Notes under the pieces: generated by a model
Database searches by the model: none
Seen by the model: the letters and a program-made list of their open reading frames with translations, nothing else
What the model was told of the DNA's origin: nothing
Source: Rhododendron vialii
Lineage: Eukaryota; Streptophyta; Magnoliopsida; Ericales; Ericaceae
DNA: 64,000 bases
Direction of reading: 5' to 3'
Assembly (NCBI RefSeq): GCF_030253575.1
Contig: NC_080564.1
Coordinates: 4,570,501 to 4,634,500, forward strand
Shown: positions 1 through 64,000 of the stretch, piece by piece
How the letters are laid out: the number at the start of each line of letters is the position of its first letter
How positions within the stretch are numbered: position 1 is the stretch's first letter
Made by a program: the position numbers and the translations under genes

Positions 1-24
1 ACCCATGGGTTCGGAACTTCGGAC

Positions 25-474
25 CTTAGTTGCAGGGAGCTCCTAAAGTGGTGCCGCTCCCACCTTGGGAGCCCGCTTTTGTGCTCCCAACTATGGAGCT
101 TGACGGGTGCCCGCTCCCATTGAGATGGGAGCTCGCTCCTTACAAAGATGGGAGCTTTTGTATGATCGTTGTATAGAAAAATAGGGATTTATCACTTGGC
201 TTTATTAATTGGTCTTTGATGAATCTAGCCCAAGTCATGATATCTTGAAAAGAAAAAATCATACTATATTGTAACACTAGCCCATTTCTTAAACTTATGG
301 AGGACTTGACCCATATTTTTAATTCCTAAAATGATTGTACTTTTAGAATGAATACTTTATGCTACATTAATTTCATGATATATGTACACCCTCCTCTCAC
401 GCTCCCAATCTTGGGAGCTTCTGTATTCCCTCGCTCCCACGCTCTCGCCCCCGCTCCCGCTTCGTGCAACTAAG
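25..474. mobile_element. hAT-like MITE in intron 1 of mTERF copy 1
   Basis: A 450-bp non-autonomous element. Its ends are inverted copies of CTTAGTTGCA followed by GGGAGC-rich sequence (left CTTAGTTGCAGGGAGC, right ending GTGCAACTAAG). The flanks are near-identical 8-mers, CTTCGGAC at 17-24 and CTTCGGAT at 475-482, as expected of an 8-bp target duplication. Many direct and inverted GGGAGC motifs crowd both subterminal regions, a habit of hAT elements. The paralogous intron in the other copies reads straight through this point (GGGTTCGGATCC), so the insertion came after the gene duplications. No coding sequence. The exact left boundary is uncertain by a few bases. Confidence 0.6.
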
Positions 475-1109
475 CTTCGGATCCGTGAAAGTGCTTGATC
501 CCCTAAGGTCACACATGGTTATCTACAGTAATTAGCCGACATGCGTGGGTCCTGGGTGGGAGAATCGGATGTTCTCAGGAAACTAGTCGAAGCAAAAGGC
601 CGTTTCTAATAACCAAGATTCAAAGGGATTGAGAGAAAGAAATGCAATCAGTAGGACTACAAGCAAGTGTTTTTGGAATACCTTAAGTGGCCTGTTAAAC
701 TTGAGTTGGCTGTTGGCACATTAATCAAGTCCTTGCGCGTTTTACTGTTCTATTTTCCTAGCAATCAAACTGATTTAAGTACTTTGCTAGCACTCAATTA
801 AGTGCAGCTGTTCCAGTAGTTTCCCACAACACTTGTGATTAAGAGCACTTTTTAGATTTTAGATTGTTGTTATCTGGCTTCATGCTTGTACTGTTTGCTA
901 CTATAGAAAGCATCCATGATACATTACGTGTTTGGTAACATGGAACCAGGAAACATGTAACTTTTGTTTGTACCAAACAAAGGAATATGGAGTATCACTT
1001 TTGCCAGAGCCCAATAGCAGCGACAAAAATAATAGCTAGGTTCTTTCTGTGCTTCGCCATTTCTATTTCAAGTTGACATTACTAAAGATTTGTTTTGATA
1101 TCGTAACAG

Positions 1110-2965
1110 GACTCGACAAAATTTCCACAATAAACTCTTCCTATGCTGCGCTAAGTTTGGTGAGCAATTCCATTTTTTGATTCTTCTCCTTGTTGGATCT
1201 GATAGGCTATCTACTTCCCTACCTAACTACCTCTAATAAGAAACTCACAGTTGTTTTCCCATTCATTCATTTCTTGTCTTCAAAATTGCTACAATGGCAG
1301 ATGAATCGGGTAATGCTGGGTCAAGCACCTTAAGAGTGGCGCCTGCAATTTTGTTAGATGCAGAAAAAGAAGCCAAGGCTGTGTTAACCTTGTTTTTGAA
1401 GAAACAGGTTTTGAGCAAGGCAGTTGCTACAAGAACTATCAATAAAGCAGCACTTTTTGTTGATCACCTTGTTTCAAGGCTTCATTCTGTCCATAAAACT
1501 CGGTATCTTGTAGGTTCGAGTACAACTTATTATTCCTTGGAGCACTCCTTTGTTATGTCGTATCTATTTTCTAAGAGTTACGAACAGGGCCACCACTGAG
1601 TTTTAAGGGACCCTATCTCAAGTTCAGTGATGGGCGGATTTCAATGCTCTTAACTGAAAATCTGGACTAATTTGACACTGTTGAATCAGATTTTGGCCCT
1701 TGGGCGTTTAAATTAAACCATTTGTCAAACTGAAATCATTTTTATTTTGGACTTTCATTTAGGGTACTAAATATTTTGGGGCCCTAATTTTCAGTCGGAG
1801 CCTAAAAGGCAATGGCTTAATTTATTTCCTAACTTATCTGACTTCCTTTGGTTTTCAGGGAGAGAGCCTTTACAACTCTTGAGATCAGAGATGCTCTAAA
1901 TCCATACCTTGAAACCCTCTTTGAGGAATTTGGGGACACTCTGGTAGATCTAGTGGAAAATTTCCCAAATTCACTTATTGAAGAAAGATCAACTGGTCCT
2001 TCAGTCCCGCCAGTGGAAGAAGGACAGGTTGTGCCAGTTTCAGCCCCTATTACCTCTCTCAACTCTATGAAGTTAAGAGCCTTTGCTAGATTGACTAAAG
2101 ACGGTCCCACTGGGAAGCTTCCTCCAGAAATTATCTACCTCACAGAACTAGGCATTGAACTCGAGTCTCGAGGTGATCAAAGAAGTGACGCAAGTACACT
2201 GCCTTCGCGCGCTACTGCTTGGATGGGAAAGTTAAGCCTGTGGTTGAATTCCTGTTTGATCTTGGGGTTCCCAAATCCAATATCCCCGCCATTCTCAGGA
2301 AATGCCCTCGACTAGGTGGAGTCAGTGTCTCTGATCATCTAATACCCACTGACGTTTTTAGAGAACTTAGGCGTGGACAAGAAACATTGGGCGAAGGTAA
2401 TTTATCGATTTCCCGCGCTTCCCGTTTATAGCAGGCAGAAGTTGAAATCAATTCTTGATTGTCTTTATGAATTGGGACTCTCAACCGAAAAGCAGGGTAA
2501 GGTTCTTACGCGCTTCCCGAATATCTTAAGTTATGGAGTGGAGAGGTTAAGGGTTACAGCTCAGTACTTCCATTCTATTGGGGTTGATGTAGGAACTCTT
2601 CTCCACAAATTTTTGGTCCAAGTATAGAGGCCAATTTGAAACATGTGACAGAGTTTTCTTGGAGAGGGGATTCAGTATAGAGGAGGTCGCCTTCATGGTC
2701 TCGAGTTATGGAAATATTTATACCTTAAGCTTGTCGAAGAACATTATGCCCAAGTGGGATTTCTTTTTGACAACGGGTTACCCGAAAGCTGCTCTGGTTA
2801 AATCGCCTCAGTATTTTGGGTTCAGTTTGGAGGGCAGGATTAAACCTAGGTATGCAATGGTGAGGGAAAGCGGAGTAACGTTGACTATGAAGCGGTTACT
2901 CTTATCTTTCAGATGGTGAGTTGGCCAAGGTTTTGAAAAGAAAAATGAAGGAAAATGTTGGATGA
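1110..2965 (+). pseudogene. mTERF copy 1: MTERF5-like pseudogene, 5' exon outside window
   Basis: The most decayed copy of the array. Exon 2 (1110-1159) and exon 3 (1301-1513) are still open and correctly bordered by splice sites. Exon 4 (1859-2965) is clearly homologous to the 1.1-kb mTERF exon of the other copies, but the coding sense hops between frames at about 1865, 2160-2215, 2355, 2610-2655 and 2905, so at least five frame breaks interrupt the mTERF repeats. Recognisable pieces include VKPVVEFLFDLGVPKSNIPA and the region around NIMPKWDFFLTTGYPK. The transit-peptide exon should lie upstream of position 1, 1-2.6 kb from exon 2 as in the other copies. No functional protein is expected; a transcript is possible. 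Confidence 0.85.
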
Positions 2966-4936
2966 AACTGTTCCGATTTCCAAGCTTTTCCCGTTCATCA
3001 CAGGTGATTCCATGATTCAATTACAGGTTTGTTATAGCCTCTGGCCCAAAACCCCGGTCAGTTAACAGTTAAGCTTTTAGAAACGATGCATTTTGTGGAA
3101 CTAGAGGTTATCGGACTCTTGGCATTTCGTTGCAGTTTTAGTATTATTTCAAGGACCGGAGTAGTTGAATGTTTGTTGTATAATTTTGTACACGGATTGT
3201 TGAACGAAGCATCGACATTCTCCTTTAGCTCCCCTCCTCAAGCTTTGTTTTCTGGTGTGTTGTCTTGATTATTCTTCATTGATTTTCATTTTTTTGCTGC
3301 TTATATTACCAACAATGGTTCTTTGGTTTTTTCCTTGGCAATTCTAAGTTCCATGAAAGGGATCCTGGTAACTTGTCCAAGAAAGGGATGGGGCTTCCAA
3401 ATCACCTGTGTCCGTCCTGCACCCCTTTATCTTTCTTTCTTGTTCTAGTTTCCTTAATTCGATGGTGCCAAACGATTAAAGAGAGATTTTGTTATGTTTT
3501 TTTTTTTGGCTCAAGTCTAATCATTGTATATCTCTAGTACGTTTGAACTCAAATTTGTTGAACAAATTGGATTGATTCTTGAGGATCAAAAAAAGAGAAA
3601 AATGGATTGATTCTTCTTATTGTGTCCCTGTTCGTAATTTTTGGACTTTCCCTACCTGAAAACCTGTGGTAGGAACAAGGGAGACTATTGGGTTTTCTAA
3701 CTTGGATTTTCCTTTGACTTTAAAATAGTCATTACCATTAATAGTTGGACAATTTATCAACTTTACAGCTTTTTTTTTTTATAACTCAGGTGTTAGGCCA
3801 GATTTCGAGCACCTGGATTAATTTTGGGAGACCAATTTCGGAGGCCCCAATTAAAGTTAGAACAAAGCTCTGTATGAACTGATCCCAAAAGAATTAATAG
3901 TATGTAAGAGATTTCGAACTTGAGATCTTAGGAGGAAGCAAATTACCAAGGCTTGAAACCTGAGACCTTAGGAGAAAGTAAATCCGTAAGACTTTAGGCC
4001 AACCAGAGGTTATCAACTTTACAACCTTAGGGGTTGGCCCGGTGCTCTTTGCCTGAGACTTGGGAGTTTACTTCCTCTTGAGATCTCGAGTCGATTTTCT
4101 TTGCCAACTACTATTTTAGTCATCTCAGTATCTCACTCTACTCGTATTCTACCTAATAAAACACAAGGGTGTGGGGACTACACAAACACAAGTTAATCCA
4201 AGGGTTGAGATTCATTTGATGTAAGGGTTGACAAAGCATTCTCTCCAAGAAATTAAAGTGCCCATGTTTTTTACATATATTACAAAATTGTCATCAAATC
4301 ACTTTTGCTCTAGCAGCCATCAGTTTGCACATTATTTATGTATTTCAAAACCCACTTCGCCATTTCTCCATATCTCTCTCTCTTATCCAACCGACGTCGT
4401 TCCCCGCGCCGAGAACTGGACTTTCGTCTCCGTCGCCATTTCAAAATATTTCTTTATATTTTTGCTTATTTGTAATATGATGGTGTCTCTATTCATGTTT
4501 GACGGACAATTAGCGAGTGTATAAATTAGGAATGGCAGGGCTTGAATAGTCTCAGTGCCCACAAACTATTCCGAACACCCCATATTACTGCCAACTCTTT
4601 TTTTTTTTATTAAATCAACTTTACCTAAAATATATTTTGGTAAGTGAGTGTGTTGGTATGATATGAGATTGGAGGGCTGTCCCGGATTATGGAGTGGATC
4701 ACATTCAAAATGTATTCTTCCACACTCCTTCCATTCTCCCGAGGTTCTTGATAAATTTGTCTTCATCTCAAACTTCAATAGCCACTCATTTTTCCAAATA
4801 CGATACCTTCTCTTCCCCTTGCTTCGCTTCGCAGCTGCCTCCCGATTCTCTCAGCGCCTGGTATCCGACCAAAACTACCCGACATATCCAGTCTCCAAAT
4901 CTGCCCTCAGAAAATCCCTCATCCCTTTCTTCCAAA
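2966..4936. other. Spacer between mTERF copies 1 and 2
   Basis: Presumed 3' flank of copy 1 and promoter of copy 2. The first ~300 bp match the 3' flank of the other copies. Between about 3770 and 4090 there are several imperfect direct and inverted copies of an 'acctgagaccttaggagaaag'-like phrase, probably an old repeat I cannot classify. A T/C-rich stretch from about 4330 resembles a plant promoter. No gene is visible. Confidence 0.5.
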
Positions 4937-7900
4937 ATGCAAACTATAAGGTCCTCCGACCTTTCTTCTCTACCAGGACCAGCCTTTTCCATACCCAGGT
5001 CTCAATTTCTTGTCATACTCATACATGGGTCCTGTATCTATATCTGTATTACTATATGGATATCATGCTTCGTGAAGTACATCAGTTTTGTGTATTTACA
5101 TGCATTATCCCTTGCTATTGACTTAAAGAATCATACTTCTTGCACTTTTGGATGTTCTGATGATAAGCTTTTGGGGTTTGTAAATGCTTTCCTATCTGAT
5201 TGTGATGATAAAATTATAGAACTCAGCTGGAGGAATCGCTGGTGGTGATTTGGTAAAGGCCGGGGGGACGCTCTTCCTTAGGTCTATAGTTCAACTTTTC
5301 TTGCTAGCAACTCTTAAGGCAACCTCACCCCTTGTGTAACCTTGTGAAACAGCTTTGGGAGGGTCTGCATGGATTTGTCTGAGGTGTATGCAAGCTGGCT
5401 CAGGATACCTGCATTACCAAAAAAATCGCTTGAGGACAACATGTGAACGTGTACATTACCGTGGTTGTTGGATCACCATAAATTGCGAAACAAAATGAGG
5501 CCTTGAAAGCACATTTGAATGTTGCTCGACTGAACATTTTAGTATGATTGAGTAGAAAAATGAAGGCAATGAGTGTTGTGCAGGGTTAGCCAATTGGTAG
5601 GTAGAGCCATACATCACAAAGTCGAAACTGTGAAGCCCTTGATATGTTTGAATAAAAAAGGATAGGCAATGTGCAAAACAAAGGGATTAGCAGGCTGGCT
5701 GATGGAGCCAGAGGTTCGGTCCCCTTAGGGCCACACGTGGCTATCTCCAGTAATTATTCCGTATGCGTGGGCCCTAGGGCAGGGGGACTGGATATACCCG
5801 GGGAAATATTTGAGGCAAAAGGCTGGTTTTAGAAAGTAAGATAGGAAGGGATTGAGAAAAAGACCTGCACTAAGCGGGACTACGAGCAAGTGGTTTTTTG
5901 AATATCTTAAGAGAGCCGCTTAAACCTGAAGTGGTACAAATCATACAGTAATCGAGTCCTTGCAGGTTTTACTGTTTTATTGTCCTAGCAATCTATCAAA
6001 TTAAGTATTTTGCTAGCACTCAGTTAAGTACAGATACTTCAGTTGTTTGCCGCAGAACTTATGGATATGCACACTTTAGACTGTTGTTGTATGCCTTCCA
6101 AATAAAAAAAGATTGTTGTTGTACGGACCTGGCACGATATTGGCATCTATGAACGTATCCATGATAAATTAGCAACATTACCTGTTTGAAATCCCGGAAC
6201 CAGGAAGCACGTCACTTTTGCTTGTAGAAAACAGAGATATTACTTTTGCAAATCCAATAGTGGCAACAAAAAATAATTTCTAGGAGTTCTCTCTGGCTTT
6301 CGCTGTTTCTATTTCCAAGTTGACAATGCTAAAATTTACTGTAGTTTTTACATCATATCAGGATTCAAATCACTTTTCCCAAGAAACTTTTCTTCTGCCG
6401 CGCAAAGTTTGGTGAGCAATTCTTGTTTTCTTCTTCTTCTCCTTGTTACATCTGGTGAACCACATAACAACTTTGGATAATTTGGTCTGCTACAATGGCA
6501 GCTGAATCGGGTAATGCTGGGTCGCACAACTTAAGAGTGGCGCCTGGATATTGGTTAGAGTCAGAAAAAGAAGAAGCCAAGGCTTTATTGACCTTGTTTT
6601 TGAAGGAACAAGGTTTCAGCAAGGCAGTTGCAGCAAGAACTATCAACAAATCAGCTCTTTTCATTGATCACCTTGTTTCAAAGCTTCATTCTGTTCATAA
6701 AACTCGGTATCTATCAGGTTCGAGTACAACACATCATTGCTTTCCTTGAAGCACCCCTTTTTTATGTTTGTCTATTTTTTAAGCTTTATTACCAGGGCTG
6801 TCCCTGAACTTTTTAAGGGGCCCGATCCCAAGTTCGGGGATAGGCTCTCCTTACAGACATGGATTTTAATGCCCTTACCTCTTAATTGAATTCGAAACCT
6901 TTGAATCTGACTTGGGTCCTTGGGCTTCTAAAGTAGAACTTTTATCAAACTAATAGCATTTTTCTTTTTATTTTGAACTTCATTGAGGGTATATTTTTGG
7001 GGTCCCTAATTTTTTACATAATTGGGGCTAAATCAATGGTTTCATTGGCTTTAGCCCAGTTACGGCTCACAGTTTATTGCCTAGCTTATCTAACTTCCTT
7101 TGACATTTCAGGGCAAGAGCTTACAACTCTTGAGATCAGGGATGCTCTAAATCCATACCTTGAAACCCTATTTGAGGAGTTTGGGGAAATTCTTGCAGAT
7201 GTAATAGAAAATTTTCCAAATCCACTTATTGAAGAAAGATTGATAGAAAATTTACCGCCAGGGGAAGAAGGACCGGTTGTGCCGTTTTCAGCCCCTATTA
7301 CTAGCCTCAACTCTATGAAGTTAAGGGCCTTGGCTACATCGACTGACGACGGTCCCACTGAGGAGGTTCCTCCACAAATTATCTACCTCACAAAACTTGG
7401 CATGGAAGTTGGGGTGATCGAAGAAGTGACCCGCAAGTTCCCTCCCTTCGCTGACTACACTGTGGATGAGAACATTAAGCCTGTGGTTGAATTCCTACTT
7501 GATCTTGGGGTAACTAAATCCGATATCCCTGCGATTCTCAGAAAAAGGCCTCAACTCTGTGGACTCAGTCTCTCTGAGAAATTGATACCCACTGTGACGT
7601 TTCTGGAAAACTTAGGCGTCGACAAGAAACAATGGTCAAAGGTAATTTGTCGATTTCCTGCACTTCTCGTTTATAGCAGGCATAAGTTGAAATCAAATCT
7701 TGATTGTCTTTATGAATTGGGTCTTTCTACCAAAAACCGGGGTAAGGTTCTAATGCGCTTCCCGCCTATCCTAAGTGTTGGAGTGGAGAAGTTGAGGGAT
7801 ACAGCTGAGTACTTCCATTCTATTGGCGTTGATGTAGGAACTCTTCTCTACAAATGTCCACAAATATTTGGTCTAAGTATTGAGGCCAATTTGAAACCTG

Positions 7901-8220
7901 TGACGGAGTTTTTCTTGGAGAGGGGATTCAGTATAGAGGAGGTTGCATTTATGGTTTCAAGATTTGGAAATTTCTATACCTTAAGCTTGTCGAACAACAT
8001 TATGCCCAAGTGGGAGTTCTTTTTGACAACGGGATACGCGAAATCTGATCTGGTTAAATACCCTCAGTATTTTGGGCACAGTTTGGAGGAGAGAATTAAA
8101 CCTAGGTACGCAATTATGAAGAAATGTGGAGTAACGTTGACTCTGAAACGGTTACTCTTTCTTTCAGACAGTCAGTTGGATAAGGTTTTGAAACAAAAAA
8201 TGAAGGAAAATGCAGGATGA
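4937..8220 (+). CDS. MTERF5: mTERF copy 2: MTERF5-like plastid transcription factor, 478 aa
   Basis: Exons 4937-4998, 6362-6411, 6502-6717 and 7112-8220 join in frame with GT-AG introns into 479 codons. Residues 1-37 (MQTIRSSDLSSLPGPAF..., then FPKKLFFCRAKF) are Ser/Arg-rich and lack acidic residues apart from one Asp, like a plastid transit peptide. Residues ~50-112 hold the conserved EEAKALLTLFLKEQG and SALFIDHLVSKLHSVHK stretches. From ~180 onward come about eight mTERF helical repeats, with phrases such as EFLLDLGVTKSDIPAILRK and NIMPKWEFFLTTGYAKSDL. In Arabidopsis MTERF5/MDA1 is a plastid nucleoid protein that helps transcription of the psbEFLJ operon; that role is inferred here. An internal ATG at 6495 overlaps the intron-2 acceptor and could start a leaderless protein. 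Intron 1 (1.36 kb) holds repeats shared with the other copies. Confidence 0.87.
6793..7072. mobile_element. Ancestral hAT-like MITE in intron 3, copy 2
   Basis: Starts CAGGGCTGTCCCTGA after TTTATTAC and ends before TTTATTGC, the same insertion site as in copies 3-7. The right terminal repeat is worn compared with copy 3. Noncoding. Confidence 0.6.
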
Positions 8221-9178
8221 AACGGTTCCTATTCCAAGCTGTTTCTGTTCATCACAGGTGATTAGAATTACAGATTTGATATAGCCTCCGGTCCAAAAGC
8301 CCAGTAAGTTAGTAATTGTTAGTCGATACAATGATGCATCGTTTAGAACTAGAAATTATCAGACTCGGGTCATTGTGTTCTCGTTTTAGTATTATTCCAG
8401 TGGCCAGAGTAGCTAAATGCACGTTGTATACATTTGTATGTACTTACAGATTGTTGAAGGAAACATTCAACATTCGCCTTGAGCTCTTTCTCAACCTTTG
8501 TTCTACGTTGTCAATTGATTGTCTTCTCTTTTTTACGACTGCTTGTATTTGTGGTGTCGAAATGACAACCAAATCTCGCGACTTTGAGATCTATGTGTTG
8601 ATACTGAATGAAACAAACAAACCAGCCCACACCGATAGAGTAGAAGCATGCACACTGCACACACACAACGCAGATTTTACGGGACTTTGTTTACTTGTGA
8701 TGTAAACGTACTCTGTTGACAGTTACATGATCAGAGAATTTCATATTTCTTAAAGACAACAAGTGCTCAAAAGAGCTGCTGATGAACTCTGTCGTCAACC
8801 TCTCTCAAGATTCCTAGCAATACCAAGTAAACTCCCTCGTAACAACTGAAACCCACAACAAGAACAAAAATGAGTTACGAGTGTCCGGGTGGACTTGACT
8901 ACTGCGCAGGTGAAAAAACAAACGCAATGTCTGGATTGCTTTTTGAAAAAAAAAATTCTCAACTCAAAAAACATTCATTACCCCTATTTCCAATTATTAC
9001 TCACCCTTATCTTCAATCATTATTCTCATTTCTCATTACCTCTACTTCCAATCATTACTCTTATTTCTCTCTCCACTCATTACCCTACAAAATTTCTCAA
9101 AAACTCGTCCCAAGCTTTAGAAAAAACAAAAGCTTATATGATAAACTTCTTGAGATACTACATCTATCTAAATAATGA

Positions 9179-9290
9179 GAAATGTTACAACCACACACCT
9201 TCATGCACAAATGCTTAGCATTTGTGGGGAGCCCCACGCCTTCTGTGTGTTCATTTATGTGAGAAAAATAGGTGTGATTGTAGCATATTT
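9179..9290. mobile_element. Small foldback element (MITE-like)
   Basis: About 110 bp. The left arm contains TGTTACAACCACACACC and the right arm its inverted counterpart GGTGTGATTGTAGCA, with a shorter inverted pair around GCACAAATGC near the centre. A related sequence occurs at 21,940-22,012 in the spacer after copy 4. Noncoding. Confidence 0.45.
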
Positions 9291-9474
9291 TATTAATTCG
9301 GTGACTAAGTGGCGTGACTTGTGACAAATTATTTAGCAAATATGATACGAGTATATTTGTTTGGTGTTGTTAAGTGTTGTTCTCCTACTCCAATTATCCA
9401 ACACACATTGATGTGCGGTAAATAAGAGTATTGGAATGTTGTGTGAATGTGATTTTAAAATGTGTTGTGAAGTA

Positions 9475-9698
9475 CTCCCTCCATCCCAGTTTGTTTGTTC
9501 AATTTCGACGTACGTGTCTTTTAAAAAATTGTCTATATCTCACAATCTATAACGTTTTACATGATTTCGAAAACATCATATTTTAGATCTAATTGAGATC
9601 TATCAAATAAGATCCATATTGCATATAAAAAACATATAGATAATTTTATGAAAGGTCCCAAATAGTGAAAATTGACAAACAAATCGGAACGGAGGGAA
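9475..9698. mobile_element. Stowaway-type MITE (Tc1/mariner)
   Basis: Ends CTCCCTCCATCCCAG and, inverted, CGGAACGGAGGGA, flanked by TA on both sides. Inner arms TTTGTTTGTTCAATTT and AAAATTGACAAACAAA pair as well. 224 bp, AT-rich, noncoding, a standard plant Stowaway. Confidence 0.85.
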
Positions 9699-10091
9699 TA
9701 GTAAAATGTTGGACAATACTTGAAGGTGCACTACGGCCAATAAATAGTTACTCCGTTTCACTTCCCTTTGATGGAGGAAATTTCACAAGAAAAAAGGTTA
9801 TGGTGCCTAATTTATCATTTGGACTGAATATTGTGGCCAGAAATTAAAATACTGGAAAATACACACAAAGAAGTCTTTTTTTGATGGACCCTTCCCTCTC
9901 TCTCTGCAAAAAAGGTCCGATTTGCTATCTCATCATTTTTCACCGTCCAAAATGGCGCAAGTGGCTGATATCTGAGCAAAAGACCGAACATATCCAATCT
10001 CCAAATCAACTGCACCCCCCTCTTCTTTGCTCCCCCTGTTCCCTCCAAAATCAAACCAAATTCGTGAAAAGCACTCATTTCTACTGGAAAA

Positions 10092-13000
10092 ATGCAAGCT
10101 CTCCCTTCCACAAGGACGTCCTCCGACCTTTCCTCTCTACCAGGACCAGCCTTTTTCATACCCAGGTCTCAATTTTTTGCCATTCTCATACGTGGGTCCT
10201 GCATCTATTGTTGTGTTAGTATAGAGATTCGTGGTTCCTACTTCATATCATGCTTCGTTAAGTACATGAGTCTTTACTGTCTTCTTGTATGTACGCGCAT
10301 TATATGTGTTTTTAAGATGATTGTCCCTTAACCTAATGTGTTTGGAACTCGAGGAGAGAAATGGAAATGAAGAGATTTATTTTTTCCAAAATTTTCCTGC
10401 CGTTGTTTGGTTTCTAGAGAAAAAGAAGGGAAATTTTAAGATCCAAGTTCAATTTTCTATTCAATTTCTTCTTTTACTTTCCCTCTTCATTATTTTCCCT
10501 TTATTTCCCCGAGTTCCGAACACAGGGAGGCCTAGCGGCGAAATCCTGGGACTTGGTGATGTAACCTGAAATTTCCAAGCCAGACTATATCTGAAAATTA
10601 GCACCTAAACTTGAAGTTTAAACAGAAACTGCAGTTTTTATTTCATGAAAAATGCTCTCAGAATACATAGAGAAAGGAGAGGATAGATAGAAGAGGAAAG
10701 AAATGGGAGAAACGTATAGTGTCACCTAGGGGCCAAGGACAAGAGAGAGATAGGGGGAACCCTTGAACTACTAAGGGGTCTTGAACCACAAAAGGAGAGG
10801 AAGAGAAGGGAGGGAGATAGGGGAAGGGAAGCATGGAGCCACAGCCCCAGACAAACATTGAGGTTTTCTCTCACGTGGTCTCCTCCAAAATAAATCTAGA
10901 CTCTTAAAAGCCCCAAAACATAAAAGTGCATGAGGGGCTGGAGGAAGTGTGTGAAACGATTGTAGAAGGGGCTGGAAGATTAGTCCAATGCGCCCACGCG
11001 TAAGCGTCTGAAACAGTTGTGTGAGGGGTTGTAGGAATTAATTTGAGGTGCACGCAAGCTAGCCCGGCACACGGTGCATTACAAAAGAAAAAGAGAGAGA
11101 TGGTTGTCCCTTGCTATTACCAAAAGAATCGTAGTTCATGCACTTGTGAGTATTCTGATGCAATGGTAAATTTGCTAGAGGACGTCACGTGAGTGTCTAC
11201 AGTATCATGGTTGCTGATTATCATAAAGTGTGAACATTTATGAGGCCTTGAAAGCATATTTTTTGAATTTGGCTGTTGCTTGACTGACCAAATTCACGCA
11301 GCTAGGGTAAATCTAGTGTTTGGATGTTGATATGATTGTGCTGAAAACCAAAGGCAAGTGATCCACAGCATAGTTGTCCAAATCGCATGATTAGTTGTCA
11401 AAATTGCATGTACTCAATGTTCTAAAAGTCGCTAGGCGCTAGTCGGGTGGTCGGCCAAGCGATTAATTGGATTAATCGGTGCATATTAATTAGTAATTGG
11501 CGATTAATCGTTAGTCGGACCTAATCGGATAGGCCTCGCTAGTGATTAATCGCTGATTAATCACTGATTAATTCCTTGTTTTAGAACTGCATGTACTAGT
11601 GTCTTTCCTATTAGAAATAGAAAACAAACTCCAACATTGGTTTAAGCTTAAATTTTACAATCTTACAATGTATGTATATTATGTAGATGCATAGATACAT
11701 TTTCCAATGTATTTTTGAAATTTGGACCGAATCGCTACGATTTACGATTCGGAAAAGGAACAATTGGACTCGCAATCTGACAACCTTGATCCAGGGGGTT
11801 ATCCTAGTGGTAGGTTGAGCCATAAATCACAAAGTTGAATTCACATACCCTTTGGTATGGTTGAGCCAAAAAAAAAAACCCCAATAGGCGATGAGTAATT
11901 GGCAAGCTGGTAAGTGCAGCCACAGGTTTGGTTCCTTGAAGCGCTTGATCCCCGTAGGGCACACAAGGCTATCTTAAGTAATTGTTCGGTATGCGGGGGC
12001 CAAGGGCTAGGAGGATTGGATGTACCCGAGAAACTAGTCGAGGCAAAAGGCCATTTCTAGAAGACAAGATAGAAAGGATTGAGAGAGAAATGCAAACAGG
12101 GAGACTGAGCAAGGGACTGTAGAATATCTTAAGAGCAGTGTTCTAAAAGTCGTTAGGCGCTAGTCGGGCAGAAGAAGGGCGCTTGGTGCCTAGAGGCCAA
12201 CTAATCGGCGCATAGGACGATTTTTATCTAGACGTTGGACCCCCGCTTAGCGCCTAGGCATTGACTAGTCGGCTGCCTAGACCGATTTTTAGAACAGAGC
12301 GTAAGAGAGCCACTTTGACTTGAATTTGTACAGCAATCAAGTTGCGCATGTTACAGTTTTATTTTCCTACCAATCAATTCTTTGTTCAAGTATTTTGCTT
12401 GCTCTCAATTAAGTACAGCAGCTACAGCTGTTTCAGTTGTTTGCCACAACACTTATGAATTAGTACACTGTAGATTGTTGTTATATGGCCTCAGCTTGTA
12501 CAATATTGGCTACTAGTGAATGCATCCATAATACATGATACATCAGTAACGTTATCCGTCAGATAGCCCGGAAGGAGGAAGCATGCCACATTTCCGTGTA
12601 CCAAAAAAGGAAATATCGCTTTTGCCAAATCCCAATACAGTAGTAGCAACAAAACAATAGTTAGGAGTTCTTTCTGTGCTCCACTGTTTCTATTTCCAGG
12701 TCGAAAATGCTAGTATAATTTTGTTTTGATCTCATATCAGGACTCAACTCACTTTTCCAAAGAAACTGTTCTTCTGCCTCGCTAAGTTGGGTGAGACATT
12801 CTTCCTTTTAATTCTTCTCCTTGTGCAGGTAATGGGCTACCTACTTCCCTACCTCCAACAAGAAGCTCACCAACTTTTTTCCATTCATTAATTTCTTGTC
12901 TAACAACTTTGAAAATTTTCTTTGGCTGCAATTGCAGCTGAATCGAGTAAACCAGGGTCGCACAACTTTGGAGTGACGCCTGCAAATTCATTACTTGCAG

Positions 13001-14638
13001 ATAAGGAAGAAGCCAAGGCTGTATTAACAATGTTTTTGAAGAAACGAGGTTTCAGTGAGGTCATTGCAGCAAGAACTATGCACAAATCAGCACTTTTTGT
13101 TGATCACCTTGTTTCAAGGCTTCATTCTGTTCATAAAACTCAGCATCCAGGAGGTTTGAGTCCAACGCATCATTACATTCCTTGAAGCACGTTTTTTATG
13201 TTTATCTATTTTTTAAGCTTTATTACCAGGGCAGTCCCTGAGATTAAGAAGTCCTATCCCAAGTTCGTGGCTGGGCCCTCTTTGCATAAACAGATTTCAA
13301 TTCCTTACCCTCTTAAGTGAAAATCTAGAGTAATTTAAGACCGTTGAATCAGATTTGGGCCATTGTGCTACGGTCTATACCTTTTACCAAGATAAAAACA
13401 TTTTAGGGTTCTAAATTTTTTTTGGGCCCTGATGTTTTGACAACAGTTGGGGCCTAAAGCAATTGCTTCATTGGCATTAGCCCAGGGACAACCCCTGCTA
13501 TTGCCTAGCTTATCTGATCTCCTTTGACATTTCAGGGCGAGAACTTACAACTCGTGAGATCAGGGATGCTCTATATTCATACCTTGAAACCCTCTATGAG
13601 GAGTTTGGAGACATTCTGGTAGATGTAGTGGAAAATTTTCCAAATCCACCTACAGAGGAAAGATCAATAGAAAATTTATCAGTCTCAACAGTGGAAGGAG
13701 GACCGGTTTCAGCCCCTATTACTACCCTCAACTCTCAGAAGTTAAAAGCCTTGGGTAGATTGACTGACGATGGTCCCACTGGGAAGCTTCCTCTAATTAT
13801 CTACCTCACGGAACTTGGCATGGAACATGAGGTGATCAAAGAAGTGATAAGCAAGTTCCCTCCCTTTGCTGACTACAGCTTGGATGAGAAAGTTAAGCCT
13901 GTGGTTGAATTCCTACTTGATCTTGGGGTACCCAAATCCGATATCCCCTCCATTCTCAGGAAATGGCCTCAACTCTGTGGAGTCAGTCTCTCTGAAAAAG
14001 CTATACACAGTGTGACGTTTTTAGAGAACTTAGGTGTGGACAAGAAACAATGGGCAAAGGTAATTTATCGATTTCCTCGGATTCTCTCTTGTACCAGGCT
14101 GAAGTTGAAATCAAACCTTGATTGTCTTTATGAATTGGGTCTTTCTACTGAAAAGCAGGGTAAGGTTCTAATGCGCTGCCCAAATATCCTAGGATATGGA
14201 GTGGAGAGGTTAAGGGCTACAGCTGAGTACTTCCATTCTATTGGCGTTGATGTAGGAACTCTTCTCCACAAATGTCCACACATTTTCAGTCTGAGTATTG
14301 AGGCCAATTTGAAACCTGTGACAGAGTTTTTCTTGGAGAGGGGATTCAGTATAGAGGAGGTTGCAATTATGGTTTCAAGATTTGGAAATTTTTATACCTT
14401 AAGCTTGTCAAAGAACATTATGCCCAAGTGGGAGTTCTTTTTGACAATGGGCTACCCGAAATCCGATCTCGTTAGATACCCTCAGTATTTTGGGTGCAGT
14501 TTGGAGCTGAGGATTAAACCTAGGTATGCAATAATGAGGGAAATTGGAGTAACAATGTCTTTGGGTCGGTTAATCTCTGTTTCGGATGGCGACTTGTATG
14601 AGATTTTGAAACGAAAAAAGGAGAAACATGTTGGATGA
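10092..14638 (+). CDS. MTERF5: mTERF copy 3: MTERF5-like plastid transcription factor, 480 aa
   Basis: Exons 10092-10165, 12741-12790, 12938-13153 and 13536-14638 join into 481 codons with every junction in frame. The leader reads MQALPSTRTSSDLSSLPGPA, then FPKKLFFCLAKL, typical of a plastid transit peptide. The mTERF repeats fill about residues 180-460. This copy decides the gene model: the ATG that overlaps the intron-2 acceptor in the other copies is ATT here (12931), with no upstream in-frame ATG before a stop, so only the four-exon model gives a complete protein. Intron 1 is the longest of the array (2.6 kb) because three MITEs sit in it (10337-10524, 11415-11589, 12136-12299). A codon triplet present in most copies (GTT-GTG-CCA type, in the linker before SAPITTL) is deleted, as in copy 5. 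Role inferred from MTERF5/MDA1. Confidence 0.86.
10337..10524. mobile_element. Foldback MITE in intron 1 of copy 3
   Basis: 188 bp with ~35-bp imperfect terminal inverted repeats: TGTGTTTGGAACTCGAGGAG at the left and its inverted match CCCCGAGTTCCGAACACA at the right. Superfamily not clear; no target duplication recognised. Noncoding. Confidence 0.6.
11415..11589. mobile_element. hAT-type MITE, 175 bp, in intron 1 of copy 3
   Basis: Begins CAATGTTCTAAAAGTCG and ends TTTTAGAACTG, inverted ends with the CA...TG borders of hAT elements. It is flanked by a perfect 8-bp direct repeat, CATGTACT (11407-11414 and 11590-11597). The inside is rich in GATTAATCG words in both directions. Absent from the other array copies. 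Confidence 0.82.
12136..12299. mobile_element. hAT-type MITE, 164 bp, in intron 1 of copy 3
   Basis: Same family as 11415-11589: begins CAGTGTTCTAAAAGTCG and ends CGATTTTTAGAACAGAG. Flanks CTTAAGAG (12128-12135) and CGTAAGAG (12300-12307) fit an 8-bp target duplication with one change. Copy 2 has the empty site CTTAAGAGAGCC at about 5907, proving insertion after duplication. Confidence 0.82.
13227..13497. mobile_element. Ancestral hAT-like MITE in intron 3, copy 3
   Basis: 271 bp, from CAGGGCAGTCCCTGAG to CCCAGGGACAACCCCTG. Left flank TTTATTAC and a TATTGCC-containing right flank fit an 8-bp target duplication. Present at the same site in copies 2 and 4-7, so it predates the array. It makes up most of intron 3. 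Confidence 0.65.
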
Positions 14639-14691
14639 AATGGATTACAGAGATTGCAAGATTTTTCTGTTCATCCCGGGTGGTTCATCTA

Positions 14692-14845
14692 GAGGTTTAT
14701 GAGGGAAAGCAGAGTAACAATGACTCTGAAACGGTTTCTCCATCTTTCGAATGGTGAGTTGGGTAAGGTTTGCAGATCAAAAACAAAACAAAAGAAGAAG
14801 TGGGATATGGTTTTGAAACTGAAAATGAAGGAAAATGTCGGATGA
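14692..14845 (+). pseudogene. Duplicated 3' tail of an mTERF gene after copy 3
   Basis: About 50 bp after the stop of copy 3 a second version of the last ~45 codons appears (GAGGTTTATGAGGGAAAGC ... ends GTCGGATGA). It resembles the end of the mTERF exon with a short insertion of CAGATCAAAAACAAAACAAAA type before the final codons. It has no exon before it and lies in the 3' UTR. The same tail follows copies 4, 5 and 6 but not 1, 2 or 7. Confidence 0.75.
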
Positions 14846-15332
14846 ATCAGTTTCGATTCCCAGCTTTGTCTGTTCATCACAGGTGATTCAATCCCAGTTT
14901 TGTTATAGCCTCTGGTCCATAATCCCAGTAAAGTTTATGGTTAGGCTTTATCGGTGATGAATTATTTAGAGCCAGAAATTATCAGGCTCGGAACATTTCG
15001 TTGTTGTTTGGTATTATTATTGCAAGGACCAGAGTAGTTAAGTTAAATGTCTGTTGTATAAATAAATTTTGCACAGATTGTTGAGGGAAACATTCGACAT
15101 TCTCCGTGAGCGGTTTCCGTTTCTCAACGTTTGTTTTCTTTTTTTTTATCCGCCTCGAAGTTTGTTTTGCTTTGTGGTTTCTACCACACTTTTTTCGTTT
15201 TACTCGTCGACTCCGTTTGGATTATCAGAATTTTCAGTAAGAATAGGAATGTAATTATTGATTTTATCGAGTGGAAATAGGAGTATGATTACTAAGAATG
15301 AAATTCTTAGGAATATAATACTTGAAGTAATT

Positions 15333-15646
15333 ATGGTCGTCTTGCTCCGGTGGTTGTTTTCGGGGTTAAGATTGGTTTGATGAAAATGGATCCCCTGTTT
15401 TCTTGCTTATTCAGTGATTAGGTTCCGTTCCCGTAGGTGCTTAATCTCTATTACGGTGAACAGCTCATTGGTCGAACTTCGTGTGTCGGCTCTGCGTTGC
15501 AGTATGTGCTTATTTCTCGGTGGTAGAGTTTAGGTTCCTACCTGATGTTCATGTTTAGCTTGTATCTCTGTATTTTCGGTGGATTCCTATATTTGCCCAA
15601 TGGGCACTTTTAATGAAATGAAGTTGACTGACTTATCAAAAAAAAG
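15333..15646 (+). mobile_element. 5'-truncated LINE 3' end with target duplication
   Basis: A 314-bp insert whose 3' end reads TTTTAATGAAATGAAGTTGA followed by a short A-run, as in plant L1-type LINE tails. The 9-bp direct repeat GAAGTAATT flanks it (15,324-15,332 and 15,647-15,655). No reverse transcriptase sequence remains, so this is a dead, strongly 5'-truncated copy. Confidence 0.72.
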
Positions 15647-16134
15647 GAAGTAATTGTATTTAAGTGTTTGGATTAATTCAGTAATTTTATACAAAAATTA
15701 ATTATTTTAGAAATTTATCAAAGTCAATATTTATTTATTTTATTGATTGAGCTACGAATTTAAGATTCCGATGGGGTGAGGTAGGGATTAGATTTTCACT
15801 CAATCTGATAATGTGATTTCTAGTCGGACGTGTTGTGATCACAATTCTATTCCTATTTTCCAAACATAGGAATCATGAGAGTGTAGCATTACATTCCTAT
15901 TCTTGTTCCTTCGTAACGTTGGAATCATGGAAGTATGGCAATATATTTTTATTCCTCTTCAAGATTCTTGTCTTCCAAACTGAGCCTTTGATTCTGCCTT
16001 AGTGAAAATTAATCTTCATGCGTGAAAATAATTAGTTTGAATATCTATATTCGGAATATCATTATAGGAATAGTCCCACATTGGAAAAATTGGGAAAAAA
16101 ATGTGAAATATAAGTAAAGGCTGACTAACTACTA

Positions 16135-16349
16135 CTCCCTCCGTCCCTAAATAAATGTCCGGCGCGCAAAACTAGGCCTTCAAAAAGATGCATTTGTTTC
16201 ATTAAAAAAATTAATTTTTTTTCACAAATCAATAGATAGCAATGAGTTCTATTAGATTGTGAAAAAAAGTTAAATTTTTTAATAAAAAATATGCATGTTT
16301 TGTAAAACTTAGTTTTGCGCGCCGGACACTTATTTAGGGACGGAGGGAG
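16135..16349. mobile_element. Stowaway-type MITE (Tc1/mariner), 215 bp
   Basis: Near-perfect ends CTCCCTCCGTCCCTAAATAA and the inverted TTATTTAGGGACGGAGGGAG, with inner arms GGCGCGCAAAACTA / TAGTTTTGCGCGCC (with small changes). TA on each side. The high arm identity suggests a fairly recent insertion. Confidence 0.92.
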
Positions 16350-16520
16350 TATTAACTTGACGTTAATCTTTTGATTTACGTGGTTAGGCTAAGAGTTGAG
16401 TATATCAGCTAGAGCGGGTCGTAGGTGGACTCGACAGTGAGTTGCTTGTGCGAGACTTGACTTGTCACACATTGCTTGCCCCATTGCAGCCAAGATGGAG
16501 AGATTGTGATAACTCACCTA

Positions 16521-16731
16521 AAAATAGTCCTACATCTTTTCTTGTGCATATTAATCTTTGTAATAATTTCAGAGATTAATGAAATGAATTTTTTTTTTAC
16601 ATTTAGAAAAAAATAGTCCTACATCAAATTTGTGGAATATGATGCCATCTTTTCTTATTCCTAGTAATCTTTGTAACAATTTCAGAAATTAATAAAAAAA
16701 AAATTGCCTTTCAAAAAAATAGTCCTACATC
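16521..16731. repeat. Imperfect tandem repeat, ~90-105 bp period
   Basis: Three starts of AAATAGTCCTACATC (about 16,521, 16,611 and 16,716). The first two are followed by TCTTTTCTT..., TAATCTTTGTAA-AATTTCAG and a T- or A-run. Noncoding, origin unknown. Confidence 0.6.
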
Positions 16732-17058
16732 GAATTTGTGGAAACTAACTACTTTTGATTATATTTTCGAATCCTAGGCCGCCCAACAAGATTAAAAAAC
16801 AAGATAGGATGTTTACAATATTGGTCGGGTGTTTTTTTTTTTGTTTTTTTTATTTTTTTAAGACGGTAAATTTCATCCCCATTATAGTATTAAACAATAT
16901 TAACAAATTGCAATTACTAGAACAAAACAAAATACAACTTAAACAAAACAAAAAAACAAGAAAAAGAAAGAAAGAGCTGCTGGTGTCTGCCACAAGACCC
17001 ACCATTTTACTGCTTCCTAAGCAATGATTCGCGTAATGCACTAATCTACTCGAAAAAA

Positions 17059-20000
17059 ATGCAAACTTTCCCTGCCATAAGGTGCTCCGACCTTTCATCT
17101 CTACCTGGAGCAGCTTTTTTCATACCCAGGTCTCAATTTCTTGTCATTCTCATACATGGGTCATGTATCTATTGTTGTATTACAGTATAGATTCATAGCA
17201 CCTCATGCTTTGTAATGAACATGAGTTTTGTGTCTATAAATTCGATATGGAATATAGGGAGATGATTATCCCTTGCTGTTACCAAAAAGAATCATACTTC
17301 TTGCACTTTTGAGTATTCTGATGATAAACTTTTGGGATTTGTAAATGCTTTCCTATCTGATTGTGCTGGTGCAATGATAAACTCGGTAGAAGAATCGACA
17401 AGGAGTTGGCTGGTGGTGAAGGTTAGGAGTTGGCTGGCTTTTGCATTACCAGGAAATAAAATTCTGGACGAGGGCATGTGAATGTGTACAGTACTATTGT
17501 TGTTGATCGTCATAAATTGCAAAAAAACAATGAGGCCTTGAAAGGATATTTGTCTAAATTTTGACCAAATTCACGCAACCAGGATAAATCTAGTATTTGG
17601 ATTTCAATATGGTTGAGCAGAAAAACGAAAGGCAATGAGTGTCGCAAGGGGTTAGCCAAATGGTAAGTTGAGCCATGGGTTCAGATCTGTGAAGCACTTG
17701 ATCCCCTTAGGCCCTCACTGCCACACAGGGCTATCTCCAGTAATTATTATTTAGCCCAAGGGAACTAGAGTATCGAATCGGGAGTGACATAAAAGGTAGA
17801 AATTGTTTTTTAGTGATATTAGTAGGGAAGTTTTCATGTTTATTGTTTAGTTTCATCGTAGCCAGTTTTTACTTAACTTGGCCCAAGCAATGCCCCAAGA
17901 CTCCCGTGCCTTTCTTGGTCGTACCAACCGGCGATTCCTGATAAGTCTTTCTTCATTTTTAGAGCAAGAAGCAGAACTACGGGTATGAAAAGCTCACTTG
18001 AGCAATTTACCATTCTCCCATTGATTGGCATGGTAGTGAAAGCCTTGGACTTGGGGTTTCCCCACTCATAAGGTTCAATTGCCCTTGCTAGGAACTCTTA
18101 GGTCACCTCACCTCATATATAAGAATGTGAAACAACTGCGGAAGGGACCGGAGGATTTGTCCAATGTGTCCTCATGCATAAGCGTGGGAAACAGCAATGT
18201 GAAGGGCTGTAGGGATTAGTATGAGTTGCGCACAAGATGTCCAGGAAACCGTGCACTACCAAGAAAAGGGTGAGAGATGATTATCCATTGGTATGCCAAA
18301 AGAATCATAGTTCTTGCACTTCTGAGTATTCTGATGATAATGTTTAGGGTCTGTAAATGCTTTCCTATGATCCTATCTGATTGTCATGACTCATGATGCA
18401 ATGGCAAATTCGCTGGAGGAGGTCACATGAATATCTAAAGTATTATGGTCGCTGATTATCACAAACTGTTAAACACAATGAGGCCTTGAAACCATATTGT
18501 GCAAATTTGGTTGGTGCTTGACTGGCCAAATTCACGCACCGAGGGTAAATCTAGTGTTTAGATTTTAATTTGATTGGGCTCAAAAACAAATGCAGTGAGT
18601 GGCCCATAGGGATGGCCTAGTGGTAGGTTGAGCCATAGATCACATAGTCGAATCCACATGCGTTTCGTATGTTTGAGCCAAAAGATAAAGTAAACTCAAT
18701 GGGTTGGCCAGATGGTAAATTGTGCCATGGGTTCGGATCCACGAAGCACTTGGTCCCCTTAGGGCCGCACCGCTCTATCTCCAGTAATTATTTGGTTTGC
18801 ATGGGCCCTGGGTGTGTGGGGGATTGGATGTTCCCGAGGATCTAGTTGAGGTGGATGTTTTTGAAATATAAGGTAACAAGGGATTGAGAAAAAGAAATGC
18901 AATCAGTGGGACTATGAGCAAGTGTTGTTGGAATATCTAAAGGTAGCTTCTTAAACTTGAATTCCTTGTGCGATTTGCACTTTTGTTTTCCAAGCAATCA
19001 ATTCTTTGTTCAATTATTTAGCTAGCACTCAATTGTTTGCCTCTACACTTGTGAATAAGCACACTTTGTTGTTATATGGCCTCAGGCTTGTATAATATTG
19101 GCTTCTATTTAAGCATACATGATACATTGTTAGCATTACCTATTTGATTTGACGGAAAGAGGAAGCATGCCACATTTGATTGTAAAAAAAAGAAATATTG
19201 TTCTTGCGAGATCCCACTACAACAGTAGCAGCAAAAATAGTGGCTTGGAGTTCTTTCTGTGCTTCACTGTTTCTATTTCCAAGTTGAAAGTACTAATTTT
19301 GTGTTTGGTATTGTATCAGGACTCAACTCACTTTTCCCAGTAAATTGTTCTTCTGCCGCGCTAAATATGGTGAGCGATGCCTCCTTTTTAATTCTTCTCC
19401 TTGTTGCATGTACGACTACCTACTTCCTTACCTCCAATAAGAAGCTCACAATTGTTTTTCCTTTAGTTAATTTCTTGTCTAACAATTTTGCAAAATTTGT
19501 TTTGCTAAATGGCAGCTGAATTGGGTAACGCAGGGTCGCAAAACTTAATATTTGCGCCTGCAAATCCATTACTTGCGGAAAAGGAAGAAGCCAAGGCTGT
19601 ATTGACCTTGTTTTTGAAGAAACGTTGTTTGAGCAAGGTGGTTGCAGCAAGAACTGTTGACAAATCAGCACTTTTTATCGATCACCATGTTTCAAGGCTT
19701 CATTCTGTTCATAAAAATCGGTATCTGGGAGGTTCAAGTACTTTCCTTAAGCACGCCTTCTTTTTTTTTGTTCCTATTTTTTGATCTTTATTACCATTGC
19801 AGTCCCTGAGATTGAGGGGCCCTGTCCCAAGTTCGTAGATGGGCCCTCCTTACATGAATGGATTTCAATGCCCTTACCCGCTTAAATGACAATCTAGAGT
19901 AAATTGAAACCGTTGAATCAGATTTGGGCCCTTGGGCTATAGTCTACATCATTTATCAAACTATGAATATTTTTATTTTCAACTTTCATTCAAGGTTCTA

Positions 20001-21074
20001 AATGTTTTCGGGCCCTATTTTAAGACCACAGTTGGGGCCTTAAGCAATGGCTTCTTTGGCATTACTCGCATTAGCCCAGGGACGACCCTTTTATTGCCTA
20101 GCTTATCTTATTTCTTTTGACTTTCAGGGCAAGAGCTTACAACTCTTGAGATCAGGGATGCTTTAAATCCATACCTTGAAACCCTCTACGAGGAGTTTGG
20201 AGACAGTCTGGTAGATGTAGTTGAAAATTTTCCAAATCCAGCCACTGAAGTAAGATCAACAGAAAATTTATCAATCCCATCTTTGGAAGAAGAACCAGTT
20301 GTGCCAGTTTCAGCCCCTACTACCACCCTCAACTCCAAGAAATTAAAAGCCTTGGCTAGATTGAGTGACGACGGTCTCATTGGGAAGCCGCCTCCACATA
20401 TTGTCTACCTCACAGAACTTGGCATGGACATGGAGGTGATCGAAGAAATGACACAGAAGTTTCCTAAATTTGCTTACTACAGTTTGGATAGGAATATTAA
20501 ACCTTTGGTTGAATTCCTACTTGATCTTGGGATACCCAAATCCGATATCCCCACCATTCTCAGCAAAGGGCCCCAACTATGTGGAGTCCGTCAGACGGAA
20601 AACTTAATACGCACAATGACGTATTTAAAGAACTTAGGCATGGACAAGAAACAGTTGACAAAGGCAATTCGTCGATTCCCTGCGCTTGTCACTTATAGCA
20701 GGCAGAAGTTGGAATCAACTATTGATCTGCTTTATGAATTGGGGCTTCCAGCCGAAAACCTGGGTAAGGTTCTAACGCGTGGCCCGCAGATCATAGGTTT
20801 GAGTGTGGAGACTCTAAAGGCTAGATCAAAGTATTTCCATTCTATTGGGGTTCATGTTGGCAGTCTTCTCCACAGACATCCGCAAATTTTTTGTCTAAAC
20901 ATTGAGACCAATTTGAAACCTTCCACGGAGTTTTTCTTGGAGGGGGGATTCAGTACTGCGGATATTGCATCAATGATTTTCAAGTTTGGAGTTCTGTATA
21001 ATTTGAGCTTGTCAAACAACATTATGCCCAAGTGGGAGTTTTTTTTGACAATGTGCTACTCGAAATCTGAGTAG
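17059..21074 (+). CDS. MTERF5: mTERF copy 4: MTERF5-like, truncated by a premature stop (427 aa)
   Basis: Exons 17059-17129, 19320-19369, 19516-19731 and 20128-21074 join in frame. The leader MQTFPAIRCSDLSSLPGAAF is transit-peptide-like. The mTERF repeats run open until the TAG at 21,072-21,074, where the sister copies read ...KSDLVKFPQYF. The remaining 56 codons (21,075-21,242, to TGA) are still open and well conserved, so one local change (GATCTG to GAGTAG) truncates an otherwise intact gene. The lost part is the last mTERF repeat and the basic C-terminal tail. It could be a young pseudogene or make a shortened protein. Intron 1 (2.19 kb) contains two versions of the shared intron module. 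Confidence 0.78.
19795..20089. mobile_element. Ancestral hAT-like MITE in intron 3, copy 4
   Basis: Orthologous in position to the element in copy 3: starts CATTGCAGTCCCTGAG after TTTATTAC, ends CCCAGGGACGACCCT before TTTATTGC. Left terminus has drifted from CAGGG to CATTG, a change shared with copies 5 and 6. Confidence 0.6.
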
Positions 21075-21297
21075 GTTAAATTTCCTCAGTATTTTGGGTA
21101 CAGTTTGGAGCTGAGGATTAAACCTAGGTATGCAATAGTGAGGCAAATTGGAGTAACGTTTTCTCTGGGTTGGTTACTCTCTCTTTCGGATAGTGACTTG
21201 GATGAGGTTTTGAAACGAAAAATGGAGAAACATGTTGGATGAAATGGATTACTACAAGATTGCAAGATTTTTCTGTTCATCACGGGTGGTTCAACTA

Positions 21298-21454
21298 GAG
21301 GTTTATGAGGGAAAGCGGTGTAACGTTGAATCTGAAACGGTTTCTCCATCTTTCGAATGGTGAGTTGGATAAGGTTTGCAGATCAAAAACAAAACAAAAG
21401 AGAAGAAGTGTGATATGGTTTCGAAATGAAAAATCAAGGAAAATGTCGACGAAT
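21298..21454 (+). pseudogene. Duplicated 3' tail of an mTERF gene after copy 4
   Basis: Second 3' end starting at GAGGTTTATGAGGGAAAGC, 55 bp after the ancestral stop, matching the tails behind copies 3, 5 and 6. The final codons are damaged (GTCGACGAATC instead of GTCGGATGAATC). Confidence 0.72.
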
Positions 21455-22992
21455 CTGTTTCGATTCCAATCTTTGTCTGTTCGTCACAGGTGATTCAATC
21501 CCAGTTTTGTTATGGCCTTGTGTTTAAAATCCCAGTAAAGTTAAGGGTTAGGCTTTATCACTGTTGAATCATTTAGAACCACAAAATATCAGGCGCGGGG
21601 CATATCGTTGTTTTATTATTATTTCAAGGACCAGAGTGGTTTTAATGTCTGTTGTATACATAAATTTTTTAGCATGTCCTTAACGGGTATTAATTATCAA
21701 AACACGTTCTGGGTCTTCATTTTCCCTAAATTTTTGTCTGTGCGATCTCTGTGTTGATAATCGAGAAAACTAATGAAACAAACCAAACCGATTGAGTAGA
21801 GAGACAATAACGCTATGGTATTACCATCAATGTTTGTTTTATTATTTCATATATTTTCGTTTTAATGAGATTCTGCCTCGGTGAAAATCAAATATGATAA
21901 AACTCTTGATATTCTTCATTTGTCTAAGTAACGAGAAATGCTACAACCGTACACCTTTGCATGCAAATGCTATTTGTGCGTGAAAAGTATGTGTGGTCGT
22001 AGCATTTGCTTATTATTAATTTGGTAAAATGGGTTGCGTGACTTAGGACAAATTATTTAGGGTATGTTTCGAGGAAATAAATGGAAAAATAAGGGGAAAT
22101 AATTATGAAGGAAATTTGGAGAAAAGTTAAAAGAGAAATTAGAGGGAAAGTTGCATTTTTTTAAAAATTTGCCCTAATCTTTCTTTGAGAACCAAACAAA
22201 CGGAACGAAATCCTTTTCGCTTCTTTCCAAACAGTTGTTTATTCAATTGGTGGGTGGGTTTACTCTCAGTCTAATTGATCAAGGCTTGATTCTGTACTCC
22301 CTCGGTATGTTTAGCACTTTTATTATTTTCAGCCCTCTGAAAAAATTAGCTATATCTTGTAATCCATAATGTTTTTTATAAGTAATATAGATGTTGTTTG
22401 ATAAATAATAATAGTTTGTTTTATTAAACAAAGTTCAAAAAATCGCATAAACATTATGGATTGAAAGACGTGCAATTTAAAAATAACACGTATTCTTGAA
22501 AATGTCAAATATTTATGAGACGGAGGTAGCGATTTTTTTGTGAATTACCTATTCGCATGGTCTGTCTTTCGCCGAATTGAAAAATAATTTGTTAAGTTAC
22601 ACTGATTAAGTGTCTTATTCATACGGACTGTCCTGGACCATTAGAGAAATAATTATTAATAGTTTTTTTTTTTTTCCCACGAAATTATTAATAGTTGAGA
22701 TATGTATAAACTAACTCGAACAACTGACCGTCAACCAAAAGAGCAAAACCTTTCTTCAACTTGCTTCGCTATGCCCCACGATTCTCACTCAGTAGCTGAC
22801 ATCTGAGCCCGACATACCCAATCTCCAAATCAACTCCAACCCCTCAGAAAATCCCTCCTCACTTTCCCCTCTTTTTTCCCTCCAAAAAAAAGCAAACAAG
22901 ATTCAACCCTAGACGCAGATTCACGCACGCACACTGTACTGCTTCTCAAACAAAGATTACCGAAAAACATGGGTCATGTATCTACTGGAAAA
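21455..22992. other. Spacer between mTERF copies 4 and 5
   Basis: Old 3' flank; then at ~21,675-21,735 one half of a palindromic sequence (ending TATTAATTATCAAAACACG) that is present complete at 28,033-28,168; a small foldback at 21,940-22,012; an AT-rich stretch with inverted 'gtttcgaggaaataaa'-like ends (22,065-22,235); a Stowaway MITE; and the promoter of copy 5. No gene seen. Confidence 0.5.
22297..22526. mobile_element. Degenerate Stowaway-type MITE
   Basis: Starts CTCCCTCGGTATGTTTAGCA after TA and ends GTCAAATATTTATGAGACGGAGG before TA (the inner pairs are imperfect). 230 bp, noncoding. More worn than the copy at 16,135. Confidence 0.62.
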
Positions 22993-25900
22993 ATGCAAGC
23001 TTTCCCAGCCATAAGGTCCTCCGAGCTTTCCTCTCTACCAGGAGCAGCCTTTTTCAGACCCAGGTCTCGATTTCTTGCGATAATCATACTTGGGTCATGT
23101 ATCTATTGTTGTAGGAGTATTCGTATATAGGTTCATAGTACCTATCATGCTTCGTGAAACACATGAGTTTTTTTTGTATATACATGCTAGATGATTATTT
23201 AGCCCAAGGGAACTAGAGTGTCGAATCGGGTATGAAATAAAAAGTAGAAATTGTTTTTTTAGTGATATTAGTAGGGAAGTTTTCATGTTTATTGTTTAGT
23301 TTCGTCGTAGCCAGTCTTTACTTAGCTTGGCCCAAGCAGTGCCCCAAGACTCCCGTGCCTTTCTTGGTCTTACCGACCGGCGATTCCTGTCAAGTCTTTC
23401 TTCATGTTTAGAGCAAGAAGCAGAACTACGGGTATGAAAAACGCCCAAGAGCCCACTTGAGCAATTTACCATTCTCCCGTTGATTGGCATGGTAATGAAA
23501 GCCTTGGACTTGGGGTTTCCCCACTCATAAGGTTCAATTGCCCTTGCTAGGAACCCTTAGGTCACCTCACCTCATATATAAGACTATAAGAGTGTGAAAT
23601 GACTGCGGAAGGGACAGAGGATTTGTCTAATGTATCCTCATGCGTAAGCGTGGGAAACAACAATGTCAAGGGCTGTAGGGATTAGTCTGAGGTGTGCGCA
23701 AGATTCTCGGGAAACTGTGCACTACCGGAAAAAAAGGGTGGGAGAGAGACAGAGAGGATTATCCGTTGCTATGCCAAAAGAATCATGGATCTTCTGAGTA
23801 TTCTGATGATAATGTTTAGGGTCTGTAAATGCTTTCCTATCTGATTGTCATGATGCAATGGCAAATTTACTAGAGGAGGTCACATGAATGTCTACAGTAT
23901 TATGGTTGCTGATTATCACAAACTGTGAAACATAATAAGGCCTTGAAACCATATTGTGTGAATTTGTTTGGTGCTCGACTGGCCAAATTCACGCACCTAG
24001 GGTAAATAAATATGATAGTGGGCATGTGAAGCATTCTGTGTGAACAAAAGGACTGAACAAGTGAAAGGAAAGCAGAGCAGTCTACCATTGACGAAGTCGC
24101 CCAAGAAATTTGTTATACATTTTGTGATTACAGCACTTATTCTGGCATTTGGAGCGAGCATGGTAGCTGTGCTCCAGGCATGTTTCTCATAGAGTATGTC
24201 CAGGCATTTTGATGGCTTAAAAACAAATGCAGTGAGTGACCCCTGGGGTTAGCCTAGTAGTAGGTTGAGCCATAGATCACAAAGTCGAATCCACATATGT
24301 TTTGTATGTTTGAGCAAAAAGATAGGTGAGTAAACTCAAGGGGTTGGGGCCAGCTGGTAAATTGTGCGATGGGTTCGGATCCATGAAGCACTTGGTCCCC
24401 TTAGGGCCGCACAGCTCTATCTCTAGTAATTATTCGGTACGCATGGGCCCTGGGTTTGGGGGGCATTGGATGTTCCCAAGGAACCAGTTGAGGTGGATGT
24501 TTTTGAAATACAAGATAACAAGGGATTCAGAAAAAGAACTGCAGTCAGTGGGACTATGAGCAAGTGTTTTTGGAGTATCTGAAGGTAGCTTCTTAAACTT
24601 GATTTCGTACTGTAATCCAGTCCTTGTGCGGTATGCAGTTTTGTTTTCCTAGCAATCAATTCTTTGTTCAATTACGTACAGCTGTTTCAGTTGTTTGCCA
24701 CTGCACTTGTAAATAAGCACACTTTGTTGTTATATGGCCTCAGGCTTGTATAAGATTTGCTACTATTAAAGCATCCATGATACATTATTAACATCACCTG
24801 TTTGATATGACGGAACGAGGAAGCATGCCACATTCGCTTGTCATTAAAAAAAAAAAAAAAGGAAGAAATATTGTTCTTGCGAGATCCCAATACAACAGTA
24901 GCAGCGAAAGTATTGGCTTGGAGTTCTTTCTGTGCTTCACTGTTTCTATTTCCAAGTTGAAAATACTAAATTTTTGTTTTGATATCGTATCAGGACTCAA
25001 CTCACTTTTCCCAATAAATTGTTCTTCTGCCGTGCAAAATATGGTGAGCGATTCTTCCTTTTTAATTCTTCTCCTTGTTGCATGTACAATTACCTACTTC
25101 TGTACCTCCAATAAGAAGCTCACCATTGTTTTTCCTTTAGTTAATATCTTGTCTAATAATTTTGCTAAATGGCAGCTGAATCGGGTAACGCAGGGTTGCA
25201 CAACTTAATATTTGCGCCTGCAAATCCATTAGTTACGGAGAAGGAAGAAGCCAAGGCTGTTTTGACCTTGTTTTTGAAGAAACAAGGTTTGAGCAATGCG
25301 GTTGCAGCAAGAACTGTCGACAAATCTGCACTTTTTATCGATCACCTTGTTTCAAGGATTCATTCTGTTCATAAAAATCGGTATCCGGGAGGTTCAAGTA
25401 CAATGGATCATTGCTTTCCTTAAGCACGCCATTTTTATGTTCCTATTTTTTATCTTTATTAGCATTGCAGTCCGAGATTAAGGGGCCCTATCCCAAGTTT
25501 GTAGATGGGCCCTCCTTCTATGAACGGATTTCAAAGCCCGTACCCGCTTAAATGACAATCTAGAGTAAATTGAAACTGTTGAATCAGATTTGGGCCCTTG
25601 AGCTGCAGTCTATATCATTTATCGAACGAGAAATATTTTTAATATCAACTTTCATTCAGGATTCTAAATTTTTCCGCACCATATTTTTTAGACCACAGTT
25701 GGGGCCTTAAGCAATGGCTTCTTTGGCATTACTCGCATTAGCCCAGGGACGACCCTTTTTATTGCCTAGCTTATCTTATTTCTTTTGATCTTTCAGGGCA
25801 AGAGCTTACAACTCTTGAGATCAGGGACGCTTTAAATCCATACCTTGAAACCCTCTACGAGGAGTTTGGAGACATTCTGGTAGATGTAGTTGAAAACTTT

Positions 25901-26905
25901 CCAAATCCAGCCACTGAAGAAAGATCAACAGAAAATTTATCAATCCCGTCTTTGGAAGAAGAACCGGTTTCAGCCCCTATTACCACCCTCAACTCCAAGA
26001 AGTTAAAAGCCTTGGCAAGATTGACTGACGACGGTCTCACTGGGAAGCCGCCTCCACATATTATCTACCTCACAGCACTTGGCATGGAAATTGAGGTGAT
26101 CGAAGAAGTGACAAGCAAGTTTCCTTCCTTTGCTTACTATAGCTTGGATAGGAAAATTAAACCTGTGGTTGAAGTCCTACTTGATCTTGGGATACCTAAA
26201 TCCGATATCCCCACCATTCTCAGCAAAAGGCCCCATCTATGTGGAATCCGTCAGACGGAAAAATTATTAATACCCACTATTACGTATTTAAAGAACTTGG
26301 GCATGGACAAGAAACAGTTGACAAAGGCAATTTGTCGATTCCCTGCGCTTCTCACTTGTAGCAGGCAGAAGTTGGAATCAACTATTGATCTGCTTTATGA
26401 ATTGGGGCTTCCAGCCGAACACCTGGGTAAGGTTCTAACGCGTGGTCCGCAGATCTTAGGTTATAGTGGGGAGACTCTAAAGGCTAGAGCGAAGTACTTC
26501 CATTCTATTGGGGTTGATGTTGGCAGTCTTCTCTACAGATATCCGACAATTTTTGGTCTAAACATTGAGACCCATTTGAAACCTTTGACAGAGTTTTTCT
26601 TGGAGAAAGGATTCAGTACTGCGGATATAGCATCAATGATTTCCGGGTTTGGAAGTCTGTGTACTTTTAGCTTGTCAAACAACATTATGCCCAAGTGGGA
26701 GTTTTTTTTGACCATGTGCTACCCGAAATCTGATCTGGTTAAAGTCCCTCAGTATTTTGTGTACAGTTTGGAGCTGAGGATTAAACCCAGGTATGCAACA
26801 ATGAGGGAAAGTGAAGTAACGTTGTCTCTGGGTCGGTTACTCTATCTTTCAGATGGCGACTTGGACAAGGTTTTGAAACAAAAAATGAACAAACATGTTG
26901 GATGA
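22993..26905 (+). CDS. MTERF5: mTERF copy 5: MTERF5-like plastid transcription factor, 481 aa
   Basis: Exons 22993-23063, 24994-25043, 25176-25391 and 25797-26905 join into 482 codons. The leader (MQAFPAIRSSELSSLPGAAF, then FPNKLFFCRAKY) fits plastid targeting. Residues ~180-460 carry the mTERF repeats. The body is closest to copy 6, for example DRKIKPVVEVLLDLGIPKSD and SKRPHLCG are shared by these two only, so they are the youngest pair. The linker lacks the three residues VVP found before SAPITTL in copy 6, a deletion shared with copy 3. Intron 1 (1.93 kb) has lost about 0.5 kb relative to copy 4, with the join inside a short GATTATT/AATTATT match. Plastid function is inferred from MTERF5/MDA1. 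Confidence 0.87.
24244..24470 (+). repeat. Intron-1 repeat modules with tRNA-like promoter boxes (possible SINE)
   Basis: Two adjacent modules begin GGGGTTAGCCTAGTAGTAGG and GGGTTGGGGCCAGCTGGTAA. Each is followed after ~25 bp by a B-box-like word (AAGTCGAATCC and GGGTTCGGATCC). Such pairs resemble the A and B boxes of tRNA-derived SINEs. Counterparts lie in intron 1 of the other copies (about 5585 and 5690, 11,795 and 11,890, 18,606 and 18,697, 29,710 and 30,745). Ends and target duplications are not recognised, so the SINE reading is tentative. Confidence 0.35.
25463..25757. mobile_element. Ancestral hAT-like MITE in intron 3, copy 5
   Basis: Same site as in the other copies: CATTGCAGTCC after TTTATTAG, ending CCCAGGGACGACCC before TTTATTGC. 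Noncoding. Confidence 0.58.
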
Positions 26906-26960
26906 AATGGATTACTACAAGATTGCAAGATTTTTCTGTTCATCACGGGGGGTTCAACTA

Positions 26961-27107
26961 GAGGTTTACGAGGGAAAGCGGAGTAATGTCGACTCTGAAA
27001 CGGTTTCTCTGTCTTTCGAATGTTGAGTTGGATAAGGTTTGCAGACAAGACAAAAGAAGAAGGGTGATATGGTTTTGAAACGAAAAATGATGGAAAATGT
27101 CGGATGA
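26961..27107 (+). pseudogene. Duplicated 3' tail of an mTERF gene after copy 5
   Basis: Extra 3' end (GAGGTTTACGAGGGAAAGC to GTCGGATGA) 55 bp after the stop of copy 5. Same structure as behind copies 3, 4 and 6, including the insert before the last codons. Confidence 0.75.
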
Positions 27108-27477
27108 ATCTGTTTCGATTCCAAGCTTTGTCTGTTCATTGCAGGTGATTCAATCCCGGTTTTGTTGAAGCCTGTGGTCCAATACAAAGCTTTGTCTATT
27201 CGTTGTTGTAACGACTTTTGATTATATTTTTGAATCACCCGACAAGATACGAGGGATGCTGCCAATATGGGTGGGGGTCACCTTTGTATTGTTTTTTTAG
27301 ACGGTATATAAAATTCATCCCAATTACTATATTGAAACAATTGTAACAAATTACAACCTCTACAACAAAACAAAATAGGAGTAAAACAAAAGGGTAAATT
27401 TCACTTACCTTCCCTGAGGTTTCTTACAACTAAGAATATAGTTGCACGGATCCCTTACTTAGTTTAAGTGCGGACCT

Positions 27478-27735
27478 CATAGATTCCGATCGAATTTTGA
27501 TAATCTGAACCGCTCAATGTGATCAGAACGTGGAGTGGATTTTAACGGTTCCCGCATGAAATCAATAAAAATTATGACTGGTAAGAGTTTCATCCGAGCA
27601 GTTTTTATTGAACGGTTTAATAAAAAATTGTTCAAATCAAGCACTTTTCGATCATATTTTTCTGCTGATTTTTTGCGAAAATACTTAAAATCACGTTCTG
27701 AACATATTGAACGGTTCGGATTATCGAAATTTGAT
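27478..27735. mobile_element. Foldback MITE nested in the MULE
   Basis: Long inverted repeat: the left arm has GATCGAATTTTGATAATCTG and AACCGCTCAATGTGATC, the right arm the inverted GAACATATTGAACGGTT and ATCGAAATTTGATCGG. Related in sequence to the inner part of the element at 59,423-59,787 in a TPLATE intron. Confidence 0.7.
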
Positions 27736-28032
27736 CGGAAAATAGAGGTCCACACTTAAGGACCTCACTTAAGATCCTTACAAGGAGTTTTATGTAGTTG
27801 CACATGTGGGATGCTTACTTGCTTAGGATACTCTACTGAGCAACTTTTTGTGGATATTGCGGTAGAGAAGGTTTATGATTATATGACGTGGTTTGGATTA
27901 TCTCTTTTGGTTTATGGTTTATGTAGTGGGTTTAAGCAAACACTTGTGGCTTATGGAGATGGGCTTATGTAAAGACTTGTGAGTTATGTCTAATGTATTG
28001 GATTATGTAACAATTGCTATTGACTCGTCTTT

Positions 28033-28168
28033 GGGAAAATAACGACCAATGACGTGTTTTGATAATTAATATCTGTCAAGGACATTTTGAGCATTAATAA
28101 ATGTTTTCAGCATGTCTTTGGCGGGTATTAATTATCAAAACACGTCATGGGCCGTCATTTTCCCCTCA
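28033..28168. repeat. Long hairpin around a perfect 23-bp palindrome arm
   Basis: ATGACGTGTTTTGATAATTA(ATA) at about 28,050 is repeated exactly inverted at ~28,130-28,150. Pairing continues imperfectly outward (GGGAAAATAACGACC with GGCCGTCATTTTCCC) and inward. Half of this sequence also occurs at 21,675-21,735. Likely a small foldback transposon. Confidence 0.65.
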
Positions 28169-28932
28169 TCTTTTACATTCCATTGCTGTGCTTTCATTCA
28201 TTGGTGTGCATCTTTTCCAGATAAAATTAGTTTGATTCCATTGCTTCTTTTCCAAATTTTTTTTTAAAAAAGAGAAGAAGTTAGCGCGCATCTTTTTTCA
28301 AATAAAAAAAATGCATCTTCTAAATTTCATTAGAAATAGAGTTTAGATTACCTTCAAAGTCATTTCAAAAAAAAAAAAAAAATTACCTTCGAAATGTTCG
28401 AGTGAAGCTGGACCAAATCTGGTCCTTTTTGGTGGGTTTGTAGTTGGAGGAGTGAGAGTGAACTCAGTGAAGGTGATATGGAACTTTACAATTGCAAGTA
28501 TGGTGACATCGCCATTTTCCGTGAGTTATAGTGACAGAAAGTAAGGGGAGGGGGAATCTAGGAAATAGTTTAAAAAGCAAGGGAGAGCAGTGCATTTTCA
28601 GAAACCTGAGGGGAGGTCTCTGTATTTTTCAAAAACCACAGGGGAGGTCAGTGAAATTTACCCAAAACAAAATAAATAAATAAAAATAAATAAATAAATA
28701 AAAATAAATAAAAAAGAGCTGCTGGTGTCTTCAAAAAGAGACCCACCATATCCAATCTCCAAATCAACTCAAACCCCTATTATCAAAAAAAAAAACCTCA
28801 AACCCCTCAGAATTTCCTCCTCTTTCTTCCCCAGTTCCCTCCATAACCACACCAAATTAAACCCTAGCAGCACTCATTATACTGCTTCGTACAACAACGA
28901 TTCGCGCAAAGCACTAATCTACTGGAAAAAAT

Positions 28933-31900
28933 ATGCAAACTTTCCCTGCCATAAGGTCCTCCGACCTTTCATCTCTACCAGGAGCAGGAGCAGCTTTTTT
29001 CATACCCAGGTCTCAATTTCTTGTCATTCTCGTACATGGGTCATGTATCTACTGTTGTATAGCTGTATAGATTCGCAGTAGTTGAACATGAGTTTTGTGT
29101 ATATACATTCAGTATGTTTATGGAATATATTGTGATGATTAATCCTTGCTATTACCAAAAAGAATCATACTTCTTGGACTTGTGTCCTTGCTATTACCAA
29201 AAAGAATCATACTTGTTGGACTTGTGAGCATTCTGATGATTAACGTTTGGGATTTGTAAATGCTTTCCTATCTGATTGTGCTGGTGCAATGATAAACTCG
29301 GTAGAAGAATCAACTAGGAGTTGGCTGGTGGTGAAGGTTAGGGACATAGACATAGGGTTTGCTCCTCTAAAGGTCTAATGTTCAACTTTCTTGCTAGTAA
29401 CTCTTGAGGCCACCTCACCCCATGCAACAGTGTGTTTCATGGTAGCTTTGGGAGGGGTTGTAGGATTAGTTACACGCATGTGCAAGCTGGCTTCTGCATT
29501 ACCAGGAAATAAAATTCTGGACGAGGGCATGTGAATGTGTACAGTACTATTGTTGTCGATCGTCATAAATTGCAAAAAAACAACGAGGCCTTATAGGCAT
29601 ATTTGTCAAAATTGAATGCTGCTCGACTGACGAAATTCACACACCCAGGATAAATTTAGTATTTGGATTTCAATATGATTGAGTAGAAAAACAAAGGCAA
29701 TGAGTATCGCAAGGGGTTAGCCAAATGGTAGGTTGAGCCTTGGGTTCAGATCTGTGAAGCACTTGATCCCCTTAGGCCCTCACTGCCACAAAGGGCTATC
29801 TCCAGTTATTATTATTTAGCCCAAGGGAATTAGAGTATCGACTCGGGTATGAATAAAAAGTAGACATTGTTTTTTAGTGATATTAATAGGCAAGTTTTCA
29901 TGTTTATTGTTTAGTTTGGTCGTAGCCAGTCTTTACTTAACTTGGCCAAGCAATGCCCCAAGACTCTCGTGCCTTTCTTGGTCGTACCAACTACCAACCG
30001 GCGATTCCTGTTAAGTCTTTCTTCATTTTTAGAGCAAGAAACAAAACTATGGGAATGAAAATGCCCAAGAGTCCACTTGAGCAATTTACCATTCTGCCGT
30101 TGATTGGCGATTGGCATGGTAATGAAATTCTTGGAACTTGGGGTTTCCCCACTCATAAGGTGCGATTGCCCTTGCTAGGAACTCTTAGGTCACCTCCCCT
30201 TATATATAAGAGTGTGAAACAACTACGGAAGGGACTGGAGGATTTGTCTAATGTGTCCTCATGTGTAAGCGTGGGAAACAGCAATGTGAAGGGCTGTAGG
30301 GATTAGTCTGAGGTGCACGCAAGATGCTCCGGAAACCGTGCATTACCGAAAAAAGGGTGAGAGAGATGATTATCTGTTGCTATACCAAAAGAATCATAGT
30401 TCTTGCACTTGTGAGTATTATGATGATAATGTTTAGGGTCTGTAAATGATTTCCTATCTGATTGTCATGATGCAATAGCAAATTCGCCGGAGGAGGTCAC
30501 ATGAATGTCTACAGTATTATGGTTGCTGATTATCACAAACTGTGAAACATAATGAGGCCTTGAAACCATATTGTGTGAATTTGGCTGGTGCTCGACGGGC
30601 CAAATTCCATACCTAGGTAAATCTAGTGTTTGGATTTTATAATGATTGGGCTGAAAAACAAATGCAGTGAGTGACATAGATCACAAAGTCGAACCCACGT
30701 ACGTTTTGTATGTTTGAGCCAAAAGATAGGCAAGTAAACTCAAGGGGTTGGCCAGCTGGTAAATTGTGCCATGGGTTTGGATTCATTAAGCACTTGGTCA
30801 GGCCGCCCAGCTCTATCTCCAGTAATTATTCGGTACGCATGGGCCCTTGGTGTGGGGGGAACTGGATGTTCCGAGGAACTAGTTGAGGTGGATGTTTTTG
30901 AAATACAAGATAACAAGGGATTGAGAAAAAGAACTGCCATCAGTGGGACTATGAGCAAGTGTTTTTGGAATATCTAAAGGTAGCTTCTTAAACTTGAATT
31001 CGTACAGTAATCCCGTCCTTGTGCGGTTTGCCGATTTGTTTTCCTAGCAATCAATTCTTTGTTAAATTATTTTATTTAGCTAGCAGCCTAGCAATCAATT
31101 GCGTACAGCTGTTTTAGTTGTTTGCCACTACACTTGTGAGTAAGCACACATTGTTGTTATATGGCCTCAGGCTTCTATAAGATTGGTTACTATTGAAGCA
31201 TCCATGATACATTATTAACATTTCCTGTTTGATACGACGGAACGAGGAAGCATGCCACATTTGCTTGTAAATAAAAAGAAGAAAAGAAATATTGTTCTTG
31301 CTAGATCCCACCACAACAGTAGCAGCAAAAATAGTGGCTGGGAGTTCTTTCTGTGCTTCAATGTTTCTATTTCCAAGTCAAAAATATTAAATTTTTGTTT
31401 TGATATCGTATCAGGACTCAACTCACTTTTCCCAAAAAGTTGTTCTTCTGCCACGCTAAATACGGTGAGCGATTCTTCCTTTTTAATTCTTCTCCTTGTT
31501 GCATGTACAATTACCTACTTCTGTACCTCCAATAAGACGCTCACCATTGTTTTTTCCTTTAGTTAATAGTATATTGTCTAACAATTTTGCAACATTTGTT
31601 TTGCTAAATGTCAGCTGAATCGGGTAACGCAGGGTTGCACAACTTAATAGTTGCACCTGCAAATCCATTAGTTGCGGAGAAGGAAGAAGCCAAGGCTGTA
31701 TTGACCTTGTTTTTGAAGAAACGAGGTTTGAGCAATGCGGTTGCAGCAATAACTGTCGACAAATCAGGACTTTTTATCGATCACCTTGTTTCAAGGCTTC
31801 ATTCTGTTCATAAAAATCGGTATCTGGGAGGTTCAAGTATAACGGATCATTGCTTTCCTTAAGCACGCCTTTTTATGTTCATTTTTTAAATCTTTATTAC

Positions 31901-33333
31901 TATTGCAGTCCCTGAGATTAAGGGGCACTATCCTAAGTTCGTATAAGGGCCCTCCTTACATATACGGATTTCAATGCCCCTACCTGCTTAAATTACGATG
32001 TAGAGTAAATTGAAACCGTTGAATTAGATTTGGGCCCTTGGGCTACAGTCTATTTCATTTATCGTTCTAGAAATATTTTTAATTTTCAGATTTGAACTTT
32101 TTTTGGGCCCTATTTTTTTAGACCACGGTTGGGGACTTAAGCAATGGCTTCTTTGGCATTAGCCCGGGGACAACCCTTTTATTTCCTATCTTATCTTATT
32201 TCTTTTGACCTTCAGGGCAAGAGCTTACAACTCTTGAGATCAGGAATGCTTTAAATCCATACCTTGAAACCCTCTACGAGGAGTTTGGAGACATTCTAGT
32301 AGATGTAGTTGAAAATTTTCCAAATCCAGCCACTGAAGAAAGATCGGCAGAAAATTTATCAATCCCGTCTTTGGAAGAAGAACCGGTTGTGCCAGTTTCA
32401 GCCCCTATTACCACCCTCAACTCCAAGAAGTTAAAAGCCTTGGCGAGATTGACTGACGACGGTCTCACTGGGAAGCCACCTCCACATATTATCTACCTCA
32501 CAGCACTTGGCATGGAAATTGAGGTGATCAAAGAAGTGACAAGCAAGTTTCCTTCCTTTGCTTACTACAGCTTGGATAGGAAAATTAAACCTGTGGTTGA
32601 AGTCCTACTTGATCTTGGGATACCTAAATCCGATATCCCCACCATTCTCAGCAAAAGGCCCCATCTATGTGGAGTCCGTGAGACAGAAAAATTATTAATA
32701 CCCACTTTGACGTATTTAAAGAACTTGGGCATGGACAAGAAACAGTTGATAAAGGCAATTCGTCGATTCCCTGCACTTCTCACTTGTAGCAGGCAGAAGT
32801 TGGAATCAAGTATTGATCTGCTTTATGAATTGGGGCTTCCAGCTGAAAACCTGGGTAAGGTTCTAACGCGTGGTCCGCAGATCTTAGGTTTGAGTGTGGA
32901 GACTCTAAAGGCTAGAGCAAAGTATTTCCATTCGCTTGGGGTTGATGTTGGCAGTCTTCTCTACAGACATCCGACAATTTTTGCTCTAAACATCGAGACC
33001 CATTTGAAACCTTTGATGGAGTTTTTCTTGGAGAGAGGATTCAGTACTTCGGATATAGCATCAATGATTTCCAGGTTTGGAAGTCTGTATACTTTTAGCT
33101 TGTCAAACAATATTATGCCCAAGTGGGAGTTTTTTTCGACAATGTGCTACCCGAAATCTGATCTGGTTAAATTTCCTCAGTATTTTGGGTACAGTTTGGA
33201 GCTAAGGATTAAACGTAGGTATGCAATAATGAGGGAAAGTGGAGTAACGTTGTCTCTGCATCGGTTACTCCGTCTTTCGGATGCTGACTTGGATGAGGTT
33301 TTGAAACAAAAAATGGAGAAACATGTTGGATGA
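28933..33333 (+). CDS. MTERF5: mTERF copy 6: MTERF5-like plastid transcription factor, 486 aa
   Basis: Exons 28933-29009, 31415-31464, 31615-31830 and 32216-33333 join into 487 codons, the longest copy. The leader MQTFPAIRSSDLSSLPGAGA, then FPKKLFFCHAKY, has the two-residue addition (GA) seen otherwise only in copy 7. The exon 4 protein is nearly the same as copy 5. The mTERF repeats include IIYLTALGMEIEVIKEVTSK, DLLYELGLPAENLGKVLTRG and NIMPKWEFFSTMCYPKSDLV. The promoter side and start of intron 1 resemble copy 7 while the body resembles copy 5, so the gene is a mosaic from unequal exchange or conversion. Plastid localisation and DNA/RNA binding are inferred from the family. Confidence 0.88.
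31901..32177. mobile_element. Ancestral hAT-like MITE in intron 3, copy 6
   Basis: Same insertion site as the other copies (flank TTTATTAC; left end TATTGCAGTCCCTGAG; right end GGGACAACCC before TTTATTTC). Noncoding. Confidence 0.55.
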
Positions 33334-33383
33334 AACTTTTCCGTTACAAGATTATTCTGTTCATCACAGGTGGTTCGACCGGA

Positions 33384-33537
33384 TGTTTATGAGGGAAAGC
33401 GGTGTGACGTTTACTCTGAAACGGTTTCTCTATCTTTCGAATGGTGAGTTGGATAAGTTTTGCAGATCAAACACAAAAAAAGAAGAAGAAGTTGGATATG
33501 GTTTTGAAATGAAAAAAGGAAGGAAAATGTCGGATGA
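33384..33537 (+). pseudogene. Duplicated 3' tail of an mTERF gene after copy 6
   Basis: Extra 3' end (TGTTTATGAGGGAAAGCGG to GTCGGATGA) ~50 bp after the stop of copy 6, as in copies 3-5. The last known tail in the array; copy 7 has none. Confidence 0.75.
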
Positions 33538-35128
33538 ATCTGGTTCGATTCCAAGCTTTTTCTGTTCATCACAGGTGATTCAATCCCAGTTTTGTTATAG
33601 CCTCTGGTCCAAAATCCCAGTAAAGTTATTGGTTAGGCTTTATCACTGATGAATTACTTAGAACCAGAGATTATCAGGCTCGGGGCATTTCGTTGTTGTT
33701 CATCAGTATCATTTCAAGGACCAGCTTAGTTTTAATTGTATCTGTTGTATAAATAAATTGTTTTGATATTCTTCAAATGTTAATAAGAACAATTTAATGT
33801 TGCTTTTACTTTCTTTTTCTGTTTTATTTTGTTTTAGTTGTAATTTATTTTTGTTTTAGTATGACTGGGATGATTTTACCGTCTCATAAAAAAACATCGA
33901 CTCCGAGCAATATCAGTTTTTTTATGTGCCCATACATTGTGCACATATTATGCACATATGATTTTTGTAGTACCCAGCTTGGTTCCCATGAAAATGATCA
34001 AAATCGTTCAATATTATTCAAATGTTATTTTACGGGTTCTTGCAAAAAAAATAAAATTAGCTCAATCGGATACCGGTAAGATCTCTTTCAAAAATTAGCT
34101 CAATTTCTCTTTACAAATTCTGGAAAAAAAAATCTTACCGGTATCCAATAGAGTTAATATTTTGCAGAAATTGCCCATCAAAAAAATATATATTTTGCAG
34201 AAATTTGTAAAAACATATTTTAAAAATAAAGAGCAATTTAAATCATCTTCGTGAGACCCGAGGTGGGTCATATTAAAATTATTTGGTGGGGAAAATCATG
34301 TCTGCATCATGCACTAAACAAGTAAACATGCTCGTTATTGCCGCAGGCCGGAGGATCATCGGCCAATGTTTAATATTTTCGGAATCGTTACTCCTCCGTA
34401 TTTTTTCAACCCGATTACGGGCATGACTAAAGTGCACTGAAGGTCATGCAAGGCCCACTTTGGGTTTTGTACAGATGATTCGAACCGTTCAATAATTTTT
34501 TTAAGAAGAATTTGAATGAAAAATTAAAAGATTTGATCCAGCACCTACACGTATTAGATTAAGTAAATTTTTCATGGGCTCACTCGGTTTTCTTATAAAT
34601 TTATTGAACGGCTTGGATCGTCTGTGCAGAACCCAATCCTGGGCCCCACTTAACGGTCGGTGTTGCTATGGTCGGTTCCCATACCATTTTCCATGGTCGG
34701 TTTCATATCATTTTCGGTATGTCTTTTTACCTAGGAAAAAAAGAAAATGATTTTTACGCTCCATTTTTTCACATGAATTCGTGATATTATCCTTGAACGA
34801 AGTGTATTGAAAAAGGACAAAACAGCAAATTTAAGCTGATAAAGACAAAAAAAAAAAAAAAAGTGTGAATATATTAAAAAGAAGCGTAGAAATCAATTCG
34901 CATTTTCAGAACAACCGTCTCTCTTCCACGTGAGCGGCTGGTGTCTCTTCTGAGCAAAAAGAGCCACCATATCCAATCTCCAAATCAACTCCAACCCCTC
35001 AGAATTTCCTCTTCTCTCTCTTACCCTGTTCCCTCCATAACCATACCAAATCAAACCCTAGCCGCACTCATTATGCTGCTTCCTAAACAATGATTCGCGT
35101 AAACCACTAATCTACTGGGGAAAAAAAA
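33538..35128. other. Spacer between mTERF copies 6 and 7
   Basis: 3' flank of copy 6, AT-rich DNA with an inverted TTACCGGTA(A/T)CC pair near 34,070 and 34,136, the foldback at 34,451-34,649, and the promoter of copy 7, which is close in sequence to that of copy 6. No gene seen. Confidence 0.5.
34451..34649. mobile_element. Foldback MITE, ~200 bp
   Basis: Arms of about 45 bp: left GGGTTTTGTACAGATGATTC then GAACCGTTCAATAA, right the inverted TTATTGAACGG and ATCGTCTGTGCAGAACCC, with GGCCCA(C) at the outer ends. Same general family of ends as 27,478-27,735. Noncoding. Confidence 0.65.
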
Positions 35129-38100
35129 ATGCAAGCTTTCCCTGCCGTAAGGTCCTCCGACCTTTCATCTCTACCAGGAGCAGGAGCAGCTTTTTTCATA
35201 CCCAGGTCTCAATTTCTTGTCATTCTCGTACATGGGTCATGTATCTACTGTTGTATTACTTTGTAGATTCACAGTAGTTGAACATGAGTTTTGTGCATAT
35301 GTACATTCAGTATGTTTATGGTTTAATCCTTGCTATTACCAAAAAGAATCATACTTCTTGCACTTTTGAGCATTCCGATGATAAACTTTTGGGATTTGTA
35401 AATGCTTCCTATCTGATTTTGCTGGTGCAATGATAAACTCGGTGGAAGAATCAAACAAGTAGTTGGCTGGTGGTGAAGGTTAGGGACGTAGGGTTTGCTC
35501 CTCCTAAAGGTCTCAGGTTCAACTTTCTTGCTAGTAACTTTGAGGCCACCTCACCCCATGCATAAGCATGTGAAAACGGTAGCTTTGGAAGGGATTGTAC
35601 ATGCGTGTGCAAGCTGGCTCGTGCATTAGCAGGGAAAAAAATAGAGAGGGATTGAGAAAAAGGACCGCAATCAGTGGGACTATAAGCACAGTTCAAAAAA
35701 AAGTGGGACTAAAAGCAAGTGTTTTTCGAATATATCTTGAGACAGCCACTTAAACTTGAATTGGTATAGGTATAGGTTATAGTCCTTGTGTGTTTCACTG
35801 ATTTATTTTCCTAGTGATCAATTCTTTAGTTAAGTATTCTGCTACTGCTAGCACTCAATTATGTAGAGTGTTTCAGTTGTTTGCCACAACGCTTATGGAT
35901 GAGCATGCTTTAGATTTTTGTCATATGACCTTAGCTTGTACAATGTTGGCTACTATTGAGTATTGAACGTGTCCATGATTCGATAGCAACTTTACCTATT
36001 TGGTAGCCCGGAACAAGGAAGCATGTCACTTTTGCTTGTACCAAAAAGAAATACTCCTATCACTTTTGCCAAATCCTAATAGTAGCTACAAAAATAAATA
36101 TCTTGGAGTTCTTTTAGTGTTTCACCCATTTCTATTTCCAAGTTAACAATACTAAAATTTTGTTTTAATATCATAACAGGACTCAAGTCAATTTTCCCAA
36201 GAAACTGTTCTTCTGCCGTGCTAAGTTTTGTGAGCAATTCTCTTCTTTTCTATTCTTCTCCTTGTGGCATCTGATGAGCCACCTAATTCCCTACCTCCAA
36301 TAAGAAGCTCACCATTGTTATTCCATTCATTCATTTCTTGTCTAACAACTTTAGATTTTTTTTTTGCTAAAATGGCAGCTCACTCAGGTAACGCTGAGTT
36401 GCCCAGCTTAGGAGGCGGCCCAGCAAATTTGGTGGTAGCAGAAAAAGAAGAAGCCAAGGCTGTATTGACCTTGTTTTTGAAGAAACAAGGTTTGAGCAAG
36501 GCGGTTGCAGCAAGAACTATCAGCAAATCAGCTCTATTTATTAATCACCTTGTTTCAAGACTTCATTCAGTTCATAAAAATCGGTATCTAGTAGGTTCGA
36601 GTGCAAGCATCATGGCTTTCCTTGAAGCACGCCATGTTCATGTTTATTTTCTTTTAAGCTTTATTACCAGGGCAGTCCCTGAGATTAAGGCGGCCCATCC
36701 CAAGTTCATGTATGGGGCCTCCTTACATAAAAGGAAAAAAGGATTAGAAAATTAGTCTTAGGTCCATTATGTGAACTTCATAAGCCCATAAGTCCACCTG
36801 TTAATTTTGTAAGGTCTCAAGTCCATTTTAGGGTACCGTAGAGTAGAGTAGGGTACCCTAGGGTTTAGGCACTTTCATAAGATTTTAGGATGCACTTTTT
36901 TATTGTAGTATAGGGTACCCTAGGGTTTAGGCACTTTTATAGGGTTTTAGGGTGCACTTTCCTATTATAGGATTTTAGTGGTTTAGGCACTTTTATAGGG
37001 TTTAGGGTTTTAGGCACTTTCATAGGTTACCCTAGGGTTTAGATTGTGTGGACTTGTGGCTTTACAAAACTATTAGGGGGACTTGTGGGCTTATAAAATG
37101 TCTATAGTGGACCTATCACTAAATCTCCCAATCAATGGCTTCATTGGTATTAGCCCAGGGACGACCCTGTTTATTGCCTAGCTTATCTGATTTCTTTTGA
37201 CCTTTCAGGGCAAGAGCTTACAACTCTTGAGATCAGGGATGCTTTAAATCCATACCTTGAAACCCTCTACAAGGAGTATGGAGACATTCTGGTGGATGTA
37301 GTTGAAAATTTTCCTAATCCACCCATTGAAGAAAGATCAATAGAAAATTTATCAGTTTCGCCTTTAGAAGAAGGATCGGTTGTGCCGGTTCCAGCCCCTA
37401 TTACCACCCTCAAGTCTAAGAAGTTAAGAGCCTTGGCTAGATTGACTGACGACGGTTCCACTGGGAAGCCTCCTCCACATATTATCTACCTCACTGAAAT
37501 TGGCATGGAAATGGAGGTGATCAAAGAAGTGACACGGAAGTTTCCTAACTTTGCTTACTACAGTTTGGATGGGAAAATTAAGCCTTTGGTTGAATTCCTA
37601 CTTGATCTTGGGGTACCCAAATCCTATATCCCCACCATTCTCAGCAAAAGGCCCCAACTCTGTGGACTCAGTCTGTCAGAAAACTTAATACCCACTATGA
37701 CATATTTAGAGAACTTAGGCATGGACAAGAAACAGTGGACAAAGGCAATTAGCCGATTCCCTGCGCTTCTCACTTATAGCAGGCAGAACTTGGAATCAAC
37801 TATTAATCTTCTTTATGAATTGGGGCTTCCAGCCGAAAACCTGGGTAAGGTTCTAACGCGTGGCCCACAGATCATAGGTCATAGTACGGTGAACATAAAG
37901 GCTACAGCTCAGTACTTCCATTCTCTTGGGGTTGATGTTGGCAGTCTTCTCCACAAATATCCGCAAACTTTTGGTCTAAACATTGAGGCCACTTTGAAAC
38001 CTGTGACGGCGTTTTTCTTGGAGAGGGGATTCTGTACTGCGGATATTGCACAAATGATTTCCACTTATGGAGCTCTGTATACTCTAAGCTTGTCGGATAA

Positions 38101-38323
38101 CATGAGACCCAAGTGGGAGTTTTTTTTGACAATGTGCTACCCGAAATCTGATCTGGTTAAATTTCCTCAGTATTTTGGGTACAGTTTGGATGTGAGGATT
38201 AAACCTAGGTATGCAACTATGGTGGCAAGTGGAGTAACATTGAGTCTGAACGTGTTGCTCTCTCATTCGGATGATGACTTCGATAGGTTTTTGAAACGAA
38301 AAATGGAGAAAAATGCTGGATGA
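35129..38323 (+). CDS. MTERF5: mTERF copy 7: MTERF5-like plastid transcription factor, 485 aa
   Basis: Exons 35129-35205, 36180-36229, 36379-36594 and 37209-38323 join into 486 codons. The leader MQAFPAVRSSDLSSLPGAGA, then FPKKLFFCRAKF, is transit-peptide-like. The exon 2 donor is TTTT|GTGAGC where the others have TTTG|GTGAGC, which changes the junction codon to Ser but keeps the frame. The mTERF repeats are complete and include EFLLDLGVPKSYIPTILSKR, SQLC-like LCGLSLSENLIPTMTYLE and GLNIEATLKPVTAFFLERG. It has the shortest intron 1 (974 bp), no duplicated 3' tail, and an enlarged intron 3 with a nested insertion and telomere-like repeats. It is probably the least rearranged intact copy. Function inferred from MTERF5/MDA1. 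Confidence 0.88.
36668..37169. mobile_element. Ancestral hAT-like MITE in intron 3, copy 7, split by a second element
   Basis: The outer ends match those of copy 3 (CAGGGCAGTCCCTGAG ... CCCAGGGACGACCCTG, flanks TTTATTAC and TTTATTGC). Its interior is replaced from about 36,746 to 37,125 by a different foldback. Confidence 0.7.
36746..37125. mobile_element. Nested foldback element with telomere-like core
   Basis: Imperfect inverted ends: left ATTAGTCTTAGGTCCATTAT and CATAAGCCCATAAGTCCAC, right GGACTTGTGGGCTTATAAAA and ATAGTGGACCTATCACTAAAT-like sequence. The core (about 36,830-37,050) repeats ACCCTAGGGTTTAGGCACTT with variants, containing TTTAGGG, the plant telomere unit, in several places. 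Noncoding and intronic. Confidence 0.6.
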
Positions 38324-41300
38324 AACTGTTCCTATTACAAGATGTTTCTGTTCATCACAGGTGATTCAACTGGAGGTTTGTGATTTCCTCTGGCCCGATG
38401 CCTTATTTAGAACTATGAAACTATCGGACTCAGGACATTTCTTTGTTGTCGTAGTATGAATTTAATGACAAAGAGTGGATGAATGTTGGTTGTGTAATTT
38501 CGCACGGAAATTTCATCGAAGGAGATATTTAACATTTTCCGCGAGTAAAGGCCTTTTGGGCTTTTAATCGTTCACGTTTTTTCCTTAAAAGTGTATAGCA
38601 AACTCATTTCTTTTCTTGTTTCTTTTCGGTTTTCGAAAGGTCTGTTAGTATTTGCTTCATTTTGATAGCATTGCAATGCTAGATGAATGCCCCTTTCATA
38701 TGGACATTCGAGACCCTTGCATTGTAACTCCTCATATCGTTGCAGTTTTGGTGCTTTTTGTGGTGTCCGGAACTCAATATTATCATTGAAATCGTTACTC
38801 CTGGAAGTGATGTTTTAACTGTAAAGACCATGGTACGTAAATGTGGATTGTGTTACAACTTACAAGGTGAGAAAATCAATTACGATTAGGTTGCTGACAG
38901 GTTATTCTTTATGAGGTTGCTTGTATGAGGACGTGGCGTATCATTTTAGCGTGACATTTTTACAGTATATAGTATTTAATTGACAAATTAATAATCTACA
39001 AAAGTTTGATGCAAAACTCATAGATGCGGGAAAATTTTGAATAAAGACAACTCAAAAAGCCAAAAAAAACTCCCAAGCAAGTTAGAGGTTGTTTATTTGA
39101 TTTGAATCGTTAATTTTTTTTTGTCTTGCTAAGTGTCGCATGTAAAAAATTAATTTAAGTGAAGCATATTGTTTTGAGTACATTTGATATCCTAGAAGTA
39201 AAATTTTATTTTGGCGCAAATATCGGTTGGTATCTACTATAAATTTCTTTTGAGATATATATGCCAAATATTTTCGATGTGGAAAAACAACACTAATGAT
39301 GGTAGTAGATTCAAGACGATACTTAATAATATTTTACTGGTATTGAATCACTACTAATATGTAGTCCTTTAAGCGGTACGTGATATTTCTCCTTATCAAT
39401 CTCACCTCCTCATTAATCGTATCTAATCCAACGCATTTATCAACATGACCTTGATGTCCTGCTCTTTGTAATTTGTTGATCCTAATTTTGATCCACAGCT
39501 ACCTATGGCTTTCAATCTATCTAAGAATGTACTCCTACTTAGGATAGATTATTCAGTGCCCTCAAGGCACGTTGTGTCCCACGTCTCTCCCCACCACACA
39601 TTGTTATAGGATTCTCATACTTAATCTCGGCTGTCTTAAAAAAAATGTGTGATTGAAGAGATCTAGTGCGGTGTCCCAGGGTCATTGAATAATTTTTCCC
39701 TACTTAGGTAAAGAGCGGAGAGACACGTGGCATGATCATATCAAACCAGGTGGCGAAATTTAAAGGTATTTGTAATTATTGCTACTATGCCCCGTTTCAA
39801 AAAATTTATTAAAAAATAAGCGGCTTATTTCACATTTTCAAACTCAAAAATAATAAAAATGAAAATAATTTTTCAATTTTTTTTGTATCGTATTAAAGGT
39901 CTAATCGAGATCTTTCAAACAAGATCCATATTGCATATTTTTAAATTTCAATAAACCTATAAATTTGAAATTTGAAATTGCCTTCTTTAAAATAAGAAAT
40001 TATTTATTTATTTATTTATGGAATGGGGCCTACAAATCAATTTTCTGAATCCGATATTTTGAAAGTTTTAACGTTTGATGTACGGCCAGCCCGATTCCCG
40101 AAACCGAAAGGATAAGTATTGAAAAGCTGGCAATTCACTGTCGGTAAAATTTGTTTTGTTTGCCCTTTCCGAAATTGTTTCAATTTCCATTGTTACCCTC
40201 CAACAAAAGACCAAAAAAAAAACTCCCCCTCTCCATTAATTATTTTATTTTTATTTTCCCCCCAAAACCAATTGCTCTTCCAACTCTGGCAACTTGCTGC
40301 CAATATTCCCAAATTGGTTATTAGTCAATTCTCTTAATAATTCAATTGATGCAATATTGGAATCAAGTCCTATTTATATGTACTTTGGATTGATGTAAAT
40401 AAGGAGTGAGCGAGTGAGAGGGTGCACGTTATAAACAAAAAATTGGAATTATTTTTGATGGACTAAGAAAACAAAAGAAACGGTTATTCACAATTTTTGC
40501 CATGCATCACTCGTGTTAATTTCTTTTTTAAGTGTTATATGAATTAGATTATAAAATGTTTTTTCTTTAAAAAAATATTAAAAAAAGAAAAAACACTCAT
40601 CTTTTCTTCCCTATTATTTTTTTGGTATGAAATTATGAGGGATCCCTCCACGTGAGAGGAATTATTCAAAGATATTGGGGCACAACATGATTGCTATGAG
40701 TTCGTCCTTACATGATTTTACGTGTTGGAAAACTCAATGATAGAAAATGTATTGGAAATTGACTTCTACACTCTCCTTTTTATCACACACACTCCTTTTT
40801 TTGTTTTTATTTAGTGTGAATTTATTATATTGGCCCTTAGTATGTGAAAAAGTGAATTTATGAAAGGGTAAAAAGTTAAATTCACAATAATAAGAACAAA
40901 AAATGGAGTGTTTGTGGTAAAGAGTGGAATGTATAAGTCAATTTCCTTACTTTAATTTGATATCGAAATGTTATCTATACAATCACAAATCACAATCCTC
41001 CCACATGCATACATACAGACAGACTGTTACAGTTTATTTAAGTGATAGTATATGTAATAGCAGTATAGCACATTTGAATATGATATTGTACTTAAAAATG
41101 ATATATATTTTGAGAATCATACAATTTAAATCTTCGGTCAATGTCATAAAATAACGCTTTCCAGTTACGTGCTAATGATTAAAACCAGAGCTTCCAAACA
41201 CCCCCTTTGTGCTGTGAGTTCTTTAGTTCAAGCTGATAAAACGATATCAAATACTCATCGTATTATAATAACAAGTTAAGTCACTGATATCTTATTCCTG

Positions 41301-42189
41301 ACTATGGAAAAAAAAACAATTACTTAAATGAGGATTCAAGTTCTCTTCGGAACCTATTTCAACGGCTGATATTATTTCTCCTACTTTCTCCGGTTACATT
41401 CACGAGCAGATCAATAGTCTCCAACACTATGGCTGTTAATTTTTGACGAATTTTTATTTATGTTATTTGTGTTTTTCTTATTGTTGTTTGTTTTTTTTTT
41501 TTTATTCGGACCGTTTGGGTCCTTCGTACTGTTTGGTTATGAATATACCGTTTACTCAGAGAATTTACGGTAATAATTTAATGCCTTGTTCTCTTCCATT
41601 TTCAATTTTTTTTTTCAAAAAATACCCCTTAGATTCTCCCTACTGCTACCATTTCTTTCTCTTTCTTGCTCTACTAATTACCCCTATTATTTTTCAAATT
41701 TTTTTTCAAAACCCGAACCAAACAAAGCTACTTGCAATGCTGTTGGTCAGAATTTTTCATCAACCCCATATCTGTCGAAAAGAAAAACATCGAAAGTGAA
41801 AAGGTTATTATCGTATTTATATCTATGTTTTTTTTTTTTTCAAATTTGTTTTCCTTTGGACTTCCACTGCCCCCTATGTTACCCATGAAGGATGGAATTA
41901 AATCCATGAATTTGTCGACTTCTTTGGTACTCTATTCGTTATTCCCAATTTCTTTTAATCATCAGTAATTTTCTGAGGCTTCTTCAAGACTCTCCCTACC
42001 TTCACTACAGTCCTATGCTCAGGCCGACCGTTTCTTCTTCTCCTTCCCATAAAAACCGCCCGCAACTCCACCCCTCCCTCCATGTCAGCTTCACTAGTTC
42101 AAAATCCTTCTAATGCCCACCAAAACTAGCCCAATCTCCTCTATTCTTAAACCAAATTTGACTCTAGAGAGAGAGACAGACAGACAGAC
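38324..42189. other. AT-rich intergenic region before RAD21
   Basis: Nearly 3.9 kb. Holds the 3' flank of mTERF copy 7, homopolymer-rich AT DNA, a probable MITE at 39,787-40,032, and from about 41,980 a C-rich stretch with a GACAGACAGACA run right before the RAD21 start, likely its 5' UTR. The short ORFs here are T-rich and look random. I see no gene. Confidence 0.55.
39787..40032. mobile_element. Possible MITE with GCCCCGTTT-type ends
   Basis: Starts ATGCCCCGTTTCAAAAAATT and ends, inverted, ATTTATGGAATGGGGCC, with AT-rich arms that pair imperfectly. Superfamily and target duplication unclear. Confidence 0.4.
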
Positions 42190-45100
42190 ATGTTCTACTC
42201 CCAGTGCTTGCTATCTAAAAAGGGAACTTTAGGCACCATATGGGTCGCTGCCCATTGTCTCAAAAGGGTCAAGAAAGACCAAGTTGCTCAGACCAACATC
42301 TCTTCTTCTGTCGGTGAGCCCTCATTTTTCCCTTTTCTTCTTAAAGCTTTATGCTGATTTTCTTGTGCTGGAACGTTGAAGTGAGCATATAAATGAAGAA
42401 ATGGCTGGACTTGAGAGGGGTTCATTTTTGCTTATGATTCTCTCGTTTTGTGTTTTTTTATTGGTTTTGCGACTGTTTTAACTTGTTTTTAGCACATAAA
42501 TTTGTAATATAGCATTTGGGTTTTCCGTGAATACTTTATATTCAGTTCTATAGGTTATAGATAATCGGTTTCTCTTGTTGAAATCGTCTGATTTGCGCAT
42601 TTTTTGTCGACCTAATGGATGAAATAGTTCTCTGCTGGTCTAGTTTGGGAAATACTTTGCTGCCCTTTTTGGGTTTCCCTTTCTTATTTCCTGGCTTCTA
42701 ATGTAGTTTGAGAATTTTATATTTGTTGTGAGGCTGCTTTATTGCGTTTGTTACTCTCCTTGTTGAAGATTCCAATGATTCATGAAGTATGTGAAACCTT
42801 TCCCATACACTTTAGTTTTGATTGCTCTAATTTACTAGTGTAAAATTACTGCGAGACTCTAGTTAAGTGGCTGCTGATCGATAGTCAGGTAGGGATCGTA
42901 GCCAAGAGAAAAGTGAGGGGAAAACAAACGTTTTGTACATTTGTTGTGATGTTAAGAAATGGGTCCAAAGAAACTGAGCATAGACCACTGAGAGGAGTTG
43001 ACTAGTTAGCCTCGGTATCGCAAACGCACGGTACCATGAACAATTGAACTTGTTTTGGAGAACATTGAGAAGTAAGAAGAACAACCTATATGGCTAGGTG
43101 TAGGTAAATGTTCCATGAGCACATATGATGAATATTCACTGTTATTGAATTATGAGTCATTGGAGAAGTCTTCCTCCCATAAATTTTAATGTGGGGTTAG
43201 ACATAGAGCTGGGTCCCCGTGTGTTTTGTTTCTAGCTAATGTCCTTGCAGTTATCTGGGCACATGGGGTTTCATTGAATAAATATAGCAGTGAATCGATG
43301 TATTTGACCCTAAACAAATACACGACGTATCCTTCCTAGCATTAACTGATGCGGGTTGATTGTGAGGTACTAAAATGGGGGCATCCAGCGTTTCATTATC
43401 TGGTTCTTGTTAGTTACTCTTTATAAGTTATGGTACATGAAGTACGGTCAGAAGAAAATACTGTGTGCTGGACCGTTGATATGCATCTTCCTTTGCATGG
43501 CATTTATTGATCAGTCGTACGTCACCCTAGCATCTAAAAATGGACCAAACCTGTTTGGCTTTGAATTTAGTGGACACCTGGCAACTTCATTGGAACACTT
43601 GTCATTTTTTAATAGAAAACTTGAATGCTTTTGGGTAGGAATGATTAGTGTCATGCAGTTGCTAATGTCTTACTCTTTCTGGCAGCCTTCCCTCATCGGT
43701 TTTCTTCTTTTTTCCTTAACACAGAAAAGATATTGGCAGACGAAGTTCCCGTTGTCTCATATAGAGTACTAGGATACCTACTCTTGGGTGTTGTGAGGAT
43801 ATACTCAATGAAAGTCGAGTATCTATTCCATGATTGCCGTCATGTACTCGTAAAAATCAAGGATTTTGCGGGTAAGAAAAAAGCAAACATACACATTGAG
43901 GCCATTTGTGCACCATCTCTATCTATCACCCGACCAGAAAGGTTAGAACTTGATACTTTTGATCTGCAGATCCTGGAAGATGGAAGCGGGTGAGCTATGT
44001 ACTTGAGTCAGTTCAAGTGTTTTGAGTTTTACATATCTTGTGCTACTAATTTTTGACCACCTCTTATCTGTTTCTCAATTTGTACAGAAATACCGTGAGA
44101 CCTGATGAAGATATCGTGCTTGCTGGTATTCAAAGTACACTAAGTTCTTTATAGCATCTTGACTTGATATGTCTCAACATATTTTTTTTGCCTTTGTATG
44201 AAACAGATGTGCGGAGAAATGAGGGCAGTGAAGATTGTTTTTTGGACAAGGTATGCATCATGTATGCAGCAACATTTACACTTTTACAGTGTCTTTCTTG
44301 TAACAGGGGGGCAAGCCCTTTGATGCTCACACTCTGTTTACTTGGTAAAAAGACATGTTTAGCATTTCACAGTGGAGTATATGTGGTGCCAATAAGGGGA
44401 AACTATAATTAAGTTTTCTGGCACACATAGGTCAAATTGTTTATAGCCGTTTATGAAATTCTTTTCGAAATATGTTTAGTGGGTCCTCGTGAGTGTTGTG
44501 CACTACAATACTGATCAGCCAGGATGGCAAGCGTTCAATAGTAGTGCAAGGTTCAAGTCCTGCCTGAAGCTTCAATTTTAACACAATGATTTGATTTGAA
44601 TGTACTATAACACCCTGGAATATAGGCCGATCTGATTGGATTTTACTGCTAGTGTAATCAAAATTTTGTTTGAAATGCGTTATTTAGTTTTCCCCCCTTC
44701 AATTTGCAGTTTCTTTGTGAGGATGCCGAACATTTTGAAACTTGCTTGACAGCTTACACTCCTGTTGAAGAGTACGTCAAAATTCCTCATGCTAATTGCT
44801 GGAATTGCTGTAATTATATTTCTTTGAGCTGGTTGAAAGTATAACGTGCATCACTGTTCCAGTGTTCTTTCACCTTACAGCATGGGAAATGATGTGGTTG
44901 GAAGCCAATCACATTATTTAACCAACTCAGAAGCAAGCATAGAGAAGCTTCGAGGCGATAATTTCTCACTGCCAGACCGTCTGGATCCTATGTCACTTTG
45001 TGAGTTTGATGAAGAACCAGACCTGGATAGACAGCGTGGTGAGGAGCATGGCACTGAAATAGAGGAGACAGAGATGTGCAATGCCAAAAATGTTAGTATT

Positions 45101-47936
45101 GATGAGGAGAAATCTCCGGATACTTTGAAATCATTTGCTGAAGAGCAAAATATGGATGCAGAGCATCTAAGGCCCGCGGAAGAGATATTACCCGAAACCG
45201 GAAAGTGTCCAAGTATTATGAAAGACCGCCCAATATCTATTACCATTGATGTAACTCCCCAATCCAAGTGCCCCAACGCTTCAGGTATATAATTATTAGA
45301 ATGAGAATTATGCATGCGTTTGACAATTTGATGGAAATGAACATTGGATAGAGTCTCTTTGAACTGGTATCCTCAGTCAGTAGAGGGCTGAGTCTATCAG
45401 CCCTGGTTTTTTCTTATTGTTTCGGCAAAACCTCGACTCTTCTTGGTTTTATTTCATGTGAAGTTCAAATTCAAGTTATGATATTTATTTGTGGAGATAT
45501 AGTCTTTCAGAAAATTATTATTGATGAAAAATTCTCCTGGTAATGCAGGTGCTACTACACCAGAGTTTATGGTGGTTAAAACTCCAGCTGCCAGGGAGGC
45601 TGCTCGGGTCTCAAGAAAGAGAAAATGTTTGTTCGATGACATCATTGTGTTGCCTAACAAGTATGTGAGAATAATCTCTTTGTTTAAAGGTGATTCCAAA
45701 TTGCTTGGTGTGTTCTACTTACTAAAAGAAGTACTTATTTTTCAAATAAATACTTATTTTTTGAATTAAAGGTGATGCACTGTGAGAGAATGAGAATTAC
45801 CTGTCTGCGAAAAATAAGTACTTCAAAAATAAGAACCTTAGCGGAACTGGGTATTCTAGGCTAGGTTTTTTTTTTTCAATGTATTTTTACCTGTAATGGC
45901 CTTTAACTGTTAGTTTTAATGATGAGGGGTGACAATGTCAAGGTGATGGTCTTCATTCTTGACACAAGTCTAAGACACTATATTATAATTCAAATTTTCT
46001 AAGTTAGTTAATTAGTTTTGAAATTTATTTTCTCAAGGATATGATTTTAAATGCACATTACTTTTTTGGAGAACTGTGGATGACATCTAAATCATGTATA
46101 GTTTTTAACCAAGGGAGTTTAGGTTTTCTGTATTTGCAACATTGGAGAACTTTGAAGCAGCTTATCACAACCACCTAGGAGGCACTGGGTTCTAAGGTTA
46201 ACACTGAACAATGACTCAAATGTGGTGACTTACCTGAAATCAGTTAGGTCAAGCAAGATGGGACTTCAAGTTTACTGATTTGATCCCTAGTAACAATATA
46301 GAAACAGTTGACAGTTATTTTTTCAATTTGGTTAGAAAGGAATACTCTTACTATATTGATCCGAACAGATACTTGTAGCACATTGAGTAAACTGATTTAC
46401 TTCGGTTGTTGTGTTGGATTCTAGCCATGGGTTCAGTTCTGATTCTGATTATCTTAGCACTTGGACTAAAATATCTGAGACTGTGAGTAGATTACATGGA
46501 ATAGGTCCTGATTCCAGTAATGCAATGGAATTTGAAACATATTACACTTTATGACTCAAGTGACTTGGTTTGTAAACGACGGAAAGTGGACATCCCCAGG
46601 AGGCCAGGAGGCACCTTCTTATCAGTACGATATAACACTTAGAATGTGCTGAAAAATCCACATGTTATTACATCTTTTCAATGTTTTCATTTCTACAGGT
46701 TAGTTAAAGAAAGCATTGACGACTCAAGTGACTTGGTTTCTAAACGGAAGAAAGCTCCTTATACACCCCTCCTCGTCTGGAAAACACATAAAATCGCCAA
46801 TCTGCCTCACACTTTCTTGGAGCCTTTGTTTCATTGTGAGTTTTCATTAGAGCTCAGATCTCTCTCAACCAAGAAGGAATTGAAGAGCCCAGAGGCCATC
46901 GAACCTGTGGAAGCTCCTGAAAAAATAGGGGAAATAGGATCCCCAGCTGTTCATAGAACTCCAGATGATACGGTTATTGCTCCTTCAACACCTGTTACTT
47001 GCTCGGCTTCTTTGAGGTTGCATGACGTACGGGATAGTACCATCTTAGACACAGTGGGTCTGGCAAGCTCATTTGAAAACACAGAGGAAATATTTTCTCG
47101 AAAAGCGGATGCAGAATTTGATACCAGCCTGGTAAATGAGGTAATACAAAAACTATATCTAGTTATCTTGGGGAATTTAACTGTAATTTATGCTGAAAGA
47201 ATGAACAGAGATTTCATTGACGATTGTTGTTTTGTCTTATTTTTTCTATTGGATTATTAAATCTATTTCAGGTGACAAATTCAGGTCAAGGAGATAACCA
47301 GGAAACAAGTAAGAACACTTGATTCCATTCCCCCAAACTAGTTTTTGCTATTTTTACTTCCTTTTTCTGTTTGAAAAGATAATACCAATTTATTGTAATT
47401 TTTTTTTCCTGGCAATTTATATATTCATGTATTTGCTTCACATAACATTTTTACCTGACTCTTATCTTGGTTGCAGATGAATGGTCAATCGAAACTAGGT
47501 AGGTTGCTGTGGTGTGGCTAATGCCGTTTTCTCTTGTTTCTGCAGTCAAAGCTCCTATTGTTATTTGTACGAGAAATTATTCTTACTTTGTAGGCTTTTG
47601 GTGAACAGAACACTGGCAAGGTACCTGTGCAGAACCTTTCTGAAGACGAAGAAACGAGGAGGAGACGCGGTAGTGAACTTATCGCAGGTCCTTAAACGCA
47701 AAACCAAGAGTGAAAATGCAAGGGTGTTTTATGAGATCCTGGTATGCTGTTTCCTTTCCGGTCATCCATTGTGTTCTAATTGAATCTACCAAAAATGATA
47801 CGCATGACATGGGTACGTAATGAAAATTTTGCAGGCACTGAAAACCGGAGGGTATGTTGATGTGAAGCAACAAGCACCCTATGAAGACATACTAATACTG
47901 GAAACTCCCAAGTTGAAAGAGTCTTGTGAAAGCTGA
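42190..47936 (+). CDS. RAD21: Sister chromatid cohesion 1 protein (RAD21/SCC1 kleisin), SYN2-like, 599 aa
   Basis: The alpha-kleisin of cohesin closes the SMC1-SMC3 ring, holds sister chromatids and is cut by separase. Twelve exons (42190-42313, 43725-43989, 44088-44125, 44207-44250, 44710-44771, 44881-45284, 45549-45660, 46699-47140, 47272-47308, 47477-47498, 47594-47741, 47835-47936) sum to exactly 600 codons. The N-terminal Rad21_Rec8 domain (1-~110) begins MFYSQCLLSKKGTLGTIWVA and includes SYRVLGYLLLGVVRIYS. The middle (~165-310) is acidic. Residues ~325-385 hold the plant motif REAARVSRKRKCLFDD and KRKKAPYTPL. The C-terminal winged-helix part (~516-590) includes NARVFYEIL and APYEDI. It resembles Arabidopsis SYN2/RAD21.1 most, though it is shorter, and the exact paralogue is uncertain. 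A second acceptor 18 nt upstream of exon 6 (at 44,863) also keeps frame and would add six residues. Confidence 0.92.
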
Positions 47937-48434
47937 TCTCAAGTACTTTTGTAGCTTTTAGGATCCAAGCTGTATGCTCCATCTGTATTTAACTCGTAGG
48001 AAGTATATAGAGAGTTGTTAACATAACCATTAGGAGGCGAGTAGGATTTTGTAAATTAAATTTTCGGCTATGTACGATTTTTTGTTGGCTTTTTATATAT
48101 CTTCATCTTGTTTAGCTGGTTCATTTACAAACAAGGGTTGATTGAATACTATGTTATGCTCATTACTCGGATTTTCGTAGGCCATGTTTGATCTTCGGCT
48201 TAAAAGCGATTTGTGAAGAAAATAGCGAAGGGATTTTGGCGTTAAGGTTTCAGGTGGTTTTTCTTACTGATCCTAGAAATCAAAACATAGCCTTCAAGGT
48301 TTTTGTGTTTACCACTGGGCTACTACTCTACTTATGGTACTGAGATAAGAAACTCGTGTTTTTTTTAATTTAGGAAAAGCATGATAGCAAACTGCTAACC
48401 ATGAACAATTACAAACGAGGAGGACTCTAGGCTA

Positions 48435-48540
48435 GGGACTTCGGGTTGGTGCTGTGCAGTGAGGTGAGATTCGAGCCGTCGGATGCACGATCTGACGGCT
48501 CGGAGGTGCGCAGCACGGTGTTGCGCACAACACCATTCCC
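48435..48540. repeat. GC-rich foldback, ~105 bp
   Basis: Central stem CGAGCCGTCGG ... CTGACGGCTCG (one mismatch) with outer arms GGTTGGTGCTGTGC and GCGCACAACACCATT pairing imperfectly. Probably a small foldback MITE common in plant intergenic DNA. Confidence 0.55.
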
Positions 48541-48559
48541 CAATTGCTATCATATACTG

Positions 48560-49087
48560 CATTGACATATACGTCGTTGGTGAGTGATTATAAAATTGAT
48601 AGATTGAGGCAACATTTCCTCTTGAATCCGTTAGGTAACTCTCTTGGAAAATTACCGCATTGACATATACGTCATTGGTGAGTGATTATAAAATGGGTGC
48701 CGCTATTCGTAGCCCTTTATTTTCTCTCATAACCCATTACATTTCGGTAAATGGTTGTTGAAAATCATAAATAACATTTCGGTAAATTGCTGTTGAAAAT
48801 AAGATTATATTTCGGTAACTACATGTCAAAAATATGTTCAATTTTCGGTAAACAACTGCCGAACATACATTTTCGGTAAATAGCTGTTGAAAAAAATATT
48901 ATATTTCGGTAATTGGATGCTGAAAATATATCTCAATTTCGGTAACTAACTGTCGAGTATAATTGAAAATTTTTAACGGGCTATGGGAGAAAATAGAGGG
49001 TTGCGAATAGCAGCTCCCTATAAAATTGATAGATTGAGGCAACATTTCCTCTTGAATCCGTTAGGTAACTCTCTTGGAAAATTACCG
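48560..49087. repeat. 98-bp direct tandem duplication, second unit split by a MITE
   Basis: CATTGACATATACGTCGTTGG starts at 48,560 and again (one change) at 48,658. The unit ends in TCTTGGAAAATTACCGC. The second unit stops at 48,694 and resumes at 49,019 after the element at 48,695-49,018, with over 60 bp matching the first unit exactly. Confidence 0.88.
48695..49018. mobile_element. MITE with 8-bp target duplication and an internal TTTCGGTAA array
   Basis: 324 bp. Inverted ends of ~40 bp: GGGTGCCGCTATTCGTAGCC left, inverted GGGTTGCGAATAGCAGCTCCC-type right (19 of the outer 23 bases agree). TATAAAAT on both sides (48,687-48,694 and 49,019-49,026) fits an hAT 8-bp target duplication. The core has seven TTTCGGTAA units at ~30-45 bp spacing, each followed by a variant of CTGTTGAAAAT. 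Confidence 0.82.
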
Positions 49088-49450
49088 CGCAATTTTGTTC
49101 CACTAAGTTTTTTGGGATTTTTTAGGGCTTTTTTCTTAAATTGGATATTTTCGAAAATATTTGGGTAAGAGGAGAGAGTATTACTTTTCCGATTTCTTTC
49201 ATCTAAAAGAATCAATAATCTACAGAAGTTAGGCACAAAACTAGAAAAACGCGAAAAAATTCAAATAGGGCAAATTAAGAAAGGGAATGAAAACTTAGTG
49301 AAATGGGGTCAATGATGTAACATTCGCAAGTATTGTCCGGGTAAATCTCCAATATTCAGAAGTTGTGGGTTAAAAATCTATGAAACTGCGAATCTGAATA
49401 CTTCGTGCCAGCCCTAACTTCCTTCTTCTCTCTCTTCCCTCTCTTTGTTC

Positions 49451-49451
<1 letters not shown>

Positions 49452-49482
<31 letters not shown>
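49452..49482 (+). repeat. (TC)n tract in the L13 leader
   Basis: About 15 TC units ~50 bp before the L13 start codon, probably in the 5' UTR or core promoter. Pyrimidine-rich tracts are common in leaders of plant ribosomal protein genes. Confidence 0.7.
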
Positions 49483-49485
<3 letters not shown>

Positions 49486-49529
49486 TCGATCGTATCAGAA
49501 TCAGAGAAATTTGGGGGGGGCCTCAAGTG

Positions 49530-52500
49530 ATGGCAACGGCAGCTCAACCTTTTAGTGGCAACCTGAAGGCAAGACTCTCTCTCTCTCACGTTGAGTGTGT
49601 GGGTAGTAATTACTGTTTGGTTGCTGGGAAAGCAGAGGGAAGAAATGTGAAAAAAAACTCTACTGAAAACCTTTACTGTTAGATCAGATTTTCGGCAACC
49701 TAAAGTGTGATTTTCTGTCATTCTCTGCTAATAGAATTAAAACTCTTCTGCAATTGAGATTATTTGATTGTTTTTGAGAGAATGCTAGGTGTTTCTGGAA
49801 TATGCTGAATGAGTTGCATATGTAGGGAATCGACGAAAGATTTTGACGCTACTTTTGTAATGTCTGTAAGCTGTCCTTTTGTACTGCCTCCGTCCCATTG
49901 TGATAGTCCTATACGAGAAGACGTGCAATTTTTGGATAAAAAAATAAAGTACATCCGTTCATAACTTTATGAATTTTTTCGCACCAAATTAAAGAAATAA
50001 CTGGGATTGTTAATTTGGTGCGCAGAAACTCGAAAAATCATGTACTGCATGTCTTTTCGCAGGGGATTATCATTTTGGAACGGAGGGAGTATTTCATAGG
50101 CGCTTGCTTTTTGTTTTTCTTTTTAAATGGCTTTTTGGGGTTGTTTAATGAGTTTATTTCAGATGATAGAAGTACCCCCTACATTTTTTCCCCATGTCTG
50201 AACAGGTTCTTGCCCTTTGCTTTTTGTCCTTTGTTGGGATCGTCAGGATTCTATTTTATGCATGTTTTGTCAGCTTTTAAACGGGAGTCTCTGCTGGGCC
50301 AAACCTCAGATACAGTGTCATCATTTCGTGCTCCTAAGTTTCGGTTTTCAAGCATTGATGGGTTGCAAAGCATTAGCCTCTTCCTCCTTTTTCTTTATTT
50401 TAGGGCATCTAATATTGCAGTATTTTCTGAAGTCACGACAAGAGCAAACATATTGAGATGTCCGATTAATTCTATGAAGTTCATAAATATCCCATGTTTC
50501 ATGTTATTTTTTGTTGAATTTTCTCAAAACAACCTGTATTACCTGGACACAGGTGCAGCTATATGTGCGCTTGTCAGATTTGTTCAACTTCTTTGTCAAG
50601 GACACTGGGACATCCAAAATTTCTTATTCTTTTAGTATATATTCGTTACTTTCACAAATTTTTCGAAGTGTCTTGGGACAATTCATGCATAACGTAGGAA
50701 TTATGTGCATAGTTGATAGTAAACTCAATTTACAAAATCTGCTTACTACGTGAATGTCTGTCACATATCCGATTTTGTTATCGGAGTTTCAAGTATCGAA
50801 ATGGTTATTTTACACATTTGAAAGGATCCATGTAAAATAGAAAATAGCATCTCTTCGTACTTCAAAATGAAGTTATTGTTGAGTGTTTTTGTCAAAAATC
50901 TGGAGGAGTCCCTTGTCATGGGCAATCCCTCCATGCCAGGCAAGAATATTGTCCAATTTTACCAATTATGGTCCATTTTCGTACTTGGAAGTTGGAACAA
51001 GTGGAATTCCATGGAGATCATCCTTTCCAAAACAACACTGAAGTTGTAAATTTTTGTGGATACTCTCTCATGGTTTGGTTTTTTGGTTCTTGCTAGCGTA
51101 CAAGCTCTGATGTTGCTCTTTGGCTGACCATAGTTGTTCTTTGTCCATGTCATATCAACGGCATAGGAAGTAGTTTTAGTCTTTTAGATGCTAACGTCAG
51201 CCTAACGTTTCCTTTTATCACTTCTTGAGTGGGACAAGTTCTTTATGATAATGGTTGTTGATGACTGGTGTACTTATTATTTACTGCACTAGAACAGATT
51301 TAACTTTCAAGCTTATGTTCTCTGCCTTGACTCACTTATCATTGTTGCTGAGATATATATTGATATAAGGGAGGAATGAGCATAATTTCTTTCTTCATGT
51401 AGAGAGCTCTTGCTGGCCTGAGACGTATCAATTTGGAAGGTCTGAGATGGAGAGTATTTGATGCCAAAGGCCAGGTCTGAATTATCTACCTTTCTCCTTT
51501 TTCCCTTATTCTTTTCTTACGTTGTGCATCTTCAAGATTACGTAGGGTGATGGCAGTCTTTCAACTGATTTTGCGATATTAGGATGACAGGGTAAATACT
51601 AAATAAATTTTTTTTTTATGCAAAACTTTGCGATGGCAATCTGTGTTGTAAATTATCCCTTCTGTGTTGATACACGGATTTTTGCTACCGCTATCCAATT
51701 GTTACTGTGACTTGTCATGTAGGTCCTCGGAAGGTTAGCATCTCAAATATCAACTGTGATTCAAGGCAAGGACAAGCCAACATATGCACCTAATCGCGAT
51801 GATGGGGATATGTGCATTGTGCTCAATGCAAAGGATATCTGTGTCACAGGGAGGAAACTTACAGACAAGGTTTATCACTGGCATACTGGGCAAGTAACAT
51901 ATTTACTGATTCTTCTTATGATGTGTATAACTATATATATATATATGTATACATACATATATCATATGTGTGTGTGTGTGTGTAAAGAATGGTTGCCTTA
52001 TCGGATTCAATGTTGTTATTGAAATGTAGTGAGAATCACAAGAGCCATGGTTGCTTCATCTTCTTCTTCTTCTTCTTCTTCTTTAATGCTGCAGAATTTT
52101 GATAACTTTTCTCTAGGAAGTTCTTCCATAGTCATGTAACTCATATCCAATTTGAAAGTTGTGAAAAAATGAAGAATTAGTTTCCAATGCTGAGATAACA
52201 GTGGTAGATGACTGTTGTAGTGTCCTACAGTACCATTCATTCAAATGCTGAATGCCCCTGCTTTTTGTCATTTTTATTTTGAATTTCTAGCCTGACAGTG
52301 AACTATTTTTGGCTTATAGGTATGTGGGTCATCTCAAGGAAAGAAGTTTAAAAGATCAGATGGCAAAGGATCCTACTGAGGTTATTCGCAAAGCTGTCAT
52401 GCGCATGCTTCCGAGAAACAAATTGCGTGATGTAAGTTCCACTGCATCCTTCTTTTCCCTTTTAAAAGGCCTAATTACATCTATTTGAACTTTTGGATTC

Positions 52501-53285
52501 CATTTTTACTTTTCAACTGAATTCAATTTCTATTTTTACTTTCTTGACCTCGAGTCCAGATCATGTAGAATGGACTGCTTTGTAGAATAGCATCTTGTGA
52601 ATAAGTTATAACGAAATGAACATTATTCCGAGAAAATATAAAAAGGAAGAAAACTCTGATAAATTACTTACAATACTTTGTATGGCGAACCTACATCTTA
52701 GAATGCGTTTAATTTTTAGACACAGAATTACCAGGTTACTGGATGCTAGCAGCAGTTTTCATATAATTGATTTTACACCGAAGAACAATTTTAGACAGAA
52801 TTATCGGGTTACTGGCTTCTAGTGGCAGTTTTGATGTAATTGATTTCACACCAAAGAACATTGTTTGTTTAATTTTTTTCACTCACCGATTCCAAAACTA
52901 ATCATCTCTAGTAGAGGAGTTACGATCTAATGGATTTTCAGCTCACTTGAGGAAAAAATGCTTCCCCTGGAGGTGCAGGGAAACTTAGTTATGGTACCCT
53001 ATAATTGGTTATTGAATGCTAGTATTTATTTGTTGAAGCAACTTTTTATATATGCAGGACAGAGACAGGAAGTTGAGGATATTTGCTGGCGGTGAGCACC
53101 CGTTTAGCGACAGGCCTCTTGAACCATACGTGATGCCTCCTCGACAAGTACGGGAACTGCGTCCACGCGTGAGACGAGCCATGATTCGAGCTGAGAAGAA
53201 GGCTGAGCAACAAAAACAGGGTGGTATGGATACAAGAAAAGGGAGAAAGAAGGAAGAGGAGAAAGCAGAACTGATCGAAGCATGA
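49530..53285 (+). CDS. RPL13: Ribosomal protein L13 (uL13), organellar type, 205 aa
   Basis: Large-subunit protein of the bacterial-type ribosome; the Arabidopsis homologue At3g01790 is the mitochondrial-type L13. Exons 49530-49568, 51403-51474, 51723-51889, 52320-52431 and 53058-53285 sum to 206 codons. The protein starts [20 protein letters not shown], then the core [20 protein letters not shown], the invariant [14 protein letters not shown] and the L13 signature region [20 protein letters not shown] with GGEHP. The C-terminus is Lys/Glu-rich ([11 protein letters not shown]). Introns 1 and 3 appear to start with GC (AAG|GCAAGA and GG|GCAAGT). No GT near them keeps the conserved frame. Intron 1 (1.8 kb) holds a Stowaway MITE. 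It lies convergent to TPLATE, as the locus order in Arabidopsis suggests. Confidence 0.95.
49884..50089. mobile_element. Stowaway-type MITE in L13 intron 1
   Basis: Starts CTGCCTCCGTCCCATTGTGA after TA; ends with the inverted CATTTTGGAACGGAGGGAG before TA (50,090-50,091). About 206 bp, with inner TTTGGTGCG-type pairing. Noncoding. Confidence 0.85.
51931..51983. repeat. Compound (TA)n-(TG)n microsatellite, L13 intron 3
   Basis: TA units followed by TACA/TATC variants and then eight TG units. Lies ~40 bp after the intron-3 donor. Confidence 0.85.
52060..52083. repeat. (CTT)n microsatellite, L13 intron 3
   Basis: About eight CTT units in the intron. Confidence 0.85.
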
Positions 53286-54394
53286 AGAGTGCTGGAGTTA
53301 CATACGAATTCGTAGCCAAAGCTTTTGCTTATTTCTCCTGTAACTCAAAAAGGTGGCATTTCCATGTCAAGTCTTGTGGCCGATCTTGAAAGTTTGTTGG
53401 TTGCCAAGATTTTGGTTAGTTTTTCTTATGTTTTTTCTTTTTGGGATTGGTATGTACTTTTCATCTCTGGACTCTGTTGCAAGCCAAATGGGCCCAGTTA
53501 GCCTTGGGGCCGATCTCTTTGTACCAAGTGTGATAGATTTGTTGCACTTCTTATGATTCTGAAGGATCTTATACATTCATTCAAGGTTAGAAAAGATTCA
53601 AATTATCGTCAGTCCCTTTTCCTTAAAGCCTTTGTTTTCTTGGTGGATTACAAAATGCTCTCTTATGACTAGAATATGGAGTAGCTATTTTTCTCTAGTG
53701 ATTTATCTCTTCAAAGTTTATTGGAGTGACACATTTTAAGAGAACAACTTTTAATGGATCATTTTCCTTGAAGTAAAAGTTTGACATCAGTTAAGAAATA
53801 TGATTGCCGAGAAACTCTTTAAAGATCAAGGAAAAAAACACCCAACAAAAGAAACATAGTAGTACAGAAACCATGTGAAATTAATCTGTGAAAGACTTCT
53901 GAGTTCATAACCCACAACCACAACATAAGAACACACCCAAATGGCACCATTTTAAAACCATCAATCTTCGACATGAATTCTACTTGTATTCGCTATGGTA
54001 GTAGCGCAGCAAGTGAGAACATAAAGGTTTAAACTTTAAAACTCGGTATATGCTGTTAAAAACATTCAGGAGAAGTAAACTTAACCAGTGTGCCCATGGA
54101 ATAGAAATTATCCAATCGTACTGGAATGGGAAATGAGCACAAACTTGTTTTCAAATTTCACGAACTTGTACACACGTGTCAACCAACCGGTAGATGTCCA
54201 AGAGTCGCAAAGAGAAGAAAATTTTCACATCACTACAGGGAGGATAAAAAATGATTTAAACAGAAAAAAGGGAAACAAAAGAGGACTCTATAATCAGATT
54301 TTCCAATCTAGCTAATCGAATCACAACACAAAACCAAAATTTGAGAGTACAAAGAATACATGCAAACCTTTTCCTAAAGCCGAAAAAAAAAAGC
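53286..54394. other. Convergent 3' region between L13 and TPLATE
   Basis: 1.1 kb between two stop codons facing each other. It should hold both 3' UTRs. AT-rich, no repeat or gene recognised. Confidence 0.6.
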
Positions 54395-56542
54395 TCAAGC
54401 AACTTTGGAGCTTCTATCTTTACAAAGCACATGCCATTCCTGCAGTACAGCCGACTGAAGAGCGCGATGCTCCACCTCCTCAGCTGTTAATTTCGATAGT
54501 GTTGAAGGCCCCTTGGGCTTCTTAACTTCTTCCCCACCATTTTCCTTTTCACTCTCCTTCTTATCCTCTTCATCCTCTTCTTCTTTTTCATCATCTGATT
54601 TTGGAGTCTTGGGAGGCGGTTGGGCTGCCTTTAGAATGGCTATCCGTTCCATTGATGTTCGTAGCCTCTCAGCAGCAGCAACTTTAACTTCATCTTCCGG
54701 CATGTACTCCACACCCCCGTCTGTGAGATCATCTAACCAAGATTGCAGATCGGATCCGATTTCCTTTGTGATCGAGGCGTCAGAAGCACGAACAACAAAT
54801 TTGCATATCATTGTAGTCGTCTCATCCCCCAAGTCCACGTTTCTGCTCACCTCACTAGCACCGAAAACCATCATGCCCACAAACCCTCCATACCATGTCT
54901 TTGCAGCAAAGCAAAGCTGTTCAGGACACAAAAGTCCAATAAAATCAAGCTAGAATAGCATGGAGTGCTCCAACAAGATAGCAATATGGAAATGGGTGGA
55001 TGATACTTCTTGTGGAAAATTGTTTTCAGATTCACAGTATGTTTTTGTCAAATAACATGGTTATAATCATATTATACGCAATAATAAAAATAGAATCTTA
55101 TATGTTCTTAACAAATGAATTTGATTTGCACACTCCTACGATTTTCATACATTTTAAGCAGCACGTGGTTATACTTAAAAAAAATGCATTGTGTGATCTC
55201 CTTTGAAATGCCACTGAAAAATATTTTCCACTAAATACAAGCAAGAGAGAACTCAAATTATTTTTTGTTGTTGCAGAAGACTTTATTGTTGTTATTGTTA
55301 GAGATATGGGGAGGAATTTTGTGAAGCCAGATAGAACTCGGTGGAAATAAATCCAACGAGGTTTTTAGAAGGTGAGAGGGGATAGAAGAAAACTTATTCA
55401 GTTACTATTATGAGGCAATTTCATAAATTCCCGTTGAAGCAAACTTGTAAAAACATTTCTAAATTAAAGGCAAAAGTGCAATTTCACAGAAGTCAGTGGG
55501 ATTACACTTGATCCAATGTGCCTCCCTGTCCATGATTACAGGGAGCGTGGTTAACATAAAATTTTAGACTTTGGACTTCAAGAGATCCTAAATTCCAAGT
55601 CTTCTCCTTGACCTCGTACCATATTGCACACAACCAAGTTTTGCAACAATCCATCTTTTCTAAAAAGTCGGAAGAATCAAAACAGGTTTTGTTTAAGTTG
55701 GAGATTTTCCCTGTTTCCTGAATGAAATCAAAGAATTACCTGAAATCCAGCAACTGTTCGGATAATGTGCGAGCAAACCCTATGGAAAGGCTTGGAAGAT
55801 AAAGACTTCAGTCCACTTAGAAAAGGAGAAGACCCATATTGCTGAGCAGCAGTAGCCATGAACCCACTTCCTTCATATGTGTATGTACCAGTGTACTCCA
55901 CTATAGCAGGTAAACTAGGCCATAGGCGGAAATATTCAACGGGTGAGATTTTATGTGGTAGAAGAAGCTCAGTCAGTGGAAGTTTGTAAGGCTGGCATCT
56001 CAAAATCACAGGTTCTCCTATTTCTGGTCTCATGCTTCTTTTTTGTCTCATGATCTGTGGATCTTCTTCAGTGTAGTCCCCTTCGTAATCACCAGCTCCA
56101 TGGAAGGGGTAGTACAAGACTTGAACCCAAAGGGCACACCTCTCAAATTGGGAGACACCGACAGTCACACTACAAAATACTGGATCCTACAAAAAGGACA
56201 CACATTGATAATTACTGTAGTGATTCTAGTGAAACAGAGGATAGAAAGGAACGATTGTCCAAAAACTCAAAAAATGCAGAAAAGGCCCAACTGTACATGC
56301 CAAAATGATCACCGTTGTTTCCCATAATAGCAAAGCACGAGGATCAATTTCAACTCCATTATAATAGCAAAGCACGAGGATCAATTTCAACTCCATTAAG
56401 AAGTCTGTCTCTCTCCTACATCCCCCCCCCCCCCCCCCCCCCTCTCTCTCCTACATCCCCAAAAGATCACAATTGTTTCCCACAATAGCAAAAAGCACAA
56501 GGATCTATTTGGACTCCGTTAAGAAGTCTCTCTCTCCCTCTC

Positions 56543-56591
<49 letters not shown>

Positions 56592-59500
56592 TTTCCTGAT
56601 GTTTCTCTTCCTCTCCCACTCGTGGGAAACATGCCCAGACTATGATAACCATTAAAATATTATCCGCTATTACCAACACAATCAATTTATAACAAGTGAC
56701 CGGTAGGAATCAGATGCATGCTGTAAGAGAAGAACAAAACTCATGAACCAACAACTGGAAACAAAGTAGATTATATTGGAATCTAAAATGCATAGCTGAA
56801 GCAAGAAAACAATAAACAAACAATTTTTTTTTGAAAGTAACCTGTGAATTAAGATCATGCAACTGTCGCACAGCTTGAGGGGATCCATTCATGAAGTATA
56901 ATGAACCAGATAGGCCCACCCGAATATCCACCCTTTTGAGTTCAATTTCAGTCAAATTCAAAACCTGCGGAGTCAAATGACCAGCATCATGAGAAGGTTA
57001 TCAAAATTAGTCGGACCATTCTTCATTACATAGAGAACGAAAGGATAGAAAAGATTGAAGCAAAAGTGCAAAACAACATAGTTGTTGCTAGATGTAAAGG
57101 GGTTAGATTTCTTGGAGGGTTTCAACCTAAAACCAATTGGCAATAAGTGAAGTAGCCTCTAGAATATATTAACCAAGCTTGAGTGGCTTAAATGAGCGAT
57201 GTAAGACAAGTCTAACACTCTCCCTCACGTGCAGCCTAGATGCACGTGGACGTGGAGGTGACAGACCAGGAGCTCTAAGCGATTGACTCAGGCGACAAAG
57301 ATGACAGAGACTTTCCCACGAGAGGTAAGGCCACCCAAGACCTGCTTTGATACCATGTTAGATTTCTTGGAGGGTTCCAACCTAAAATCAATTAGCAAAA
57401 CGTGGAGTAGCCTCTAGAATATATTAACCAAGCTTGGGTGGCTTAAATGAGAACTGATATCATGTTAGATTTCTTGGAGCGTTCCAACCTAAAACCAATT
57501 GGCAAAACATGGAGTAGCCTCTAGAATATATTAACCAAGCTTGGGTGGCTTAGATGAGAGAAACCCCACCCCCCCCGACGAGTAATTGACTTATAAAGCC
57601 ACATTAGAAGATCATTCTAACTACTTAATCTGTTTCCATGGAAAAAAATATTCATTCAAATTCTCTCGAGAGCAAAGCCTTTTACCTTCAAATGTAGGGT
57701 AACCCTCCCATCACTTGAGTCAGTCAAATGATAAGCTTCAACATAGCAAGGATCACTACTACCAGTCAATGTACATGCACTCGGTGCAACTTTAAGTAAC
57801 TTGGAGTCAATTCCTTCAGCCAACAAAAGAGTTAATTCACTAGGGTCTGGTCTCCAAAGTTCCAAAATAGCCTTGTGAACCAATCCTTCCAACTTCCGGT
57901 CCTGAGCCGCGGATGCTTCAAAAAATTGAACAGTTAACTTGTGGTGGCTAAACGGGTAATCCCCTCTAGCATCACTAACCCCAGCCCACCTGCAAGAGAA
58001 ATATGGTGTAAGTGACGTAACTAATAGCTTGTTATGCACATAAGTAGCCAAGTTAAGACCTAATGAACTTCAATCCCCTACAGAACCTAAACGCCATTAA
58101 CAGGGGAGAAAGATTACGCCCATAAATAAATCTAACAAAAGCAAAACATAGACTTGGACAGATATAAGGTCAATGGTTCCCAAAAACAGAAAAACATAAG
58201 TTCTGTTTTAGGTACAATTGGTAATTGGTAAAACATCAGAGATAATCAAGACATCAGAAACGTGGGCAGTAATCCTCCTTTTAACCAACTAAGACACTGG
58301 CGCTCAACCCGAGTCTCAGGCACATTCTTCATACAAGGGGTACTATTTCGTTACGTCGTGAGCAACACATAAACTTGGGACCAAGAGGTAGAACAAGAAA
58401 TCAGGGACCATACCAAACAAAGTGGAAATCTTGGAGTCACGCTCCATGCCCCAGCTCCCTGGTGGGGATGAGGGGCAGCCCCACGTGATTTCCCTGGCTT
58501 GCCCTACATGATGGATTTGACCAGTTACAGAAGTCGATGGGGATTAGACTTGAGCACATCACCAGGAAAATAGTTTCCAGCAGAGACAGGATTTTGGTCG
58601 AACTTCCAACACCCATCTTGATTTATAAACATTTGTTTGATCAGGACTCACCCCAATTCAGGAAAAAGGAAAACTGGATTTTAGGTTTTGCACATGGTAA
58701 GCATGAAAGCAACCCAACAACTGAGATGTTCTGTTAAAGGAAATTTCCTAACAAAAAAATCTTCTATTCTTTTGTCCATGTACGATCACAATAACAGAAA
58801 AAAGGTGCTACGCTGCTTGCTAGTGGACATGATGAGTACCACCCAGCTAGATCATGTAGAGGAGCTTCCGGTGACTTGATCATTAGTACAACCCACATTA
58901 TATTCTTCCACTAACAGACAAGTATTTCCTTAGCGACACCTCCCCTACTAATCCAAGTAGGGTAGTTATAAAACCATGTAAAGCAATTTATAAATAATTA
59001 CAGAACTGATGCTTACTTGGTTTCTGGGTGACCTGCAACATATTTAATTCTCTGCAATATTAAACGGCACTGATGCTTATTGACAGAATCAGCTAAGCCA
59101 TTGTTTCTGAACTCTTCCAGCTCTTTGGTCAGCAAATGTCCTGCCCTAGCATTACGGGATCCCAACCGCTGAGCACAAAGAAGAACTCCCTGAACATCCT
59201 GAAGTCTATTTGTCGAAGATGCAGATGCGTCTATGTTGAACAAAACCTTATGCATATTTGATATAATAATGTTCAGAGGGTCCTCAGGGTCATCAGCAAG
59301 AAGTGGGTCCAAACCTTCTAAATCAATGTGCTCTGCAATAGCCCAAATAACGCGGGCACAAATCCTAGGGGTATTCACCTGAAAAATGAGAAAAGATGTT
59401 AGATAACAAGGTATCAAATATTGGGGCGGTTCCGGGGACATCTATAAAAACATCTCATAGTTCCCAATCAAATTTTGATAATCTGAGCCGCTCAATGTGA

Positions 59501-62500
59501 TCAGAATGTGATTTTAAGGGTACCCATGAGAAATCAACAAAAAAAATGACCGAAAAGGGCTCGATCTGAGGAGTTTTTAGCTCAGATTTGGTGAACGGTT
59601 CAATTAAAAGCTGCTCAAAACAAGCACTTCCCTGTGATTTTTTTTTCTAATTTCTCGCAGGCACCCTTAAAATCACATTCTGCACACATTGAACGGTTTG
59701 GATCATAAAAATTTGATCGGGAACTATGAGATTGAAATTTGGGGTTTTTTTTTTAGATTTTTTTTAGGTGTCCCCGGAACCGCCCCGATCAAATATTAAG
59801 CTTACTATGACAACTAATACACCTCCTTTTTTGGAAAGAAATAGTAGAATTTTCAACATAGATGCCAAGGGATGGAAGGTATCATTCAGAGAAATGCTGG
59901 AGCTAAACTGCTAAAGCAAAGTGAACTGCTGGAAGGTGAAGAGTGTAACTACAAGGAACAAGCAAATGTGTGATAACTGGAGAATGTTCCCTGGTTGTTC
60001 TAGAAGCTCTAGTTAGGTTGTAGATCTGCTAGGCATATTTGTGCTTTGTATTTCTTTGCTTTCTAGTAGCTAGTTGTTGAGGTGGTTGTTGGCTTATTCG
60101 GGGTACATCCAGAGGGTTTGCTGATTGTGGTAACAAATTTTGGATAACCAAAACATCAAAACTAGGTATCATCCAAATTCTAGAAAATTGAGGGATACAA
60201 ATTCTGAATCAAAACAACCAGTATCTCTGATCTGGATAGCTCTTGGCAAAAAACTAGGAGAGAACTTAAATAAGGAAGCCAAAACAAAAACAAAAACCAC
60301 AACAGGAGCTGCAGAAGGATGTATTTGAACCTCACGTAGATCTTTCACAAGTTCACGCTGTAAACTCTGTAATCGGGTTTCATTCATAATTTGATCCTGA
60401 GAGGCTCCATCTTTGACTCTTTTGACACCTCCCCTGGTATCATAAATGTGGCAAAGCCTAACCAACAACTTCAAATAACAATCAATGGCATACGTTCGCC
60501 CCTCACAATCCCACTTAACACATGGCCTACAAACTTCTACAACTTCCAATGCTGGCTCTGTCCAGTTTAATGCTCCATAACCAGTTCCATACGCCAATGC
60601 TCCAATAACTCTGCTCTCCATACCTGAACTCTTTTGTTCAGGCAATGGTAAGGATAACTGGAAGCAGCTTTCTACCAATGTAGCAACCAATTCTTCTCTG
60701 AATAAAGTTTTACTTGTTACACTGTTGAGGTCATCTTTTATCCTTGTATCCTCGAAAAGTGAAGCAATATCAGTTCCTGCAAGAGGTTTTTGACCTCTTC
60801 GGACGCTTTCCTTAGCGAAAAGGTCAACACAAAGAGCAGTTCGACAGATGCACGCTAGAGCATGCATGCGGTCTGATTCTGCTCTCAAGTTTCTCACCAT
60901 AAGAAGCAACCTTTTAAACAATGATACCTGCAAGAAGCAAAATTGGTTAATCATTCCGTATCTTCATACATACTTAATACATATGAGCACCATCCATAAA
61001 TATCAATAATGAATTCTCCATAGTATCCAAAGTCAGTATACAAAGCTAGTGTACAAAAATCAGTAAGTTTTAAATAACTGAGCCATCAGACAGAAGAAGC
61101 AATCATAATAGAGAGGATACGCTTTTCCTGATAAAGAGCAAAACCAGTTGGAATATATCTGCACGAGTGTCCAATGCTGATTTAGCTTGAATGAACACCC
61201 CAATGGCAATCAGGCCATCTCTGGAAAGAAGAAAGGGTAACATTCTGAAGTTTAATCCAACAACGTATTGTCTCAACAAATAAAGCTTTTTGAGTAGAGT
61301 TTGTAGTTATTGACACTAGATTGGTGGTTCGAGACTGGACAGATGCAATAGTTCTTTGAGCAGTGCCCAGAAAACAAAAGCTAAAGAAATGCACGACAAG
61401 GAACCACAATTGAAGCTTAGATAGCCACATGAATACCACACTCTTCACACTGGAGTTGCTATTTCACTAATTTTGAGTCACTAATTTACTTTGTGCATAT
61501 GTGGGTGATACTTTGATAGGTGAGACAAAAATTGAAATAGTGCAACACTAAGTCTTAGCTCCCTAGGAAGTGTGATATCACCGATTTGGGAAAAGCCTAT
61601 GTGATCTTACAGTCCATTTGGATGGTGAGAAAGGATGAGATAAGAAAGGGCGAGCCTAAGTGATATCACCGATTTGGGAAAAGCCTATGGGATGTTACAG
61701 CCCATTTGGATTGCGAGAAAGGATGAGATAAGAAAGGGGCAGCCCTTTCTCACCAAATCTCACCATTTTTGGTGAGATAAAATGGTGAGTTTGGGAGAGA
61801 AAGGGGAAGGGCCAATCAAAATTTTTTCTCTCCATTTCTCACCAAAATGTTCAATCCGAATGAGTGATTTGATAAGAAACCCTAACCCTTTCCTTTATTT
61901 TCTCATGAAACCTTGCATCCAAATGGGGAGTAAGGGATGAGATTAGAGAGAACTCAAGGAACCAGCTCAAGCCAAGTCAATGCAACATCATAGGGAAGAT
62001 GTCAAGGAAATTTGAGTAGCATAAATGCAAATCAGTATCTACGCATATGATCATTGTGTACAATTGAACAAAAATAGGGGTGACCTGCATCCCAACTAAA
62101 GGATTCTCAACTCATAGATAAATAACTTGATATGTCTTTGAGTTGCATGCATTCACAAGCGTATAATTAAACAAGAAAAATGCAGCTGGAAATAGGGATA
62201 ATAAGTACCTGCATACTAAGATCAAGCAAATGCAGATTCGTAACGACAGATCTCACGATACTTTCTCGAGCAGATGAGAACTCCTGCCTGTCCCAAAGCG
62301 TGAGAATTGCGATTATCGACTGCGAAGCCCACTCAGGCTTCCCTCCAGGCACATCAGCCAAGTACAACATATTAATCGCCACCTCAAAAATCAATGCCGG
62401 ATCCAACGATGACGCCAGAAACGGCGCCAGATGCGAAACCACATCCGATGCCCCCACGAACCTCTCCGCATTATTACCCCCATAGTCCAACACCTTGCTG

Positions 62501-63333
62501 TTCCGAGTCTTCGACAGCTTCCGGATAGCCTCCACGGAACCCGATGCCACTGCCTTCACCGCGTAGACCAACGGGTACACCGTGGCCCTAAAGCTCTCCA
62601 CGGGCAAAATCAACGACCTGGCCATCAAGGTATTCCGATGCGTCCATACAAAATCGACCATCGAGGAAACCCAATTCGACCGAATCGCGACCGAATTCTC
62701 GCTGTCTACTAACTTATCGCCGGCCAACCGGCTCATTTTTTTCGACTCGAATTCGTGGAACAATCTCCCGACCGATTCAAACGCGACCCTCGACACGGTG
62801 TCGGATCGGTCCAGCATGTTCTGCCCGATCCTGGTCCACCAAACGGAAACCCTATCCAGTAAATTCATGTTGCTTTCACACAGAATGACGAGATCGTCCC
62901 TGGCGAGGATGGAGCCTAGGGTTTCGGTTACGGAGAAGCGTAGGGTTTCGCTGGGGGAGTCGAAGCAGCCGGAGATTTGCTTGTTGGTGTCGCCGATGAG
63001 TCTGCCGAGTCGGTGGGAGGGGATGGCGGCGAGGATGGAGACGGCGGCGGCGGCGACGTCGGGGTCGGGGAAGTCGAGGTCGGAGCGGATGCCGCCGCAG
63101 ACGGTCTCCCAGAGGTCGGGGGTGAGGCGGGTGGATCGGATGAGGTCGAAGGCGAGCTTCTTGGAGATGGCGGAGGCCGGGGAGGCGACGATCTCGTCGA
63201 CGGCGGATTTGGCGAGGACGGAGATGTCACGGCCCGCGGCGGATTGCTGGAGGGCCTGGAGGAGTGCGGAGGACTGGCGGAGGGCGTCGTTGGAGCGGAG
63301 GTCAGCTTGGATCTGGGCGAAGAGTATGTCCAT
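54395..63333 (-). CDS. TPLATE: TPLATE, subunit of the endocytic TPLATE adaptor complex, 1159 aa
   Basis: TPLATE is the founding subunit of the plant TPLATE complex, which drives clathrin-mediated endocytosis at the plasma membrane and works at the cell plate. Exons in order of translation (62209-63333, 60331-60927, 59017-59378, 57686-57989, 56842-56964, 55740-56186, 54395-54916) total 1160 codons, close to the 1176 aa of Arabidopsis At3g01780. It opens MDILFAQIQADLRSNDALRQ. The helical-repeat trunk fills residues 1-~600, with PEWASQSIIAILTLWDRQEF near the end of exon 1 and the conserved CPCVKW-like CRPCVKWDCEGRTYA. An appendage follows at ~700-1050 (NDGR-like SSDGRVTLHLK, RVDIRVGLSGSLYF, PFHRVCSHIIRTVAGF). 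Near the C-terminus is a Glu/Lys-rich stretch (DDEKEEEDEEDKKESEKE), ending in LQEWHVLCKDR. All junctions keep frame with GT-AG introns. Introns 1, 2, 4 and 5 contain repeats but leave splice sites intact. Confidence 0.97.
56295..56525. repeat. Minisatellite-like repeats in TPLATE intron 5
   Basis: Three imperfect units of 'CAATAGCAAAGCACGAGG' type, each with ATCAATTTCAACTCCATTA or a variant, starting at about 56,326, 56,362 and 56,485. They are separated by C- and CT-rich simple sequence. Confidence 0.7.
56422..56442. repeat. Poly(C) tract, 21 bp
   Basis: Uninterrupted run of 21 C on the plus strand (G in the TPLATE pre-mRNA) inside intron 5. Length in assemblies may be unreliable. Confidence 0.9.
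56546..56584. repeat. (CT)n microsatellite in TPLATE intron 5
   Basis: About 19 CT units. On the transcribed strand this is GA-rich, away from the splice sites. Confidence 0.9.
57103..57558. repeat. Three ~95-bp repeat units in TPLATE intron 4
   Basis: Units starting TTAGATTTCTTGGAGGGTT at 57,103, 57,358 and 57,465, each running through AACCTAAAA-CAATT and AGTAGCCTCTAGAATATATT to GGGTGGCTTA-ATGAG. The first two are separated by 160 bp that begins TCTAACACTCTCCC. Such TTAGA...TCTAACA pairs occur in LTR-type fossils, so this may be a broken remnant of one; the family cannot be told. Confidence 0.6.
59423..59787. mobile_element. MITE with GGGGCGGTTCCGGGGACA ends in TPLATE intron 2
   Basis: 365 bp. 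Perfect terminal inverted repeats GGGGCGGTTCCGGGGACA / TGTCCCCGGAACCGCCCC, flanked by the 10-bp direct repeat ATCAAATATT (59,413-59,422 and 59,788-59,797), most like a Mutator-type MITE. The inner part is a second long inverted repeat (CAAATTTTGATAATCTGAGC ... GATCATAAAAATTTGATCGG) related to 27,478-27,735. It starts only 45 bp from exon 3 of TPLATE, beside the donor. Confidence 0.9.
61572..61747. repeat. 88-bp tandem duplication in TPLATE intron 1
   Basis: GTGATATCACCGATTTGGGA starts at 61,572 and again at 61,660. Both units run on through AAAAGCCTATG and CCATTTGGAT to GATGAGATAAGAAAGGG. The second unit includes the left end of the MITE that follows, so the duplication happened after that insertion. 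Confidence 0.85.
61698..61931. mobile_element. MITE with CCATTTGGAT ends in TPLATE intron 1
   Basis: Left end CAGCCCATTTGGATTGCGAG, right end the inverted TTGCATCCAAATGGGGAG. The interior has paired TCTCACC and GGTGAGA words. Possibly PIF/Harbinger or hAT; target site unclear. Confidence 0.6.
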
Positions 63334-64000
63334 TTTCGATCGGAGTGTGAATTAATCAATCAGTTGAATCTGGTGGGCTAATCTGGTGGGCTAAATCGAG
63401 GGAATGATTTGAATCTGTGAATGGTTTTTCTGGGTTCGAGACAGTTTCTCTCTCTCTCACTAGGAGTGAGAGAGAGGGGGAAGGTCCACCGGGGGAGTAC
63501 TGTATTCCTCTTTCTTCCCTCCAGATTCCGGCATTCCAACTTGCTGGTTAGTTGAAAATCTGGGTTTCAACAGATACAGTAGTTGATTATTTTAGATAGA
63601 TTCGAAAAATGTACTCTAATATTAAAGGCATTTTATTCATCAGATAAATACAGTACTACTCCACATATATTGTACTATATTAGAGTCATCCAATGAAATT
63701 GGCAGTGATTTTCACACTTTCCGAACGGGTTCGGGTCAGGTAATACTATTAACGTGTGTAAACCGGGGATGATGAGGTTTTAGGGCTAGCTTGAAAAGGT
63801 TTGGGTTAGTCCTCTCTCTCAATAGGTTGTAAACGAATCAAAAATCCAAGCTCATGCTCAATTTCAGCCTTAACGAGCGAGTTTTTGTCGAATCGAGTTG
63901 AGTAAATTATAAAATGAGTCGAACTTTTGTCAAACGGCTGATCGGCTTGTTTACTAAACGAGCCGAAAATTCGAGCTCAAGCTCGGCTCGTTTAATAAAC
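63334..64000. promoter_or_regulatory. TPLATE 5' flank
   Basis: Region upstream of the TPLATE start, read on the minus strand. At 63,450-63,476 a CTCTCTCTCACT / AGTGAGAGAGAG palindrome with a 3-base loop lies ~115 bp before the start codon, perhaps in the 5' UTR. The window ends in an inverted repeat GTTTACTAAACGAGCC (63,949-63,964) / GGCTCGTTTAATAAAC (63,985-64,000), likely the edge of a transposon that continues outside. No gene seen. Confidence 0.45.

Follow-up and report, generated by a model that had tools for sequence, protein, structure and literature searches.

MTERF5/MDA1 is a plastid pausing and transcript-stabilising factor of mTERF group IV, a group that is plastid-targeted apart from one mitochondrial subgroup, and its binding site is given in a review (PMC7909791) as 21 bp of double-stranded DNA. 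It is a single gene in the Arabidopsis table of PMC3471360, as the preliminary description of the DNA analysed here had stated, and one barley orthologue, HvmTERF46, is named in the available text of PMC8319850. Tandem plant mTERF genes, some of them decayed, are found in the barley and maize clusters of subfamily IX, a mitochondria-targeted and largely intron-free clade. Expansion outside subfamily IX occurs in Artocarpus, where lineage-specific copies of mTERF7 and mTERF15 are described (PMC9791056, in the text available). The MtERF of PMC9400310 and PMC4717309 is, as the name is used in the available text of both, an ethylene response factor and not an mTERF protein. Restorer-of-fertility-like (RFL) PPR clusters belong to another protein family; they consist of tandem genes for helical-repeat organellar proteins, which change fast at presumed recognition positions, and the array described below may work alike. 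To our knowledge, the way in which mTERF proteins choose their DNA has not been worked out as it has for PPR or TAL repeats. The reference for DNA contacts is the animal protein human MTERF1, whose prolines are described as lining the DNA major groove (PMC4705650). Counted from the conserved proline (P) of each repeat, its DNA contacts are R162 at P-2, R202 and R350 at P+1, and R251 at P+9; F243 also sits in the P+1 register.

The window (the whole 64,000-nucleotide stretch that was analysed) contains, at 1110–38323, an array of seven mTERF genes in plant nuclear DNA, arranged head-to-tail in direct orientation with start-to-start distances of 5.0–6.6 kb. In contrast to the one gene of Arabidopsis and the one orthologue named for barley, there are at least seven tandem copies here; the genes resemble those of the subfamily IX clusters in their arrangement and decay but differ in having four exons and an MTERF5-like sequence, and they are other mTERF genes than those expanded in Artocarpus. 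The 300-nt families shown are 64–97% identical to their own reference copies, and therefore the array is not due to chance. Exon models were built with GT-AG junctions and gave the following features.

1110..2975, + strand: copy 1, pseudogene (exon 2 1110-1159, exon 3 1301-1513, broken exon 4 from 1859, end approximate)
4937..8220, + strand: copy 2, intact, 478 aa (exons 4937-4998, 6362-6411, 6502-6717, 7112-8220; PF02536 E 4.8e-56)
10092..14638, + strand: copy 3, intact, 480 aa (exons 10092-10165, 12741-12790, 12938-13153, 13536-14638; PF02536 E 1.9e-51)
14699..14842, + strand: fossil second C-terminus 3' of the copy 3 stop
17059..21074, + strand: copy 4, truncated, 427 aa (exons 17059-17129, 19320-19369, 19516-19731, 20128-21074; PF02536 E 3.8e-35)
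21305..21397, + strand: fossil second C-terminus 3' of copy 4
22993..26905, + strand: copy 5, intact, 481 aa (exons 22993-23063, 24994-25043, 25176-25391, 25797-26905; PF02536 E 4.4e-49)
26971..27066, + strand: fossil second C-terminus 3' of copy 5
28933..33333, + strand: copy 6, intact, 486 aa (exons 28933-29009, 31415-31464, 31615-31830, 32216-33333; PF02536 E 3.3e-48)
33389..33481, + strand: fossil second C-terminus 3' of copy 6
35129..38323, + strand: copy 7, intact, 485 aa, the last of the array (exons 35129-35205, 36180-36229, 36379-36594, 37209-38323; PF02536 E 5.2e-59)
37505..38230, + strand: the seven analysed mTERF repeats of copy 7 (anchored on P, in the sixth on G, at exon-4 residues 112, 148, 184, 219, 251, 287 and 319; offsets -13 to +21)

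A candidate exon, in a conserved block ~450 nt 5' of exon 2, was rejected because the splice phases fit the 50-nt exon 2 instead. The exon models and Pfam matches confirm the count in the preliminary description of five intact genes, one truncated gene and one pseudogene. Its assignment of the same four-exon structure to all seven holds for copies 2–7, whereas only exons 2–4 of copy 1 lie within the window; a search for its exon 1 in 1-1109 returned chance-level matches only, none of them credible.

Membership in the mTERF family is supported by sequence and by predicted structure. The Pfam mTERF profile PF02536 matched the exon-4 reading frames of all six of copies 2–7 (E 3.8e-35 to 5.2e-59; 121.8–200.2 bits vs. 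a curated cut-off of 23.1), and the longest reading frame in exon 4 of copy 1 had no match in the Pfam profile search. An AF2 model of copy 7 exon 4 (pLDDT 75.1, pTM 0.63) is predicted to form superhelical three-helix repeats with the conserved proline. In Foldseek searches of the PDB its best matches were MTERF3 and MTERF1 structures, including MTERF1 bound to DNA (3n6s, E 3.6e-8), so that fold, repeat register and conserved prolines are like those of human MTERF1, from which the model differs in sequence (16–18% identity in the Foldseek rows). Against a sequence that we take to be MTERF5/MDA1 (AT4G14605), array copies are 52–59% identical over most of its length, and the MTERF5 label of the array rests on that presumed sequence, to which copy 7 is the closest member. 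By analogy with MTERF5/MDA1, the products may be dsDNA-binding repeat proteins. Relatives were sought in the genome_contigs and viral_contigs collections and none were found there. For a TPLATE-like neighbour gene, a PDB sequence search gave no match.

Duplicates of this kind could be redundant and drifting under relaxed constraint, with copy 7 or a copy beyond the window doing the work and the rest slowly being lost; we consider this possible, if on balance unlikely. One copy is dead, with seven frame-changing indels in exon 4 of copy 1 relative to copy 2 (not counting one more at the alignment boundary), and another is truncated, by a single late nonsense codon at 21072-21074 in copy 4, whose frame is otherwise open to about 21239. 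Pairwise dN/dS (0.41–0.71) also exceeds, or falls in the upper end of, the 0.15–0.57 range given for barley mTERF duplicate pairs in the available text of PMC8319850. Against drift, copies 2–7 have no frameshift despite many intron indels: in a nucleotide alignment of exon 4 of copies 2 and 3 all three indels are multiples of three, vs. one of eight in intron 3 of copies 5 and 6 (7/8 are not). That all coding gaps in copies 2–7 are multiples of three was dropped as an argument because any protein-derived alignment necessarily shows such gaps; the lack of frameshifts is unaffected. Overall omega (dN/dS) was 0.68, and omega=1 was rejected (p=3.6e-5). The array is therefore not simply decaying, and a state with one copy purified and the others idle, which the preliminary description had named as contrary to its reading, does not appear to be what the sequences of the intact copies indicate.

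Alongside the overall omega below 1 there is a class of fast sites, whose support is weaker without copy 4, a weakening that favours drift. With six copies, the site models supported positive selection (M1a/M2a 2ΔlnL 15.65, p=4e-4; M8a/M8 p=4e-5), and a 2ΔlnL of 15.5 was reached in 0/100 null simulations and in 0/100 with a converted tract (0/200 together), all run with fixed relative branch lengths. Without copy 4 the values were p=0.073 and p=0.011, and with copies 2, 3, 5 and 6 only they were p=0.147 and p=0.025, respectively. The branch of copy 4 itself had an omega of 1.6, in a truncated copy. Large-scale gene conversion masking the tree was rejected, there being no significant run in any of 15 pairs (lowest p 0.108); at columns 206-240, grouping copies 4 and 7 in the tree is favoured by 7.3 lnL, which likely marks a short conversion tract common to the two.

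What is new here is that, when sites are read by mTERF repeat register, the residue after the conserved proline changes fastest. Over seven repeats and all six copies, P+1 was the fastest of 35 offsets (mean omega 1.59–1.60 vs. 0.78; familywise p 0.008–0.011, the pattern having been spotted in the site list prior to being tested). It was again the top offset without copy 4 (familywise p 0.008), and in copies 2, 3, 5 and 6 only the familywise p was 0.108. Dropping repeat 1 left P+1 at rank 2 (nominal p 0.003), and dropping repeats 1 and 6 left it at rank 3 (nominal p 0.012). Only two of the 12 columns with an M8 posterior of at least 0.9 are P+1 columns (229 and 405). A model-free count of residues did not reach familywise significance (p 0.15 and 0.16); with copy 4 left out, it placed P+9 first and P+1 second. 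Offsets -2, +4 and +9 jointly, without +1, gave p=0.014; P-2 and P+4, which are MTERF1 contact registers, were not raised singly (p 0.46 and 0.12), and P-2 is K or R in 39 of 41 cells. Among the six copies there are five distinct sets of P+1 residues: PQAPQNQ, PQRNHNQ, KQAQQV, SHAQTSQ (twice) and NQAQQAQ. Within the mTERF repeats, fast change is in excess at P+1 and, with less clarity, at P+9, and the leaning of fast sites toward one register also speaks against drift. P+1 opens a short helix, however, and could be merely a tolerant position. Overall, our data support that protein change in the array has been rapid and, with weaker support when copy 4 is left out, partly adaptive, at sites corresponding to the DNA-reading positions of MTERF1.

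The copies may alternatively share one protein job and be partitioned by dosage or expression among tissues or stresses. Inter-copy matches 5' of the ATG extend ~270 nt at most, followed by scattered hits only, and promoters may therefore differ; this account leaves the fast change at P+1 unexplained, and we regard it as improbable.

A restorer-like arms race, in which mitochondrial copies would silence cytoplasmic male-sterility genes, seems to us more improbable still. The array is tandem with pseudogenes, as restorer-type clusters are, and its fast, partly broken copies look like RFL-PPR clusters. As far as the available texts go, wheat has a clustered mTERF clade with RFL-like evolution (PMC7759465), rye Rfp adjoins four mTERFs (PMC8035072), and two linked mTERF genes show an association with Rfm3 in barley; the review that reports the last (PMC7154926) backs the barley tie drawn in the preliminary description, as an association at another locus. 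On the other hand, the barley tandem mTERF genes are all of subfamily IX in the available text of PMC8319850, whereas MDA1 is of group IV, and the leaders of copies 2–7 look alike, with no sign of retargeting in their sequences.

The best explanation as a whole, which we hold with about even confidence, is that the array encodes MTERF5-like dsDNA-binding proteins that are diversifying in target recognition. The array would have grown via repeated local duplication and unequal crossing-over, and its products would be MTERF5-like helical-repeat proteins imported into organelles, probably acting in plastids. We infer that the proteins each wrap around double-stranded DNA of the organelle, their prolines lying along the major groove, that the DNA is held by the conserved basic residue at P-2, and that the residue at P+1 helps to read sequence like R202 and R350 of human MTERF1. 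On this view, the copies would differ in DNA target through their changes at P+1, and each would in consequence affect transcription pausing or transcript level in a way of its own. Copy 7, presumably closest to MDA1, would be the best candidate for keeping the ancestral psbE-type job. The suggestion in the preliminary description of new organellar targets is plausible to this extent, because the array is maintained, with omega below 1 and no lesion in five of its seven copies, and changes fast at positions matching the DNA-reading ones of MTERF1. That P+1, aided by P+9, is a base-reading position, and that the copies have been selected for different organellar DNA sites, so that the array amounts to a natural experiment on a recognition code of mTERF proteins, we put forward only tentatively.

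These copies change fastest where mTERF proteins are thought to read DNA, and therefore they may form a natural series with different DNA targets. As close paralogs (67–91% protein identity) that tend to change in one repeat register, they would make a recognition rule directly testable. An expanding array among the usually stable plastid-type mTERFs would, moreover, show that fast evolution in this family extends beyond the mitochondrial clade IX.

Seven direct copies of an mTERF gene were revealed by the repeat search on the forward strand (1110–38323; numbered 1 to 7 from left to right), with spacings of 5245, 6418, 6604, 5663, 6428, and 4990 nt, in N-free DNA (GC 39%) judged by its genes to be plant nuclear. 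Alignments of the inter-copy regions and of the leader region yielded a four-exon model, in which exon 1 carries the ATG (62–77 nt; detected in six of seven copies), exon 2 is 50 nt in all seven, exon 3 is 213–216 nt, and the mTERF domain is located in exon 4. When spliced, copies 2, 3, 5, 6, and 7 gave unbroken proteins of 478, 480, 481, 486, and 485 aa, respectively. The copy 4 product ends at 427 aa, the frame beyond its stop being still open and collinear, and exon 4 of copy 1 has seven frame-changing indels relative to copy 2 (an eighth, at the margin of the aligned region, was not counted). Repeat search and splicing together bear out the preliminary description of five intact genes, one truncated gene and one pseudogene; the four-exon structure it assigned to all seven holds for copies 2–7, and in copy 1 only exons 2–4 were seen. 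Downstream of copy 7, tblastn with copies 2 and 7 as queries (E 0.01) found no mTERF sequence up to 64000. Other features of the window were as follows.

16130–16354: hairpin-like inverted repeat upstream of copy 4, arms of 107 nt, 85% complementary, 11 nt apart
36747–37127: MITE-like block with the look of an insert, in intron 3 of copy 7 and of no other copy; its inverted ends measure 79 nt (76% complementary) and enclose two direct repeats of 62 nt
42190 to about 47300, forward strand: Rad21/Rec8-type cohesin gene, its extent judged by eye from ORFs; the N-terminal exon matches PF04825 (E 1.3e-11)
54395–63351, reverse strand: multi-exon gene with a weak Adaptin_N match (E 0.012, below the cut-off), presumably resembling TPLATE

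The sequence that we take to be Arabidopsis MTERF5 (MDA1) aligned with all six of copies 2–7 over most of the length at 52–59% identity, copy 7 being the best, and serves as a lead only. No relatives turned up in the two contig collections scanned, genome_contigs and viral_contigs. Judged from such similarity, the MTERF5 label for the array is likely. A review (PMC7909791) describes MTERF5 as a dsDNA binder whose 21-bp site runs from +30 to +51 relative to the psbEFLJ start site.

Tandem mTERF duplications are known in Arabidopsis (PMC3471360) and grape (PMC7913399). In maize, both tandem events lie in the species-specific clade, group IX, and group IV, which contains MDA1, has one duplicate pair (PMC3981765); in barley, the tandem genes all belong to subfamily IX and the mTERF5 orthologue is HvmTERF46 (PMC8319850). 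Lineage-specific expansion of mTERF7 and mTERF15 in Artocarpus (PMC9791056) indicates that mTERFs outside subfamily IX expand too. Wheat has a clustered mTERF clade with RFL-like evolution (PMC7759465), and a subset of lineage-specific mTERFs in Salvia is under control of a miRNA (PMC12139070). No tandem MTERF5 array appeared among the titles and abstract starts of the matches listed, which covered few subscription papers. Conflict over male sterility is possible for this array, and found no support here.

Protein identity between copies was 67–91%. Copies 5 and 6 were the closest pair (91.1%), joined by copy 4 and then by copy 7, and copies 2 and 3 formed a pair (73.8%); adjacent copies thus tended to be closest, as expected under local duplication. 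Fossil second C-termini were found past the stops of copies 3–6, and none was found when looked for behind copies 2 and 7. This conflicts with the coding tree, in which copy 3 pairs with copy 2, and so the flanks recombined separately from the coding part. We read these fossils as the scar of unequal crossing-over. Copies 4 and 7 grouped together over columns 206–240 of the alignment (by 7.3 lnL), a tract that is probably gene conversion.

14699–14842: fossil second C-terminus past the stop of copy 3
21305–21397: fossil second C-terminus past the stop of copy 4
26971–27066: fossil second C-terminus past the stop of copy 5
33389–33481: fossil second C-terminus past the stop of copy 6
20397–20501: tract shared with copy 7 (columns 206–240), in copy 4
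37478–37582: the same tract in copy 7

The tandem mTERF array is maintained. Comparison of dN/dS between copies, suggested earlier as a check at the level of each mTERF repeat, gave pairwise values of 0.41–0.71 (15 pairs; dS 0.10–0.37). With a GY94-type, F3x4 codon likelihood program written for this analysis, the one-ratio omega was 0.68, and omega = 1 was rejected (2dlnL 17.1, p = 3.6e-5). Copies 2–7 have no frameshifts; all three exon 4 indels between copies 2 and 3 (nucleotide alignment) are multiples of three, and of the eight indels by which copies 5 and 6 differ in intron 3, seven are not. Site models favored a class of fast sites, 9% of the total with omega 2.9 in the M1a/M2a comparison (2dlnL 15.65, p = 4e-4); M8a/M8 gave 2dlnL 15.5 (p = 4e-5). 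The value of 15.5 was attained in 0 of 100 null simulations (maximum 6.4), and again in 0 of 100 when columns 206–240 followed the alternative tree (maximum 6.2). For M1a/M2a and M8a/M8, respectively, p was 0.003 and 0.0004 with columns 206–280 removed, 0.017 and 0.004 with columns 396–412 also removed, 0.073 and 0.011 without copy 4, and 0.147 and 0.025 for copies 2, 3, 5, and 6 alone. The branch of copy 4 itself had omega 1.6 (p = 0.019, uncorrected for nine branches). Since the tests are significant on six copies but weaker in subsets, positive selection on the copies is likely, not proven.

The AF2 model built for exon 4 of copy 7 has three-helix repeats, in which the short middle helix begins at a conserved proline (P; G in repeat 6), from which we count offsets. 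Over seven repeats, mean posterior omega peaked at P+1 (1.59–1.60; all-offset mean 0.78), followed by P+5, P-3, and P+9. When the highest value among the 35 offsets served as the statistic, familywise p for P+1 came to 0.008–0.011 for all six copies, 0.008 once copy 4 was left out, and 0.108 when four copies were used. The pattern was first noticed in the site list; this p covers the choice of offset and not of question. With repeat 1 dropped, P+1 was second (nominal p 0.003; top offset familywise 0.060), and with repeats 1 and 6 dropped, third (nominal 0.012; top offset familywise 0.038). By a plain count of different residues P+1 was first with six copies and second behind P+9 without copy 4, neither being familywise significant (0.15 and 0.16). 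M8 posteriors reached at least 0.9 at 12 columns, namely P+1 (229, 405), P-3 (225, 298), P+5 (341), P+9 (445), P-2 (402), and also 80, 217, 398, 464, and 468; P+1 columns 337 and 369 had 0.84 and 0.86. The share of differences was higher at P+1 than at other repeat positions in 14 of 15 pairs, which are not independent; copies 5 and 6 are identical at P+1. The P+1 set reads NQAQQAQ in copy 7 versus AQANQAQ in what we take to be MTERF5. P-2 is basic in 39 of 41 cells.

The best Foldseek matches to the copy 7 model were MTERF3 and DNA-bound MTERF1. According to PMC4705650, MTERF1 contacts bases through R162, R202, R251, R350, and R387, and its conserved prolines line the DNA major groove. Residue numbers and 5crk chain positions differ by a constant 72, as worked out by hand from HMMER alignments; two substitution entries, F243A and F322A, served as a check, their altered letters lying at the expected places. 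By this register R162 falls at P-2, R202 and R350 at P+1, and R251 at P+9, with F243 at P+1 and F322 at P+4; R387 was given no register because it sits in a C-segment without the proline. Mean omega over -2, +1, +4, and +9 was 1.17, attained by 0 of 5000 permutations. Without +1 it was 1.03 (p = 0.014), and 0.95 (p = 0.093) with repeats 1 and 6 dropped as well; it was not raised at P-2 alone or P+4 alone. The best reading, which we hold to be about equally likely to be right or wrong, is that the copies diversify in DNA recognition.
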